Shown one piece after another: positions 1 to 64,000 of a DNA stretch of 64,000 nt. The stretch lies in contig NZ_OZ075108.1 in assembly GCF_964186625.1 (NCBI RefSeq), positions 1,798,001 through 1,862,000 of the forward strand. The letters are read 5' to 3'. Positions within the stretch are counted from its first letter, which is position 1. Every line of letters starts with the position of its first letter. This DNA is from Asticcacaulis sp. MM231 (lineage in GTDB: Bacteria > Pseudomonadota > Alphaproteobacteria > Caulobacterales > Caulobacteraceae). Both the position numbers and the translations under genes were made by a program. The notes beneath the pieces were generated by a model. That model saw only the letters and a list, made by a program, of their open reading frames with translations, was not told where the DNA came from and ran no database searches.

Positions 1-663
1 CTGGGTCAAGACGGCACCAACGCGCTGATGGCCCAGCTTGGTCTTGGCCAGGGCGATGCTGCCTTCTTCGTGGCTGGCGATCCTAAGGTGTTCTACAAGT
101 TCGCCGGTTCCGCCCGCACCAAGGTCGGCACCGATCTCGGCCTGGTTGATGAAGATCAGTTCAAGTTCTGCTGGATCGTCGATTTCCCGATGTTCGAGTT
201 CAACGATGAGGAAAAGAAGGTCGATTTCTCGCACAATCCGTTCTCGATGCCGCAAGGCGAGATGGAAGCGCTGCAAACCAAAGACCCGCTCGATATTCTG
301 GCCTATCAGTACGACATCGTCTGTAATGGTTATGAGTTGTGCTCGGGTGCGATCCGGAACCACAAGCAGGATATCATGCTGAAAGCCTTCGAGATCGCTG
401 GCTATGACGAAGCGTTCGTTGAGTCGCAATTCGGCGGCATGCTCAACGCCTTCAAATACGGCGCACCGCCGCACGGTGGTCTGGCGCCGGGTATCGACCG
501 TATTGTGATGCTGCTGGCTGGCCAGCAGGCCATCCGCGAGGTTATCGCCTTCCCTCTGAACCAACAGGGGCAGGATGTGATGATGAGTGCGCCTTCTGAT
601 GTGCTCGATAAGCAGTTGAAAGAACTGCATATCCGCACGCAGATGCCGATCAAGGTACCCTGA
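1..663 (+). CDS. aspS: Aspartyl-tRNA synthetase, C-terminal part (5' end outside window)
   Basis: The open frame runs from base 1 and encodes the last 220 residues of a bacterial-type class II aspartyl-tRNA synthetase, which charges tRNA-Asp (or tRNA-Asn as well in non-discriminating forms) in the cytosol. Visible landmarks are the [11 protein letters not shown] stretch of the catalytic domain and the class II motif 3 [13 protein letters not shown] with its ATP-binding arginine. The [16 protein letters not shown] segment near the C terminus is also typical. The N-terminal anticodon-binding domain and motif 1 lie upstream of the window. It converges on the pentapeptide-repeat gene across a hairpin that contains its stop codon. 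Confidence 0.95.
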
Positions 664-703
664 TTTATGGTTTATGGGGGCACAGCCCCAAACCCCATAA
701 ATC
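662..703. terminator. Hairpin between aspS and the convergent pentapeptide gene
   Basis: A nine-base inverted repeat (GATTTATGG at 662-670 and CCATAAATC at 695-703) encloses a second GGGGC/GCCCC pairing. It begins inside the aspS stop codon and ends nine bases before the stop of the opposite gene. Its place between two convergent genes suggests a bidirectional terminator. It lacks a clean T tract, so the role is inferred. Confidence 0.5.
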
Positions 704-711
704 AGCAGCAC

Positions 712-1206
712 TTACTGCACTGTGCAAACCGGAATGCGCAGACCGGCGGGCAGTTCCGTGGCGCGGTCGCCGCAGGTCTGGTCCATCTGGCGCTGCGTCA
801 GGCCGGTCGCTGTGCGCATTTCCGCACCGGAGAAGTTGACGCCGGAGAGGAAAGCGCCTTTGAAGTTGGCGTGTTCGAGATAGGCGCCGACGAAATTGGC
901 GTTGGTCAGGTTGGCACCGGAGAAGTTGGAGCGGCCAAACAAGGCAGCGGAGGCATTAATGTCGCGCAGATCAGCGCCAGCAAAGCTGGTGCCGTTGAAA
1001 ATGCCCAGCCCCATATCGGATTGACGCAGGCGGGCACCGGCGAAGTTCTTGTTCTTAAGGGTACGATTGTTGAAATCGGCCTGGAAAAGATTGCACTTCG
1101 GGCAATTGGCGCCATTTTGTGCCGCACTGACCTGAGAGGCATTTTGAGCCATAGCCGGTGCAGCCAGGAAAGAGGCGGCAAGAAGGACAAGCGCTATACG
1201 TTTCAT
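712..1206 (-). CDS. Secreted pentapeptide-repeat protein
   Basis: A 164-residue protein with a Sec-type signal peptide (residues 1-20, ending APAMA-Q), so it is probably periplasmic. Residues about 40-135 are tandem A(D/N)LXX-type pentapeptides (for example ADLRDI, SNFSG, ANLTN, ANFVG, ANFKG), which in this family fold as a right-handed quadrilateral beta-helix. Four cysteines flank the repeats: a CPKC pair at 35-38 and single residues near 145 and 161, which could form disulfides in the periplasm. No enzymatic motif is visible and its partner is unknown. The long antisense frame across it is a by-product of the repeat composition. Confidence 0.8.
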   Translation of the reverse strand: MKRIALVLLAASFLAAPAMAQNASQVSAAQNGANCPKCNLFQADFNNRTLKNKNFAGARLRQSDMGLGIFNGTSFAGADLRDINASAALFGRSNFSGANLTNANFVGAYLEHANFKGAFLSGVNFSGAEMRTATGLTQRQMDQTCGDRATELPAGLRIPVCTVQ

Positions 1207-1266
1207 AAAAGGACACCTTCGCTAAGATTTGCAGGAACACCAGCAAGAGGCGGGCCATTACCGATA

Positions 1267-4056
1267 TTACCGCTCGTCTACATCATCCTGGCTTACCAAG
1301 GCCTTATCAGGTTCGGATTTTTTGCGATTGCCAAAAGGCACCACCACCAGATTATCGGTCGCTGTACCGCGTGCGAACCCTTTCGAAATCAGTTGCGACG
1401 CCGGCATGGCGTTGCTGGGCGCATCGTCGGTCTCCGGCAACGCATCGCCATGGAAATAGCCCTGCCCCAAACCATCGGCATTCAGTTCTGAAGGATCGGC
1501 GTTGGAAAGATCATCGCGGTCGAGATAGGAAATGGCCAGTTCGCGGAAGATATAATCCAGGATCGAGGTTGCCGACTTGACGCGATCATTGCCGGTCACG
1601 GGGCCCGCCGGCTCGAAACGCGTGAAAACATAGGCCTCGACAAACTCTTCAAGTGGTACGCCGTATTGCAGACCGATCGAGATGGCGATGGCGAAATTGT
1701 TCATCAGCGAGCGGAAGGCAGCGCCTTCCTTGTGCATGTCGATGAAAATTTCGCCAAGCGTGCCGTTTTCATATTCACCGGTATGGATGTAGACCTTGTG
1801 GCCGCCGACGCCCGCCTTCTGGATATAGCCCTTGCGGCGATCCGGCAGCTTGGTGCGCGTCCGCTCGCGCTCTACGATTTTTTCAATGATACGTGCAGCG
1901 GTTTCCCTGGCGGGGGCGGGCTCGGAAGTACGTTTTGGCGCTTCATCCACATCGGGAATATCGAGCGCGAAATCAAGTGGCGCCTCAGCGCGCACCGCGG
2001 AAATGGCGCGCAGGCCGGAACTGGCCGCGAGGGAATAGAGCTTCATGACGTCTAGCACACCCTGGTCCCAGGCCAAGGAAAACGGGGCTACGGCCGGCGC
2101 ATCGAGCAAGGCTTCGATCTGTTGACGCAACTGGATTTGCGCTTTGCGACCGACGGGTGCGAGCAGATGGTAGGTGGCGTCACTGACCAGTTTGAGGGCT
2201 TCGGGGTCTTTGTGGCCAAAAATATGGGCCTCGGCCATCAGAACTTCTGTTGGCGAAAAGCCCATGATGTCCAGAAGGTTAAGCGAGGGATCTGACAGAT
2301 CGCTTTCGCTCAGGCCCCAAATGTCCTGGATAAAGGCGGAATCGATATGACGCACCGAAAACACCTCAGCGAGGCTGGAAGACGTGAGCAGGGCCGCTTC
2401 CAGGCGGTCGATCTCGAACTCGCTCAGGCCCTTGGATTTCAAAGCGCTGACGTGGATATGCGGCGCATCAATCAGGCTGCGATGCCCCATAAGTACGCCG
2501 CGTACATCCCCCCATGTCTGAGATATGGCCTGCAAGCCCTTGATGACACAGGCTTTCACGGTGGGGACGAAAATACCGTCTTCAGTTTCCATAACCGTCA
2601 GCAGATCGGTGACGCCGCGATCGCCGAGGCCGACGCCCAGGCGTAAGGCCAGTTCGGCATCATCGAACAGACCGGTGACCTGAGCATTGCGCAGGCCGGT
2701 TTTCTTGGCCAGTTTGAGCGCGGTCTGGATCAGGTCAAGCGCGTGTGATTTGAGCCCGGCATGGCCTTTGAGCGCCGTGATCTGATACAGGCGCTGGCTG
2801 AGACGGTCGGTTTGCTCGGCCTTGTCAGCGGCAAAATCGCCATAGGCGCCGATATGCGCGGCCAGGGTCGCCGAGGCATGGGCGGCGGCGGCTTCAAACA
2901 GGGCAAAGATATGCGTGGCGAGGTCAGTACCCGCCTTGTCATTCAGGCTCAGACCCTGGCCCATAATCGCTTCGCCAAGGCCGGCAAGAGTCAGACTCAA
3001 GGGGCGTGTCGCGTGGCGGCGCTGGCTGTCTTCCAGGGTGGACGAGAACCCGATGGCGGCTTCAATATCGAGCGCTTGCGTCCACAGGCCTATGGTTTCG
3101 ATAAAGGTTTCGCTGGCGAAGTCTCCAAGATCATCGAAAAACTTATCAATATTGATGGCGGCGCTGGCGGCAAAATTGTGCGCTTCGACCACCTCGGCGT
3201 CGTGCGGATTAAAAACAATAGACATGGCGCCGGTTTCGAGCGCGGTTTCCGCCGCCAGAACGGATGACGGATCGCCGGCGCTTAAGAGGTCACGTTCGCC
3301 TATAACGGCGCGCAGGCGCGGCTTGGCAGGCGCGGGCGCGGGCGTGCGTGACCAATCCGCTGGTACCATGCCCTGACTGATCTGGATCTGCCGTGCGATT
3401 AAGGTATCCGAGGCGCCAAAGCGACGCGCCTTGCTGGCGGCACGTGCAAGCGCAGGATTGTGTTTCAGGCTGGCGCGCTGATCGCCTTCTGAACGATCAA
3501 TGGCGTGGCTGATATCATCGAGCGCCTGCGCCAGTCGCGTCTGGGCCGCTGATACCAGTGTCGTGGCGCGTGCTTCGATCAACACTTGATTGAGCGATTG
3601 CCGGCCCGCCGGATCATCGAGGAACAAAGGCTCGCTGTCAGCAAGAGGGGGCAGTACGTCACGGGCCGTCGGGTGCACACGTTGGCCAGACGCCTTTCCA
3701 AGGGCCGGTGCCGCCAGCCCGGACAGCAGGGTCATTTCGATCGCTTCAGCGAAATTTGCGGCCATGGCGGCGTCGGCAAAGTGACCGAGGCGCAGGCCCC
3801 ATTGCGCCAGACGATGCGCGTAGGTGGCAATGGCGCCATCAAAAACATCGGCTTCGGGATCGATGGCAAGCGACGCTGCGCCCGCCGGCAGGTCATGCGG
3901 CAGCGAATCAGCCCAGTCCAGCCACGCCTCGACTTGCACCGATGTCAGGTCACGGGGGCACAAAACCTCGCTGAAACCGGCGGAGCGTTCGATCTCGCGC
4001 AGTTCCAGATCGTTCTCCCGGCCGAGCGCGCGCAAGGCGGATGACAGATAGGGCAT
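1267..4056 (-). CDS. Ribonucleotide-reductase-like (NrdJ-related) TSCPD-domain protein, probably non-catalytic
   Basis: A 929-residue protein. Residues 740-850 ([10 protein letters not shown] through [10 protein letters not shown]) closely resemble the C-terminal TSCPD region of alphaproteobacterial adenosylcobalamin-dependent ribonucleotide reductase. Weaker resemblance extends through the body, for example [12 protein letters not shown] and [16 protein letters not shown], which match the NrdJ barrel. Only two cysteines occur in the whole protein (LCPRD near residue 33 and KACVIKG in the middle). The active-site and C-terminal redox cysteines and a zinc CxxC are therefore absent, and dNDP formation is very unlikely. 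A good SD (AAGGAT) precedes the ATG. I infer a conserved pseudoenzyme, perhaps structural or regulatory. A full-length NrdJ should exist elsewhere in the genome. Confidence 0.8.
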
Positions 4057-4280
4057 GTGTAATCCTTAAATCTACCGGACATTACCCCCAGATGTAGCGT
4101 TAATTTTTACATACATCAATAAATCTGGTGTCCCTTTGTATATTCATCCACAATATGTTGATGTCGCGATGGCTTTTTGCCGAGCACAATATTTTCCTGT
4201 CCGGCTTTACCTGCGCACGCGGGCTCTTTATAGTCGGGAGTTGAATTTCGGGGCGTGTGATGCGTCTCTGGTAAGGATAT

Positions 4281-4700
4281 ATGACGATGCGCTGGTTGCT
4301 TAATTTACTCGCTCCTTCTTTTACCTGGTGGAATGGCGCCACGCTTGGCACGCTTTTTACCATTGGCAAGCATGGTCGCCAGGTCGGCACGGACGAGTTT
4401 GGCAACCGCTATTTTGAAGGTCGCACCGCCAAGAACAGTTATGATACGGGCCGTAAGCGCCGCTGGGTGCTGTACAACGGTTATGCCGACGCCTCGAAGA
4501 TTCCGCCCGATTGGCATGGCTGGATGCATTACACCTATGACACGCCGCCTTCGGAAGAACCTCTGCGTCGCAAGGCTTGGGAAAAGCCCCACATGCCAAA
4601 TATGAGTGGCACTCCTTATGCGCAGTTCCCATCGGGTTCGCTCAATGCAGAGGCCGAACGCCAGAAGACGACCGGCGATTACGAAGCCTGGAAACCCTAA
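4281..4700 (+). CDS. NADH:ubiquinone oxidoreductase accessory subunit NDUFA12
   Basis: This 139-residue protein has the NDUFA12/B17.2 pattern: a short hydrophobic start with WWNGATLGTLF, then DEFGNRYFEGR, RRWVLYNG and the DWHGWMHYTYDTPP segment that is diagnostic of the family. In alphaproteobacteria and mitochondria this subunit sits on the peripheral arm of respiratory complex I. The ATG at 4281 is preceded by AAGGAT. It is followed after 15 bases by the DUF2155 gene, the arrangement familiar from Caulobacter relatives, so the two are probably co-transcribed. Confidence 0.93.
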   Translation: MTMRWLLNLLAPSFTWWNGATLGTLFTIGKHGRQVGTDEFGNRYFEGRTAKNSYDTGRKRRWVLYNGYADASKIPPDWHGWMHYTYDTPPSEEPLRRKAWEKPHMPNMSGTPYAQFPSGSLNAEAERQKTTGDYEAWKP

Positions 4701-4715
4701 CCGGAGCGACCCCTT

Positions 4716-5454
4716 ATGAAGCGCGTCACCGTTTCCGGATGGGCTATGCTTGCGGCTGTGGCGGCGTGCGTGGTTATTCCGGCCTCCGCCCAGGTGCCAC
4801 CGCCCGATCGTGGCGGTAATGGTGGTGATGCGCCGCACTATGTCGATAGCGCGGATTACGATCCGCAGCCCTATTATGTCGATGGCGTGCAGTATAAGCC
4901 CTATGTGCCGGAAAAGAAAAAAGCCAAGCCAGCGGCCGAAGCGGTCAAGCCCGCGTCCACTCCGGTATCGCCGAGCGATACGCCTGTGAGCGAACTCCAT
5001 CCGTTTGTGCCGCAGCAGACGCCGTCCAAGGTGGCGCAAGCCGAGGCAACCTCCAAATCAGCATCGTCTTCTGAGGCCAGCGCGTCTTCCTATGCGCCGC
5101 AAAAACGTGCTCGTTATGCTGTGGCGATTATCGAGGCGCTCGATAAGGTGACGGCGGAAAGCGTGCGTTTTGAGGCGCCGATCGGCAAGCCCATCCGCTA
5201 CAAGGGCCTGATCTATACGGTCAAGGCCTGCGAAACAACGGCTGAAGACGAGCCGATGTCGGATGCCATGGCCTATGTACGCGTGCGCACCAATCCGACG
5301 GCGGCCACCAATACGTCACCGGCGATCAAGTCCAAGGAAGTTTTCCGCGGCTGGACGTTTGCCTCGAACTCCGAGCCTCAATCCTATCCAGCATCCGGTC
5401 TATGATGCCTGGGTGATCAGTTGCCGGCAGCCCCTGATCAGCGCCACGAGCTAA
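4716..5454 (+). CDS. DUF2155 periplasmic protein, single-base frameshift near its C terminus
   Basis: An exported protein: signal peptide in residues 1-26 (ending PASAQ), a Pro/Ala/Lys-rich linker, then the DUF2155 domain (ALDKVTAESVRFEAPIGKP, KGLIYTVKACETTA, VFRGWTFAS). The frame stops at 5405, but the family's ending SLNPIQHPVYDAWVISC continues in another frame to a stop at 5454. Removing one A from GAACTC (5366-5371) joins the two and gives GWTFASTPSLNPIQHP. I annotate the repaired extent. Its stop overlaps the convergent aat stop by four bases. DUF2155 has no assigned biochemical role; its place beside NDUFA12 is conserved in alphaproteobacteria. Confidence 0.85.
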
Positions 5455-6104
5455 GTCGTCAGAATGTCCATGACATCGCGCCCCGAAGCCGTGCGCGGCA
5501 AATCATAAAAATCACCTTTCAGGTCGATAGCCTGCGCCAGCCTGACCAGGTAGTCGGTCTTCGGCAGTTCGATTACGCCGAACTGGCTCAGATGGTCGGT
5601 CTGGAATTGGCAATCGAGCAGGCTGAACCCGCCGGCTTTCAGGCGCGCCACCAGGTGCACAAGGGCGATCTTCGAGACGTCACGTTCGCGCGACACCATG
5701 CTTTCACCAAAGAAGGCGCCGCCGATAGAGACCCCATACAGGCCGCCCAGCAATTGACTGTCATCGCCCTTGGACCACACCTCGACGCTATGCGCCAACC
5801 CACGCGCGAACAGCGCCTGATAGAGCGCCTGAATCGAATGGCTGATCCAGGTCGAGGTGCGGTTCATGGCTTCCTCGGCGCAAAGCTCGATGATCTGGCT
5901 AAAGGCCGTGTCAATGCGGATGGTATAGGCATCCTTGCGCACGGTGCGGGCCAGTCGTGATGGAATGTGAAAGCCATCGAGTGGCAGGACGCCACGCATT
6001 GGCGGATCGACGAGGAACAGATAGTCGTCATCGCGCGCATCCGACATAGGGAAGATGCCGGTGCGATAGCAGTCGATCAGGTCATCAAGGGTAAAGTCAG
6101 CCAA
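5451..6104 (-). CDS. aat: Leucyl/phenylalanyl-tRNA--protein transferase
   Basis: At 217 residues it is full length for the family. Aat transfers Leu or Phe from aminoacyl-tRNA to proteins with N-terminal Arg or Lys, marking them for ClpS/ClpAP in the N-end rule pathway. Family signatures are visible: YRTGIFPM near the start, VDPPMRGVLPLDGFHIPSRL, HSVEVW, GGLYGVSIGGAFFGESMVS and LLDCQFQTDHLSQFG. It is the last gene of a minus-strand cluster aroQ-accB-accC-aat, 33 bases after accC. Confidence 0.95.
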   Translation of the reverse strand: MADFTLDDLIDCYRTGIFPMSDARDDDYLFLVDPPMRGVLPLDGFHIPSRLARTVRKDAYTIRIDTAFSQIIELCAEEAMNRTSTWISHSIQALYQALFARGLAHSVEVWSKGDDSQLLGGLYGVSIGGAFFGESMVSRERDVSKIALVHLVARLKAGGFSLLDCQFQTDHLSQFGVIELPKTDYLVRLAQAIDLKGDFYDLPRTASGRDVMDILTT

Positions 6105-6137
6105 GGCTTGCGCCGCCGTGTTGTGGGGGCAGGGACG

Positions 6138-7514
6138 TTACGCCCCTGCTTCTTGCGCCTTGATCCAGTTTTCCAGCCAGTGGATGTTGTAGTCACCCGA
6201 CTGGACATCCTTTTCCTGCAACAGGTCGAGGAAAAGCGGGATGGTCGTGTCGATACCCGTCACCACCGTTTCACCGAGCGCACGCTTGAGGCGGGCAAGA
6301 GCTTCCGGACGGTCGCGGCCGTGCACGATCAGTTTGCCGACCAGCGAGTTGTAATAGGGCGGGATGGCGTAACCGTTATAGATCGCCGAATCCAGGCGCA
6401 CACCGAGACCGCCGGGCGCGTGGAAATCAGTGACCGTTCCGGGTGAAGGCACGAAGGTGCGGGCGTTTTCAGCATTGATGCGGACTTCGATCGCATGGCC
6501 CTTGAGCTTGATATCGTCCTGGGTGAACGATAGCGGCAGGCCTTCGGCGATACGGATTTGTTCGCGCACCAGATCGATGTTGGTGACGTATTCGGTCACC
6601 GGATGCTCGACCTGAAGTCGGGTGTTCATCTCGATGAAGAAGAATTCACCGTCCTCGTACAGGAACTCGATGGTGCCGACGCCGAGATAGCCGATCTTCT
6701 TGATGGCGTTGACGACGATCATGCCGATCTTGTCGCGCGCGGCATCATCGATGGCCGGCGAAGGCGCTTCTTCGAGCACCTTCTGGTGGCGGCGCTGCAA
6801 GGAGCAGTCGCGCTCACCGAGGTGGACGACATTACCGTGGCTGTCGGCGATCACCTGGATCTCGATGTGGCGCGGCTTCTGGAGATAACGTTCCATATAA
6901 ACCGTCCCGTCGCCAAAGGCCGCGGCGGCTTCGGTCTGGGCACTGAGCACGGCTTCGGCGAGAAACTCGCGGTCCTTGGCGACCTTCATGCCACGTCCAC
7001 CACCGCCGGCAGCGGCCTTGATGATAAGCGGGAAGCCGATGGTTTCAGCCGCTTCCATGGCTTCCTCAACGGTCGACACGCCGCCATCGGAACCTGGAAC
7101 AACCGGGATACCGGCGTCCTTAGCGGCTTGCTTGGCGGTGATCTTGTCGCCCATCATGCGGATGTGTTCGGGCTTCGGACCGATGAAGGTCATGCCGTGG
7201 GCGCCGACGATCTCAGCGAAGCGGGCGTTTTCCGACAGGAAGCCGTAGCCCGGGTGGATCGCCTGTGCGCCGGTGATTTCGGCAGCGGCGATGATCGACG
7301 GGATATTGAGATACGACTTCGAGGCCGATGCCGGCCCGATACAGACGGACTCGTCGGCCAGATGCACGTGCATGGCGGTGCGGTCGGCTTCGGAATGGAC
7401 GGCCACGGTGGCGATGCCCATTTCCTTGGCGGCGCGGATGACCCGCAGGGCGATTTCACCACGATTGGCGATGAGAATCTTGTCGAAGGTCTTTACTGGG
7501 GAATCTTGAGTCAT
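6138..7514 (-). CDS. accC: Acetyl-CoA carboxylase, biotin carboxylase subunit
   Basis: A 458-residue AccC that carboxylates biotin on AccB with ATP and bicarbonate, the first half-reaction of malonyl-CoA synthesis. The N-terminal domain starts FDKILIANRGEIALRV. The ATP-grasp domain has the glycine-rich loop KAAAGGGGRGMKV near residue 165, and the metal and biotin-binding FIEMNTRLQVEHPVTE follows. The C-terminal biotin carboxylase domain contains RLDSAIYNGYAIPPYYNSLVGKLI. Only five bases separate it from accB, a standard accBC operon. Confidence 0.97.
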   Translation of the reverse strand: MTQDSPVKTFDKILIANRGEIALRVIRAAKEMGIATVAVHSEADRTAMHVHLADESVCIGPASASKSYLNIPSIIAAAEITGAQAIHPGYGFLSENARFAEIVGAHGMTFIGPKPEHIRMMGDKITAKQAAKDAGIPVVPGSDGGVSTVEEAMEAAETIGFPLIIKAAAGGGGRGMKVAKDREFLAEAVLSAQTEAAAAFGDGTVYMERYLQKPRHIEIQVIADSHGNVVHLGERDCSLQRRHQKVLEEAPSPAIDDAARDKIGMIVVNAIKKIGYLGVGTIEFLYEDGEFFFIEMNTRLQVEHPVTEYVTNIDLVREQIRIAEGLPLSFTQDDIKLKGHAIEVRINAENARTFVPSPGTVTDFHAPGGLGVRLDSAIYNGYAIPPYYNSLVGKLIVHGRDRPEALARLKRALGETVVTGIDTTIPLFLDLLQEKDVQSGDYNIHWLENWIKAQEAGA

Positions 7515-7519
7515 GTGTC

Positions 7520-8008
7520 TTACTCGAAGACGACGAGCGCTTCGCCGAATTCGACGGGTTGGGAATCGCTGACCAGAATCTGGGCCACAACGCCTTCACG
7601 TGGCGACGGAATAGGGTTCATCGTCTTCATGGCTTCGATGATCAGCAGGGTCTGGCCTTGCTTGACCTTGTCACCCACCTTGATGAAGGCAGGCGTGCCG
7701 GGCTGGGCCTGTAGATAGACCGTGCCGACCATAGGCGATTTGATGGCGTCCTTGGCGACGGCGGACGCTGCAGCGGGAGCCGGTGCGACATCGGCCGCAG
7801 GCGCAGCAACAGGGGCCGTGGGAGCGGGCGCATAGCTTTGCGCATAGGCAACGCTGGGGGCCGCTGTAAGCTGGCGCGCCACGCGGATCTTGAGATCGCC
7901 CTGTTCGACCTCGATCTCGGTCAGCTCGGTTTCCTTCAGGATGTCGGCGAGCTTGCGGATCAGCTTAGGGTCGATCGGATCGGCGGCGGGAGCTTTGGGA
8001 GTTGTCAT
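7520..8008 (-). CDS. accB: Acetyl-CoA carboxylase biotin carboxyl carrier protein
   Basis: A 162-residue biotin carrier. The N-terminal part (IRKLADILKETELTEIEVEQGDLKIRV) is typical of AccB. An Ala/Pro-rich flexible linker covers roughly residues 50-85. The C-terminal biotinyl domain carries EAMKTMN, with the biotinylated lysine near residue 128. It presents carboxybiotin to the AccA/AccD carboxyltransferase. Its gene lies between aroQ (39 bases upstream) and accC (5 bases downstream), on the same strand. Confidence 0.97.
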   Translation of the reverse strand: MTTPKAPAADPIDPKLIRKLADILKETELTEIEVEQGDLKIRVARQLTAAPSVAYAQSYAPAPTAPVAAPAADVAPAPAAASAVAKDAIKSPMVGTVYLQAQPGTPAFIKVGDKVKQGQTLLIIEAMKTMNPIPSPREGVVAQILVSDSQPVEFGEALVVFE

Positions 8009-8047
8009 GTGATAGCCTTGTACAAAGTCTTGAAAAATAAAAAGACT

Positions 8048-8488
8048 CTACTGTTTAACGAGGGGCAAAACGGCGCGAATGGCCAGTTCATAACCAATGG
8101 AACCAAATCCTGCAACAATCCCTTTCGCCGCCAGCGACACATATGAGTGATGCCGGAAGCTTTCGCGGGCGTGGGGATTGGAGAGGTGGCATTCGATGAT
8201 GGGGATACTCAATGCCTTGCAGGCGTCATAGAGCGCTACAGAGGTGTGGGTGTAGGCTGCCGGATTGATGATCAGCGCGCTGGCCTCGGTGCGGGCCTCC
8301 TGAATCCAGTCAACCAACTGGCCTTCGTGATTGCTTTGCCGGAACACCAGACCGTGATCTGTGCCTTCAAGCAAGACGGCGCAACGCGATTCAATATCGG
8401 CGAGGGTGTCGTAGCCATAAATTTCCGGCTCTCTTACCCCAAGGAGGTTGAGGTTTGGGCCGTTGAGGACATATATGGGCTTGGACAT
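8048..8488 (-). CDS. aroQ: 3-dehydroquinate dehydratase, type II
   Basis: A 146-residue type II dehydroquinase, third step of the shikimate pathway. Signatures: [23 protein letters not shown] with the catalytic tyrosine, [12 protein letters not shown], and the [18 protein letters not shown] loop with the catalytic histidine. I start at the ATG at 8488 (MSKPIYV), because an upstream TTG would add nine residues without family support. It heads the minus-strand cluster with accBC, a common pairing in proteobacteria, and diverges from thiS. Confidence 0.96.
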
Positions 8489-8595
8489 GAAACCTTCGTA
8501 GAAGCAACGAAGCAATTCTTCTAACGTGTCGGGAAGAGGCTCACAAGCCTAGTCTCGCATTGCAACAGGCCCTTAGTGGCAAAAATGGCGTAAAA

Positions 8596-8796
8596 ATGGT
8601 GAAAATACTGTTGAACGGTGAGGAAAGGGAGGTTACGGCCACCACACTCACGGCTTTGATCGATGAAATCGGGCTCGAAGGCCGCAAGGTGGCCATCGAG
8701 AAGAATCTCGAAATCGTGCCGCGTTCGACCTATCTGTCCACGGCGATCGCCGACGGTGACCGTGTGGAAATTGTACATTTTGTAGGAGGCGGCTAA
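8596..8796 (+). CDS. thiS: Sulfur carrier protein ThiS
   Basis: A 66-residue ubiquitin-like sulfur carrier for thiazole synthesis in thiamine biosynthesis. It starts [13 protein letters not shown] and ends with the essential Gly-Gly (VHFVGGG), whose thiocarboxylate supplies sulfur to ThiG. The stop codon shares its last A with the thiG start (TAATG at 8794-8798), so the two are translationally coupled. No TPP riboswitch motif (CTGAGA or ACCTGA) is visible in the 107 bases upstream. Confidence 0.95.
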
Positions 8797-9596
8797 TGGA
8801 CGACCAAGCTTTGAAAACAGAAACATTGCCAGAGACCTGGAGTGTTGCGGGCCGCACCTTTACGTCGCGTCTGATTGTCGGCACCGGCAAGTACAAGGAC
8901 TATGCCCAGAATGCCGCCGCCGCCAAGGCGTCCGGTGCCGAAATCGTGACGGTCGCCGTGCGTCGCGTCAACCTGACCGACCCAAATCAGCCCATGCTGA
9001 TGGATTACGTGAAGCAGGACGAATTCACCTATCTGCCCAATACGGCCGGTTGCTTCACTGGCGAGGATGCGGTGCGCACCCTGCGTCTGGCGCGGGAGGC
9101 CGGTGGCTGGAATTTGGTCAAGCTCGAAGTCCTCTCCGATCCCAAGACCCTCTATCCGGACATGGAAGAGACGCTGCGCTCACTCAAGCTGCTGGTGAAG
9201 GATGGCTTCGACGTCATGGTCTATTGCAGCGATGACCCGGTCTATGCGCGCAAACTGGAAGAGGCGGGCGCCGCCGCCATCATGCCGCTGGCCGCGCCGA
9301 TCGGTTCCGGTCTCGGCATCCAGAACCCTGTCACCCTGCGCATTATCATCGAGAACGCCAAGGTGCCGGTGCTGGTCGATGCCGGGGTGGGCACAGCTTC
9401 GGAAGCGGCCGAAGCCATGGAACTGGGTTGCGACGCAGTGCTGATGAACACGGCGATTGCCGAGGCGAAAGACCCGATCCGCATGGCGCGCGCCATGAAG
9501 TATGCGGTCATGGCCGGTCGTGATGCCTATCTGGCCGGACGGATGCAGCGCAAGCTCTACGCCGATCCGTCCTCGCCGTTAGGTGGCCTGATCTAG
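8796..9596 (+). CDS. thiG: Thiazole synthase
   Basis: A 266-residue TIM-barrel enzyme that joins 1-deoxy-xylulose-5-phosphate, ThiS-thiocarboxylate and dehydroglycine to form the thiamine thiazole. Landmarks: [24 protein letters not shown], the catalytic-lysine strand [33 protein letters not shown] and [33 protein letters not shown]. The C terminus (PSSPLGGLI) is normal, so the coding sequence is intact. Its TAG stop forms part of the CTAG (9593-9596) into which the adjacent IS elements inserted. Confidence 0.96.
9593..9596. repeat. CTAG, left copy at the IS630 boundary (overlaps thiG stop)
   Basis: First of three CTAG copies (9593-9596, 10730-10733, 12166-12169) that bracket the two adjacent insertion sequences. 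The inner TA is the IS630 target duplication. The TAG is also the thiG stop codon. Confidence 0.85.
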
Positions 9597-10730
9597 TGTT
9601 GCGGAATCAACGGATGGATTCCCTTGATCTTGCAAATATGCGAGTCTGTGTCGATGGACATGGACAAAAGGCTGTTGCTGTCGCCTGAGGCTCGGGTGCG
9701 GTTGGAAGGTTGGGTGGCGGACCGGAACACGCCGCAGAAGCTTGTTTGGCGTGCGCGGATCGTGCTGATGTGGGCGGACGCGGCGAGTTTGGCGTCGATT
9801 GTGCGGACGCTGGGCAAGACCAAGAAGACGGCCTACCGCTGGCGCGATCGTTATCTTGAGCAGGGTGTCGATGGGCTTGGGCGCGACGCGACCCGGCCTG
9901 GCCGTAAGACGCCGTTGAGCGCCGAAGTCATTGCGCGTGTGGTCGAGATGACGCTGCGACAGAAGCCACCGGCTGCCACGCAATGGAGCGCGCGCACGCT
10001 TGCCAAGGCGGTGGGTCTGAGCCACACCAGCGTACAGCGCATTTGGAGCGCGCATGGGCTCAAGCCCCATTTGACCAAGACGTTCAAACTGTCGAACGAC
10101 AAGCAGTTCGTCGAGAAGGTGACGGACGTCGTCGGTCTCTATCTTGATCCGCCGGACCGGGCACTGGTGTTCTCGGTCGATGAGAAGTCACAGATCCAGG
10201 CGCTGGACCGCACCCAACCGGGCCTGCCAATGAAGAAGGGGCGGGCGGGAACGATGACCCACGACTATAAGCGGCATGGCACGACGACACTGTTCGCCGC
10301 CCTCGATGTCGCCACCGGCAGGGTGATCGGCGAATGCATGAAACGTCATCGGCACCAGGAATGGCTCAAATTCCTTCGACTCATCGACCGCAGCACGCCC
10401 AAGGGCTTCGACCTGCACCTGATCGCCGACAACTATGCCACCCATAAGCATCCGGCGGTCAAAGCATGGCTGGCCAAACATCCTCGCTTCCACATGCATT
10501 TCACCCCCACTTCGGCGTCCTGGCTCAATCAGGTCGAACGCTTTTTCGGCTTGATAACAGGCGATCGCATCCGCTGCGGCGTGTTCAAGAGTGTCGCCGA
10601 ACTCGAAGGCGCAATTCAAGACTATCTCGATCATCACAACGCCGATCCAAAGCCCTTCGTTTGGACCAAATCCGCTACAGACATTCTTGAAAAGGTCGCC
10701 AGGGGGCGACAGGCGTTAAAGTCACAACAC
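9596..10730 (+). mobile_element. IS630-family insertion sequence with TA target duplication
   Basis: An element of about 1.13 kb. The ends are imperfect inverted repeats: the left begins GTGTTGCGGAATCAACG and the right, read inward, begins GTGTTGTGACTTTAACG, with 15 of the first 21 bases matching. TA flanks both ends (9594-9595 and 10731-10732), the duplication expected of IS630/Tc1-type transposition. Because the element begins with G and ends with C, insertion into CTAG leaves a CTAG at each end. It carries one transposase gene and looks intact. Confidence 0.85.
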
Positions 10731-10733
10731 TAG
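9654..10733 (+). CDS. IS630-family transposase
   Basis: A 359-residue DDE transposase. An N-terminal helix-turn-helix region (KLVWRARIVLMWADAASLASIVRTLGKTKKTAYRWRDRY) precedes a Tc1/mariner-type catalytic core: VFSVDEKSQIQAL with the first aspartate, DLHLIADNYATHKH with the second, and SASWLNQVERFF with the acidic third residue. All catalytic residues are present, so it may be active. The start chosen is ATG 9654 (MDMDKRLLL), which matches the family start better than the ATG at 9624. The TAG stop at 10731-10733 lies outside the element: target TA plus the following G complete it. Confidence 0.9.
   Translation: MDMDKRLLLSPEARVRLEGWVADRNTPQKLVWRARIVLMWADAASLASIVRTLGKTKKTAYRWRDRYLEQGVDGLGRDATRPGRKTPLSAEVIARVVEMTLRQKPPAATQWSARTLAKAVGLSHTSVQRIWSAHGLKPHLTKTFKLSNDKQFVEKVTDVVGLYLDPPDRALVFSVDEKSQIQALDRTQPGLPMKKGRAGTMTHDYKRHGTTTLFAALDVATGRVIGECMKRHRHQEWLKFLRLIDRSTPKGFDLHLIADNYATHKHPAVKAWLAKHPRFHMHFTPTSASWLNQVERFFGLITGDRIRCGVFKSVAELEGAIQDYLDHHNADPKPFVWTKSATDILEKVARGRQALKSQH
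10730..10733. repeat. CTAG, junction copy shared by the IS630 and IS701 elements
   Basis: Middle CTAG copy. It contains the right-hand TA duplication of the IS630 element, the stop codon of its transposase, and the left 4-bp target duplication of the IS701-type element. Confidence 0.85.
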
Positions 10734-12165
10734 CACTACTTTGGCATATTATTCTTGGCGGGCTCGGCGAGGCGTTTGTCACAGTGGGGACAGCGCCTTG
10801 GTGGCGGTCGCATGAAGAGGTCGAGAATGGCCTGGCGGATGGCGGGCATTGTCGGCTGAGGCGGTGGCCCCCCAACTTTTTTTTTTCGTCCCGCTGCTTT
10901 GAGGCGGCGGGATTGGAGAAATGCAAAAGCGATCATCGCCATTAGACAATGTCGGTGCAAACCGGTCCATGACCTGCCTTCGAAGTGATCAAGCCCAAGC
11001 TCTTCCTTGAGTTGCTGATGTGCCTGTTCGCAGATCCACCTTGCCTTGATAGCCGCGGCTAGCATCTTGAGGGGGGCGTCGGCAGGCAGGTTTGACAGGT
11101 AGTATTTCTGTTCTCCGGTTGAACGCCTTTCCCCGACCAGCCAGACCTCCTCCTCGCCAGGCATGGCTTGGACACGACCGTCGCTCATACGATGCCTGTG
11201 GCCATCTGCGACCCGAACGCGGCAAGCGGCAAACTGGCAGTTCAGCTTGCCTTTGGTTCCGCGCCGCCAACTTACTTTCTTCCATTTCCCATCAGCCAAC
11301 ATCTTTTCGGCAGAGACAGCAACATCGTCAGGGACATGGTATTTGCGCCGCCTTCCGGTTGCCGCTTCCGGGAAGATTAGGCCGACGTCTGCCTGATACA
11401 CATTCTGACGCCGTGATATGCCGACGGCCCACAACAGGTCGCGCTTGCTCAGGGCCTCGCGGAACGGCCCGCTTGACCCATAGCCAGCATCGGCCAGCAC
11501 GCACCCGAACCGGGCCCCAGAGGCTATAACACGATCAATTTCCTCAATGGCGATCTCCGGCTTTGTCAGGGCAACCTGGCATTCTTGCGGGACCCGAGCC
11601 CGGTTCATCCGCGCGACATCATTCGTCCAACTCTCGGGCAAGAACAGGCGCAGGCCCACCATCACAGGCACTTCGCGCGATGCCAGCGTCACCGAAACAA
11701 GCGACTGGCAGTTGGACGTCTTGCCAAGCGAGGAAGCATATTGCGCCGCCACGCCAACCGAATGGCTGCCCTTTTTCGGCAGCGCCGTGTCATCGATGAC
11801 AAGATAACCGGCATCATCCCCCACCAGACGGTCGGCCTCCTTCAGGAGAACGGCTTCAAGCGGTCCACTTTCCCAAACGCCGTCAGAGACAAAATGATGG
11901 AGTTGGTCATAGCCAAACTCGCCATCGCGGGCGGCCATCGGCTGGACACTCTTGCGGTCACCCGGGCCAATCAGGCCTGCAATATAGGCAGGGCACAGCC
12001 GCATCCGGGTCTTATGCCGCAAGGCCACCAGGAAGGGCGTCAACCAATCTTCCAAATCTACGCGCCAATGTTCCGACATCGCCAGTCTCCTTAAAGCTGG
12101 CTCTCTATGAATCACGCAATGTCAGCCGGGGGAATCCTCAAAATTCATTTTCTGCCAAAGTAGTG
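10734..12165 (-). mobile_element. IS701-family insertion sequence with 4-bp target duplication
   Basis: A 1432-bp element with perfect 13-bp terminal inverted repeats: CACTACTTTGGCA at 10734-10746 and its reverse complement at 12153-12165. It is flanked by the direct repeat CTAG at 10730-10733 and 12166-12169, a 4-bp duplication that fits the YTAR-type target of the IS701 family. It carries one transposase on the minus strand. Perfect ends and an open gene suggest recent insertion. Confidence 0.9.
10736..12079 (-). CDS. IS701-family transposase
   Basis: A 447-residue DDE transposase of the IS701/IS4 type. The first catalytic aspartates are in YLVIDDTALPKKG, the second in CVLADAGYGSSGPF, and the glutamate lies in RWICEQAHQQLKEELGLDHFEGRSW. 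The start is ATG 12079 (MSEHWRVDL), preceded by a strong AAGGAG; an ATG 12 codons upstream lacks this. The stop codon lies inside the left inverted repeat. Near the C terminus nine consecutive A (coding strand) encode part of RKKKVGG; the frame is intact through it. Confidence 0.92.
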   Translation of the reverse strand: MSEHWRVDLEDWLTPFLVALRHKTRMRLCPAYIAGLIGPGDRKSVQPMAARDGEFGYDQLHHFVSDGVWESGPLEAVLLKEADRLVGDDAGYLVIDDTALPKKGSHSVGVAAQYASSLGKTSNCQSLVSVTLASREVPVMVGLRLFLPESWTNDVARMNRARVPQECQVALTKPEIAIEEIDRVIASGARFGCVLADAGYGSSGPFREALSKRDLLWAVGISRRQNVYQADVGLIFPEAATGRRRKYHVPDDVAVSAEKMLADGKWKKVSWRRGTKGKLNCQFAACRVRVADGHRHRMSDGRVQAMPGEEEVWLVGERRSTGEQKYYLSNLPADAPLKMLAAAIKARWICEQAHQQLKEELGLDHFEGRSWTGLHRHCLMAMIAFAFLQSRRLKAAGRKKKVGGPPPQPTMPAIRQAILDLFMRPPPRRCPHCDKRLAEPAKNNMPK

Positions 12166-12169
12166 CTAG
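12166..12169. repeat. CTAG, right copy at the IS701 boundary (overlaps stop of the DsbA-like gene)
   Basis: Right 4-bp target duplication of the IS701-type element. Read on the minus strand, its first three bases are the TAG stop of the DsbA-like gene. Without the two IS elements, the thiG and DsbA-like stop codons would overlap in a single palindromic CTAG. Confidence 0.85.
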
Positions 12170-12951
12170 GGCTTATTCGCAGCTCTGGCGGCCTCTACGG
12201 CTTTTTTTAGAGCATCGATCTTGGCGCCATCGATGGCCTGATCACCGATGACGAAGGTTGGGGTGCCGGTGGCGCCAATGTCAGCGCCGAGCGCCACCAC
12301 CTTGTCGATATGCGCCTGGATGTCGGGAGACCCAGCCAGGGCCAGGATCTGCTTCGGATCAACGCCGGCCTTGGTGAGCGCGGCATCAAGATCGGCTTCG
12401 GATTTGATGTTTTCGGTCATGAAGGCGTAATGCACAGCTTCATAATGACCCAGCCGTGCCGCCGCCAGGGCTCGCGCCGCCAGGGGGCGTGAATTTTGAC
12501 CGATGACCGGGTATTCCTTGACGATGATGGCGACGTCGGGATTTTCGGCTAAAAAGTCCCTGAGCGGCGGCGTCGAGGATCGGCAATAGCCGCAATAATA
12601 GTCAAGGAACTCGACGATCTTGATCGGTGCGTTCGGATTACCAAGGATAGGGTCTGCCTTGTCGTTGAACAGCGAGTCGTGATGGCTCTTGATGCCGGCC
12701 TTCAGCGCCTGTGATCGTTCTTCATCTCTCTGGGCTGACAGTTTGTTGCTTGCGGTTTCCAGCATGGCCGGACGGTTCAGCATGCCATGCTCGACGACAA
12801 AGCTCTGCACCTGCGGCACGACATAAGGTGCGCCAGCCAGGACAACTGCGAAGACTGCAAGGCCCGTCGTGATATTGGCCTGCGAAAAGACATCCTTCCA
12901 CAGATGGGTGCGGATGGGCGGGGCGGCTTGAGGCGTGTCGGGATCGGTCAC
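12166..12951 (-). CDS. DsbA-family thiol:disulfide oxidoreductase, membrane-anchored
   Basis: A 261-residue protein with one N-terminal membrane anchor (about residues 27-48, ITTGLAVFAVVLAGAPYVVP) and a periplasmic thioredoxin-fold domain. The redox motif CGYC appears in FLDYYCGYCRSSTPPL, after NPNAPIKIVEF. The cis-proline loop is GATGTPTFVIGD. This layout resembles the Com1/BdbD-like DsbA group that introduces or isomerises disulfides in exported proteins. It starts at GTG 12951, 11 bases after the M48 protease stop, so the two are probably co-transcribed. Its stop abuts the IS701 element; the coding sequence is complete. Confidence 0.88.
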   Translation of the reverse strand: MTDPDTPQAAPPIRTHLWKDVFSQANITTGLAVFAVVLAGAPYVVPQVQSFVVEHGMLNRPAMLETASNKLSAQRDEERSQALKAGIKSHHDSLFNDKADPILGNPNAPIKIVEFLDYYCGYCRSSTPPLRDFLAENPDVAIIVKEYPVIGQNSRPLAARALAAARLGHYEAVHYAFMTENIKSEADLDAALTKAGVDPKQILALAGSPDIQAHIDKVVALGADIGATGTPTFVIGDQAIDGAKIDALKKAVEAARAANKP

Positions 12952-12962
12952 TTAAGAGCTTT

Positions 12963-14384
12963 CTAATTGCGACGACGGCGCGTCGTTTCTTTTTCCACAG
13001 GCGCAATACCCATTTCGGAAGAGGCGGTCATAACGATATCGCGGGCGCGGCGATATTCGGGCGATGCGGCGTCGAGATATTTTTGCGACCATACCGCCGA
13101 GGTGCGTGCGGCCATATAGTCGCCCTGGTAGAACTGGGCTTCAGCGGTGGACAGGCGCGCCAGACCTGGCTGATTGAGCCCGTCATAGGCCTGGGCAAGT
13201 TGCTCCCAGGCGAAGCTGTCGTCTTCCTCGTACTTGATCGACTGCTGGAGATGCTCCACCGCTTCATTCAGACTGTCCTTGCCGCCGACGGCGATCAGGG
13301 TTTGGCCCAGATTAAGCTGCAACAGCGGCGCCTGCGGCATCAGAGATACAGATTTTTCATGCGCCGGCTTCGCCAAAGCGGCGCGGCCGGTCTCGAAATA
13401 GATCTGGCCCTTCAGTTCCCACAGGTAGGGATTGTTAGGCTGCTCTTCCAGTATCTTATCGAGCAGCACGATGGCCTGATCCCAGTTCCCCATCTTGTAG
13501 GTGGCGATGACGCGGGCATAGCGGGCCGGATAGGAGGTATTGCTTTCCGGATATTTCTGGAAGGTCTTGAGGGGGCTGTCGAGAAAGCCGGACAGCTTGG
13601 CCTTGACGATATCGAATTGTGCCAGGGTCTCAGGGCTATCGACCACGCCATAGTGCGGCTGCCGTTCGGCCACGCCACGCAGGGCCTGGATGCGTTCGCG
13701 TGACAGGGGGTGGGTGCGGAAGAATTCGTAGCGGTCGGCATTGCTGAAGGTTTCGACATTGCGGAACTTGTAGAAGAAATCGACAAGGCCGCGCGACGAC
13801 ATGCCGGCTTTTTCCAGCGCCTTGACACCGGCAGCATCGGCGGCCGATTCTTCTGTCTGGATATAACGCAGGGCGCCAAGCGTGCCGAAGGTGCCCGAAC
13901 TGACCATGAGATTGGCACCGGCATCGGGTGCGCCGGCAAGGGCTGCGATGACGCCAAGGCCGAGCGATACCGCCATCGGCATCCGGGCGGCGCGTTCGAT
14001 CTCATCGGTGCGCATCATATGACCGCCGCTTAAGTGGCCGGTTTCGTGGGCGATGACGCCGAAAAGCTGGTTGGGCGTATCGGCTTCCATGATCAGGCCG
14101 GTGTTGAGACCGATGCGCAAACCGAAGGTGGCGAAGGCGTTGAGGTCATCGCTGGCAATCAGCAAGTAATGGACGCGATCGGCGTCGAGACCGGCAGCGC
14201 TTAGCACGGGCCGCGTTTGGCTTTTCAGGAAAGACTCGATCTCGGTGTCGCGGATAACGCTTTGCGCCTGGGCGATGCCAGGCAGGGAGAAGAGGCATAG
14301 GCCGACAAGCGCAGACAACAGGGCAGTCAGGCGTCGTAGGAATGAACACCGTATACTTTTGGTCAGCTCAAAATAAGCCTTCAT
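12963..14384 (-). CDS. M48-family periplasmic metalloprotease with TPR domain (BepA-like)
   Basis: A 473-residue protein with a signal peptide ending at about residue 41 (GIAQA-Q). The M48 zinc site is HETGH in FGVIAHETGHLSGGHMMR, with the third ligand glutamate in TEESAADAAG. The C-terminal half (about 290-440) is built of tetratricopeptide-like helices (NWDQAIVLLDKILEEQPNNPYLWELKGQI and similar). Such proteases monitor outer-membrane protein assembly in the periplasm. It precedes the DsbA-like gene in the same transcript, a plausible envelope quality-control pair. Confidence 0.9.
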   Translation of the reverse strand: MKAYFELTKSIRCSFLRRLTALLSALVGLCLFSLPGIAQAQSVIRDTEIESFLKSQTRPVLSAAGLDADRVHYLLIASDDLNAFATFGLRIGLNTGLIMEADTPNQLFGVIAHETGHLSGGHMMRTDEIERAARMPMAVSLGLGVIAALAGAPDAGANLMVSSGTFGTLGALRYIQTEESAADAAGVKALEKAGMSSRGLVDFFYKFRNVETFSNADRYEFFRTHPLSRERIQALRGVAERQPHYGVVDSPETLAQFDIVKAKLSGFLDSPLKTFQKYPESNTSYPARYARVIATYKMGNWDQAIVLLDKILEEQPNNPYLWELKGQIYFETGRAALAKPAHEKSVSLMPQAPLLQLNLGQTLIAVGGKDSLNEAVEHLQQSIKYEEDDSFAWEQLAQAYDGLNQPGLARLSTAEAQFYQGDYMAARTSAVWSQKYLDAASPEYRRARDIVMTASSEMGIAPVEKETTRRRRN

Positions 14385-14502
14385 GGTCTAACCCCGCTGG
14401 TTTCCGCCTGTCATGAAATCTAGGCAGGAAGCGTGACAAATCTAAGGCGGGCACTGATGTGTATCAATGCCCGCCTATAAGATAGCTTATACTTTTAAGT
14501 GA

Positions 14503-17247
14503 TTAGCGGCGCCACCAGCCACGCTTTGGCTTTTCAGGCGGAGCCGAAATCTCGTTCGGATCTGGCTCGGCCGCTATTACCGACGCGACTGCTGCCGGTT
14601 CGGCGACGAGAGGCGCGGGCGCAGCCGCGACGATCGTCTCTGTAACGACGACAGGTTCTGCCACTGCAACAAACTCGACAACCTTCTTGGCGCGGCTGCG
14701 GCTGGCGCGGGCTGGCGCCTTGACCGGCTCGGCGACTACTTCGGCAACTGGCACTTCTGCGACTGGGGCCTCGACAGCGGCCGGGGCTTCGGCTCCCGCC
14801 TCGACGACCTTTTTGCGTGAGCGCGTTTTACGGGCCGGCGGAGCGATCTCCTCGACGGGCAGATGCGGTGGCTCGGAGGCGGCGAACGCGGCCTCGGGGT
14901 CGATATCGACATCCTTGGTCAAGGGCATAGGCGCGGTGTTGTTTTCCGCGGCGGCCTCATCGACCGGCGTTTCAACAACAGACCCGCCTCTGCGGCTACG
15001 ACGTGGCGGACGCTGGCGCTTGGGCGCTGGCTGATCGCGCAGCGCTTCCGGCACGAGCGAGGTCGGTTGCGTGCTTTCAGCACCGAGGGCTGATTCCGCA
15101 TTTATCGGCGCAGGGTTGCGTTGCTGACGCTCGGACGACTCCGATTGTTCGCGCCTTTGTTGCTCTTCAAACGGATCGATCCAGACATACGGCGCCTCAA
15201 GCGAAGGCGTGCGAGCACGCACCCAGCTATAGGTTTCGCGCGGACGGCTGTCGAAGCCGGCACGGCGGCCACCCCGACGGCCACGACGGCGGCGGCCCTT
15301 GCGGAAGCCATCTTCGCCGATGCTGTCATCATCTTCACCGTCGTCATCGCTTTCGGAAGCTTCCGGATTGGCGGTGACAGCAGGACGTTCCTCACTGTCA
15401 CGATCACGGCCGCCACGGCGACGACGACGACGCTTGCCGTTACGACCGCCCTCGCGATCTTCGCGTTCCGGACGCTCGGCGCGCTCAGCACGTTCCGGGC
15501 GCTTTTCGCCGTCGTCTTCCTCATCTTCGTCGGACTCGATGATCTCGTCATCGATCTCCTCGTCTTCAGCCACGTCAGGCGTGGTGTCGAAGGCGATGGG
15601 CTCGGGGCGGACTGGCGCAACGAAATCGACCTCATCGGCGTGGACCGTGCGGACGATCTGCGCGTCGGTGTGGCCAAGATCGGTGTCGATTTCGACATTG
15701 ACCTTCAGACCCCATTCGAGGCGCAGCTTGGCGAGGTGAACCTGCTTTTCGTTGAGGATGTAGAGTGCCACATCCATCGGCAGCTTGACCGTGATGGCGC
15801 CGGCACCATTTTGCATGGCCTCCATGTCGATCTTGCGCATCGCCGAAAGGGCGGCGGAATCGACGGAGCGGATACGGCCTTGACCTTCACAGTGCGGGCA
15901 GACAATGGTGGTGCCTTCCAGGAAACCGGTGCGGCGGCGCTGGCGGCTGATTTCCATCAGACCGAAGCCGGAAATCTTTCCCATCTGGATCCGGGCCCGG
16001 TCTTCAGCTAGGGCGTCCTTCAGCTTCTTTTCGACCGAGCGGTTGTTCTTCGATTCATCCATGTCGATGAAGTCGATGACGACCAGGCCGGCGAGATCGC
16101 GCAGGCGCATCTGGCGCGCCAATTCTTCGGCCGCTTCCATATTGGTCTTCAAGGCCGTGGCCTCGATATTGCGTTCCTTGGTCGACTTGCCTGAGTTGAC
16201 GTCGATGGCGACGAGGGCTTCGGTCTGGTTGATGACCAGATAGCCACCTGATTTCAACGGCACGACCGGCGAATAAATTTTTGAGATCAGGTCTTCGACG
16301 CCATAGCGCGCAAACAGCGGCGTGTTGGCCTTGTAGAGCTGGATCTTCTTGGCCTGTGACGGCATGATCATCCGCATGAAGTCCTTGGCGGAACGGTAAC
16401 CGTCTTCGCCCTCGACCAGCACGCCGTCAAAATCCTTGTCAAACAGGTCGCGGATGGCGCGCTTGACGAGATCTTCTTCTTCATAGATCAGGGCGGGCGC
16501 GTTGGATTTCAGCGTCGTTTCGCGGATGGTTTCCCAGACGCGCAGCAGGTAGTCATAGTCGCGCTTGATTTCCAGCTTGGTGCGCTTGGCGCCGGCCGTG
16601 CGGACAATCAGGCCCATACCGTGCGGCACATCGAGGCTCTGCACCAAAGTCTTGAGACGCTTGCGATCGGCGCTGTTGGTAATCTTGCGTGAAATGCCGC
16701 CACCACGCGCCGTGTTCGGCATCAGCACGCAATAGCGACCGGCCAGCGACATATAGGTGGTGAGGGCAGCGCCCTTGTTGCCACGCTCTTCCTTGACGAC
16801 CTGAACAAGCAGGATCTGGCGACGCTTGATGACTTCCTGGATCTTGTAACGGCGGATCAGGTGCTGGCGCAGGCGGCGCTCTTCATCGGGCAGATCGTCG
16901 CTGTCGTCATCGTGATCTTCGTCGTCGCCTTCATCATCACCATGATTGTTGGCGTGAGCGGCCTGCTGCAGCTCGGCAATCAGTTTCTCTCGGTCAGCGA
17001 CCGGGATCTGATAGTAGTCAGGATGTATTTCGTTGAAGGCCAGAAAGCCATGACGGTTGCCGCCGTATTCGACGAACGCTGCCTGCAGACTGGGTTCTAC
17101 GCGTGTGACCTTGGCGAGATAGATATTGCCGCGGAGTTGTTTTCTGGCGTGGCTTTCGAAATCGAACTCTTCAACCCGTGAGCCGTTCATCACGACGACA
17201 CGGGTCTCTTCCGTGTGCGTCGAGTCGATTAACATTGTTTTTGACAT
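14503..17247 (-). CDS. rne: Ribonuclease E
   Basis: The main endoribonuclease of RNA decay and organiser of the degradosome, 914 residues. An S1 domain near residues 30-120 (RGNIYLAKVTRVEPSLQAAFVEYGG) is interrupted by an acidic Asp/Glu/His insert. The catalytic DNase I-like part has VAIDVNSGKST and VVIDFIDM. A CPHCEGQGRIR zinc link follows, then a long acidic/arginine-rich disordered scaffold. The extreme C terminus PKRGWWRR is the GWW tail known in Caulobacter to bind PNPase. The start at ATG 17247 (MSKTMLIDS) follows GGAGA. Upstream in-frame codons are leader sequence, not protein. Confidence 0.96.
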   Translation of the reverse strand: MSKTMLIDSTHTEETRVVVMNGSRVEEFDFESHARKQLRGNIYLAKVTRVEPSLQAAFVEYGGNRHGFLAFNEIHPDYYQIPVADREKLIAELQQAAHANNHGDDEGDDEDHDDDSDDLPDEERRLRQHLIRRYKIQEVIKRRQILLVQVVKEERGNKGAALTTYMSLAGRYCVLMPNTARGGGISRKITNSADRKRLKTLVQSLDVPHGMGLIVRTAGAKRTKLEIKRDYDYLLRVWETIRETTLKSNAPALIYEEEDLVKRAIRDLFDKDFDGVLVEGEDGYRSAKDFMRMIMPSQAKKIQLYKANTPLFARYGVEDLISKIYSPVVPLKSGGYLVINQTEALVAIDVNSGKSTKERNIEATALKTNMEAAEELARQMRLRDLAGLVVIDFIDMDESKNNRSVEKKLKDALAEDRARIQMGKISGFGLMEISRQRRRTGFLEGTTIVCPHCEGQGRIRSVDSAALSAMRKIDMEAMQNGAGAITVKLPMDVALYILNEKQVHLAKLRLEWGLKVNVEIDTDLGHTDAQIVRTVHADEVDFVAPVRPEPIAFDTTPDVAEDEEIDDEIIESDEDEEDDGEKRPERAERAERPEREDREGGRNGKRRRRRRGGRDRDSEERPAVTANPEASESDDDGEDDDSIGEDGFRKGRRRRGRRGGRRAGFDSRPRETYSWVRARTPSLEAPYVWIDPFEEQQRREQSESSERQQRNPAPINAESALGAESTQPTSLVPEALRDQPAPKRQRPPRRSRRGGSVVETPVDEAAAENNTAPMPLTKDVDIDPEAAFAASEPPHLPVEEIAPPARKTRSRKKVVEAGAEAPAAVEAPVAEVPVAEVVAEPVKAPARASRSRAKKVVEFVAVAEPVVVTETIVAAAPAPLVAEPAAVASVIAAEPDPNEISAPPEKPKRGWWRR

Positions 17248-17844
17248 TAAAGGTATCTCCGGAGCGCTCGGACGCATCCAACCGCGAAAGCCTTGGCTTT
17301 GCGGGGAAAAAGGCGTGGCGCTGATAGGGGGTGTGCAGGCGCGCGCAGGCGAAGAGGACGTCTCTGACATCTGTCTTCGCTGAAAATCCGGTACGGAGGC
17401 TCAAGGCGCAGCCCATTTAAAGTATAGTTCCAAACTCGTGTCTGCGCGTAAAAAGCCGCGCAATTTTATAAGGCCGTGATGCTGGTTCCGGGCGAAAGGC
17501 GCTTTCAGCCTATCCGGCGGTAACCGCAGGACCGGCATGAGAGCGAGATGGTAGCGCATTCCCGTCATCACAAGGGTTCGTCATATAAGTCGGCAAAAAG
17601 GCTGCGCTTTGACCGGACTCATAAAGGGCGATACCCATTTGTCACATGTCCGCAAAATGGGGAATACGTCAATCTAATTCTTTGTGCGCGTTAAATCCGA
17701 CATATCATTAATGAGTTGGAAACTAAAAATGTAAAAAGAACAGTAACCGTACCCTTTAATCGTATTTCTACATCCCCGTGGCATTGTGATGGGAATAAGC
17801 AAATACCCTATGGGTTAAAAACACAGAATGTGGTGCGTAGAGTA
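17248..17844. other. Divergent rne/amiC intergenic region with a long rne leader
   Basis: About 600 bases without a supported gene. The rne-proximal half is GC-rich with several short inverted repeats, and TATAAAAT- and TATACT-like elements occur on the minus strand about 170-220 bases before rne. This suggests a long untranslated leader, which fits the RNase E autoregulation known in other bacteria. The amiC-proximal half (about 17640-17840) is AT-rich and probably holds its promoter. An in-frame extension of amiC into this stretch looks non-coding. Confidence 0.5.
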
Positions 17845-19077
17845 ATGATGAAGCGACACAATATCTTAGCCGGTGCGAAAAAAGCCCTTAAGGCGATGAC
17901 GCTGGCGGGTGTCTTATGCACAGGCGTGCTTGTTGTTCAGCCTGCCATGGCGGAAGGAGCTCAAAGCGGCGATGTCGTAAAGGTGCGCATGGGCGGTGAC
18001 GCCTCGCAAACCCGTATCGTTATCGAACTCGGCAAGAGCGTCGCCGGCCAGGTCGTGACGCGCGAAGGTGAAACGTCGCGTCAGGTGATCGCCTTGCCGG
18101 ATATTGACCTGGGCGATGCCATGAGCGGACAGGGGCAGGGGCTGGTCAAGGACTGGCGCATTGATAATGTTGCTGGCAGCACCCGCCTGAAGCTGAACTT
18201 TAAGTCCGGCGCCAAGATCTATCGCCGTTTTCTTCTGCCGCCAGCCGATGGCGTCAGCGTCTATCGCTATGTGATCGATGTGGTGCCGCAGAATACCGAT
18301 ACCTCGACGCCTAAGGCCGCACCCGTGCCGGTCATCGCCACGACGGCGCAAAGCCAGGCACAACTGGCCGCTACCAAGGTGCGCACCAAGAAGATCGTCG
18401 TCATCGATGCTGGTCACGGCGGCAAGGATCCCGGCGCGCTCGGTGGCAATACCTATGAAAAAGACGTCAACCTGGCCGCCGCCAAGGCGCTGCGCGACGC
18501 TCTCACCAAGACTGGCCGCTACACGGTTATCATGACGCGCGACACCGACAGCTTTGTCGATCTCGCTGCTCGCGTCCGCATCGCCCGCTCCGCTGACGCC
18601 GACCTGTTCATTTCGCTGCATTCCGATGCTGGCGGCAACGGCGACACCAGCGGCGCCTCGATCTATACCCTGTCGGATTCAGGCACTGAACGCGCTGCCC
18701 GAAAAGCTTTGGTCAAGGGCGACTGGTCGCTGGCCGACGGCGCTTCGACCGACGCCATGGTCAACCGTATCCTGATCGATCTGACCCAGCGCGCCACCAA
18801 GAACCGTTCGGCCACGTTCGCGCAACTGGTCATGGACAATATCAGCGAAAGCACACCGCTGCTGAAGACCAATCTGCGCCAGGCCGGTTTGTTCGTCCTG
18901 CTGGCGCCCGATGTACCGGCGGTGTTGCTGGAAATGGGCTTTGTCAACAATGCGAAGGATGAGGCCATGCTCAATGATTCGCGCCATCGCGCCGTCATGA
19001 TGGGGCAGGTAGCCAAGGCGATTGATCTGTATTTCGCCAATAATGTTCAGTACGCCTCCTTTGCGGGCCTGAATTAA
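17845..19077 (+). CDS. amiC: N-acetylmuramoyl-L-alanine amidase (AmiC type)
   Basis: A 410-residue periplasmic amidase that cuts the MurNAc-L-Ala bond to split septal peptidoglycan. A signal peptide (ending QPAMA-E) is followed by an AMIN domain (DVVKVRMGGDASQTRIVIELG), which targets the septum, and then a zinc-dependent Amidase_3 domain. Ligands are visible: GHGG in VVIDAGHGGKDPGAL, E in YEKDVNLA, H in FISLHSDAGG and the catalytic E in VLLEMGFVNNA. The start is one of two tandem ATGs (17845 or 17848). PBP1A follows on the same strand beyond a terminator. Confidence 0.93.
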   Translation: MMKRHNILAGAKKALKAMTLAGVLCTGVLVVQPAMAEGAQSGDVVKVRMGGDASQTRIVIELGKSVAGQVVTREGETSRQVIALPDIDLGDAMSGQGQGLVKDWRIDNVAGSTRLKLNFKSGAKIYRRFLLPPADGVSVYRYVIDVVPQNTDTSTPKAAPVPVIATTAQSQAQLAATKVRTKKIVVIDAGHGGKDPGALGGNTYEKDVNLAAAKALRDALTKTGRYTVIMTRDTDSFVDLAARVRIARSADADLFISLHSDAGGNGDTSGASIYTLSDSGTERAARKALVKGDWSLADGASTDAMVNRILIDLTQRATKNRSATFAQLVMDNISESTPLLKTNLRQAGLFVLLAPDVPAVLLEMGFVNNAKDEAMLNDSRHRAVMMGQVAKAIDLYFANNVQYASFAGLN

Positions 19078-19105
19078 GTCCCAAGCTTAAGGCTCTGAAA
19101 TATAT

Positions 19106-19139
19106 AAGGCCCTGTCGTTTTCGGCAGGGCCTTTTCTTT
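19106..19139 (+). terminator. Rho-independent terminator after amiC
   Basis: A ten-base stem (19108-19117 pairing with 19122-19131, GGCCCTGTCG with CGGCAGGGCC, one G-U pair) closes a TTTT loop and is followed by TTTTCTTT. It lies 30 bases after the amiC stop. Confidence 0.92.
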
Positions 19140-19317
19140 GTTTTGAAATCCGCCCGGAGCAGAGTTTGGTCATGGCTTGCTCATGGCGATGAAATTTATC
19201 CGAATGGCTTTGCCTAATGCCTGCGGTTTGCTAAGTGTAAGGATAAAGGTGTCTTGAGCCGCCCGTCGGGCGGCTATGTGGGGATGCGGGACGCACATCT
19301 GTTGTGTTGGAGGTCGC

Positions 19318-21732
19318 TTGCTAAGGTCGTCTGAGCGTTGGTTTGCCATGGCAGGTGTCGCCGTGATGACGGCTGTGGCCATTGCGGGCTTCGCGGTCGC
19401 GGTCTATGCCGCCTGGCTGTTCCATGACATGCCCGATGGCAGCGAACTGGCCGACTTCCACCCGGTGACCTCGGCACGCGTTTTTGCCTGGGACGGCACC
19501 CTGATCGGTGAATACGGCCAGGAACGCCGCATCTATGTGCCCTACAGCCGGATGCCGACGCGCGTGACGCAGGCCTTCCTCGCCGCCGAAGACCGCAATT
19601 TCTTTACACACAATGGGGTCGATGTCAGCGGCGTGTCGCGCGCCATGGCCAAGAACGTCTTCAACCTGTTGCGTGGCAAACGCTTTGAAGGTGGCTCGAC
19701 CATAACCCAGCAGGTCGCCAAGAACCTGCTGCTGAACAATGAGCGCACGGTCGGCCGCAAACTCAAGGAAGTCATTCTGGCGCGTCGGCTGGAAAACTCT
19801 CTGCCGAAAGAGCAAATTCTTGAGCTTTATCTCAATGACATCTACCTCGGTTATCGCTCCTATGGCGTCGGTGCCGCCGCGTTCAACTATTTCGGCAAGT
19901 CGCTGGATGAGTTGTCCTTAAGTGAACTGGCGTTTCTTGGCGCCTTGCCCAAGGGACCGGAAAACTATCGTCCCTCAACCCACAAGGCCGCAGCGATCGC
20001 GCGTCGTAACTGGGTGATCGGCGAAATGCTCAAGGCCGGTTGGGTCGGGCGGGCCGAGGCCGAGGCGGCGATGAAGGAAGATCTGGTCATTCAGGACAAG
20101 CCGCGTCGCGCCAAGTACCAGGACGCCGACTATTTCGTCAGCGAAGTCGAACTGCGCGCGAAGCGGCTTTTCAACGACGCCATCTATACAGACGGCTACT
20201 ACGTCAAGACGACGCTTGATCCCAAGCTGCAGACCATGGCGCGCGAAGCTCTGATGACGGGGCTGGAAACCTATGATCGTCGCCATGGCTGGCGCGGCGC
20301 CTGGTCCAATATTCCGGTCACGGACACCTGGGAAGGCGAGGCCGAGGCGGCGGAAGACAAACTGCCGGAATCGCGTCGCGCCCCTTCGGAGCGTCCGAAC
20401 TGGCAGATCGGCCTGATCGAGAAAAATTCCGGCGCCGTGCGCGCCATTGACGGTGGCCATGGCTCAATCCGTGGTGATGATCTGGCGTGGGCGCAGGCGA
20501 CCCGCGGTCTGAAAGCCGGCGATCTGGTCTATGTCTCCGAAGACACCAAGGGTGTTTACCGCCTGCGTCAGGTGCCGAAGGTCAATGGTTCTCTGGTCGC
20601 GGTCGATCCCTATTCCGGCCGCATCATGGCTATGGTCGGCGGTTATTCCTATTCGCTGTCAAAGTTCAACCGCGCCACCATGGCGCAACGTCAGCCGGGC
20701 TCTTCGATCAAGCCGTTCGTCTATGCTGTGGCCCTCTCTAAGGATTTCACGCCTGCCTCTCTCGTCGATGACGGACCTATCAGCATGATGGGCGGGGATG
20801 GCAAGCAATGGTCGCCCGAGAACTATGAGCATGACTATCTTGGCATGCAGCCGATCCGTCGTGGACTTGAACTGTCGCGCAACCTGATGACCGTGCGCCT
20901 GGCGCAAAAGGTTGGCATCAAGCCGGTGACACAGGGCATCGTCAATTTCGGTGTGCTCGACAAGATGCCGAACGAAATGTCGATGGTTTTGGGCGCCGGC
21001 GAAGTCAATCCCTATCGCCTGACCAATGCCTACTCGATCTTCGTCAACGGTGGCCGTAAGGTGAAGCCGCACCTGATCGACGAGGTACAGGATCGTAACG
21101 GCAAGGTGGTCTATAAGGCCGATGAGCGCGTGTGTCCTTCGGCCTGTACAGCGGATTTCGACGGACTTGAGAGTCCGCGTCTCCAGCCGCAAGGCGATGT
21201 GGTGCTTGATCCGATCACCGCCTACGAAGTTAATTCGATGTTGCAGGGCGTGATCCAGCGTGGCACCGGCGCGGCGGCGCGTTCGCTCGGCATTCCCATG
21301 GGTGGCAAGACCGGCACGACCAACGACTATCGCAGCGCCTGGTTCGTTGGCTATACGGCTGAACTGGTGGTCGGCGTCTTTGTTGGCTTTGATGACAACA
21401 GTTCGCTCGGCAACCATGAGACAGGCGCGGTCGCAGCCTTGCCGATCTGGATGGACTTCATGAAGAACGCCAATGCGGGTAAACCGATCCGCCAGTTCAA
21501 CAAGCCAAAAGACGCTGTCTATATGTCGGTGCGCGGTATGGAAGAGGCTTTCAAACCGGGTACGGAGCCCAAATATAATGCGGCGCCGGAAAGCGATGAC
21601 GGTCCCAAGCCCTATCTCGACACCTGGACGGATGATGGCGATAACGGTGGGCCTGTAACGGTTGTGCCGGCCGAGGAACCGCCACCGCCGCCAAAGAAGC
21701 GTCAGGCCGAGGACGCCACGACCCTCTACTAG
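19318..21732 (+). CDS. mrcA: Penicillin-binding protein 1A (bifunctional class A PBP)
   Basis: A peptidoglycan glycosyltransferase and DD-transpeptidase, 804 residues from the chosen start. One N-terminal membrane helix (VAVMTAVAIAGFAVAVYAAWLF) is followed by the GT51 domain (AAEDRNFFTHNGVDVSG with the catalytic glutamate, FEGGSTITQQVAKNLLL). A linker leads to the transpeptidase domain with SSIK (SxxK), SRN (SxN) and KTG in GGKTGTTNDYRSAWFVGY. The start TTG 19318 has GGAGG six bases away; the ATG at 19276 would add 14 atypical residues (GCGTHICCVGG). It ends in a Pro-rich tail. Confidence 0.94.
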   Translation: MLRSSERWFAMAGVAVMTAVAIAGFAVAVYAAWLFHDMPDGSELADFHPVTSARVFAWDGTLIGEYGQERRIYVPYSRMPTRVTQAFLAAEDRNFFTHNGVDVSGVSRAMAKNVFNLLRGKRFEGGSTITQQVAKNLLLNNERTVGRKLKEVILARRLENSLPKEQILELYLNDIYLGYRSYGVGAAAFNYFGKSLDELSLSELAFLGALPKGPENYRPSTHKAAAIARRNWVIGEMLKAGWVGRAEAEAAMKEDLVIQDKPRRAKYQDADYFVSEVELRAKRLFNDAIYTDGYYVKTTLDPKLQTMAREALMTGLETYDRRHGWRGAWSNIPVTDTWEGEAEAAEDKLPESRRAPSERPNWQIGLIEKNSGAVRAIDGGHGSIRGDDLAWAQATRGLKAGDLVYVSEDTKGVYRLRQVPKVNGSLVAVDPYSGRIMAMVGGYSYSLSKFNRATMAQRQPGSSIKPFVYAVALSKDFTPASLVDDGPISMMGGDGKQWSPENYEHDYLGMQPIRRGLELSRNLMTVRLAQKVGIKPVTQGIVNFGVLDKMPNEMSMVLGAGEVNPYRLTNAYSIFVNGGRKVKPHLIDEVQDRNGKVVYKADERVCPSACTADFDGLESPRLQPQGDVVLDPITAYEVNSMLQGVIQRGTGAAARSLGIPMGGKTGTTNDYRSAWFVGYTAELVVGVFVGFDDNSSLGNHETGAVAALPIWMDFMKNANAGKPIRQFNKPKDAVYMSVRGMEEAFKPGTEPKYNAAPESDDGPKPYLDTWTDDGDNGGPVTVVPAEEPPPPPKKRQAEDATTLY

Positions 21733-21810
21733 AGGCGTTCTTTACGGCTTGTCTTTTAAGGCGACGCTCTGTAAACCCGCCCGACAAATCTGATCATTCA
21801 GGAATATATT

Positions 21811-22924
21811 ATGCGTTTGGATATCGAAGCGTCCGCTTCCGAGATCGAGCAGTCCATCGGACTGCTCAGGAGGCGTCTTTGACTGGGATGTCGCGCTGCG
21901 TCGTCTCGACGAATTAAATGCCAAGTCGGAAGATCCGACCCTGTGGGATAAGCCCGAAGCCGCGCAGACCCTCATGCGCGAACGCAACAAGCTGGCGGCC
22001 TCGGTCCAGTCGGTTTTGTCGATTGAAAAAGAGCTGAAAGACGCCATCGAATTCGCTGAACTGGGCGACATGGAGGGCGATGAAAGCCTGATCGAAGAGG
22101 CTCGCAGCCTGCTTAAGGACATCAAGTCCCGCACCGCGCGCGCCGAACTGGAAGCCTTGCTGTCCGGCGAAGCCGATGGCAATGACGCCTATCTCGAAAT
22201 CAATTCCGGCGCCGGCGGCACCGAATCCAACGACTGGGCCGGGATCCTGCTGCGCATGTACAGCCGTTGGGCCACGGCGCACGGTATGACGATCGAGGTC
22301 GAGGAAGAAACGCAGGGCGAACAGGCCGGCATCAAGTCGATCACCTTGCAGATCAAGGGCGAGAACGCTTATGGCTGGTTGAAGACCGAAGCCGGCGTCC
22401 ACCGCCTTGTGCGTATTTCGCCGTTCGATTCCAACGCCAAGCGTCACACCTCGTTTGCTTCAGTCTGGGTCTATCCGGTGGTCGACGATACCATCGTCAT
22501 CGACATCAATCCGGCCGATGTCCGCACCGATACCTACCGCGCATCGGGTTCCGGTGGCCAGCACATCAACAAGACCAACTCGGCCGTGCGCCTGACGCAC
22601 ATCCCGACCGGGATCGCCGTCGCCTGTCAGGCCGGTCGTTCGCAACACGCCAATCGCGATGAAGCGTGGAAGATGTTGCGCGCCCGTCTTTACGAGCAGG
22701 AACTGCAAAAGCGTGAAGCGGCGCAGCAGGCACTGGAAGATTCCAAGACCGATATCGGTTGGGGGCACCAGATCCGATCCTACGTGTTGCAGCCCTACCA
22801 GATGGTCAAGGATCTGCGCACCAACGTCGAAACCTCGGATACGCAGGGCGTGCTCGATGGTGATCTTGATGCGTTTATGGGGGCATCCCTGGCGCAGCGC
22901 GTCGGCGTTACGCGCGACGCTTGA
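21811..22924 (+). CDS. prfB: Peptide chain release factor 2, programmed +1 frameshift
   Basis: RF2 terminates translation at UGA and UAA. The first frame begins at ATG 21811 ([19 protein letters not shown]) and meets an in-frame TGA at 21880-21882. The site is AGG AGG CGT CTT TGA C: an internal Shine-Dalgarno AGGAGG three bases before the CTT slip codon, the classic RF2 autoregulatory shift. After skipping the T at 21880 the frame continues [15 protein letters not shown] through to 22924, giving 370 residues. The tripeptide-type motif SPF ([15 protein letters not shown]) and the catalytic GGQ ([10 protein letters not shown]) are both present. When RF2 is scarce, more ribosomes shift and make more RF2. 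Confidence 0.96.
21868..21882 (+). promoter_or_regulatory. RF2 programmed +1 frameshift signal
   Basis: AGGAGG at 21868-21873, CGT, the CTT slip codon at 21877-21879 and the TGA stop at 21880-21882. The spacing matches the E. coli prfB site. It couples RF2 synthesis to RF2 availability. Confidence 0.95.
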
Positions 22925-22930
22925 GCTGAA

Positions 22931-23932
22931 CTATAGCTCCGGCGTCGCGGTTTCCGCGCCACCGGGTGTCTTGGCGACATTGACCACATCGGCCTTGTCC
23001 GCGGCGGCGCTGACGTCTGCGGCCAGATGCGCAGGCGCCTTGCGACGACCTTTCTTGATGATGATTTGCGCGCCCATGTAGCGCGAATAGACCTGGGTAA
23101 ATTCCGCGCCCAGAAAGAAAATCTGTGTCGAATAATAGATCCAGATCAGCACCACGATCAGCGAACCGGCCGCGCCATAGGCCGAACTGAAGGCGCTCTG
23201 GCCCAGATAGATGCCGATCAAGAGCTTGCCAACCGAGAAGAGCAGGGCGGTGATGGCGGCCCCAATCCATACGTCTCGCCATTTGATATGCACATCCGGC
23301 AAGACCTTGAAGATCATGGCGAACAGCAGGGTAATGACGGCGAACGAGATGAGCAGGTTGAGGCCGTGCAGCAGGAACGCGATCGGAATTAGGCCCGCGA
23401 AAAAAGTGCTGATAGCCGATAGCGCGGCCGAAATGACCAGAGCGATCAACAATAGAAAGCCAATCCCGATAATCATGGCGAAGGATAGAAAGCGCTTCTT
23501 TATAAACCAGGTCCAATGGCCGTTTTCGCGTTCCTCAACGTTCCAGATGGTGTTGAGGGCATCCTGAAGCTGGGCGAAAAAGCTGGTGGCAGAGATGATC
23601 AGCGTCACGATGCCGATGAGGCTTGCGATGTAACTGGCCTTAGGGTTGCTTGTGCTGACCAGCATGGATTGAATGGCTTTGGCGCCCTGATCGCCAATCA
23701 GGGCGCGAATCTCATCGAAGATATAGCTGCTGGTGGCATCGCGCCCGAAGGCCAGACCGGCCATGGCGATGACGATCAACAGCAGCGGCCCGATCGACAG
23801 CATACTGTAAAAAGCAAGGGCAGCGCCCAAGCGTGGCACCTTGTCGTCATTCCACTCGCGGATGGTTTCCTTGAAAATGAACCAGAAAGCCGCGGGGGTG
23901 AGAGGCGGTCGCTTGCGAGGTTTATTCGTCAT
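22931..23932 (-). CDS. YihY/BrkB-family inner-membrane protein
   Basis: A 333-residue polytopic membrane protein of the YihY (virulence factor BrkB) family. Typical features: EWNDDKVPRLGAALAFYSMLSIGPLLLIVIAMAG near the N terminus, TLIISATSFFAQLQDALNTIW in the middle, and the YGAAGSLIVVLIWIYYSTQIFFLGAEFTQVY ending. About six transmembrane segments are visible. The function is not settled; the old RNase BN assignment was withdrawn. The start at ATG 23932 (MTNKPRKRPP) is preferred to an upstream in-frame codon. It ends 6 bases from the convergent prfB stop. Confidence 0.9.
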   Translation of the reverse strand: MTNKPRKRPPLTPAAFWFIFKETIREWNDDKVPRLGAALAFYSMLSIGPLLLIVIAMAGLAFGRDATSSYIFDEIRALIGDQGAKAIQSMLVSTSNPKASYIASLIGIVTLIISATSFFAQLQDALNTIWNVEERENGHWTWFIKKRFLSFAMIIGIGFLLLIALVISAALSAISTFFAGLIPIAFLLHGLNLLISFAVITLLFAMIFKVLPDVHIKWRDVWIGAAITALLFSVGKLLIGIYLGQSAFSSAYGAAGSLIVVLIWIYYSTQIFFLGAEFTQVYSRYMGAQIIIKKGRRKAPAHLAADVSAAADKADVVNVAKTPGGAETATPEL

Positions 23933-23985
23933 CTGTTTCCGCCGGGAAAAAATTACAAACGCGGATGAAAGCACAAAGGATATAA

Positions 23986-24021
23986 AGAAAAAAGCCGGAG
24001 ACGGTGAATGACGTCTCCGGC
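23986..24021 (-). terminator. Rho-independent terminator after the bactofilin gene
   Basis: Reading the minus strand, GCCGGAGACG pairs with CGTCTCCGGC (24012-24021 with 23994-24003) and TTTTTTCTTT follows. It lies 34 bases downstream of the bactofilin stop and separates that operon from the YihY gene. Confidence 0.9.
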
Positions 24022-24055
24022 CTTTAAAGGCTGTGTTCGGTAAGCGCGTCTATTT

Positions 24056-24598
24056 CTACTTCAGATCAGACAGGGCATTCATATCGTAGGCGTTCAGTGA
24101 TGGTGTGCCGAAATCAGCGGTGGCAGGCGTTGCGATGGGCGATGCCGCGACCGACGGTGCGGGCTCAGGGCGGCGGCTTTGCAGGCAGCGGCCCTGGAAG
24201 AAGGCGCCGACATCGATGGCCAGCTGATCGTGCGTGATGTCGCCCTCGACATAGGCGGTGGCTTGCAGCTTGATCTGCTTGCCCGTGATCGAGCCAACGA
24301 CGCGGCCACGCACTTCGATGGTTTCAGCCTCGACCTTACCTTCGATATTGCCGGATTCGCCGACGATCAGATGACCGACCTTGACGTCACCGCGCACGGT
24401 GCCATCAAGATGCAGGTCACCATTGCCGGTGATGTTGCCTTCGATCAGCAGGCCGGTGCCGAAGCTCGACAGGCGGGCGCCCGTGGCGGCCGATGACGCC
24501 GGCTTGGTGCGGTTCATGTTGACATTGGGCGTTTCAAGCGGCGGCACCGGAACAGGTTGCGGCTTGGGCGGGGTCGGTTTGCTAGTTTTGTTGAACAT
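24056..24598 (-). CDS. bacA: Bactofilin (polymer-forming cytoskeletal protein, BacA-like)
   Basis: A 180-residue bactofilin. A disordered Pro-rich N terminus is followed by the beta-helical polymerising core (about 45-140): FGTGLLIEGNITGNGDLHLDGTVRGDVKVGHLIVGESGNIEGKVEAETIEVRG and onwards, with the regular spacing of glycine and valine of this fold. A flexible tail ends the protein. Bactofilins form nucleotide-free filaments; in stalked alphaproteobacteria BacA localises stalk-base wall synthesis. The gene starts 17 bases inside the 3' end of the M23 peptidase gene, so the two are translationally coupled. Confidence 0.93.
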   Translation of the reverse strand: MFNKTSKPTPPKPQPVPVPPLETPNVNMNRTKPASSAATGARLSSFGTGLLIEGNITGNGDLHLDGTVRGDVKVGHLIVGESGNIEGKVEAETIEVRGRVVGSITGKQIKLQATAYVEGDITHDQLAIDVGAFFQGRCLQSRRPEPAPSVAASPIATPATADFGTPSLNAYDMNALSDLK

Positions 24599-25724
24599 AA
24601 TCTCCAGCCTTTAAGAAACGTGCGGGGTTTTGAGGACGACCGTTTTGCCAGACTTCGTAATGAAGGTGGGTGCCGGTCGAGCGGCCTGTGTTGCCCATGG
24701 AGGCAATGCGCTGATCGACCGCGACACGTTGTCCGGATCGAACGGCGGCGGATGCCAGGTGGGCGTAGCGGGTCTTGAAGCCATTGCCGTGGTCAATTTC
24801 GACAACGTTGCCGTAGCCGGTGCGAACACCGACATAGGATATGATGCCCGGCGCGGTGGCATAGATCGGTGTCAGGTAAGCGCCGGAAAAGTCCTGGCCA
24901 CTGTGCATCTTCGGACGGTGGTTGAACGGATCGAAGCGCACACCAAAACCGCTGGTTTCACGGGTGCCCACGGTTGGACGACCGAAAGGGATACGCTCGG
25001 CGTTATTTTGTAAGCCGCGCATATCGCTCAGATCCATCGCGGCGTTGCGAATGCGCTCAGCGAAGTCTTCATCGACGCCCAGGAAGCTTGCCAGCACCTT
25101 GTTGTCCTTGGAACGGGTCAGCGGGCTGCTGGTGCCGCTACCCGCGAAGGCCTGCGGGTTCAGGCCGGCCAGTCGGTAGGCAAGGCGCAGCTTTTCAGCG
25201 CGGGTCTTGGCGAAGACTTCGGCCTGGGCCACCATGCGTTCCTGTTCGGCGCGCACCGAATAAATGCGCTCGACCGGCGGCAGGCTGTCATCGGTAGGTG
25301 TCGGAGCAAGGGCTGCCATAGCGCCGGGCACGCCCTTGAAGTCCTTTAGAAGCGTTACCAGGCCCTGATGGCGGTTTTCGACCGTCTTGGCCAGTTGCTC
25401 CAGCGAACCGGAATTGGCGGTGGCCTGATTGGTGGCCATGTCGAGACGAGCCTGACGGTCGGCGATCCAGCGCTCGGACTGCGCCTTCATCATGCGCATC
25501 TGGTTTTCAGAGCCGGCACCGTGATTGGCAGCGAAAAAGAGGGTGAAACCGGTGGAGATGGCTAGCCAGGTGATCAGCGCAGACACCAAAACCATCAGGA
25601 CAAGTTGTTTGCCCGGACTTAAAACATAACCGTGAGTTTCCGTGCCTGAACGGATGTAAAGCTGACGTTCCGGAAATATAAATTCCATCCAGCCGCCCAG
25701 GCGTCCCAAGCTTGTCTTACTCAT
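24582..25724 (-). CDS. Membrane-anchored M23 peptidase paired with bactofilin (LmdC-like)
   Basis: A 380-residue bitopic protein. A short cytoplasmic N terminus (FIFPERQLYIRSG) is followed by a membrane helix at about 40-65 (LVLMVLVSALITWLAISTGF), a predicted coiled region, and a C-terminal lysostaphin-type M23 endopeptidase. Zinc ligands are visible: HSGQD (HxxxD) and HLHYE (HxH) in STGTHLHYEVWQNG. It would cleave peptidoglycan cross-links. The overlap with the bactofilin gene mirrors the BacA-LmdC module described in stalked budding bacteria. The start at ATG 25724 (MSKTSLG) is uncertain; GTG 25736 is also possible. Confidence 0.9.
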   Translation of the reverse strand: MSKTSLGRLGGWMEFIFPERQLYIRSGTETHGYVLSPGKQLVLMVLVSALITWLAISTGFTLFFAANHGAGSENQMRMMKAQSERWIADRQARLDMATNQATANSGSLEQLAKTVENRHQGLVTLLKDFKGVPGAMAALAPTPTDDSLPPVERIYSVRAEQERMVAQAEVFAKTRAEKLRLAYRLAGLNPQAFAGSGTSSPLTRSKDNKVLASFLGVDEDFAERIRNAAMDLSDMRGLQNNAERIPFGRPTVGTRETSGFGVRFDPFNHRPKMHSGQDFSGAYLTPIYATAPGIISYVGVRTGYGNVVEIDHGNGFKTRYAHLASAAVRSGQRVAVDQRIASMGNTGRSTGTHLHYEVWQNGRPQNPARFLKAGDYVQQN

Positions 25725-26032
25725 CACCGCCGCCACCTAAACCTTCTGTTAATTATGCCTTCGTGGCGATAGTTGCGCAAGGTATATATCGCTGATGCCC
25801 CTTAACGGCGGCGGTGATGGACATAAAAGTCATAATAAACAGAATGTTCGTCTGATCGCTCATGTCTTGTGTCCCAATATGAATGCTCTGGTCAGAACTG
25901 TTTCAAGATTGATGCCGCTGGACACTGACGTAAAATTCGCCTCTCAGGATATGTAACCATATTTGCTGCCGAGACCTTGCTTTCGAGGCCTGCGGTGTCA
26001 CGGAATTTTAATTAGACTGTCATTAATATGAC
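25725..26032. other. Intergenic region upstream of the M23/bactofilin operon
   Basis: About 300 AT-richer bases between the peroxiredoxin stop and the M23 start, all transcribed toward lower coordinates. It probably holds the operon promoter. TTAATTA at about 25750 and TTAATTAG with TCATTAAT near 26008-26030 recall CtrA half-sites, but none has the TTAA-N7-TTAA spacing. Confidence 0.4.
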
Positions 26033-26527
26033 TTATTCTGTGATCAGTTCCTTGGTTGTCGCTAAAACATCGTCGATATGGCCTTTAACCTTGACCTTGC
26101 GCCAGGCTTTCCTGATCAAACCTTGAGGGTCTATAATAAAGGTAGAGCGATCCGTGCCCATATAGACGCGGCCATAGAGCGTTTTCTCGCCCCAGGCACC
26201 AAATTCATCGATGGTTGTTGTCTCCGGATCGGACAGAAGCGGCATTTTCAGACCGTACTTGGTAATAAACTTGGCGTGGTCTTTCAGGCTGTCCTTTGAC
26301 AGGCCGAACAGCTTGACGCCGAGTGTTTCAAATTCGGGCAGGGCGGCGGAAAAATCGCAGGCCTCCTGTGTACAGGTTGGCGTGTTGTCCGTGGGGTAGA
26401 TAAACAGTACAGTCCAGCCGCCTTTTAAACCGGAAAGGCTGACATTTTCGCCGCCGCTGGAAGCCAGGTTAAAGTCTGGTGCGGGGTGGGGCGTAAAAGA
26501 AGTTACAGTTTTTGGTGATTTCACCAT
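26033..26527 (-). CDS. bcp: Thioredoxin-dependent thiol peroxidase (Bcp/PrxQ family)
   Basis: A 164-residue atypical peroxiredoxin that reduces hydroperoxides. The PrxQ core is clear: VLFIYPTDNTPTCTQEACDFSAALPEF with the peroxidatic cysteine in PTCTQEACDF. The second cysteine five residues later is the usual PrxQ resolving residue. GLSKDSLKDHAKFITKYGL and the C-terminal dimer region follow. It starts at ATG 26527 and diverges from the AsmA-like gene. Confidence 0.94.
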   Translation of the reverse strand: MVKSPKTVTSFTPHPAPDFNLASSGGENVSLSGLKGGWTVLFIYPTDNTPTCTQEACDFSAALPEFETLGVKLFGLSKDSLKDHAKFITKYGLKMPLLSDPETTTIDEFGAWGEKTLYGRVYMGTDRSTFIIDPQGLIRKAWRKVKVKGHIDDVLATTKELITE

Positions 26528-26664
26528 GACATAGCCTTGCTCAGTATCTAAAGATGATGACAGGGGTAAGATGGTGCGCGTTAACGCTCTTTTGTCGCAA
26601 CCCGTCTACAGATTTCCATCCGCCCTGCTTTACAGCCTTAATTGATGAACCCGTCCAGACATAA

Positions 26665-29600
26665 GTGAAGAAATATTTCGACATCATAAGGAAGCGTTTG
26701 CGCCTTTTCGTGTTCGGATGGGTCGTGTTCATGGTCGTCATTCTGGGGGTGCGGCTGGGGCAGGGTCCTATACGTGTCGACGCCATCAAGTCGATCATTG
26801 TTTCTCGCTTAGAGACGCAGTTACCGCGCACGGATGCCACCATCAAACATCTGGACCTGGTGTGGTTTGGTGATGCGCGTGCGCTCGGTTTTCGTATTGA
26901 AGACCTGATCATTACCGATCGCAAAAACCGCATTATCGCCCGTGCTGGCAAGCTGGAAGCAGCTCTGGCGGCCGATAGTCTCATTGTGGCGCACCTGGCG
27001 CCGGCGCGTCTGACTGCCGAGGATTTTTTTGTTGCGGCTTCAATCTCGAAAGAAGGCCGCTATGATCTGGGCTATGAGGCACAGGGCAGGCCGGGGCAGG
27101 CGTCCGGTCTGTCGAAATTTTTCTACGACCTGACCGGCCCTGAAAAACTAGGCAGCCCGGTCAGCTTCACGCGCCAGCTTAGTCTTAGAAAAGGCCAGAT
27201 ACGTATGATCCAGCAGGGGGCGCCCCTCGACTGGACGGCCAATGTCTCGACCATCGATTTCACCAAACTGCATGGCAAGATGAATGGCCACGTCGATCTG
27301 GCGATTGAGGGGCTGGGCATGGATGCCGCAACACCTGCAACTCTCAAAATGGAAGCCTCCGGGGTGGTGGGGCTGAACAAGGCCACCATCACCGCCAATC
27401 TCCATCATCTGACTCCGAGCCGTTTTTTCCCGACAATCGGCGTGACCCGCGCCCTGGCGGGCATCAATGCGCCCGTCGATGGTGTGGCACGCGTTGATTA
27501 CAGCAAAAAAAATGGCTTTGAGGGCGCTGGATTCGATATCAGCGCCGGTGCGGGGCGCGTCGATATCGGAGATTTCCATCAGACCTTCTCCGAAGCGCGT
27601 ATTCGGGCCAACTATACCTCGGCCAACCATACGGCTTTGTTCCAGACCTTCCACGTCAAGTCATCCCTGCTGGATACGGATCTCAAGGGCCGCGTCGTCT
27701 TCCAGCCGCAGGATGAAAAGCTCAAGCGCGACCTGACCCTAGCCTTTGATTTCAATGGGCCTCGCGTCACCGGACGACTGGCCGATGACTTCGCCATGCA
27801 GACCCTGACCAAGGTGCAAATCAAAGGCTACTATATTCCGAAACAGCATCGCTTGCGTTATGAAAGTGTCACGGGACTTTTGAATGGCGCGCCGCTGCAA
27901 AGCCAGGGCGCTGTTTATACCGACGATCAGGGGCAACTGGGCGCCGACCTGACGGCGCAGATCAAGGGGCGCTTTACCAAGGAAGAGGTGTTCGCCTTCT
28001 GGCCCGAAGATCTGTCGCCGGGTACGCGCGGCACGCTGATCGAGCGCATCAAGGGTGGTGATTTCGCCAATGCCGACTTCGTGCTCAAGGCAGCGCCTGG
28101 GGATTTCCACCATCTGGAAAATGAAAATTTGCGCCTTGACTTCGATTTCCAAAATCTTGAAGTCTATCTAGAAGATCGCCTGAAAAATGCCACCGAACTG
28201 TCAGGTCATGGCCAATTGTTCGGCAACAGCTTTTTCATGGATGTTGACAGCGGCCGCCTGGTCGATGTCAGTCTGACCAGGGGCAAGCTGAGTGTACCCG
28301 ATTTCCGCGACCGCCAGGCGGATATGCGCATTACCATCGATAGTGAAGCCGATGTGCCGAGCGTTATCGAGGCCATCGATCCGGTGACGGACCATCAACT
28401 GAGCAAAAACGGTCTGACGGGCGATCGCCTGGGTGGCGCGGCCCAGGCTCATGTTGAAATCTATTTCCCCATCTACGGCCATATCACCAATGACAATTTC
28501 GGTCTAACCTTCAAAGCTAATGTTGCCAATGGCGCCTTCAAGCAGGCAGCGCTCGGCTGGGACATGACCGAAGGCGCGCTGGTCGTTGAGGGAGATCTGC
28601 TGGCCAATACCTTGTCCGTAAGTGGTCCTGCGCATCTCGGCCCCTATTATGGTGATGTCACCTATCGCACACAGATGGCGCCCAAGACGCAGCTCATCGG
28701 TTTCAAAGGCCATTTCAACGCCGCGCAGTTTGGTGGATCCCCCCGCGTACCGGTGGCGATCAAGGGCAACTTTACCGTCGCTAACCGCAAGGGGCAGGGC
28801 AATATCGACTCCGATATCTTCCGGGGGGATGTCAGTTGGCAGGGCAATCCGGAAGGCGCGGAAGAGCGTCCTTCGGAAATGCTGATCGAAGGCGTGACGC
28901 TGGGCGAAGGCATGGAAGCGCAAGGCCTGCCGATCTTCGAGCATCTCAAGCGCGAACTGCCGACCCGCGTGTCCTTGCTGCGTTCCGGTGAGATCTGGAG
29001 TGGCGAACTGGAAGCCGAAAGCCTGTCGGGCGATATCGCCTATATTCAGGGCACGCGTCCGCGGCTGGTCTACAAGTCTGTGATCACCCCGGAAGAGGCG
29101 GAAGAACTGGGTTACGGTGCCCTGCCGATGTTCAGCGAAGCGCGACACCTGACGGTCAATATTTCGCTCTATGGCCAATCGAAAGAAGCTCTGCTTAAGC
29201 TCGACCAGATGAACGCTACGCTGGGCTGGTCTGAAATTCCGGGTAGCGATGAACTTCAGCGCCGCCTGTCGATGAAGGTGATGCCCGACGACTGGTACAC
29301 ACTGGGCTTGCCGAAAGCCTTTTTCACACCGCCGGCGCCGCTCGATGTCACAGCCCTGTGGCAACAGACCGACACGGTCCTGACCGGGCAGGTCCGGTTG
29401 CTTGATCAGACAATTGATTTCGACATGCCGCTGAAAGGCAAGAACAATCCGCCGCCGATCATGCTGCCCAATACCAGCTTTCCCTATGAATTGCAGGTGC
29501 GCGGTACAGCCAATGATGCTGTCCTGGCGGCGCTCGGTTATTCTCAGGATCCGGTGCACATCAGCGGCAAGGTCGGGCTGATATTCAGTCTCTACGATAC

Positions 29601-30849
29601 ACCGGGACAGCCGGCGGCCGTGCTTAACCTCGACGCCACCCAGGCGCAACTGGGCGTCCGCGCCACGGACTGGGTCAAACCCGTCGGTGAAGCGGCGGCG
29701 TTCGCGGTCAGCCTTGATGATCGGGGCGAGGGCGGCGGCACCAATCTGTCACGCATCTATGGTGAAGGCGAGCATGTCGGGATCAATGGCCGTGCCTCCT
29801 TCTCCAAAGGCGGCGTTCTGGAATTTGCCGATTTCTCAAAGCTCTACTTGAAGGACTTTATCGACGTCGCCTTCAAATATTATGCTGTGCCTGACCAGAA
29901 CACCAATGTGATGTCGGTGAGCGGCCAGCAGCTCGATCTGCGGCCATGGCTGGACGCCACGCACGAACGCACGGTGAGCAAGATCGTGACTGCCAAGCCC
30001 GCCGACATGATCGCCGATGAGGCGCCGCCTGGACCCGCCACCCATCTTGTCGTGGATCTGGCGCAATTGCGCATGGCCAAGGACGGCGCTTTCAGCGACG
30101 TCAATCTCGATCTGACCTGGGATGGCGCCAATGGTCTGGCCGGCACAGGTTCAGGCCTGACCATGGATGGCAGCCCGTTGTCGCTCACCGTCAGCAATGA
30201 GAGTGCCTACAGCCTGTTCACGCTGAAGACCGGCAATCTCGGCAATGTTATCGAAACCGGGTCTGGTAACCGCAACGTCAAGGGTGGTGTGGCGGTTTTT
30301 GATGGTGTCTATGCCAATGCGCAGGTCGATGCCTCCCTGCGTGGTCATGATATCCGCGTCAAACAGATACCGGTTCTGGCGCAATTGCTGACGGTTGCCT
30401 CCTTGCAGGGCCTGAACGACACGCTGGTAGGGGATGGTATCCTGTTCCGCGACTTCGATTTCCCGATCCGTTACAAGGACAATATGTTGTTCATCCGTAA
30501 CGGTTATGCCAAGGGCGAAGCGCTCGGTATTAATGCCTGGGGCACCACCGATCTCGATTCAAAAGCGCTCAATATGAGCGGCACGATCATTCCGGCCTAT
30601 AGCGTCAACGCCATCTTCGGCGATATGAAATCGAACGGACTGGGGCTGGTCGGCATAAAGTACAGCCTGCGCGGTACGCAAAAAGCCCCCGAAGCGATGG
30701 TCAATCCGCTGTCGGTTATTCTGCCAGGTTTTATGAAGGTGTGGTTCGAAGCCGGGCGCCAGGACCCGTTCCCGGCGCTGGACCTGCCAACGCTGGAAGA
30801 CAAGCTGGAAGACCTGCGCGAAGAGAACGACAAGAAGCCGAAGAAGTAG
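26665..30849 (+). CDS. Very large AsmA/YhdP-like envelope protein
   Basis: A 1394-residue protein with one N-terminal membrane helix (about 13-31, RLFVFGWVVFMVVILGVRLG) and a long repetitive beta-rich periplasmic part. Alternating hydrophobic strands such as IEGLGMDAATPATLKMEASGVVGL and the terminal AsmA-like segment (LLTVASLQGLNDTLVGDGILFRDFDFPIRYKDNM) place it with the AsmA/YhdP/TamB superfamily. These form hydrophobic grooves thought to carry phospholipids from the inner to the outer membrane. The DUF3971-type middle matches YhdP best. The start codon is GTG at 26665 with no strong SD, so it is less certain. The lipid-transport role is inferred from the family. Confidence 0.85.
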   Translation: MKKYFDIIRKRLRLFVFGWVVFMVVILGVRLGQGPIRVDAIKSIIVSRLETQLPRTDATIKHLDLVWFGDARALGFRIEDLIITDRKNRIIARAGKLEAALAADSLIVAHLAPARLTAEDFFVAASISKEGRYDLGYEAQGRPGQASGLSKFFYDLTGPEKLGSPVSFTRQLSLRKGQIRMIQQGAPLDWTANVSTIDFTKLHGKMNGHVDLAIEGLGMDAATPATLKMEASGVVGLNKATITANLHHLTPSRFFPTIGVTRALAGINAPVDGVARVDYSKKNGFEGAGFDISAGAGRVDIGDFHQTFSEARIRANYTSANHTALFQTFHVKSSLLDTDLKGRVVFQPQDEKLKRDLTLAFDFNGPRVTGRLADDFAMQTLTKVQIKGYYIPKQHRLRYESVTGLLNGAPLQSQGAVYTDDQGQLGADLTAQIKGRFTKEEVFAFWPEDLSPGTRGTLIERIKGGDFANADFVLKAAPGDFHHLENENLRLDFDFQNLEVYLEDRLKNATELSGHGQLFGNSFFMDVDSGRLVDVSLTRGKLSVPDFRDRQADMRITIDSEADVPSVIEAIDPVTDHQLSKNGLTGDRLGGAAQAHVEIYFPIYGHITNDNFGLTFKANVANGAFKQAALGWDMTEGALVVEGDLLANTLSVSGPAHLGPYYGDVTYRTQMAPKTQLIGFKGHFNAAQFGGSPRVPVAIKGNFTVANRKGQGNIDSDIFRGDVSWQGNPEGAEERPSEMLIEGVTLGEGMEAQGLPIFEHLKRELPTRVSLLRSGEIWSGELEAESLSGDIAYIQGTRPRLVYKSVITPEEAEELGYGALPMFSEARHLTVNISLYGQSKEALLKLDQMNATLGWSEIPGSDELQRRLSMKVMPDDWYTLGLPKAFFTPPAPLDVTALWQQTDTVLTGQVRLLDQTIDFDMPLKGKNNPPPIMLPNTSFPYELQVRGTANDAVLAALGYSQDPVHISGKVGLIFSLYDTPGQPAAVLNLDATQAQLGVRATDWVKPVGEAAAFAVSLDDRGEGGGTNLSRIYGEGEHVGINGRASFSKGGVLEFADFSKLYLKDFIDVAFKYYAVPDQNTNVMSVSGQQLDLRPWLDATHERTVSKIVTAKPADMIADEAPPGPATHLVVDLAQLRMAKDGAFSDVNLDLTWDGANGLAGTGSGLTMDGSPLSLTVSNESAYSLFTLKTGNLGNVIETGSGNRNVKGGVAVFDGVYANAQVDASLRGHDIRVKQIPVLAQLLTVASLQGLNDTLVGDGILFRDFDFPIRYKDNMLFIRNGYAKGEALGINAWGTTDLDSKALNMSGTIIPAYSVNAIFGDMKSNGLGLVGIKYSLRGTQKAPEAMVNPLSVILPGFMKVWFEAGRQDPFPALDLPTLEDKLEDLREENDKKPKK

Positions 30850-30852
30850 GCC

Positions 30853-32113
30853 TTAGATAGGCTTGACCAGAACGATCTTCTTCTTGCCCTGCGATAGCTT
30901 GATCACGCCATCAGCATTCAGATCGGCTCTGGTCACCAACTGATTGCCGTCATTGATCGCCACGTCGTTAACGCGCAATCCGCCGCCCTGCGCCAGACGA
31001 CGGGCCTCGCCATTGGAGGCGGTCAGACCGATACGGGTGGCGAGCGCCGCCAGCATGATGCCCTCTTCCAGTACTGAGGCTTCGATCTCGATCGTAGGCA
31101 GGTCGGCGGACAGGATGCCCTGCTCGAAGGCCTTCTGGGCGGTATCGCGCGCGGTGGCGGCGGCGTCTGCGCCGTGGACCATGCGGGTGGCGGCATCGGC
31201 CAGGATCTTCTTGGCGTCGTTGATTTCGGCGCCTTCCAACTTTTCCAGGCGCGCGATCTCGTCCATCGGCAGATCGGTGAACAGGCGCAGGAACTTGCCG
31301 ACATCGGCGTCTTCGGCATTGCGCCAGTATTGCCAGTAGTCGTAAGGCGACAGGGCATCAGCATTGAGCCACACCGCGCCGCCGACCGTCTTGCCCATCT
31401 TGGCGCCGGAAGCGGTTGTGAGCAAAGGCGTGGTCAGTCCGAAGGCGGCCTTGCTGTTGATGCGGCGCGTCAGTTCAACACCGTTGATGATGTTGCCCCA
31501 CTGGTCCGACCCGCCCATTTGCAGCACGCAGTCATACTTGCTGTTGAGTTCGCGGAAATCGACCGCCTGCATGAGCATGTAGTTGAATTCCAGGAAGGTC
31601 ATCGGCTGTTCACGTTCAAGGCGCAGCTTGACCGAATTCGAAGGTCAGCATACGGTTGATGGTGAAATGCGTGCCGAAATTGCGCAGGAATTCGATATAG
31701 CCAAAACCCGATAGCCAGTCGTCATTATTGACCATGACCGCGTCGGTCTTGCCGTCGCCAAAGGTCAGGAAGTTGTTGAAGACATTCTTGATGCCATTCA
31801 TGTTGGACTGGATTTGCTCATCGGTCAGCAGCGGGCGTTGTGTGTCCTTGAAAGTCGGGTCGCCGACCTTGGTGGTGCCGCCGCCCATGAGCACGATCGG
31901 CTTGTTGCCGGTCTTTTGCAGCCAGTACAGCATCATGATCTGAACGAGGTGACCGGCGTGCAGTGAAGACGCGGTTGCGTCATAACCGATATAGGCCGTG
32001 ATCGGGCCGGCCGCCGCCAAAGTGTCGAGCGCTTCGGCGTCGGTGCACTGATGGATGAAGCCGCGCTCCTGAAGGGTGCGCAGAAATTCGGATTTGAAGC
32101 TGTGTTCGGTCAT
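30853..32113 (-). CDS. tyrS: Tyrosyl-tRNA synthetase, single-base frameshift in this sequence
   Basis: A class I synthetase for tRNA-Tyr. The N-terminal part starts at ATG 32113 ([18 protein letters not shown]) and includes the HIGH-type SLHAGHLVQ. It runs in frame to [11 protein letters not shown]. The second frame covers [31 protein letters not shown], the KMSKS-type [11 protein letters not shown] and a C-terminal S4 RNA-binding domain. The break is at GAATTC (31634-31639): dropping one base restores [21 protein letters not shown], the expected sequence. The gene is normally essential and both halves are perfectly conserved, so I treat the shift as probable sequence error. Confidence 0.9.
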
Positions 32114-32194
32114 GATAGCTATAGGGGCTAGGAGTTGGGCCGCTTGTGTGGCCTGATATATAGCCAAACGTCAAGATATAAGAGGCCGTCCATA

Positions 32195-33328
32195 ATGAAA
32201 GTGCTGGGTTTTATGACCGGAACCTCTCTGGATGGAGTCGATATGGCCGTGCTGGATACCGATGGCGAGGCCCAGGTGACGTTCGGGCCGTGGTCGGAAA
32301 GGCCGATGCCGGCGGAAACGCGCAAAATTTTGGAGGGGACTATCCAGGCCGCTCTGATGTGGCCGCGCGGTGAACCGGAACCGGAGATTTTCGACGACGC
32401 GCGTCAAGCCATAGTGGCGTGTCATCTTGATGCCGCCCGAGAATTTCTCGATCATAACGGGCTGGTATTCTCTGATTTCGATGTTCTGGGGGTGCATGGC
32501 CAGACCGTGCTGCACGAGCGTCCGAAAAACGGCGTCAGGGGCCGGACGGTCCAGCTTTTCGATGGCCAGAGCTTTGCCGACGCAACGGGTGTGCCGGTGG
32601 TTTGTGATTTCCGTCAGGCTGATATCGAGGCCGGCGGCGAGGCCGCACCGCTGATGCCGGTTTATCACCGGGCGCTGGCGCAGAACGCTGGCCTCGAACT
32701 GCCGCTGCTGGTGGTCAACCTCGGCGGGGTCGCCAACATCACCGCCATCGATGCGCGTGGCCTGACGGCGCTTGATACCGGGCCGGCCAATGGCCTTATG
32801 GATCAATGGATGCGACGCCATGATCGCGGTGACTTCGACAATGAAGGACGTATAGCTGCCAGCGGCAAGGTTCATGCCGATAAGGTGGCCGCCTATATGG
32901 CGCACGATTACTTCAAGGCCGTCGCGCCGAAGTCGCTCGATCGTTACGATTTCAATTTCCAAGCAATTGATGACTTGGGCTTTGAGGACGGCCTCGCCAC
33001 CTTAAGCGCATTTACCCTGCAAAGCCTGCTGGCGGGTATCAACCTGATCGCCGCGAAACCGATGACGGTCGTCCTTGCCGGTGGCGGACGTCATAATCTG
33101 CATCTCGTCAGCCAGATCACGGCCGCGCTTTCGCCGGCCAGGGTGGTGCTGGCCGAGGATCTGGGCTGGCGCGGCGGCGCGCTCGAAGCGGAAGGTTTCG
33201 CCTATATGGCGGTAAGGTCGCTAAAAGGCCTGCCGATTTCCTTCCCCGGCACAACAGGCGTCAAAATGCCCTTAACCGGCGGCAGGATCAGTTATCCGAA
33301 AAATAGGCCGCAATCTCTGGCGAGCTAG
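32195..33328 (+). CDS. anmK: Anhydro-N-acetylmuramic acid kinase
   Basis: A 377-residue sugar kinase that converts anhydroMurNAc from cell-wall turnover into MurNAc-6-phosphate. The family start is MKVLGFMTGTSLDGVDMAVLD; later motifs are VLGVHGQTVLHERP, VNLGGVANITAID, ALDTGPANGLMDQWM and VVLAGGGRHNLHL. The start at ATG 32195 has an AGAGG SD; the upstream in-frame ATG at 32135 lies in the tyrS/anmK spacer. It diverges from tyrS with about 80 bases between them, the usual arrangement in this group. Confidence 0.95.
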   Translation: MKVLGFMTGTSLDGVDMAVLDTDGEAQVTFGPWSERPMPAETRKILEGTIQAALMWPRGEPEPEIFDDARQAIVACHLDAAREFLDHNGLVFSDFDVLGVHGQTVLHERPKNGVRGRTVQLFDGQSFADATGVPVVCDFRQADIEAGGEAAPLMPVYHRALAQNAGLELPLLVVNLGGVANITAIDARGLTALDTGPANGLMDQWMRRHDRGDFDNEGRIAASGKVHADKVAAYMAHDYFKAVAPKSLDRYDFNFQAIDDLGFEDGLATLSAFTLQSLLAGINLIAAKPMTVVLAGGGRHNLHLVSQITAALSPARVVLAEDLGWRGGALEAEGFAYMAVRSLKGLPISFPGTTGVKMPLTGGRISYPKNRPQSLAS

Positions 33329-33337
33329 GAGAGCGCC

Positions 33338-33748
33338 ATGAAACTGCCCTTGATGATAACCCTGTCGCTTTGCCTGATTGCCTGCGCACCGCCGACATTA
33401 ACGGAAGAGGCCTCTCGAAGCGCATCATCCGCCTCGGCGTCCACGCTGGCGCCGACGTCCGTACGTCTGCCCGAGCCTTTTATCGGCCGTTGGGATGCCA
33501 GTCTTGAGGCCTGCAAAGCGACCAGCGAGATGAAGCTGATCATCTCGCAGACCGAACTGACTTTTTGGGAAAGCGCCGGACGTATCAGTGCCGTGACGAA
33601 TACCAGGCCTGACGACGTTACGGTGCAGGCCGATTGTTCCGGCGAAGGCGAGTAATGGCAAAGACGCCTGCACCTTGTGCTGAGTGCCGACAACCAGACC
33701 CTGACCATCGATGATGGCAAGGGCGGCGTTCGCACGCGGTGTCCATAG
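33338..33748 (+). CDS. Small predicted lipoprotein with an in-frame stop
   Basis: Begins MKLPLMITLSLCLIAC, a type II signal with lipobox LIAC and lipidation at Cys16. An Ala/Ser-rich linker and FIGRWDASLEACK follow, the pattern of small alphaproteobacterial lipoproteins. The frame stops at TAA 33653-33655, but the same frame then reads WQRRLHLVLSADNQTLTID and DDGKGGVRTRCP to TAG 33746-33748, a plausible continuation with a closing cysteine. The stop follows GAG; changing one base would give GAGTC (a GANTC site) and Ser. I cannot tell whether the gene is truncated or the base wrong. Function unknown. Confidence 0.6.
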
Positions 33749-33778
33749 GCCGGACGTATGAACGCCTGACTTAGGAGA

Positions 33779-34427
33779 TTAGCCGCGTTCGGCCATCCGC
33801 ATGTCGATATAGTCACCGACGCGGGTTTCGACTTCCTTCAACTGGTCATTCCAGAAGTGATTGGCTTCCGGCACGACTTCGGAAGCAATCACAATGCCCT
33901 TTTGCGAACGCAGCTTGGTGACGACGCGATCGACTTCGGCGGTCGGCACGATCGAAATCATTACCACCGTGCAGGAACATGCCTGAAGCCGGGCAGGGCG
34001 CCAGGAAGCTGAAATCATAGGCATTGGTTGGCGGCGACACCGAGATGAAACCATCTGTTTCAGGGCGACGCATCAGCAACTGCATGCCGATATAGGCGCC
34101 GAAATCATAGCCGGCGACCCAGAATTGCGAGGCTGTCGGGTTCTTGGCCTGAAGCCAGTCGAGCGCCGTGGCGGCGTCCGCCAGTTCGCCGATGCCGGAA
34201 TCGAATTCCCCCTGGCTCTTTTGCACGCCGCGGAAGTTGAAGCGCAGGACGGAGAAGCCGCGCGTCATAAACAGGTGGAACAACTGGACGGTGACCGGAT
34301 TGTTCATGTGACCGCCCGCCTTGGGGTGCGGATGCAGAATCAACGCGATCGGCGCATTCTCGGTTTTGCCTGCGCTATAACGGGCTTCGATGCGTCCGGC
34401 AGCTCCGGCCAGAATGACTTCGGGCAT
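33779..34427 (-). CDS. Alpha/beta hydrolase (YfbB/CocE-like), single-base frameshift
   Basis: Starts MPEVILAGAAGRIEARYS and contains the alphaproteobacterial small-hydrolase pattern LILHPHPKAGGHMNNPVT, FSVLRFNFRGVQKSQGEFDSG and WVAGYDFGAYIGMQLL (in the position of a nucleophile elbow, but with Asp rather than Ser). After FLHGGND the frame is lost at GAAATC (33954-33959, plus strand). Removing one base gives HGGNDSIVPTAEVDRVVTKL, continuing to EANHFWNDQLKEVETRVGDYIDMRMAERG, which supplies the histidine. The substrate is unknown, and the Asp at the elbow leaves the catalytic mechanism open. The annotated span is the repaired gene. Confidence 0.8.
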
Positions 34428-34469
34428 TCAATCACCTTGTAAAATCATAAATATGTCATGCGAGCCGCC

Positions 34470-34505
34470 ATAATACTTGACTGCGTTAGTCGGAATTATT
34501 ACATT
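34470..34505 (+). promoter_or_regulatory. IscR-type operator overlapping the iscR/suf promoter
   Basis: A long dyad at 34470-34499 has half-sites ATACTTGACT and AGTCGGAATTAT around a GCGTT centre. This agrees closely with the type 1 (Fe-S IscR) consensus ATASYYGACTR-www-YAGTCRRSTAT. It overlaps a sigma70-type promoter: TTGACT at 34477-34482, a 17-base spacer, then TACATT at 34500-34505. The first downstream gene is iscR itself, so negative autoregulation of the whole suf operon by [2Fe-2S]-IscR is the natural reading. Confidence 0.8.
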
Positions 34506-34618
34506 CAGGCTCACACCTTCAAAGGCAGCAATTGCGCCTCTTAGCACAAAGATTTGTCTTTGCGCAGGTTTTTGCATCACTTCTGCCTTTAAAACTGCAG
34601 GCAAACCAAGGAATTCAC

Positions 34619-35176
34619 ATGCGCTTATCGACCAAAGGACGTTACGCGGTCATGGCCATGACCGATCTGGCGGTCAATGCTCAGGCGGATGATAAGGCTG
34701 TCAGTGGCGGCCATCGTCCGATTTCGCTATCAGAAATTTCCGAGCGCCAGCAGATTTCCCTGTCCTATCTGGAGCAGCTCTTTGCCCGTCTGCGCAAGGC
34801 TGGGCTGGTGAAAAGCGCACGCGGTCCGGGCGGTGGTTACACGCTCGCGCGCGAACCGGGGTGCCTGTTCGTGTCTGAAATTGTGCTGGCGGTTGATGAG
34901 CCGATCAAGGCCACGCGCTGCGAGATGACCTCCAACAAACTGGGCGCTAACAAGCGCCTCAATGCGAGCATGTCGAAGGACCAGGCGGTGCGCGAAATCG
35001 GCTGTATGCCAGGCGGACAACGATGCCTGACGCACAATCTCTGGGAAGATCTGGGCGTCGCCATCCATGATTACCTGTCGCAGGTATCGCTGGAAGATGT
35101 GGTCCGCAAGCGCACTCGCAAGAAGGTTCAAATCACTGCCGCCGAGCCCTCGCGCTCCGTCATGATGGAGGCCTAG
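34619..35176 (+). CDS. iscR: Rrf2-family Fe-S regulator IscR
   Basis: A 185-residue winged-helix regulator starting MRLSTKGRYAVMAMTDLA, with AAGGA as SD. The helix-turn-helix is ISLSEISERQQISLSYLEQLFARLRKAGLV, followed by the wing SARGPGGGYTLAR. The cluster ligands fit IscR: Cys101, Cys129, Cys136 and His139 (C-LTH). Spacing between the first two cysteines is 27 residues rather than the five of E. coli IscR, because of an insertion rich in Lys/Asn. It heads the suf gene cluster and has a matching operator upstream. Confidence 0.9.
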   Translation: MRLSTKGRYAVMAMTDLAVNAQADDKAVSGGHRPISLSEISERQQISLSYLEQLFARLRKAGLVKSARGPGGGYTLAREPGCLFVSEIVLAVDEPIKATRCEMTSNKLGANKRLNASMSKDQAVREIGCMPGGQRCLTHNLWEDLGVAIHDYLSQVSLEDVVRKRTRKKVQITAAEPSRSVMMEA

Positions 35177-35180
35177 GTCT

Positions 35181-36305
35181 TTGGCCGATATTTTGTATCT
35201 CGATCATGCCGCGACCTCGCCACTTCGACCTGAAGCGCGCGATGCCTTTTTGCGCGCGGCTGATCTGGGCGGCAACGCGTCTTCGGTGCATAGTTTGGGG
35301 CGCAAGGCCAAGCTGACTTTAGAAGAGGCGCGCAACGATATCTTAAGCGCGGTGGGCGCTGTTGGTATCGGCGGTCTTGTCTTTACCTCCGGCGGGACCG
35401 AGGCCAATGCTTTGGCGCTGTATCAGGCGCAGAATTATGATCGTGTGCTGGTGTCCGCCGGCGAGCATGACAGTATCTATGGCGCGGTTTCCGGCGCGGA
35501 CATCGTGCCGCTTAAGGCAACGGGTGACGTCGATCTTGTGGCACTGGAGGCCTTGCTGGCTAAGCCGGGGCGTCCGTTCGTTGCCCTCATGCTGGCTAAT
35601 AACGAAACCGGCGTCATCAATGATGTCGCGATGGCGGCGGCGTTAGTGCATGCCAAAGGTGGCTGGCTCCATGTCGATGCCGTTCAGGCACTCGGTAAGA
35701 TCCATATTGATTTTGCTGCCCTCGGTGCGGATTCCCTTTCGCTCAGCGCGCATAAGGTGGGTGGCGGGCAGGGCGCGGGCGCGCTGATCTATAACCGCGA
35801 TCACACGCCAAAAGCCTTGATCACCGGCAGTGGTCAGGAACTGGGCTTGCGCGCCGGAACAGAGAATATCGCTGGAATTGCCGCCTTCGCGGCGGCGCTC
35901 AAGGCTTGCAATGGCGTGTCGGACGCTCTAAGCAGCGCACAAAAATCGACGGAAGCGGCTCTCAAAGCGCTGGGTGTCACCATTTTGGGTGAAGCGGCGG
36001 CGCGTGTGCCGGGCATCCTCTATATCGCGCAAGCGGACTGGGCCTCAAATCTGCAACTGATCCACATGGATTTGGCTGGCATTTGCGTCAGTTCGGGGTC
36101 GGCCTGTTCGTCCGGCAAGGTCAAGGCCAGCCGCGTTGTTACCGCCATGGGGCATGCTGATTCAGGTTTGGCTGATCTGGACGACAAGGTTTTGCGGATA
36201 TCGGGCGGCTGGACAACAACAGCAGAAGACTGGGAGCATTTTTATGATGTCTGGTCAAAAGGTTATAAAGTGTATTTGAAGCGTCACGCGAAAGAGTTGG
36301 TGTAA
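35181..36305 (+). CDS. Cysteine desulfurase, NifS/IscS type
   Basis: A 374-residue PLP enzyme that takes sulfur from cysteine for Fe-S assembly. It starts [18 protein letters not shown]. The PLP lysine is in [19 protein letters not shown] and the persulfide cysteine in the SSGSACSSG loop, which marks class I (IscS/NifS-like) rather than SufS. The start is TTG 35181 after GGAGG, five bases from the iscR stop. Its TAA overlaps the sufB ATG. A second desulfurase (sufS) lies downstream in the same operon. Confidence 0.92.
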
Positions 36306-37771
36306 TGGCTGCGGTTAAGGAAACCATCGAGACGGTCGCCGGGCTGGAAACCTATGAGCACGGCTTTGTCACCGATATCGAAATGGAGTTCGCGCCCAAG
36401 GGCCTGAACGCCGATATTGTGCGCTTTATCTCCGCCAAGAAGAATGAGCCTGAGTGGATGCTGGAGATGCGTCTGGCCGCCTATGAGCGTTGGCTGACCA
36501 TGGAAGAGCCGGATTGGGCCAAGGTCGATTACCAGAAGGTCGATTATCAGGACCTCTACTATTATGCCGCGCCGAAGAAAAAGGACGGTCCGAAATCGCT
36601 CGACGAGATCGATCCGGAACTGCTGAAAACCTATGCCAAGCTGGGCATTCCTCTGCGTGAGCAGGAAGTGCTGGCCGGCGTTGTGGGCGCGCCGCGTTAT
36701 GCGGTCGATGCGGTGTTTGACTCAGTCTCGGTTGTCACCACCTTCAAGGACGAGCTGAAAAAGTCTGGCGTCATTTTCTGTGCCATTTCAGAAGCGTTGC
36801 GCGAATATCCTGATCTGGTACGTCAATACTTAGGTACCGTCGTGCCGGTGTCGGATAATTATTTCGCGGCGCTGAATGCGGCCGTCTTTTCGGATGGCTC
36901 GTTCGTCTATGTGCCGCCGGGCGTGCGCTGCCCGATGGAGCTTTCGACCTATTTCCGTATAAATGCCGAAAATACCGGCCAGTTCGAGCGCACCCTGATT
37001 ATCGCCGACAAGGGGGCTTACGTTTCCTATCTCGAAGGCTGCACGGCGCCGCAACGCGACGAAAACCAGCTTCACGCTGCCGTGGTCGAACTGGTGGCGC
37101 TTGATGACGCCGAAATCAAATATTCGACCGTGCAGAACTGGTATCCCGGCGATGCCGAGGGCAAGGGCGGCATCTATAATTTCGTTACCAAGCGCGCCGA
37201 TTGCCGTGGCGCGCGCTCAAAAGTATCGTGGACACAGGTTGAAACCGGTTCCGCGGTAACGTGGAAATACCCATCCTGCATCCTGCGCGGTGATGACAGC
37301 GTCGGTGAGTTCTACTCGATCGCCGTCACCAATGGCGCGCAGCAGGCCGATACCGGCACCAAGATGATCCACCTCGGCAAGAACACGAAGTCGCGCATTA
37401 TCTCGAAGGGCATTTCAGCGGGTCGTTCCAGCGCCACCTATCGCGGTCTGGTCTCGGCCCACGCCAAGGCGACCGGCGCGCGTAATTTCACCCAGTGCGA
37501 CAGCCTGCTGATCGGCAAGACCTGTGCGTCGCATACCGTGCCCTATATCGAATCCGATACCGCCAAGGCTCAGTTCGAGCATGAGGCGACGACCACGCGC
37601 CTGAGCGAGGATCAACTGTTCTACGCCATGCAGCGCGGGTTATCCCAGGAAGAAGCTGTGGCCTTGCTGGTCAACGGTTTCGTGCGCGATGTGTTGCAAA
37701 AATTGCCGATGGAATTCGCCGTTGAGGCTCAGAAGTTGGTGGCGATCTCCTTAGAGGGGAGTGTCGGGTGA
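36305..37771 (+). CDS. sufB: Fe-S assembly scaffold SufB
   Basis: A 488-residue scaffold subunit of the SufBCD complex on which clusters are built. Conserved stretches: [101 protein letters not shown] and [13 protein letters not shown] with a conserved cysteine. The start overlaps the preceding stop by one base (TAATG) and its own TGA overlaps the next ATG, so translation is coupled through this part of the operon. Confidence 0.96.
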
Positions 37772-38073
37772 TGGATTATATCTTGAAGCGACACGTCGTT
37801 CTTTTCAGTTACGTTCCTATAGCCTTGGTTTCTGCTTTTTACATTTATGCTTCAATGCTTTATTCCAGTTATGGATTGGGGCGACGAGATTATAATTTTG
37901 CAATCACTCTGGCGAATTTTATCTTGGCCAGCCTTATTATTCCTTGGATTGGGTTGGTGTTTTTTTCGTTTAAAAAGAAGCCATTGTACGGAATAGCAGC
38001 GCTTTTAGGTTCGCTAATTCTCGGATTAATTGGCTCTTTCGCAATCGCTATGACTGGCTGGAGCCAGATGTGA
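37771..38073 (+). CDS. AT-rich small membrane protein inside the suf operon
   Basis: A 100-residue protein I do not recognise. Three hydrophobic segments suggest an inner-membrane protein: about 9-30 (VLFSYVPIALVSAFYIYAS), 45-65 (ITLANFILASLIIPWIGLVFF) and 72-95 (LYGIAALLGSLILGLIGSFAI). It is coupled to sufB by TGATG overlap and ends 8 bases before sufC. A hand count gives about 40% GC, clearly below its neighbours, so it is probably a recent or foreign arrival. SufBCD is cytosolic, so a membrane partner would be unusual; equally it may be a passenger. Confidence 0.75.
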   Translation: MDYILKRHVVLFSYVPIALVSAFYIYASMLYSSYGLGRRDYNFAITLANFILASLIIPWIGLVFFSFKKKPLYGIAALLGSLILGLIGSFAIAMTGWSQM

Positions 38074-38081
38074 GAAATATT

Positions 38082-38831
38082 ATGCTTTCGATCAAAGATT
38101 TATCCGTCGCTGTTGACACCAAACAAATCCTGAAAGGCCTGTCTCTGGACGTGCCGGCGGGTGAGGTGCACGCCATCATGGGCCCCAACGGCGCGGGCAA
38201 GTCAACGCTTGGTTATGCTCTGGCCGGTCGCCCGAATTACCAGATAAAATCCGGCACGGTAGTCTTCAACGGTGAAGGCCTGTTCGAGAAGGACGTGCAC
38301 GAGCGCGCCGCCGCGGGTCTCTATCTGTCGTTCCAGTATCCGCTTGAAATCCCCGGCGTCCCGGCCCTGACCTTCCTGCGCACGGCGCTTAACGCGCAAA
38401 AGAAGCTGCTCGGCGAGGACGAGATGTCGGCGCCGGATTTCCTCAAGCGTGTGCGCGAACTCGCCAAGACGCTCAAGATTGACATGGACATGCTCAAGCG
38501 TCCGCTCAATGTCGGCTTTTCCGGCGGTGAGAAGAAGCGCATGGAAGTGCTGCAAATGGCGCTGCTGGAACCGAAGTTCCTGATCCTCGACGAGACCGAT
38601 TCCGGCCTCGATATCGATGCGCTGAAGGTGGTCTCGGACGGCGTGAATGCCTTGCGCGCGCCCGATCGCGGTATGCTGGTCATCACCCACTATCAACGAT
38701 TGCTCGATCATATCAAACCGGATCGCGTACATGTGCTGGTCGCCGGCAAGATCGTCCGTTCGGGCGGTCCTGAACTGGCGCTCGAACTGGAAGCCCACGG
38801 CTACGATCAGTATCTGGGGGAAGCGGCGTGA
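38082..38831 (+). CDS. sufC: Fe-S assembly ATPase SufC
   Basis: A 249-residue ABC-type ATPase that drives conformational change of SufB-SufD. Walker A GPNGAGKST, signature LNVGFSGGEKKRMEVLQ, Walker B FLILDETDSGLD and the H-loop ITHYQRLL are all present. SufC-specific segments such as GLYLSFQYPLEIPGV confirm the assignment. ATG 38082 (MLSIKDLSV) is preferred to the GTG at 38070. Its end overlaps sufD by four bases (GTGA). Confidence 0.96.
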   Translation: MLSIKDLSVAVDTKQILKGLSLDVPAGEVHAIMGPNGAGKSTLGYALAGRPNYQIKSGTVVFNGEGLFEKDVHERAAAGLYLSFQYPLEIPGVPALTFLRTALNAQKKLLGEDEMSAPDFLKRVRELAKTLKIDMDMLKRPLNVGFSGGEKKRMEVLQMALLEPKFLILDETDSGLDIDALKVVSDGVNALRAPDRGMLVITHYQRLLDHIKPDRVHVLVAGKIVRSGGPELALELEAHGYDQYLGEAA

Positions 38832-39884
38832 CCTTATCCGCGCTCGACATCTTTGACCCGTCGTCCTACCCGACGCGCCGCGACGAGGAATGGAAATATT
38901 CCGACCTGTCGCGCGTTTTGCGTGAGGCGCCGAAGAAGCCGCTGGTGGTGCGTACCCTGTCTGAACTGGAACTCGGAGCCGGACGGATTTGTCTATTTTT
39001 CGGCAGATGAAGCGGGTTTTGATGGCCTGCAAGCTGCCGCCGATCACGCCATGCAAAAGGCGCATGGCCGGCTCTATATCGACGGCAACGACTTCGGTGA
39101 CGAGGATGGTTATCTCGGCTATCAGGGCCATGGTGAGATCGATGTGGCCGCCGGTCAGGCGCTGGTGGTTTTTGAGGACTACACCGGTGCATTTGATTAT
39201 GCCGTCCATAGCCATCTGCGCTTTAAGCTGGGCGATGGCGCGAAGTTGACCCGCGTCGTTATACTGGATGAGCCGGAAACAGCCGTCTCAGTCCGCCAGT
39301 CAACGGTTGAGACCGCGCCGGATAGTGTCTTCAAGCAGTATGTCTTTTCGACCGGCGCGAAATTCCAGCGCTTTGAAACCCACGTCCGTCATGCCGGCCA
39401 TGGCGCCATCGTTGAGATGAATGGCGCCTACCTGGTCAAGGACAAGCGCCACTTCGACCTGACGACGCGTGTGTCGCATGGCGAGATCAATGGGCTCACC
39501 GATCAGACGATCAAGGGCCTGGTCAAGGATAGCGCCACCGCCGTCTTCCAGGGGCGTATTGTCGTTGAAAAGGGGGCGGACGGTACGGACGCCCGGATGC
39601 GCCACCAGGCCCTGATCCTCAATGATGGCGCCCATATCCGTGCCAAGCCGGAACTCGAAATCTACGCTGACGATGTGAAGTGCGCGCACGGCAATACGAT
39701 TGGCGCGCTCGATGAAGACGCCATGTTCTTCGCCATGAGCCGCGGCATCCCCGAAGAGGCGGCGCGCGCTATGCTGACCCATGCCTTTGTCCTGCCGGTG
39801 GCTGATGCCATCGAGGATGAGGTGTTGCGCGAAACGGTGTTGAATTTCCTCGAAAATGTATCGGAGGATTTCTATGCCGTTTGA
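38828..39884 (+). CDS. sufD: Fe-S assembly protein SufD, single-base frameshift near the N terminus
   Basis: SufD partners SufB in the scaffold. The N-terminal frame from GTG 38828 reads FDPSSYPTRRDEEWKYSDLSRVL and is lost at GAACTC (38969-38974). Deleting one A gives LSELDSEPDGFVYFSADEAG and continues through FEDYTGAFDYAVHSHLRFKLG, FSTGAKFQRFETHVRH, LVKDKRHFDLTT and the SufB/D-like AKPELEIYADDVKCAHGNTIGALDEDAMFFAMSRGIPEEAARAML to 39884. The rest of the gene is well conserved. The sufS ATG lies inside its last codons. Confidence 0.92.
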
Positions 39885-41088
39885 CGTTGAAAAGGCGCGC
39901 GCCGATTTTCCGATCCTGTCGCGCGAGATCAAGGGCAAGCCTCTGGTCTATCTCGATAGCGGCGCCTCAGCGCAAAAGCCCACGGCCGTCATCGACGCCA
40001 TGAGCCATGCCATGCGCCATAGCTATGCCAATGTGCACCGTGGCTTGCATACTCTGGCCAATGAGACGACCGACGCCTATGAGGCCGGTCGTGAGACCGT
40101 GGCGCGCTTTATCGGCGCCCAGACCGATGAGATCGTCTTCACCAAATCGGCCACCGAGGCGATCAATCTGGTCGCTTATAGCTGGGGCGAAAGCCTGCAG
40201 GCCGGTGATGAGATCCTGACGACCGAGATGGAGCACCACGCCAATATTGTGCCATGGTACATGTTGGCTGAGCGCAAGCGGCTTAAGCTCACCTATGTGC
40301 CTATCCTCGATGATGGCACGCTCGATATGGCGGCGTTTGATCAACTGTTGACCAGTAAGGTTAAGCTGGTTTGCGTCACTCATATGTCGAATGTGCTCGG
40401 CACTATTAATCCGGTGGCTGAGATCATCGTCAAGGCACACAGCCTTGGTGCGAAAATCATGGTCGATGGCTGCCAGGGCGTCGTCCACTTGCCGGTAGAT
40501 GTGAAGGCGCTTGACGCCGATTTCTACGCCTTCTCGGCACACAAGCTCTATGGTCCAACGGGGCTCGGCGTGCTCTACGGCAAAAAGGAACTGCTGGAAG
40601 CCATGCCGCCCTGGCAGGGCGGCGGTGAGATGATCGCGCACGTCACCAAGGAAAAGATTACCTGGAATGAGCCGCCGCATCGCTTTGAAGCCGGCACGCC
40701 GGCTATTCTCGAAGTCATAGGCCTCAAGGCGGCGATCGACTGGCTGTCGCAGTTCGACCGCGCCGAGATCGACGCGCATGAACACGCCCTCTATCAACGC
40801 GCCCATGATAGTCTGAGTTCAATCAACTCGCTGCGTATCCATGGCGAAGCCAAGGGGAAGGGCGCGATCCTGACCTTTTCGCTCGGTCAGGCGCATGCCC
40901 ACGATGTGGCGCAGATCCTTGATCGGTATAATGTCGCCGTCCGCGCCGGCACGCATTGTGCCGAACCTTTGATGACACGCCTGGGTGTGACCTCTACCGT
41001 TCGCGCCTCCATAGCCCTATATAACACGGAAGCTGAGATCGATATCCTGGCCGTGGCTGTCGCCAAAGCGCAGTCCTTTTTTGGATAG
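39874..41088 (+). CDS. sufS: Cysteine desulfurase SufS (class II)
   Basis: A 404-residue SufS/CsdA-type PLP enzyme: FPILSREIKGKPLVYLDSGASAQKP, HRGLHTLANETTDAYEAGRE, the PLP lysine in DFYAFSAHKLYGPTGLGVLYG and the persulfide cysteine in VRAGTHCAEPLMTRLG. Class II enzymes hand sulfur to SufE or SufU partners; neither is visible in this cluster. The start ATG 39874, after GGAGG, overlaps the end of sufD by 11 bases. It is the second desulfurase of the operon. Confidence 0.95.
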   Translation: MPFDVEKARADFPILSREIKGKPLVYLDSGASAQKPTAVIDAMSHAMRHSYANVHRGLHTLANETTDAYEAGRETVARFIGAQTDEIVFTKSATEAINLVAYSWGESLQAGDEILTTEMEHHANIVPWYMLAERKRLKLTYVPILDDGTLDMAAFDQLLTSKVKLVCVTHMSNVLGTINPVAEIIVKAHSLGAKIMVDGCQGVVHLPVDVKALDADFYAFSAHKLYGPTGLGVLYGKKELLEAMPPWQGGGEMIAHVTKEKITWNEPPHRFEAGTPAILEVIGLKAAIDWLSQFDRAEIDAHEHALYQRAHDSLSSINSLRIHGEAKGKGAILTFSLGQAHAHDVAQILDRYNVAVRAGTHCAEPLMTRLGVTSTVRASIALYNTEAEIDILAVAVAKAQSFFG

Positions 41089-41120
41089 TATTGGCCTTCT
41101 TTGCGTAGAATGTGAACCTG

Positions 41121-41513
41121 ATGACCGAAACCGTTGAAACTCAAGAGTTGTTGTTTAGCCTGGATGATATGGGCGCCAATCAGCCTTCCGCGCTCGCGCA
41201 GGAGGAACTGACACGCCTGACGGACGAACTTATCGCCGCCTTCAAGACCGTCTACGATCCGGAGATTCCGGTTGATATCTATGAACTGGGGCTGATCTAC
41301 CGCGTCGATGTATCGGATGACCGCGACGTGGTGGTCGATATGACCCTGACGGCGCCAGGCTGCCCTGTGGCGGGTGAGATGCCCGGCTGGGTCAAGGAGG
41401 CCGTGTTGACCGTCAAAGGGGTGCGCGATTGCGACGTTAATCTGGTATTCGAGCCGCCTTGGGAATCGTCGAAGATGAGCGATGAGGCCAAGCTGCAACT
41501 GAATATGTTTTGA
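41121..41513 (+). CDS. sufT: SUF system protein SufT (DUF59/MIP18 family)
   Basis: A 130-residue DUF59 protein: LIAAFKTVYDPEIPVDIYELGLIYRVDV, then VVVDMTLTAPGCPVAGEMPGWVKEAV with the conserved TAPGCP loop and its cysteine, and VRDCDVNLVFEPPW. The family is linked to Fe-S maturation by genetics and operon position. The N-terminal 35 residues are variable, and the start could be ATG 41121 or GTG 41112. It follows sufS by about 30 bases and is followed within 2 bases by sufA. Confidence 0.9.
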   Translation: MTETVETQELLFSLDDMGANQPSALAQEELTRLTDELIAAFKTVYDPEIPVDIYELGLIYRVDVSDDRDVVVDMTLTAPGCPVAGEMPGWVKEAVLTVKGVRDCDVNLVFEPPWESSKMSDEAKLQLNMF

Positions 41514-41515
41514 CC

Positions 41516-41908
41516 ATGGACATTCAACCCACCATCAAACCGCGAGTCCGTCGTCCGCGCCCAGCCGTGGTCAGCTTGACCGAGGCCGCCGCTACGCAGG
41601 TCAAGGCCATCATGTCGCGTGCTGAGAAACCGTATGCGGGTTTGCGCATCGGTGTGAAGCAGGGCGGCTGTGCCGGTCAGGAATATGTGATGTCCTACGC
41701 GGAGGAAATCGGACCGATTGATGAGGTGGTGACCGACAAGGGGGTGACCATCCTGATCGAGCCCAAGGCCGTGCTTTATCTCGTCGGCACCGTCATAGAT
41801 TACGAGACGACCAAGCTGGCGTCGAAGTTTGTTTTCAAGAATCCGAATGAAACAGATGCGTGTGGCTGCGGCGAAAGCGTAACGATTATACCTGTGAAGC
41901 CTGACTAA
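41516..41908 (+). CDS. sufA: A-type Fe-S carrier SufA/IscA
   Basis: A 130-residue HesB/IscA-fold carrier that passes clusters to target proteins. The three ligand cysteines are in VKQGGCAGQEYVM and near the C terminus in DACGCGES. The fold core VVSLTEAAATQVKAIM, GVTILIEPKAVLYLVGTVIDY and FVFKNPNET is typical. A 15-residue basic N-terminal extension precedes it. It closes the suf operon and overlaps the convergent small gene by 23 bases, which implies a tight 3' boundary. Confidence 0.95.
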   Translation: MDIQPTIKPRVRRPRPAVVSLTEAAATQVKAIMSRAEKPYAGLRIGVKQGGCAGQEYVMSYAEEIGPIDEVVTDKGVTILIEPKAVLYLVGTVIDYETTKLASKFVFKNPNETDACGCGESVTIIPVKPD

Positions 41909-42290
41909 CAGGCATGGCCAATAGCCAATCTAGGGCGTCATGCAGATCCGTGAAGGTGCGGATATTCTGATTAGGAAACAGGTGGCTATAGGTTGAGGTC
42001 CGGGCGCGTGTCAGGGCGTCCGATGTCAGTATGGCGACATAGTGGGTGACGGTCTCGCCGCGTGTAATATCTGCCCAGTGGTTCGATAATCTTTGCACAT
42101 CTTCAAAGGTGATTGTGGTTTCGCAATTGCGATGATCCATTAGGCGCCGGTAAAGCCACGGCCGATCGATCGCCGCATACGCTTTGATGAACTTATCGGT
42201 ATAGTACTGGCTGGTCTGTGCGCCTTTAAGCCTGAAGGTGATCAACTTCTGCGCTTCATCTACGGTCAGTTTGAAATATGGATCGATCAT
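41886..42290 (-). CDS. Conserved-type hypothetical protein, possibly STAS/SpoIIAA-like
   Basis: A 134-residue soluble protein without a signal peptide. The alternating strand-helix pattern (YFKLTVDEAQKLITFRLKG, WLYRRLMDHRNCETTITFEDVQRL, THYVAILTSDALTRARTSTYSHLF, TFTDLHDALDWLLA) resembles STAS/SpoIIAA-like proteins, but I see no diagnostic motif and do not assign a role. It ends inside sufA on the opposite strand. Upstream lies a short AT-rich promoter-like spacer. Confidence 0.65.
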   Translation of the reverse strand: MIDPYFKLTVDEAQKLITFRLKGAQTSQYYTDKFIKAYAAIDRPWLYRRLMDHRNCETTITFEDVQRLSNHWADITRGETVTHYVAILTSDALTRARTSTYSHLFPNQNIRTFTDLHDALDWLLAMPVSQASQV

Positions 42291-42360
42291 CCCTGTACGT
42301 CCCTGTTTTTTAAGTCATTAAGCCACGGGATCGCTGAATTTTCGTTAATGGCGTTTAGGA

Positions 42361-43104
42361 CTAATCCTTGACCAGAACGGAGGGCTGGAAAGGTTGGCCG
42401 GTAGCTTCGCTGATTAGTTCCTGCGAGCGCTGCTCAACACGATCACGCAGCGTGTTCAGGAATTCATCCTTGGACATGCCAGGGGCAATCGGTTCCATAA
42501 ACTCCAGAACGGCCGTGCCGGGTGTCTTTTTGTAACGGGTTTCCTGCCAGAACAGGCCCAGATTGGTAGCCACCGGCACAACGGGCATATTGAAATTGTT
42601 GGCCATGTGCCAGACGCCGGAGCGGTAGCGGCGATAGGTGCCCGGCGCGTTAAGGTGACCCTCAGGATAGATGAGAATACTGCGGCCGTCCTTGGCGGCA
42701 TCCGCCGAACGACTGGCCAGGTTCTTGCGCGCTTCGATGCCGCCGCAGTTGTTGACCACGATGGCGCCGAGTTTGGAGAGCAGGGTGCTCATCATCGGGT
42801 ATTTTTCGAGATGGTCGCCGGTGACGAAAGCGAGGTCATCGAACTGGGAATAGATGCAGAAGCCATCGCCCCAGCTATGGTGTTTGCAGGCGAAGATAAC
42901 CGGCACATCGGGGATGTTTTCGCGGCCTCGGATCTCAAGCTTGATGCCTGCGAAGATGCGCATGGCCTGAACCATGCGACGGGTATAGCGCTGTATGATC
43001 CACTTCACCGGCTTGCGGCCGGGAAACAGCGTCAGGATCAAGGCCATCAGGCTGTATAAGATCGACAAAAACCAGTAGGCGATAGCGAACATGAAACTGC
43101 GCAT
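42361..43104 (-). CDS. 1-acyl-sn-glycerol-3-phosphate acyltransferase (PlsC family)
   Basis: A 247-residue membrane-associated acyltransferase of phospholipid synthesis. The catalytic HX4D motif is HHSWGD in FACKHHSWGDGFCIY, and the substrate-binding block is ILIYPEGHLNAPG. An N-terminal hydrophobic helix (FMFAIAYWFLSILYSLMALILTL) anchors it. The start at ATG 43104 (MRSFMF) follows GGGGGA; an upstream frame start would run through a large palindrome that looks like an operator. The specificity (PlsC proper or a paralogue) cannot be decided here. Confidence 0.88.
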   Translation of the reverse strand: MRSFMFAIAYWFLSILYSLMALILTLFPGRKPVKWIIQRYTRRMVQAMRIFAGIKLEIRGRENIPDVPVIFACKHHSWGDGFCIYSQFDDLAFVTGDHLEKYPMMSTLLSKLGAIVVNNCGGIEARKNLASRSADAAKDGRSILIYPEGHLNAPGTYRRYRSGVWHMANNFNMPVVPVATNLGLFWQETRYKKTPGTAVLEFMEPIAPGMSKDEFLNTLRDRVEQRSQELISEATGQPFQPSVLVKD

Positions 43105-43121
43105 AGGTGTCCCCCAAATGA

Positions 43122-43156
43122 ACAAAGCGAATTGAACATTGTTCAAGTTGCTTTGT
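43122..43156. promoter_or_regulatory. Large palindromic operator before the acyltransferase gene
   Basis: A nested perfect dyad: TTGAACA (43132-43138), one central T, TGTTCAA (43140-43146), flanked by outer arms ACAAAGC (43122-43128) and GCTTTGT (43150-43156). The inner TTGAACA-N-TGTTCAA resembles operators of TetR-type regulators of lipid metabolism. It lies 18 bases upstream of the chosen acyltransferase start, so repression at the promoter or leader is likely. The regulator is not in this window. Confidence 0.6.
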
Positions 43157-43177
43157 CAATCCCATTCAGGATGTGGC

Positions 43178-44239
43178 TTAGGCGGCGTTTGAGTCGGTTT
43201 TGTTGATATCTTCGGCCACGGTCACCTTGTTGCGGCCGTTGTTCTTGGAGAGGTACAGCGCCTTGTCGGCACGATCGAGCAGATCAAAGGAATCTTCGCC
43301 ATATTCGCGTTGCGCGACGCCGGCCGAAATAGTGACGGTACCGAGATCTTCATTTGTGGAGCGGCGCTTGAGTACGCGTGAGGCGATTTCGGTGCGCGCT
43401 TCATTGAGCAGGCGCTCGACATTGTCACAGGTTTCACCGGGGAACAACAGGCCGAATTCCTCGCCGCCGTAACGGGCTGCCAGACGCGGCGGACGACCGA
43501 TGCGGGCCAGAACCGAGGCGACGTAACGCAAAACCTGGTCGCCGGTCTGATGGCCCCAGGTATCGTTGAAGCGCTTGAAGTGGTCGATATCGATGACAGC
43601 AAGAGTCAGGGGCTTGGTGACATCGTCACCTTCACAATGGGCATCGAGTGCCTCATCGAAGGATTTACGGTTGGCCAGGTTGGTCAGGGCGTCGGTCATC
43701 GCTTCCATGCGCACCTGATCGAGGTGTTTGCGCAGACGATTGACTTCGCGTGAGGATTCCGTCAGGCGGCCTTCGAGAACAGTGTGATGATCCAGAACGG
43801 TATTGGTGGCTTCGGTAAGGCTGTCGATCAGGCCCTTGAGGGCGAGCGTGTCAACATCGCTCATCGACTTCTTGGCGCCTGCGAGCGTTTCTGAATAGGT
43901 TTTTTGCGTCTTCTGGGCATCGACGATGACTTCGGTGATCGAGGCCAGTTCGCGGGTCAGCTTCAGGCCGGCATCGCGCACTTCATCGTTGAGCTTCATA
44001 CGGGCGATGAACTTGCTGGCCAGGCTTTCCGACACGTCTTCGGTGATGGTTTCGCCGGCGGCGACAAGGCGGTGGATTTCCTGAGCGAGCGGACATTCCG
44101 GATCGCCGGCGACATAGAGCCATAGCTCGTAATTGAGCGGGGTTGGCCAGACACCGTGATCCTGCATCAAACGCAAGGCTTCTCCGGCCAAGGCATAGGC
44201 GGCGGGACTTCTTACGCTGATCTCTATGTCGTTGTTCAT
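43178..44239 (-). CDS. Diguanylate cyclase with GGEEF domain (DgcB-like)
   Basis: A 353-residue cytosolic protein making c-di-GMP. The N-terminal half is helical and probably coiled-coil (SLASKFIARMKLNDEVRDAGLKLTRELASITEVIVD and LTESSREVNRLRKHLDQVRMEAMTD). The C-terminal GGDEF domain has DIDHFKRFNDTWGHQTGDQVLR and the active loop RYGGEEFGLLFPG. I see no RxxD inhibitory site immediately before the loop. The layout resembles Caulobacter DgcB, which promotes surface attachment, but the orthology is inference. c-di-GMP drives the swarmer-to-stalked transition in this order. Confidence 0.9.
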   Translation of the reverse strand: MNNDIEISVRSPAAYALAGEALRLMQDHGVWPTPLNYELWLYVAGDPECPLAQEIHRLVAAGETITEDVSESLASKFIARMKLNDEVRDAGLKLTRELASITEVIVDAQKTQKTYSETLAGAKKSMSDVDTLALKGLIDSLTEATNTVLDHHTVLEGRLTESSREVNRLRKHLDQVRMEAMTDALTNLANRKSFDEALDAHCEGDDVTKPLTLAVIDIDHFKRFNDTWGHQTGDQVLRYVASVLARIGRPPRLAARYGGEEFGLLFPGETCDNVERLLNEARTEIASRVLKRRSTNEDLGTVTISAGVAQREYGEDSFDLLDRADKALYLSKNNGRNKVTVAEDINKTDSNAA

Positions 44240-44368
44240 TCGTTTTCTGGCCCCCTCTTCAGGGACCTTCCCTGGCGGTCTTTGCTACCTGATTCTTCGG
44301 GTAGCCCGGATAACTTAGACGAACTTCTCTGACAGGCGGTTAACGCGATCTCAAAAAATACAAGCGCG

Positions 44369-45835
44369 TTATGCCTTCACAGGTGTCGGACGCATCATGA
44401 AGGCAGGCACATGCTCGCCGAAAGGGGTCTCTTCCTGTGCCGGCTGCTTTGTTTTTGCTGCGTTTTTTGGCTTGCGTTCTTCGCGGCGCGGACGTTTTTC
44501 GACCACCGCTTCTAGGGGCTCTTTTTCAGCAATTATTTCTGCGACCTCAGGCTTTTTTTCTTCCTTGAACACTTCCACAGATGCGGAATGTTCGCGCGCC
44601 CGTGGCGCCGGCTTGTGATCACGCTCTGGCCGGCCTCTGGACTTGCCTGTTTCGCGGCGAGGTTGACGCGACGATTCACGCGGCGCATCGCTCAGTTGCG
44701 AATAATCGACCTTCAGTTCGAGTGTCGCCGGCTCTTTTTTGATGAGTTTGACGACCTTATCGTAGTTCTTCTCATCGTTCGGCGATAAAAGCAGGTAGGT
44801 TTCACCGGTGCGGCCAGCGCGACCGGTGCGGCCGATGCGGTGCACGTAATCGTCGGCATGGATGGGCGCATCGAAATTGAAAACGTGGCCCACGGCCGGA
44901 ATATCGAGACCACGGGCAGCGACATCGGAAGCCACCAGCAGGGTCAGTTCGCCCTTGCGGAAGGCATCGAGCGTCTTCATGCGCAGGGACTGATCGAGGT
45001 CCCCATGGATCGGCGCAGCATTAAAACCGTGGACGCTCAGGGATTTTGCGACAATATCGACGTCGGTCTTGCGATTGCAGAATACGATGCCGTTCTTGAT
45101 ATCCAGAGTTTTGAGCAGGGTGCGCAGAGCGATCCGTTTGGCGCGCACATCCTTGTGCGGAACGCGCAGCACATACTGGGTAATGTTTTCGCCGGTTGTG
45201 GCCGGGCGTGACACTTCGATGCGGACCGGGTTTTTCAGGAAAGCCTCGGTCAGGCGGGTGATTTCGGGCGGCATGGTGGCCGAGAAAAACAGGGTCTGGC
45301 GCGTCGGCGGTGTCATCTTGAAGATGCGTTCGATGTCTGGGATGAAGCCCATGTCGAGCATACGGTCGGCTTCATCGACCACCATCATGGTCACGCCGTT
45401 CAACATCACCTTCGAACGCTCGAACAGATCAAGCAGACGACCAGGTGTGGCGATCAGCACGTCGACGCCCTTATCCAGCTTGGCGACCTGATCGGCCATG
45501 GATACGCCGCCGATAAGCAGAGCCCAGTTCAGCTTGTGGTACTTGGCATATTTTTCAAAGGCTTCGGCGACCTGATCGGCCAGTTCGCGGGTTGGCTCAA
45601 GTACAATGGCGCGCGGCATCCGCGCACGCGAACGACCGGCGGCCAATTTCTCAATCATTGGCAGGGTGAAGGCGGCGGTCTTGCCGGTGCCGGTTTGCGC
45701 AATGCCCAGCACGTCCAGACCAGTCATGGCAACAGGAATTGCCTGTTCCTGAATGGGGGTAGGGGTATCGTAGCCTGTTTCAGCGACAGCTCTGAGAACT
45801 TGCTCGCTCAGACCGAGATCGGTAAATTTCGTCAT
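44369..45835 (-). CDS. rhlE: DEAD-box RNA helicase, RhlE type
   Basis: A 488-residue helicase. All core motifs are present: Q motif (GYDTPTPIQEQAIP), Walker A AQTGTGKTAAF, PTRELADQ, DEAD in MVVDEADRMLDMGF, SAT in FFSATMPPEI, VASDVAARGLDIP and HRIGRTGRAGRTG. A basic disordered C-terminal tail (RESSRQPRRETGKSRGRPERDHKP) is typical of RhlE proteins associated with the degradosome and ribosome assembly. The start at ATG 45835 (MTKFTDLGLSEQVL) is the family start; 46 upstream codons are not supported. Confidence 0.92.
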   Translation of the reverse strand: MTKFTDLGLSEQVLRAVAETGYDTPTPIQEQAIPVAMTGLDVLGIAQTGTGKTAAFTLPMIEKLAAGRSRARMPRAIVLEPTRELADQVAEAFEKYAKYHKLNWALLIGGVSMADQVAKLDKGVDVLIATPGRLLDLFERSKVMLNGVTMMVVDEADRMLDMGFIPDIERIFKMTPPTRQTLFFSATMPPEITRLTEAFLKNPVRIEVSRPATTGENITQYVLRVPHKDVRAKRIALRTLLKTLDIKNGIVFCNRKTDVDIVAKSLSVHGFNAAPIHGDLDQSLRMKTLDAFRKGELTLLVASDVAARGLDIPAVGHVFNFDAPIHADDYVHRIGRTGRAGRTGETYLLLSPNDEKNYDKVVKLIKKEPATLELKVDYSQLSDAPRESSRQPRRETGKSRGRPERDHKPAPRAREHSASVEVFKEEKKPEVAEIIAEKEPLEAVVEKRPRREERKPKNAAKTKQPAQEETPFGEHVPAFMMRPTPVKA

Positions 45836-46045
45836 GACACTCTTCAAATCGTTCCATGTCCTGACAAGCCTTCTTGGGAGGAATGGAATAAAAGGGCGCC
45901 AATCTGAGCGCCAGGGGGGGCAGCCGTCGTTTATGCTGGCGGGCATTAAGCCACGGGACACATAAACGAACACGCGCCAGATTGCGGCGCGTGCGTGTCT
46001 GATAACAGAATTTCCAGTAATTAACAGGCTTTTCTTGAGCGGCGG

Positions 46046-48130
46046 CTAGACGTCGAGATCATCAGTGACGAATTCAGCGTGGTCCTGAATATAGCGGAAG
46101 CGCAGTTCAGGCTTACGACCCATCAGAGTCTCGACCAGATCTTGCACGTCTTCTTCATCGTGCGGCAGGGTGACACGGGCCAGTGTCCGCGTCTTCGGGT
46201 CCATGGTGGTTTCCTTGAGCTGGGACGCCATCATTTCACCGAGGCCTTTGAAACGGCCGATTTCAGGCTTCTTACCCTTGAATTCCTTGGCGATGAGCTC
46301 TGCCCGGTGGGCATCATCACGCGCATAGAAGGTCTTGCCACCATGGCTCAGACGATACAGCGGCGGCATGGCCAGGAACAAATTACCGTTACGAATAATG
46401 CCTGGCATGGTGCGATAGAAGAAGGTGATGAGCAGCGAAGCGATGTGCGCGCCATCGACATCAGCATCCGTCATGATGATGATGCGCTCATACCGCAGAT
46501 CGGTGTCCTTGAACTTGGCACCAGGTTGCACGCCAAGCGCCAGGCCAAGATCGGACAGTTCGGCATTCTGGCGTGCTTTGTCGCCCGTGGCCGAGGCTAC
46601 GTTGAGGATCTTGCCACGCAAGGGCAGGATGGCCTGTGTGTTGCGGTTGCGGCCCTGCTTGGCAGAACCGCCGGCCGAATCGCCTTCGACGATGAAGAGT
46701 TCTGTGCCTATAGCGTCCTGACGGGCGCAATCTGACAGTTTGCCCGGCAGGCGCAGCTTGCGCGTGGCGGAGGCACGCTGGACTTCCTTGTCCTTGCGGC
46801 GTTTGAGACGTTCCTCGGCACGTTCGACAATGAACTGTAGAATGCGGTCGGCCTGCTTGGGCGCCGAGGTCAGCCAGTGATCGAACGGATCGGCCAGCGC
46901 CTTCTCCACCAACCGCTGTGCGTCGCTTGACGACAGGCGGTCCTTGGTCTGACCCTGGAATTCCGGGTTGCGAATGAAGACCGAGATGACAATGCCGGCA
47001 TAGGCGGCGACGTCTTCGGCGGTGATCAGGCCGCCACGCTTGTCGCCGGTCATTTCGGCGTAACCTTTAAGCGATCTCGTCAGGGCGGCGCGCAAGCCAG
47101 CTTCGTGAGTGCCGCCATCAGGTGTCGGTATGGTGTTGCAGTAACTCTGGCAAAAACCATCGTGCTCGCCAAAACCGGCGCCAGACCATACTACGGCCCA
47201 TTCGACCGCGCCGGCTTCGCCTTTACGTTCCACACGACCTGAGAAGATGTCGCCCAGGGTTTCGGTATCCTTGACGCGCTCAGCCAGGTAATCGGCCAGA
47301 CCATTGGGGAAGTAGAACTTGTCCTCGGCCGGGGTTTGATCTTGTATAAGTTCGGCTGCACACTTCCAGAAAATCTGGACGCCCCGGAACAAATAGGCCT
47401 TCGCCTTGGCCATACGGTAAAGGCGGGCAGGTTTGAAGCGGGCCTCGGCGCCGAAGATTTCGGGGTCTGGCAGGAAACGTTCGAGCGTGCCTTTTTTCTT
47501 TGACGGACCGACCTGCTCGACGTCCGTCAGTTTGTGACCTTTTGAAAAGCTCTGACGCCACTCAAAACCATCGCGCCATACAGTGACTTCGAGCTTTTCG
47601 GACAGGGCATTGACCACCGAAATGCCGACCCCATGGAGGCCGCCTGAGGTTTCATAGGCCTTGCCCGAGAACTTGCCGCCAGAATGCAGCATGGTCATAA
47701 CGACTTCGAGCGCCGATTTACCAGGATATTTCGGGTGGGGATCGACCGGGATGCCGCGACCATCATCGCGCACACTCAGGTAGCCGTCTTTGTCGAGTTC
47801 GACCCAGATTGCCTTGGCGTGACCTGCCACGGCTTCGTCCATGGCATTGTCGAGCACCTCGGCGAAGAGATGGTGCAGAGCTTTTTCATCGGTGCCGCCG
47901 ATATACATACCGGGGCGTTTGCGCACAGGCTCCAGACCTTCCAGCACCTCGATGCTGGAGGCGCCATAACCGGCGTCAACGATAGACGGCTCATGTGGCT
48001 TGGCGGGTTCAGGCGTTTTTGTGGCTTTTACTGGCACGGAAGCGGGCACAGCGGCAGCGGATGCGGCTTCAGAAGCAGCAGGCTTTTCGGGCTCATCGCC
48101 AAAAAGAGAGGGCAGGGTACTGGACGTCAT
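46046..48130 (-). CDS. parE: DNA topoisomerase IV subunit B
   Basis: A 694-residue ATPase subunit of topoisomerase IV, which decatenates chromosomes at division. A 45-residue Ala/Pro-rich extension precedes the GHKL ATPase domain (SSIEVLEGLEPVRKRPGMYIGGT, LDNAMDEAVAG, DDGRGIPVDPHPKYPGKSALEVV, SGGLHGVGISVVNALS). The Toprim domain has LFIVEGDSAGGSAKQGRNRNTQAILPLRGK and MTDADVDGAHI. GRFKGLGEMMASQLKETTMDP closes the catalytic part. The HHLFAEVLDNAMDE and PGKSALEVV features favour ParE over GyrB. A terminator separates it from the upstream porin gene. Confidence 0.94.
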   Translation of the reverse strand: MTSSTLPSLFGDEPEKPAASEAASAAAVPASVPVKATKTPEPAKPHEPSIVDAGYGASSIEVLEGLEPVRKRPGMYIGGTDEKALHHLFAEVLDNAMDEAVAGHAKAIWVELDKDGYLSVRDDGRGIPVDPHPKYPGKSALEVVMTMLHSGGKFSGKAYETSGGLHGVGISVVNALSEKLEVTVWRDGFEWRQSFSKGHKLTDVEQVGPSKKKGTLERFLPDPEIFGAEARFKPARLYRMAKAKAYLFRGVQIFWKCAAELIQDQTPAEDKFYFPNGLADYLAERVKDTETLGDIFSGRVERKGEAGAVEWAVVWSGAGFGEHDGFCQSYCNTIPTPDGGTHEAGLRAALTRSLKGYAEMTGDKRGGLITAEDVAAYAGIVISVFIRNPEFQGQTKDRLSSSDAQRLVEKALADPFDHWLTSAPKQADRILQFIVERAEERLKRRKDKEVQRASATRKLRLPGKLSDCARQDAIGTELFIVEGDSAGGSAKQGRNRNTQAILPLRGKILNVASATGDKARQNAELSDLGLALGVQPGAKFKDTDLRYERIIIMTDADVDGAHIASLLITFFYRTMPGIIRNGNLFLAMPPLYRLSHGGKTFYARDDAHRAELIAKEFKGKKPEIGRFKGLGEMMASQLKETTMDPKTRTLARVTLPHDEEDVQDLVETLMGRKPELRFRYIQDHAEFVTDDLDV

Positions 48131-48187
48131 AAGGTCAACATGAAGTGATTCGGTCTTCCCTCATAAAGATGCAAGAGGCCGCCCACA

Positions 48188-48221
48188 ATAAAAAAGGCCG
48201 CGAACACGAAGGTTCGCGGCC
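48188..48221 (-). terminator. Rho-independent terminator after the first TorF-like gene
   Basis: On the minus strand GGCCGCGAAC (48212-48221) pairs perfectly with GTTCGCGGCC (48196-48205) around a six-base loop, followed by TTTTTTA. It lies 33 bases past the porin stop. Confidence 0.93.
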
Positions 48222-48253
48222 AGCTATTTCTTTGCCCTTGGTCAGGCTTAGAA

Positions 48254-48901
48254 TTAGAAAGAGGCCTTGAGCGTGGCGGCGAAGGTCGAAGGCTGCTTCG
48301 ACGCATCGGCCCAACGCAGGTCAAGACCCAGCGTGCTGTTGATGGCGTAGGTAACACCGATGTTCTTGGTGGTGTAGCCGTAGGCTTCGTATTGGCCCAA
48401 GGCGCCCGAAACTGACCACTTGTCGGAGATCGGGTACGAAGCGTTGACTTCATAATAAGGGTCTTCGAGGGTTTCGGTATCGAGATACATAGCAGCGCCA
48501 ATGGCGCCCTTGCCCAGCGAGTGGCTGACAGCAGCCTTCAGTTCGCCGATCGTGTCACCGCCCGAACCCGGGTAGGTATAGGCGATCGCGCCGAAATCGA
48601 AATTGAAATCACCGACCGAAGGGGTCAGGCCCATGTACAGGTCAACTTCGGTCGAAGCCTTGTCATCGCCATAGGCAAAATCAACGTTCGAACCCCAGAC
48701 GCCTGCATAGAAGGTGCCCTTCTTGTAATCAATGCCGCCTTGCAAGGCTGCGTTGTCGTCGGTTTGAGTGACGCCGCGCCAAACGTAGTTGCTCGTGACA
48801 GCCAGATTATAGCTGAGCTTGCCGGCTTCCTGAGCCGATGCAGCTCCGCCGGCGAAAAGTGCGCTGATGGCGACAGCGGCGACAAGAAGAGTCTTTTTCA
48901 T
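48254..48901 (-). CDS. TorF-family putative porin (copy 1)
   Basis: A 215-residue outer-membrane beta-barrel candidate. Signal peptide residues 1-23 (MKKTLLVAAVAISALFAGGAASA-Q), then the family opening LSYNLAVTSNYVWRGVTQTDDNAALQGGIDYKKGTFYAGVWGSNVDF and amphipathic strands to the end, with a C-terminal aromatic (KASF). The family name reflects resemblance to a porin; the substrate is unknown. An upstream in-frame extension to 49012 is not supported. The first of two related genes in tandem. Confidence 0.88.
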   Translation of the reverse strand: MKKTLLVAAVAISALFAGGAASAQEAGKLSYNLAVTSNYVWRGVTQTDDNAALQGGIDYKKGTFYAGVWGSNVDFAYGDDKASTEVDLYMGLTPSVGDFNFDFGAIAYTYPGSGGDTIGELKAAVSHSLGKGAIGAAMYLDTETLEDPYYEVNASYPISDKWSVSGALGQYEAYGYTTKNIGVTYAINSTLGLDLRWADASKQPSTFAATLKASF

Positions 48902-49280
48902 GATTATATCCCAGTTCAGTTGTTGTGCCGGAGAAACGACGTCCGGCCTTCGTGGTGTTTGACGGTTGTTGGTAAAACCTGAGTTAATGTAGCAAGTTTT
49001 TAGGGTGAGCAAAGTCCCCTATGTCACTTAGCAACGCTTTGATGTATATTTGCCACGTCATTTGTGAAGCCGAGCGACCGTCAACACGTACCGTAAGTCC
49101 ATGTCTAAGCTCTTTAAGGGTAAGTGCTTTTAGTAATTTTCAGGCCGGCTGTCATATTTTTGCAATCAAAAAGTTCAAAGAAATCAGACGGTCGTCAGTG
49201 TAGCCTAATTGCATGTAGAAAAGGCAGGGCCGTGCGCACACTTAACGCACGGCCCATATCCCGGCAGTTGAAAGATTCGC
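48902..49280. other. Spacer between the two TorF-like genes
   Basis: About 380 bases. It holds the terminator of the upstream porin (49218-49255) and presumably the promoter and leader of the downstream one. No further open frame with coding character is visible; the 60-codon frame at 49021 has no family features. Confidence 0.5.
49218..49255 (-). terminator. Terminator after the second TorF-like gene
   Basis: GGGCCGTGCG (49246-49255 read on minus) pairs perfectly with CGCACGGCCC (49227-49236) around a nine-base loop, followed on the minus strand by TGCCTTTTC. Confidence 0.8.
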
Positions 49281-49943
49281 TTAGAAAGCGGCCTTCACGC
49301 TGACGATGAAGCGCGACTTGGCAGCTTCAGACGAATCCTCGGGAATGTTGGTGTCCGAGAAGCGACCGTCGATGGCGAACACGGGGGTGATCGCATAGGT
49401 CAGGCCAATGTTGCCGGTCGTGTACTTGAAGCCAGCCGACTCTTGCTCACCCAGTGCGCCCGAAACGCTGAGCTTCGATGTCAGAGGATATGAGGCGTTG
49501 ATTTCGTAATAGTTGGTGTCATCGAAATCGACATTGTGGAAGTAAGCAGCGCCGATGGTGCCCTTATAGAGCGGGTGGCTGACGGCAGCCTTCAGTTCGG
49601 TCGAATCAAGGTCTTCGTCATTGTAGTTGTAGTAGATAGCGCCCAGATCGAACGTGAAGTCCTTGTAGGTTGGCTTCATGCCGGCATAGAGATCAAGTTC
49701 GTAATCGGCGAAGTCGACGTTCGAAGCCCAGCCGCCCACGTAGAACAGGCCGTGGCTGTAGTCGACGCCGCCCTGGATGGCCGGGTCACCGTCGGTTTGG
49801 GTGAAGCCGCGGAAGACGTAATCGCTGGTGGCGGAAACGTTGTAGCTGATGGTGCCGCCGGCGAATTCAGTTGTGGCGGAAGCCGAGCCAGCAAAAGCGG
49901 TGGCTGCGATAAGGGCCGTAGCGGCCAGGAGCATTTTTTTCAT
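49281..49943 (-). CDS. TorF-family putative porin (copy 2)
   Basis: A 220-residue paralogue of the neighbour at 48254. Signal peptide ending SASA-T at residue 23; family opening ISYNVSATSDYVFRGFTQTDGDPAIQGGVDYSHGLFYVGGWASNVDFAD; acidic loops (NYNDEDLDSTELKAAVSHPLYKGTIGAAYFHN) and a terminal VSVKAAF. Both copies share the YEINASYP(I/L)(S/T)(D/S)K blocks, so the pair arose by duplication. The genes lie beside amtB and glnBA, but any link to nitrogen uptake is only suggested by position. Confidence 0.88.
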   Translation of the reverse strand: MKKMLLAATALIAATAFAGSASATTEFAGGTISYNVSATSDYVFRGFTQTDGDPAIQGGVDYSHGLFYVGGWASNVDFADYELDLYAGMKPTYKDFTFDLGAIYYNYNDEDLDSTELKAAVSHPLYKGTIGAAYFHNVDFDDTNYYEINASYPLTSKLSVSGALGEQESAGFKYTTGNIGLTYAITPVFAIDGRFSDTNIPEDSSEAAKSRFIVSVKAAF

Positions 49944-50134
49944 TATTGTGTCCTCAGATAGAGTTTGTGTGCCAACCCCCGTCCGAAGCGTTTCCCACGT
50001 CAGTTATGGTAAATTTTATTGTGACGTAGGGTTAGATTACATATTTGTGACAGCTCTCCAAGGGGGTGTGGCCAGAAAACACAATTGTGTGCCAAAAATA
50101 CACTGACCGTGTTCGAAACATGGCGAAAGCCTAA

Positions 50135-50169
50135 ACAAAAACGGGACGCCCCAGAGGACGTCCCGTTTC
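50135..50169 (-). terminator. Terminator after amtB
   Basis: On the minus strand AAACGGGACG (50159-50168) pairs with CGTCCCGTTT (50139-50148), followed by TTGTTTAG. It sits about 30 bases past the amtB stop. Confidence 0.85.
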
Positions 50170-50197
50170 TGTTTGTGCAACTGTTAAAGTTTTTAGT

Positions 50198-51649
50198 TTA
50201 GTGATCCATAACTTCATCATGAAGCGACGAGTCAAGGCCAGCTTCTTCCTGATCGGCAGTCACGCGGAGACCTGTCGTGAACTTGCAGATAATCAGGATA
50301 AGGAATGTACCTACAGCCGACCAGGCGATAGTCACGCCGAGGCCAATGATCTGGTTCATCACGGTGGCCCCTTCCGCCAGAGAATTGATGCTCGTGGTGG
50401 CGAAGACACCCGTAAGGATGGCCCCCAGGGCACCACCGGCGCCATGGATTCCGAAAGCGTCTAGCGAGTCGTCATAGCCCAGGATCTTCTTCATCCAGGT
50501 GGCCGAGATGTAACAGACTGGGCCGGCAACCGCACCGATGATCATGGCGCTCATAGGCGTTACGAAGCCGCAGGCGGGGGTGATGGCAACAAGACCTGCA
50601 ACCAGACCGGAAAGAATACCGATCAGCGAAGGCTTGCCGCGGAAAATCCACTCCACGACTTTCCAGGTCAAGCCAGCCGCGCAGGTCGCCAGAAGGGTAT
50701 TGAGGAGAGCCACAGAAGCAACAGCGTCACCCGCCCATTCTGAACCCGCATTGAAGCCGATCCAGCCAACGAAAAGCAATGAAGCGCCAACCAGAACGAA
50801 GATCGGGTTGTTGGCGGGCATCGCTTCTGTACCGTAGCCTTTACGTCGGCCGAGGAAGATGGCGGCGACAAGACCGGCGATGCCGGCATTGACGTGAACA
50901 ACCGCGCCACCGGCGAAGTCCTTGACGCCCATAGTGCCAAGGAAACCGCCGCCCCAGACCATGTGACAGATGGGAGCGTAGACGAGAATGCTCCACAGCG
51001 CCATGAAGAGGATCAGACCCGAGAACTTTACGCGCTCAGCAAACGCGCCCGTGATCAGAGCAGGCGTGATGATGGCGAAAGTCATTTGATAGGCAATCCA
51101 GGTGTATTCCGGCACACCTGCGGTAGCCATATAGGCCGTTGTAGGTGTGACATTGTTCAGGAACAGCGTATCAAAACCACCGAAGTATTTGTTCAGCTCT
51201 GCAGCCGGGATGCCAAACATATCTGCGGAAACAGAGCCGAAAGACATGCTGTAACCGGCTACGAACCAAAGAACAGCGACAACAGCGGTCACGCTGACCG
51301 ACTGGGTCACGGTCGCAATAACGTTCTTGCGGCGCACCATACCGCCGTAGAAGAGAGCCAAGCCTGGAAGGGTCATCATCAGCACCATGGCGGTGGAGAA
51401 GATGAGGTAGGTTGTATCGGCCTTATCAAGGGCCAGTTCTTTCTGTGAAGCCAACAGGGCCGGGGCAGGCGCGGCCTCGGCGGCTTCGGGCGCAGCGACC
51501 AACTCTTCAACAGAGGCGGCTGCCGAGGTTACAGCTTCAGCCGACGCCGGAGCGGCGTCCTGAGCCAGGGCGAGACCGGCGGCGGGTGCCACCAGCATGA
51601 GAGTTGCCGCCGCAGCGATGGCTCTCGAGAGTTTGATCCACGTTTTCAA
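50198..51649 (-). CDS. amtB: Ammonium transporter AmtB
   Basis: A trimeric-type Amt channel, 483 residues from the chosen start. A cleavable signal peptide (to about residue 31, GLALAQ) and an Ala/Glu-rich segment precede eleven membrane helices. Conserved blocks: LMTLPGLALFYGGMVRRKN, FGSVSAD, YTWIAYQMTFAIITPALITGAFAER, WSILVYAPICHMVWGGGFL, DFAGGAVVHVNAGIAGLVAAI with a pore histidine, VGWIGFNAGSEW and FGIHGAGGALGAILTGVFA with the second histidine. I start at TTG 51649, five bases after AAGGGGG; another in-frame TTG is at 51703. It lies near glnB, its usual PII partner. Confidence 0.94.
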   Translation of the reverse strand: MKTWIKLSRAIAAAATLMLVAPAAGLALAQDAAPASAEAVTSAAASVEELVAAPEAAEAAPAPALLASQKELALDKADTTYLIFSTAMVLMMTLPGLALFYGGMVRRKNVIATVTQSVSVTAVVAVLWFVAGYSMSFGSVSADMFGIPAAELNKYFGGFDTLFLNNVTPTTAYMATAGVPEYTWIAYQMTFAIITPALITGAFAERVKFSGLILFMALWSILVYAPICHMVWGGGFLGTMGVKDFAGGAVVHVNAGIAGLVAAIFLGRRKGYGTEAMPANNPIFVLVGASLLFVGWIGFNAGSEWAGDAVASVALLNTLLATCAAGLTWKVVEWIFRGKPSLIGILSGLVAGLVAITPACGFVTPMSAMIIGAVAGPVCYISATWMKKILGYDDSLDAFGIHGAGGALGAILTGVFATTSINSLAEGATVMNQIIGLGVTIAWSAVGTFLILIICKFTTGLRVTADQEEAGLDSSLHDEVMDH

Positions 51650-51982
51650 AGTATCCCCCTTGGATAGCGGATATTGCACATGCTCACAGTGCAGCGACTT
51701 CAAGGCATCGCAAAGAGGATTGTGAGGTTAACGAAGCGTCAACGGGGCTTGCTGGCCGATTTGCGTCATTTATGTGTCGGAATGGCGGGAAACAACGGAA
51801 AATAGGCGCGTTTTTAATTCGTATCAAATGAAACCACAATTGTTTCGTTTGCAATTAAAATAAATCATACAATTCATAGGATTTGTCCCGCGGAATTAAC
51901 GCCGTGCCACGCTAACGAAATAGGCCGCCCAATCACGGGCGGCCTATAACAGAAGTTCATGTCTAGAAACAGGAGTTTCAGA
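51650..51982. other. Spacer upstream of amtB
   Basis: About 330 bases between the glnA stop and the amtB start. It contains the glnA terminator-like hairpin at 51921-51946 and an AT-rich stretch (about 51810-51890) that probably carries the amtB promoter. I looked for a sigma54 element (TGGCAC-N5-TTGCA) and found none convincing. Confidence 0.5.
51921..51946 (-). terminator. Hairpin after glnA
   Basis: TAGGCCGCCC and GGGCGGCCTA form a perfect ten-base stem with a six-base loop 37 bases past the glnA stop. The T tract on the minus strand is short (TTT), so termination may be weak, allowing some read-through toward amtB. Confidence 0.65.
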
Positions 51983-53390
51983 TTAGCACTTGTAATACAT
52001 CTCGAATTCGATCGGGTGAGGACGCAGTTCTAGGTTCATCACTTCTTCCATCTTCAGTTCGATGTAGGAGTCGATGAAATCGTCGTCCATCACGCCGCCC
52101 TTCTTGAGGAAGGCGCGATCCTTGTCGAGGTTTTCCAGAGCTTCACGGAGCGAACCGCAGACTTCCGGGATGTTCTTTTGCTCTTGGGGCGGTAGATCAT
52201 ACAGGTTCTTGTCGGCGGGTGCGCCCGGATCGAGGCGGTTCTCTATACCATCGAGACCAGCCATCAGCAGGGCGGTGAAGGTCAGGTAAGGGTTGCCCAT
52301 CGGATCGGGGAAGCGAGCTTCGAGGCGCTTGCCCTTCGGCGACGACACCCACGGAATACGGATCGAAGCGGAGCGGTTGCGGGCCGAATAGGCCAGCTTG
52401 ACCGGGGCTTCATAACCCGGAACCAGGCGCTTATAGCTGTTGGTCGTCGAGTTCGAGAATGCGTTGATGGCCTTGGCGTGCTTGATAATGCCGCCGATGT
52501 ACCACAGGCAGAGGTCGGACAGACCGGCGTACTTGTCGCCGGCGAAGAGCGGCTTGCCGTCCTTCCAGATCGACTGGTGAACGTGCATGCCCGAACCGTT
52601 GTCGCCGAACATCGGCTTCGCCATGAAGGTCACGGTCTTGCCGTAGGCGTGAGCAACGTTCTGTACGACGTACTTGTAGAGCTGCGTGCGGTCGGCCATG
52701 GTCAGCATGTCCGAGAACTTCAGGCCCAGTTCGTGTTGGGCCGGCGCCACTTCGTGGTGGTGCTTTTCCGGTTCCATGCCCAGTTCGCCCATGACGGAGA
52801 GCATTTCGCCGCGGATGTCCTGCGCTGAGTTCGATCGGGTTGACAGGGAAATAGCCGCCCTTAGGACCAGGGCGATGGCCCATATTGCCTTCGGCGTAAA
52901 CCTTGGCGGAGTTGTGCGGCAGTTCGATCGAGTCGAAGGCGTAGCCGGTGTTGTCCGGCGAGATCGACCAGCGCACGTCGTCAAACATGAAGAATTCAGC
53001 TTCGGGACCGAAGTAAACCGTATCACCCACACCGGCCGATTGCGTATAGGCGAGGGCCTTCTTGGCGATCGAACGCGGGTCGCGGTTGTAAGGCTCGTTG
53101 GTGTCGGGGTTCACGACATCGCAGAACATGAAAAGCGTTGTTTGCTGATAGAAGGGGTCGATATAGGCCGTCTTCAGATCAGGGCGCAGCTTCATGTCGG
53201 ATTCGTTGATGGCCTTCCAGCCGGCGATCGACGAACCATCGAACATGGTGCCGTCATCGAGAAATTCTTCATCGACCAGGTCGATGTCGAAGGTCACGTG
53301 CTGGAGTTTGCCCTTAACGTCGGAGAAGCGAACGTCAACATACTTGACGTCCTTTTCCTTGATGAGCTTGAGAATGTCTGCTGCGGTCAT
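51983..53390 (-). CDS. glnA: Glutamine synthetase type I, single-base frameshift in this sequence
   Basis: The central ammonium-assimilating enzyme. The first frame starts at ATG 53390 ([24 protein letters not shown]) and includes [29 protein letters not shown] and [14 protein letters not shown]. It runs to GYFPVNPIE and is lost at GAACTC (52827-52832 on the minus strand). Removing one A gives [22 protein letters not shown] and continues through [46 protein letters not shown] and [15 protein letters not shown]. The usual adenylylation tyrosine block NLYDLPP is present. It follows glnB in a standard glnBA operon. Confidence 0.93.
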
Positions 53391-53454
53391 ATTTGACGCC
53401 CCATTTAAGCCTGTAGATTAAAAAGTATGGGAGAGGCGAAACGCCGGTGGTCGA

Positions 53455-54272
<818 letters not shown>

Positions 54273-54357
54273 GCGGATGTGGCGGAACTGGTAGACGCAC
54301 TGGGTTTAGGTTCCAGCGCTGCAAGGCGTGGAGGTTCGAGTCCTCTCATCCGCACCA
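54273..54357 (+). tRNA. tRNA-Leu, anticodon UAG
   Basis: The acceptor arm GCGGATG pairs with CATCCGC at the 3' end, followed by the discriminator A and an encoded CCA (54355-54357). The anticodon stem CTGGG/TCCAG encloses TTTAGGT, giving anticodon TAG and leucine (CUA and CUN by wobble). The long variable arm GCGCTGCAAGGCGT region and the T arm GGTTCGAGTCC agree with a type II tRNA. Confidence 0.95.
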
Positions 54358-54365
54358 GTTTTTTC

Positions 54366-54746
54366 TCATGATTTTATCGCATATGCGGCGCGTGCGGCTT
54401 CGATAGCGGCTTGGTTTTGCATGACCCAATCGAACAATGAGAGCAGGGCTGGCCGTAGACTATCGCCGAGTGACGTCAGTTCATAGTCGACGCGCGGCGG
54501 GACGGTTGGAAAAACGGTACGTGTCACCAGCCCATCGGCTTCCAGCGATTTCAGTGTTAATGTCAGCATACGTTGCGAAATGCCATCGATGCGATGCTGA
54601 ATTTCCTTGTAGCGCAGAGGGCCGCCTGACAGGGTGCCGACCACGATAATGGTCCATTTATCGCCCACCCGCCCCAGTGCGTCCGCAAAGGCGCGGCAAT
54701 CGCGATGAGACACGTTAACGGGGAGCAAAGGTGCTGGGGTATCCAT
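54366..54746 (-). CDS. HxlR-family transcriptional regulator
   Basis: A 126-residue winged-helix regulator: CRAFADALGRVGDKWTIIVVGTLSGGPLRYKEIQHRIDGISQRMLTLTLKSLEADGLVTRTVFPTVPPRVDYELT is the HxlR domain nearly end to end. Cys17 sits in the SHRDCRAF position used for quinone, electrophile or redox sensing in HxlR relatives such as YodB. It diverges from azoR, with a dyad between them, so it probably controls azoR and itself. Confidence 0.9.
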   Translation of the reverse strand: MDTPAPLLPVNVSHRDCRAFADALGRVGDKWTIIVVGTLSGGPLRYKEIQHRIDGISQRMLTLTLKSLEADGLVTRTVFPTVPPRVDYELTSLGDSLRPALLSLFDWVMQNQAAIEAARAAYAIKS

Positions 54747-54834
54747 TGGTAATCCTCAATCCATGGCGAACAAAAATGTGCGTAACGGCCAAAAAAGTGC
54801 TGTCTTGCGGCGGTTTCGCGAGCCTCTATGTAGT

Positions 54835-54851
54835 GTAACTCCCTTAGTTAC
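54835..54851. promoter_or_regulatory. Dyad operator between the HxlR gene and azoR
   Basis: GTAAC (54835-54839), seven bases, GTTAC (54847-54851): a perfect inverted repeat sixteen bases before the azoR start and in the shared intergenic region. Size and placement suit HxlR-type dimers. Confidence 0.6.
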
Positions 54852-54866
54852 GAAATAGGCTTTGCC

Positions 54867-55451
54867 ATGAAACTTTTGCATATTGATTCCGCCATTACCG
54901 GTGATGCGTCGGTGTCGCGCCAGCTTTCCGCCGCCGTGGTCGAACGCTTTAAAGCGACCGCGCCCGAGCTTGAGGTGGTCTATCGCGATCTCAACTTGAA
55001 CCCTGTGCCGCATCTTTCGGGTGAGGTGCTTGGCGCGAAAATGTCCGGCGCCGATCATGCTGAAGCGGCCGCTACGATCGCCGCGCTCGATGAATTTCTC
55101 AGCGCCGACATCGTGGTGATCGGCGCGCCGATGTATAATTTTGCCATCTCCAGCCAACTTAAGACCTGGATCGACGCTCTTGCGGTGGCCGGTAAAACCT
55201 TCCGCTACACGGAATCCGGCCCTGAAGGACTGGCAGGCGATCATCGTGTCATCATCGCGTCGTCGCGCGGTGGCGTGTACAGCGCGCCGTCCCCCATGGC
55301 AGCTATCGACCACCAGGAAACCTACCTGACCGCCTTTTTCGGCTTTATCGGCATCAAGCCGGAATTCGTGCGCGCCGAAGGCCTGCTGCTAGGTCCTGAC
55401 CAGAAACAAGCAGCGATTGATGGCGCTCTGGCTGAAGCCGCTGCGCTTTAG
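54867..55451 (+). CDS. azoR: FMN-dependent NADH-azoreductase / quinone reductase
   Basis: A 194-residue flavodoxin-fold enzyme: [25 protein letters not shown] binds the FMN phosphate, [50 protein letters not shown] is the azoreductase core, and [18 protein letters not shown] closes it. It reduces azo compounds and quinones with NADH. It pairs divergently with a HxlR regulator, a common quinone-response arrangement. Confidence 0.93.
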
Positions 55452-55516
55452 GTGTTGCGTATCTGACGGCGGGCGTTCAATAGTCGGGGCCTGAATCTGC
55501 TATGGGGCCTGCCGTC

Positions 55517-56755
55517 ATGAAGTCTAAGTTTGCGTTATTTATCCTTTTCGCCATGGTTGCGGGCGTCGCGGCGGGCTGGGCCAGTAACGAATATCTGAGC
55601 CCGGAAAACCTCAAGACCGCGACCATGATCTATGGTCTGCTGACCAAGATTTTCATCACCCTGATCAAGATGATCATTGCGCCTCTCGTGCTTTTCACCC
55701 TGATCGCCGGCATCGGCCACATGGAAGACGCCGCCTCGGTCGGCCGAGTCGGTCTGAAGTCCCTGGGCTGGTTTCTGGTGATGTCGCTTGTGTCCCTCGG
55801 CATCGGCATCGTGATGGTCGAATGGCTCAAGCCCGGCGTCGGCATGAATCTGCAGGTCGTGGGCGAAGCGATCAAGGTGCCGTCGACCGAAGGCTTCACG
55901 CTGGAGAAATTCGTTGAGCACCTGATCCCGTCGTCGATCATCAAGGCCATGGCCGATAACGAAATCCTGCAGATTGTGGTCTTCGCGGTCTTCGTCGGTA
56001 CGGCTATCTCCATGCTGGAAAAGAAATCGCCGCGGGTGATGGAACTGGCGGAAGAGGCGTCGGCCATCATGCTCAAGGTCACCGAAGTGGTGATGAAATT
56101 TGCGCCCTTCGCTATTTTCGGCGCCCTGGCCAAGACGGTCAGCGAACAGGGGCTGCCTATTCTGGTTACCTACGCCAAGTTCATGGCGGGCTTTTATGGC
56201 GCTATGGGCGTTTTGTGGGCGCTTCTGATCGTGCTGGGCTTCCTGTTCCTCGGAGGCCGTATGCTGCGCGTGCTGGGCGTCATCCGCGAACCGACCCTGC
56301 TGGCTTTCTCGACCGCCAGTTCGGAAGCGGCTTACCCGAAGCTGCTGGCCGGACTGCCGACGGTAGGCATTTCGCGCAAGATCGTGTCGTTCGTGCTGCC
56401 GCTCGGCTATTCGTTCAATCTCGATGGCTCGATGATCTACTGCACCTTCGCCACTTTGTTTATTGCGCAGGCCTACGGCGTGGTCTTCACCACCGCGCAG
56501 ATCATCATGATGCTGTTCCTGCTCTTGATCACATCGAAAGGCATCGCCGGTGTACCGCGCGCCTCGCTGGTCGTTATCATGGCGACCCTGGCCTATTTCG
56601 GCCTGCCGGCGGAATGGATCGCCCTTGTACTGGGTGTCGATCACCTGCTCGACATGGGACGCTCGGCCACCAACGTGCTGGGCAACAGCGTCGCCTCGGC
56701 CGTCATCGCCAAGTGGGAAGGCCAGCTTGACGTGGAAGAGCCGGCAAAGGTCTAG
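55517..56755 (+). CDS. Dicarboxylate/amino acid:cation symporter (DAACS family)
   Basis: A 412-residue inner-membrane transporter of the DctA/GltP fold. The eight helices and two re-entrant loops are apparent. Signatures: MIIAPLVLFTLIAGIGHMED, the serine-rich loop AFSTASSEAAYPKLLAGL, LPLGYSFNLDGSMIYCTFATLFIAQAYG and the substrate helix GVDHLLDMGRSATNVLGNSVASAVIAKWEG. The RSATNVLGN motif carries the substrate-binding Arg, Asp and Asn positions. Substrate could be C4-dicarboxylate, glutamate or aspartate. The start is ATG 55517 or 55502. Its TAG overlaps the convergent lipoprotein stop in CTAG. Confidence 0.92.
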   Translation: MKSKFALFILFAMVAGVAAGWASNEYLSPENLKTATMIYGLLTKIFITLIKMIIAPLVLFTLIAGIGHMEDAASVGRVGLKSLGWFLVMSLVSLGIGIVMVEWLKPGVGMNLQVVGEAIKVPSTEGFTLEKFVEHLIPSSIIKAMADNEILQIVVFAVFVGTAISMLEKKSPRVMELAEEASAIMLKVTEVVMKFAPFAIFGALAKTVSEQGLPILVTYAKFMAGFYGAMGVLWALLIVLGFLFLGGRMLRVLGVIREPTLLAFSTASSEAAYPKLLAGLPTVGISRKIVSFVLPLGYSFNLDGSMIYCTFATLFIAQAYGVVFTTAQIIMMLFLLLITSKGIAGVPRASLVVIMATLAYFGLPAEWIALVLGVDHLLDMGRSATNVLGNSVASAVIAKWEGQLDVEEPAKV

Positions 56756-57534
56756 CTTTCTTTTTCGAAATGTGGTGCCTGCGGGGGTTCCGCCGTGAAG
56801 TGGTAAAGCGGTTTGCTGATCGCCTTGGGCGCCAGCGTATCGCGGTCCACCCATTGTGTCGCCTGCATCTGCCATTTCCCCGCGGCGTTCTTTTCGATAC
56901 GCGTGGTGAAATAATAGGCGAAGCTATCGTAAGGGTTTGAGCTGTTAGGCCCTTCATTGTGCCAGCAGGTGGCGGTAAAGTGGGTGTCATCCTGCCAGAC
57001 CATGCTTTTGCAGTGCGCCGGGAAGATCACCACGTCGCGGATTTTGGGCCAGTTGGCCAGGGCGAGCGAGCCTTGCGTCTCGTCGGCGCGGTCAAAGCCT
57101 GAGGCGAGGATGCGGCCATCCGGAGAGACCGAAGCCTCTTCGCGCACCAGATATTTATCGCTGTTGGGCAAGACGAGGTAGGTGTTTTCGGCATTGGCGA
57201 AATGGCAGGTGACACCGGCGACTGGATAAAGCTCGCCATCCTTGCCGCGCAGTTTGAGTACGCCCGTCAGGAAATAGCGTTCGCAGCCCTTGGGATCGTT
57301 GATGTAGCTGGTGACGGCTTCATCCTTGTGCATGATGATCAGTTCACGATCCTTGCGCACGGCGAGGCCGGGATTGGCGGCGATCAGGGCCGCTTCGACC
57401 GCCATGGTGCGCTTCTCGTTGTCCGAGCCTTCAAAGGTCGGGTCTATGCCTTCCTGACGCTTGGATGCTTCTTTCTCACATCCGGCCAGACTGCAGGAAG
57501 CCAGGGCGAAAAACAGGATCAGGGTGTTACGCAC
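56752..57534 (-). CDS. Predicted lipoprotein of unknown function
   Basis: A 260-residue protein starting MRNTLILFFALASCSLAGC: type II signal with lipobox LAGC and lipidation at Cys19. The rest is soluble, with ten or so regularly placed aromatics and cysteines (GCERYFLTGVLKL, GVTCHFANAENTYLVLP, PAHCKSMVWQDDTHFTATCWHNEGP). I do not recognise the family. It ends at a CTAG shared with the symporter stop and has a short promoter region before tig in the other direction. Confidence 0.75.
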   Translation of the reverse strand: MRNTLILFFALASCSLAGCEKEASKRQEGIDPTFEGSDNEKRTMAVEAALIAANPGLAVRKDRELIIMHKDEAVTSYINDPKGCERYFLTGVLKLRGKDGELYPVAGVTCHFANAENTYLVLPNSDKYLVREEASVSPDGRILASGFDRADETQGSLALANWPKIRDVVIFPAHCKSMVWQDDTHFTATCWHNEGPNSSNPYDSFAYYFTTRIEKNAAGKWQMQATQWVDRDTLAPKAISKPLYHFTAEPPQAPHFEKES

Positions 57535-57799
57535 GTGCAGATCTCCGAAGGTCAGTCAGGCAAGCTATCTGCAAACTTGTAAAAATTCACTGAGGCTCAG
57601 TGAGTATGGGCTTGCAAGCATGAAATTTCCTACAAACCCACCTGAACGCCTGACATAACCGTTGACCTGACCCGCAATCATGCCATAAGGGCTCATCTTT
57701 TGGCGCCCGTGCCTCCGCAGGGGCGCTTGTTTCTATTTTTAACCGCCCGTGCGGGCCTGACGCGAGGTCAGGGACCAATCGGCATAAGGTAACTGATCG

Positions 57800-59143
57800 A
57801 TGCAAGTCGTTGAAAAACTGAATGAAGGCCTGAGCCGCGTCCTCGAAGTCACCATCGCCAAGGGCGAGTTGACCCAAAAGCTGGACGCCAAGATCGCGGA
57901 AATCGCGCCCAAGATGAACATCAAGGGCTTCCGCCCCGGCAAGGTGCCGCAAAATCACGTTCGCAAGCTGTACGGCAAGGAACTGATGGGCGAAATCATT
58001 CAGGAAACGCTGAATGCCACGACCGAGCAGGCGATGAAGGATGCCAACATCCGTCCCGCCAGCCAGCCCGAACTGAAGCCGATCGGCGATATCGAAGGCG
58101 TGATCGAAGGCAAGGCTGACCTGGCCTATGAAATCGCTGTCGAAATGATGCCGATCTTCACGCCGGTTGAGCCTGCCTCGCTCGAACTGACCCGTCCGGT
58201 CTACGAGCCGACCGAAGCCGATATCGACGAAGCCCTCAAGACCGTCACTGCGCAGTCGAAGCAATTCGAAGCCAAGAAGGGCAAGACCGTCAAGGCTGCC
58301 GATGGCGACAAGCTGATCATCGATTTCGTTGGCAAGCTGGGCGACGAATTGTTTGAAGGTGGTTCGGCCGAAGGCGCCGAACTGATCATCGGTTCGGGCC
58401 AGTTCATCCCGGGCTTTGAAGAACAACTGATCGGCGCCAAGAAGGGCGAAGTGAAGACGCTCAACGTCACCTTCCCTGAAAACTATGGCGCCGCCAACCT
58501 GGCCGGTAAGGCCGCGACTTTTGAGACGACCGTTCAGGACATCCTTTCGCCTAAGGAAGGCGAAGCCGATGACGAACTCGCCAAGAGCCTCGGTCTGGAA
58601 AGCCTGCAAGCCCTGAAGGACATCCTGAAGACGCAACTGCAACAGCAGTTCGGTCAGGCTTCGCGTTTCAAGATGAAGCGTGCCCTGCTGGACATTCTTG
58701 ACGAGAAGCACAGCTTCGAACTGCCCAAGCGTATGCTGGAAGCTGAGTTCCAGGGCATCTGGCAACAGGTTGAGCAGGACAAGGCCAATGGCCAGCTTGC
58801 CGAAGAAGACGCCAGCAAGTCGGAAGCCGAATTGAAGGACGAGTACATGAAGATCGCTGAGCGTCGCGTGCGCCTCGGTCTGGTGCTCGCCGAAATCGGC
58901 ACCCGCCAGAACGTCCAGGTCACCGATCAGGAAGTCAATCAGGCCATCATGCAGGAAGCTCGCAACTATCCGGGCCAGGAGCGTCAGGTCTTTGAATTCT
59001 ATACGAAGAACCCCGGCGCCGCCGCTCAGATCCGCGCTCCGATCTACGAAGAAAAGGTCTGCGATCTGATCTTCTCGCTCGCTACCGTGAAGGAAGAGCC
59101 GATCAGCAAGGAAGACCTGCTGAAAGAAGAGGAAGAGGCGTAA
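57800..59143 (+). CDS. tig: Trigger factor
   Basis: A 447-residue ribosome-bound chaperone. The ribosome-binding signature GFRPGKVP is near residue 45. The FKBP-type PPIase domain (about 155-250) reads DGDKLIIDFVGKLGDELFEGG, IIGSGQFIPGFEEQLIGAKKGEVKTLNVTFPENYGAANLAG. The helical C-terminal arms follow (QQQFGQASRFKMKRALLDILDEKH, EQDKANGQLAEEDASKSEAELKDEYMKIAERRVRLGLVLAEIG). It starts at ATG 57800 and is followed by a strong terminator. The order tig-clpP-clpX-lon downstream is conserved in proteobacteria. Confidence 0.97.
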   Translation: MQVVEKLNEGLSRVLEVTIAKGELTQKLDAKIAEIAPKMNIKGFRPGKVPQNHVRKLYGKELMGEIIQETLNATTEQAMKDANIRPASQPELKPIGDIEGVIEGKADLAYEIAVEMMPIFTPVEPASLELTRPVYEPTEADIDEALKTVTAQSKQFEAKKGKTVKAADGDKLIIDFVGKLGDELFEGGSAEGAELIIGSGQFIPGFEEQLIGAKKGEVKTLNVTFPENYGAANLAGKAATFETTVQDILSPKEGEADDELAKSLGLESLQALKDILKTQLQQQFGQASRFKMKRALLDILDEKHSFELPKRMLEAEFQGIWQQVEQDKANGQLAEEDASKSEAELKDEYMKIAERRVRLGLVLAEIGTRQNVQVTDQEVNQAIMQEARNYPGQERQVFEFYTKNPGAAAQIRAPIYEEKVCDLIFSLATVKEEPISKEDLLKEEEEA

Positions 59144-59168
59144 GCTTTCGAATCAAAAGTTATAGGAA

Positions 59169-59197
59169 AGAGGCTCCGAAAGGGGCCTCTTTTTTTA
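59169..59197 (+). terminator. Rho-independent terminator after tig
   Basis: AGAGGCTCC pairs with GGGGCCTCT (one G-U) around a GAAA tetraloop and is followed by TTTTTT. It begins 26 bases after the tig stop. Confidence 0.95.
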
Positions 59198-59256
59198 TTG
59201 CCACCTTGGGTAGATGGGGCTACCACAGGTGGCGTTCATCAAGAGGGGGAAACCTA

Positions 59257-59781
59257 ATGCGTAAATTCGTGATTTGTCTGGCAAGCGTGTCTTTGCTGGC
59301 TGTTATGCCTGTCGCCGCCATGGCGCAAAACTCTGCCACGCCCGCCGTGGAAGACGCGGTTACGGCCCGTAAGGTTGTGCTGATCAAGCGCTATTTCAAA
59401 TCCATCGAGATGGATAAGCTGATTGGTAGCATGATGCAGTCGATGCTGCCGGCGCTTGCCGAGCAACAACGCGCAAGCTCGGGCCTGACCTCTGAACAAA
59501 GTAAGATGGTGACGGATGCCGCTGTCGAGACGATGGCGGAAATTACGCCTATCTATATCGACAAACTCTCTGTGATCTATGCCGACGCTTTTACCGAGGA
59601 TGAACTGGTACAGATGGTCGCTTTCTATGAAAGCCCGGTCGGGCAGTCGATCACCAAAAAGACTCCCACCCTCATTCCGAAGACGACGCAAGTCATGATG
59701 GAATTGATGCCAGAGATCCAGAACCGGATGCAGACGAAGATGTGCAAGAAGATCGACTGCAGTGCCGGCAAAGCAAAATAG
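59257..59781 (+). CDS. Exported DUF2059 protein
   Basis: A 174-residue periplasmic protein. Signal peptide ends VAAMA-Q at about residue 23. The helical DUF2059 domain includes LIKRYFKSIEMDKLIGSMMQSMLPAL and the family-typical AFTEDELVQMVAFYESPVGQSITKKTPTL. A C-terminal CKKIDC pair could form a disulfide. The role of DUF2059 is unknown. ATG 59257 follows AAGAGGGGGA; an upstream in-frame ATG has no support. Confidence 0.88.
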   Translation: MRKFVICLASVSLLAVMPVAAMAQNSATPAVEDAVTARKVVLIKRYFKSIEMDKLIGSMMQSMLPALAEQQRASSGLTSEQSKMVTDAAVETMAEITPIYIDKLSVIYADAFTEDELVQMVAFYESPVGQSITKKTPTLIPKTTQVMMELMPEIQNRMQTKMCKKIDCSAGKAK

Positions 59782-59847
59782 CATTCCGTATTTCATTTTG
59801 ACACGATGACGGTGCCTCCTTGCCTGACAAGCAAAGAGGAGCTCACC

Positions 59848-60063
59848 ATGTCGACATCCAAGCAGGTTTCCGGGAAGAACCCGTCGGCGCATCGCAGTGC
59901 GCCGACGGATACGGCCCATCCTTCGCAACGCGAAGACCCGTCCGAAGGCGATAATGTTCAGGAGGGGCGTCTGCCGAAAGGTCAGACCGGCAGCGGCGAT
60001 ACCCACGGCAAGGGCGTTGACGAAACCGGCCGTGATTCGAAGGCCCCGCACGTTTCTAAATAG
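59848..60063 (+). CDS. Small hydrophilic protein, unknown function
   Basis: A 71-residue protein starting MSTSKQVSGKNPSAH with an excellent SD (AAAGAGGAG, seven bases from ATG). Composition is dominated by Gly, Ser, Asp, Lys and Pro, with almost no hydrophobics (only a few Val and one Leu), so it is probably intrinsically disordered. No cysteine or aromatic residue is present. It resembles small hydrophilic stress-type proteins in composition only. It is placed between the DUF2059 gene and clpP. Confidence 0.7.
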   Translation: MSTSKQVSGKNPSAHRSAPTDTAHPSQREDPSEGDNVQEGRLPKGQTGSGDTHGKGVDETGRDSKAPHVSK

Positions 60064-60260
60064 TTTGGGCTAATCCGGCGCAACCTAATCGCCACTTGAA
60101 ATCCTGTGGGTAACTTGCCAAGTTGAGCGCGTTGCCGCTATTGTTTTGAGGACAATGGTGAATACATAAGACAAGGCTGGGACGCATCCACTTACGGTTA
60201 AGATATTTAGCCCTATATCTGCGGCCAGGCTTTGATATTTTTTCCAGATAAGGATTCGTG

Positions 60261-60899
60261 ATGCGCGACCCTATAGACCATCTGACCATGAACCTCGTGC
60301 CCATGGTTGTGGAGCAATCCAGCCGCGGAGAACGCTCATACGACATCTTCTCCCGTATGCTGAAAGAACGCATCATCTTCCTGACCGGTCCGTTTGAAGA
60401 CGGTATGGCCAGCCTGATTTGCGCCCAGCTTCTGTTCCTTGAGTCGGAAAACCCGAAGAAGGAAATCTCGATGTACATCAATTCGCCCGGCGGTCAGGTG
60501 ACCTCCGCCCTGGCGATCTACGATACGATGCAATACATCAAATCGCCCGTTTCGACCGTTTGCATGGGCATGGCCGCTTCGGCTGGTTCGCTTATCCTGC
60601 AAGCCGGTGAGGCCGGTCAGCGTATCTCGCTGCCGAATTCCAAGATCATGGTGCACCAGCCCTCGGGTGGCGCGCGTGGTATGGCCTCGGATATCGAGAT
60701 CCAGGCTGAGGATATGCGCAAGACCAAGAAGCTGCTCAACGAAATCTACGTCAAGCACACCGGCCAGACCTACGAAACCATCGAAAAAACCCTGGACCGC
60801 GACCGTTACCTGACGGCGGCGGAAGCCAAGGAATTTGGTCTGATCGACCACGTTTACGAAAAGCGTTCCGATGCCGAGAGCGGCAAGGAAGCTTCCTAA
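60261..60899 (+). CDS. clpP: ATP-dependent Clp protease proteolytic subunit
   Basis: A 212-residue serine protease that forms the Clp tetradecamer. The N-terminal [33 protein letters not shown] is typical. The catalytic serine lies in [14 protein letters not shown], the histidine in [13 protein letters not shown], and the aspartate in the [22 protein letters not shown] segment. The start is ATG 60261 with AAGGA upstream. In Caulobacter, ClpXP degrades CtrA at the swarmer-to-stalked transition; clpX lies nearby. Confidence 0.97.
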
Positions 60900-60921
60900 G
60901 CTTTCAATCCCAATTCAAATC

Positions 60922-60955
60922 AGAGCGGCGCCGGTGACTGCGCCGCTCTTTTTTT
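60922..60955 (+). terminator. Rho-independent terminator after clpP
   Basis: AGAGCGGCGC (60922-60931) pairs perfectly with GCGCCGCTCT (60940-60949), followed by seven T. Its T run touches the last codon of the convergent HAD gene. Confidence 0.94.
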
Positions 60956-61586
60956 ATGGCTTCTGCGTGAAGACGCGATAGTGGCCGTGGGTGGCGGCGG
61001 CCAACATTTCGGTATCGCCGGCGGTGTCGCCATAGGCCGAATCGAGATCGAACAACTCACCGAAGGTGGCGCGTAAGCGGCACATCTTTTCTTCGCCGCG
61101 GCAATTCAGGCCATCGAGTTCGGGTAATAATGTTCCGGCGGCGGAAAATTTGAGGCGCGTACCGATCACCCGATCAGCGCCGATCAGTTTGCCGAAAGGG
61201 CGCACCAGGATGTCGGGCGAGGCGGTGACGATGACGCGCGTGCGGTCCGGCAGGTCGTGATGCTCCCAGGCCTTGAGCGCATCGGGCCGGAACAGGCTCA
61301 TGCCGGTCTTGGTGACGAAGGCCTTGACCAGGGTTTCCAGATCGCCTTGTGAAATATCGCCTAACAGCTTGTAAAGTAAGCGGGCTTTCAGGGCGCCGCG
61401 ATCCTTGGTTTTAAGGTAGTCAAGCAACATTCCGGGTTGGAAGGTGAGGGCGCTTGCGATTTGCAAGTTACCTTTGCTCGACATGAGGAAGGCGATGAAG
61501 CTGTCCGTATAGGTCAGGGTGCCGTCGAAATCGAAGGCGATGACCTTCTTGGCATCGGCCGGTGTTTTGGTGCTTTTTCTCATCAT
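60954..61586 (-). CDS. HAD-family (subfamily IB) hydrolase
   Basis: A 210-residue phosphatase-type HAD protein. Motif I is FDFDGTLTYTDS, motif II the T in VIVTASPDIL, motif III K in the RLKFSAAGTLLPELDG region, and motif IV GDTAGDTEMLAAA. The IB cap is helical, as in serine phosphatase-like enzymes acting on small phosphates. The substrate is unknown. It lies between clpP and clpX on the opposite strand. Confidence 0.88.
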   Translation of the reverse strand: MMRKSTKTPADAKKVIAFDFDGTLTYTDSFIAFLMSSKGNLQIASALTFQPGMLLDYLKTKDRGALKARLLYKLLGDISQGDLETLVKAFVTKTGMSLFRPDALKAWEHHDLPDRTRVIVTASPDILVRPFGKLIGADRVIGTRLKFSAAGTLLPELDGLNCRGEEKMCRLRATFGELFDLDSAYGDTAGDTEMLAAATHGHYRVFTQKP

Positions 61587-61858
61587 GATGCGGCAAAAAT
61601 TCCCAAATGCAAAAGGGCGGCTTCCAATCTATGTCTCTTATCCCATATAAAGAGAGTTAAGCGACCCGTTGATGGCGTTGCGTGGTTGAGACGTGGTCTA
61701 AACTGTGCATAGATACGTCCGGATAGGTCCTATATAGGGGGTATCTGTGCCAAAATTAGCCTTTGTTAAGGCTTGAGGCTCTAAGATGCCATGTAAAGGT
61801 GAACGCGCGATTCACATGATATGAGTTGTTCGTTGCGCCACTTGAGGTGAAGAAGCAT
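61587..61858. other. Divergent HAD/clpX intergenic region
   Basis: About 270 bases. Centred near 61730 there is a perfect ten-base palindrome CCTATATAGG (61729-61738) inside wider arms AGATAC (61711-61716) and GTATCT (61741-61746). It is a candidate operator or promoter element for clpX. Nothing else stands out. Confidence 0.4.
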
Positions 61859-63118
61859 ATGACCAAAGCCGCGACAGGCGACAGCAAAAGCACACTCTAT
61901 TGTTCTTTCTGCGGAAAGAGCCAGCATGAGGTGCGCAAACTTATCGCCGGGCCGACCGTGTTTATCTGCGATGAATGCGTCGAGCTGTGCATGGACATCA
62001 TCCGCGAAGAGCACAAGATCGCCTTCGTGAAGTCCAAGGATGGCGTGCCGACCCCGAAGGAAATCCGCGAAGTCCTCGATGATTACGTCATCGGCCAGGG
62101 CCAGGCGAAGAAGGTTCTCTCGGTGGCCGTCCACAACCACTACAAGCGCCTCAACCACGCCCAAAAGGGCAATGACGTCGAGCTGGCTAAGTCGAACATC
62201 ATGCTGATCGGCCCGACGGGCTCCGGCAAGACGTTGCTGGCCCAAACGCTTGCCCGCATCATCGATGTGCCGTTCACCATGGCCGACGCCACCACCCTGA
62301 CCGAAGCCGGTTATGTGGGGGAAGACGTTGAGAACATCATTCTGAAGCTGCTGCAAGCTGCTGATTACAATGTTGAACGCGCTCAGCGCGGCATCGTTTA
62401 TATCGACGAAGTCGACAAGATTTCGCGCAAGTCCGATAACCCTTCGATCACCCGCGACGTGTCGGGCGAAGGCGTTCAGCAGGCACTTCTCAAGATCATG
62501 GAAGGCACGGTCGCTTCCGTGCCGCCGCAAGGCGGCCGCAAGCATCCTCAGCAGGAATTCCTGCAAGTGGATACGACCAACATCCTGTTCATCTGCGGCG
62601 GCGCCTTCGCCGGCCTGGAAAAGATCATTTCCGGCCGCGGCAAGGGCACATCGATCGGTTTCGGCGCCACTGTTAAGGATCCGGAAGATCGCCGCACCGG
62701 GGAAATCCTGCGCAATGTCGAGCCGGACGATCTGATGAAGTTTGGTCTGATCCCGGAATTCATCGGCCGTCTGCCGGTTCTGGCGACGCTGGAAGATCTC
62801 GACGAAGTGACGCTGGTCAAGATCCTGACTGAGCCGAAGAACGCCCTGATCAAGCAGTATCAGCGCCTGTTCGAGATGGAAAACGTCTCGCTCAACTTCA
62901 CGGACGAGGCCCTGATGGGGGTTGCCAAGCGCGCCATTCAGCGCAAGACCGGCGCCCGTGGCCTGCGATCGATCCTCGAAGGCATCCTGCTGGAGACCAT
63001 GTACGAACTGCCGACCATGCAGGGCGTCGAGGAAGTGGTCATCAACGGTGAAGTCATTGAAGAGCGTGCGCAGCCTTTGCTGATTTATGCTGAAAAGCGC
63101 TCCGGCGGCGCTGCATAA
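61859..63118 (+). CDS. clpX: Clp protease ATPase subunit ClpX
   Basis: A 419-residue AAA+ unfoldase. The N-terminal zinc domain has [30 protein letters not shown]. Walker A is GPTGSGKTL, Walker [11 protein letters not shown], and the pore loop GYVGEDVE and the sensor R in [13 protein letters not shown] are present. The IGF-type ClpP-docking loop appears as SIGFGA. ATG 61859 ([10 protein letters not shown]) is the family start. It works with ClpP above and is followed by lon. Confidence 0.98.
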
Positions 63119-63243
63119 GCCACTCTGGCGGTCTGCAAATAGCCGTCTCGGTGTGATCCGGTGCTCACGTATTTAAGTACGCTCCGGTTCTCCCGATCCA
63201 GCCATTTTCGCCAAGCCATAGCGGCTTATGATTGTGTGAGATT

Positions 63244-63279
63244 AAACGCGGTCCTGGAATCGGGACCGCGTTTTTCTTT
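63244..63279 (+). terminator. Rho-independent terminator after clpX
   Basis: ACGCGGTCC (63246-63254) pairs with GGACCGCGT (63263-63271) around an eight-base loop; two more A-T pairs extend the stem and TTTTTCTTT follows. It lies about 125 bases past the clpX stop, so the structured stretch before it is transcribed with clpX. Confidence 0.9.
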
Positions 63280-63308
63280 GACACTCAAGTAAGGACCTGA
63301 TGCCCTGA

Positions 63309-63336
63309 CTTGAACTTTCCTCCGGGTACACCACAT
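63309..63336 (+). promoter_or_regulatory. Possible sigma32-type promoter for lon
   Basis: CTTGAA at 63309-63314 matches the heat-shock -35; after 14 bases CACCACAT (63329-63336) partly matches the CCCCATNT -10. Lon is heat-shock controlled in relatives. The match is weak and other candidates exist downstream. Confidence 0.3.
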
Positions 63337-63485
63337 GCAGTCCAAGGCGCTTAAATGGAACGATGCGGACTTATCCCCTGTATATTCCCCAAAACGGCGC
63401 GATTTATTTTAAGACTTGGTTGAGCGTGAGAGCCTAGGGTTTACACTTAGAGCTTCGCTTGGCTTGAGTTTGTGAAGGAGTCCCC

Positions 63486-64000
63486 ATGTTAGACGTATTG
63501 ACCATTCCTGTTCTGCCGCTGCGCGATATCGTTGTCTTTCCGCATATGGTCGTGCCGTTGTTCGTTGGCCGTGAGAAATCCGTGCAGGCGCTCGATGAGG
63601 TCATGAAGGGCGACAAACAAATTCTGCTCGCCACACAAAAGAATTCCGGCGATGACGATCCCGAAGCCGACGCGATCTATGACATCGGCGTGCTGGCCAA
63701 TGTGCTGCAATTGCTGAAACTGCCCGACGGCACCGTCAAGGTGCTCGTGGAAGGCAAGAGCCGTGCGCGCATCAAGCGCTTCGTCTCGACCGACACCTAT
63801 TATGAAGCCGAAGCCTATCCGCTCGATGCGCAACTGGCCGAAGGTCCGGACGCCGAAGCGCTGCAACGCGCTGTGGCTGAGCAGTTCGAGAACTATATCA
63901 AGCTCAACAAGAAGATCCCGCCGGAAACCCTCAACGCCATCGCCGAGATCACCGACGCCGATGTGCTGGCCGATTCCATTGCCGCGCATCTGGTCGTCAA
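63486..64000 (+). CDS. lon: ATP-dependent protease Lon, N-terminal part (runs off the window)
   Basis: The frame is open from ATG 63486 to the end of the window, 171 residues of the Lon N-terminal (LAN) domain. It starts MLDVLTIPVLPLRDIVVFPHMVVPLFVGREKSVQALDE, then GDKQILLATQKNSGDDDPEADAIYDIGVLANVLQLLKLPDGTVKVLVEGKSRARI. Later LNKKIPPETLNAIAEITDADVLADSIAAHL matches the helical linker. AAA+ and serine-lysine protease domains lie beyond base 64000. GAAGGAG five bases upstream supports the start. Lon degrades damaged proteins and, in Caulobacter, DnaA and CcrM. Confidence 0.96.
   Translation, partial: MLDVLTIPVLPLRDIVVFPHMVVPLFVGREKSVQALDEVMKGDKQILLATQKNSGDDDPEADAIYDIGVLANVLQLLKLPDGTVKVLVEGKSRARIKRFVSTDTYYEAEAYPLDAQLAEGPDAEALQRAVAEQFENYIKLNKKIPPETLNAIAEITDADVLADSIAAHLVV

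Follow-up and report, generated by a model that had tools for sequence, protein, structure and literature searches.

Five conserved genes in a stretch of 64,000 nucleotides of the Asticcacaulis sp. MM231 genome (NZ_OZ075108.1, positions 1,798,001 to 1,862,000; hereafter the window) are each interrupted by one extra base within a GANTC site. Comparison with related genomes indicates that these bases are almost certainly absent from the organism and are nanopore consensus errors at GANTC sites, presumably methylated by CcrM. The first-pass annotation of the window had proposed that they are errors left over from base-calling of long reads at methylated adenines. That reading is supported because the assembly is described as nanopore-only, MM231 has a predicted CcrM homologue, the differences are specific to one motif, run in one direction and disregard codon position, a tRNA gene is affected, and a second genome carries the same signature.

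Assembly, CcrM homologue and gene breaks in the window

GANTC is the target of CcrM, which methylates its adenine on both strands. On MM231 C1, a 372-residue ORF contains N6_N4_Mtase (PF01555) and RAMA domains, and its best match among solved structures is CcrMI (6pbd; residues 20-372, 631 bits). Its score against the NCBIfam CcrM model is 628 bits, below the curated cut-off of 830. By these domain and structure matches, MM231 encodes a predicted CcrM homologue.

Strain MM231 was sequenced on one R10.4.1 Nanopore flow cell and assembled with Canu, with no short reads mentioned, and polished with racon and with Medaka model r1041_e82_400bps_sup_v4.2.0 (PMC11556081). It has three replicons of 3,458,694 (C1), 618,632, and 570,284 bases, 4,647,610 bases in total, and 4.4% of BUSCO genes were fragmented (PMC11556081).

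The claim that five one-base breaks fall at would-be GANTC sites was borne out. All five sites read as described, and alignment to the nearest relative, Asticcacaulis benevestitus DSM 16100 (G017, NZ_AQWM01000001.1; 95% identity over a 2.5-kb gene), identifies each break as a one-base insertion inside GANNTC where the relative reads GANTC. The first-pass annotation had also suggested comparing the same genes in a close relative; in A. benevestitus all five are unbroken, each in a single open frame. The affected genes are a DUF2155 gene (break at 5366..5371, plus strand; first piece ORF 4716-5405, Pfam DUF2155; 245 residues in A. benevestitus), tyrS (31634..31639, minus strand; pieces 31616-32167 and 30853-31602; 437 residues), an alpha/beta-hydrolase-like gene (33954..33959, minus strand; first piece ORF 33846-34427; 215 residues), sufD near its start (38969..38974, plus strand; later part ORF 38853-39884; 351 residues), and glnA (52827..52832, minus strand; pieces 52431-53390 and 51983-53032; 468 residues). 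Both pieces match the family for tyrS and glnA, and one piece does so for the DUF2155, alpha/beta-hydrolase-like, and sufD genes (for sufD the search covered the later part). The split tyrS is the sole tyrS above the family cut-off in the MM231 genome; a third match is weak (33.6 bits) and lies below the cut-off. The extra base is likewise missing from all five sites in two more distant relatives (G019 and G022), and they have exact GANTC at just three of them (31634, 33954, and 52827), so that the site at 33954..33959 reads GANTC in all three relatives. That five of five would be very unlikely by chance agrees with a rough figure of 1.6e-10, which derives from the 1.1% of positions that are inner bases of GANNTC and ignores homopolymer ambiguity.

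The first-pass annotation reported no other indel frameshift in the window apart from prfB. This holds for the clear cases, and it does not extend to four indels near ORF starts or to the approximately 3.5 kb of the window that has no alignment to A. benevestitus and lies outside the indel check. The window has 32 indels relative to A. benevestitus, 24 of them single-base. Five of these are the gene breaks, and the other 19 are between ORFs, in a stretch without long ORFs, ahead of iscR, or near the point where an ORF could first start. Indels at 54392 and 54510 are in a stretch where the ORF list has no ORF of 150 aa, and the indel at 34591 precedes the iscR start. Those at 23954, 43108, 43128, and 45918 lie no more than about 60 bases from the earliest possible start of an ORF, and the true start of those ORFs could be later. 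A CTTTGAC motif occurs at 21877, just ahead of ORF 21974-22924, whose match to peptide chain release factor 2 begins at profile position 47; motif and ORF likely represent the programmed frameshift of prfB mentioned in the first-pass annotation.

With a likely prfB site in the window, MM231 probably shifts frame somewhere, and the five breaks might likewise be real and made harmless by ribosomal frameshifting. For these genes the idea is vanishingly improbable. Each gene is in one open frame in A. benevestitus, the three relatives lack the extra base, and conservation of a shift site, by which programmed frameshifting is recognized, was absent from these three relatives at all five sites. The only feature common to the five genes is GANNTC. 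An insertion also affects a tRNA gene, and the commoner changes at the same motif are substitutions, which cause no frameshift.

Insertions and substitutions at GANTC in two genome blocks

MM231 was compared with A. benevestitus in two blocks, one of 464 kb that surrounds the window and lies near mid-chromosome (389,517 bases aligned), and one of 400 kb spanning the dnaA start (352,536 bases aligned). In the first block, MM231 gained one base at 14 of 669 A. benevestitus GANTC sites, and A. benevestitus gained none at 535 MM231 sites. The second block gave 16/534 and 0/445, respectively, which brings the two blocks (approximately 742 kb aligned) to 30/1,203 in MM231 and 0/980 in the other direction. 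A whole-genome count of GAACTC did not set MM231 apart from 12 relatives (13 genomes), a point against the error reading; relative to the GAACTC that occur naturally, only a small number of added insertions is expected.

Long-read assemblies also contain ordinary homopolymer or random indel errors, which could land at GANTC by chance, and some of the other indels in the first block do sit in short runs. This explanation deserves very little weight. Fifteen other split palindromes of like shape, pooled, gained a base in MM231 at 10 of 23,882 sites in the first block (p 1.7e-16 against the GANTC rate), and when all 5-mers are tallied, the strongest depletion in MM231 is that of GAATC and GACTC and the strongest enrichment that of AATTC and AACTC.

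A tally of frameshifts inside and outside GAN(N)TC, also suggested in the first-pass annotation, was made over the predicted ORFs of the 464-kb block, and its outcome was divided: the motif is touched by 15 of 27 single-base insertions and by 3 of 15 single-base deletions. The remaining 12 insertions and 12 deletions are off the motif, so other indels exist; many are in doubtful ORFs, near starts, or paired. A filter for real frame breaks kept 20 of the 45 frame-shifting indels in predicted ORFs, and eight of the 20 are strict GANTC cases. The filter lost the tRNA-Asp site described below, two GANTC cases close to where an ORF could first start, and glnA, the last because a longer antisense ORF was picked. 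Single-base losses in MM231 occur on four GANTC sites of the relative (G000:C1:1435107, 1729747, 1795940, and 1821954, where G000 is MM231), and the error may therefore also take the form of a deletion, though less often.

Substitutions at GANTC are four to five times as frequent as insertions. In the first block, the G next to the adenine that CcrM targets is replaced by A in MM231 (GANTC to AANTC) at 84 sites, compared to 11 in reverse, and in the second block at 71 compared to 5. Together these are 155 and 16, an excess of 139 beside the 30 insertions. MM231 retains 64% of the relative's GANTC sites in the first block, compared to 80% retained the other way, and for each of the other 15 motifs the two retention values lie less than 2.5 points apart. 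The window itself has 15 coding positions, scattered over 6350..61054 on either strand, that read AANTC where A. benevestitus reads GANTC and are candidate substitution miscalls. At one of them the N also differs from the relative. Both outgroups have the relative's base at 12 of the 15, the outgroups are mixed at one, and both differ from it at two. Such substituted sites account for part of the window's GANTC shortfall against the relative. By itself, the window contains 96 GANTC, and shuffled sequences give an expectation of 292.

Codon position separates these substitutions from ordinary divergence. In the first block, 73 coding sites changed from GANTC to AANTC (8 in reverse), with 27, 26, and 20 at codon positions 1, 2, and 3. 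For the remaining G-to-A and C-to-T differences that point the same way (n = 5,607), the shares are 17%, 7%, and 76% (Fisher p 5e-18). Real divergence is filtered by selection, and the even spread of the GANTC substitutions gives no sign of it; 47 of the 73 alter the residue.

Both kinds of difference depend on neighboring bases. Of the 308 oriented sites where GA follows A or C and N is C or T, 66 have the substitution, compared to 18 of the other 625. Insertions are present at 10 of 152 oriented sites with C at N, compared to 3 of 781 otherwise. Reliance on so few bases would fit a caller that reads k-mers. Differences also extend beyond reading frames. One of two adjacent tRNA-Asp genes (G000:C1:1869859-1869933) is 78 nt long, and its twin and both A. 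benevestitus copies are 77 nt. The extra base is within a GANNTC, in what its place suggests is the T-arm region, where there is no reading frame.

If hemimethylated DNA escaped miscalling, error rates would be expected to differ between origin and terminus. No such difference was seen (87/448 and 98/528, p 0.74), so hemimethylation during the cell cycle left no visible mark.

A second nanopore-only genome and the source of the differences

Asticcacaulis sp. ZE23SCel15 was sequenced with Nanopore R10.4.1 only, called with Guppy 6.4.6, and assembled with Flye without polishing (3,774,217 bases; PMC10586169). A repeat of the signature was predicted in advance for this one genome, which was compared with A. 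endophyticus over 272,721 aligned bases, and the prediction was borne out: GANTC became AANTC at 74 sites, compared to 7 in reverse. Coding sites contributed 67 (8 in reverse), at codon positions 31/23/13, and approximately 81% of other transitions are at the third position. One base was gained at 3 of 469 sites, with 0 of 369 in reverse. Since ZE23SCel15 comes from another caller and is unpolished, the factor shared with MM231 is nanopore reading of native DNA rather than one model. The whole-genome ratio of CAACTC to CGACTC was picked after the context dependence had been seen, and it is not constant across branches of the genus. Among 25 genomes, ZE23SCel15 ranks first (3.14) and MM231 second (2.65), with the next at 1.76; the sequencing mode is established for these two.

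These results bear on whether the differences could be biological. The insertions and G-to-A changes might be real and recent mutations at methylated GANTC that selection has not yet sorted, and direction and motif specificity on their own would fit a mutational hotspot specific to the lineage. Real mutation would, however, require that a growing cell has its sole above-cut-off tyrS split, along with glnA and sufD, has one tRNA-Asp copy altered, and bears an estimated thousand unselected changes. The signature also repeats in nanopore-only ZE23SCel15, and the ratio singles out no further genome among the remaining 23. We consider this explanation highly improbable. A broader form, in which methylated GANTC sites in some Asticcacaulis genuinely mutate often, by G-to-A change and one-base gain, and both MM231 and ZE23SCel15 are in a recent burst that selection has not reached, is just as hard to credit.

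Base-calling error probably arises at these sites as follows. When native DNA passes through a nanopore, the methylated adenine would disturb the signal of neighboring bases, and a caller and polisher untrained for methylation would fix a wrong consensus at approximately 1 in 7 GANTC sites. Most often the G preceding the methylated A would be called A (or the matching C called T). More rarely, an A would be read twice, breaking the reading frame. We infer that methylation is the physical cause of the miscalls at these sites.

Precedents and significance

Artefacts of this type are already known, and GANTC errors are in print for agrobacteria (PMC12710330) and Brucella (PMC12392509). The Agrobacterium nanopore assemblies resemble MM231 in having GANTC errors and SUP v4.2.0 calling, and methylation-aware models gave fewer GANTC-linked assembly errors (PMC12710330). 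Those errors were found through Illumina polishing, whereas the MM231 errors were found through a related genome and codon positions. The Brucella nanopore assemblies likewise have GANTC-linked errors, and CcrM was found in them; two potential errors are described there (PMC12392509), compared to an extrapolated thousand in MM231. R10 errors in Neisseria and Salmonella include substitutions of G/C to A/T, as in MM231, and 77 of 103 erroneous indels in Neisseria coincide with a methylated base or lie one position away (PMC12506013). The Neisseria cases reportedly mostly involve 5mC and some Salmonella substitutions adjoin 6mA (PMC12506013); in MM231 the motif is GANTC.

The present comparison adds that two published Asticcacaulis genomes appear to carry GANTC errors at scale, mainly as substitutions. 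It also adds that a relative and codon positions reveal such errors without reads. Among the papers found on Asticcacaulis MM231, which came down to its announcement, and on GANTC nanopore errors, no mention of these MM231 errors was found. Scaled from the 155 - 16 substitutions and 30 insertions in approximately 742 kb, MM231 may have about 1,000 such errors over 4.65 Mb, an extrapolation from two blocks that were not randomly chosen.

Two published genomes described as complete probably contain, by extrapolation, approximately 1,000 wrong bases each, and most are substitutions that are invisible to any frameshift check. Setting a genome against one relative and sorting the differences by motif, direction, and codon position detects such errors without raw reads, and here a plain 5-mer count recovered the motif from assemblies alone. 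Errors of this kind could mislead work on GANTC depletion, CcrM evolution, gene loss, and missense variation in Alphaproteobacteria.
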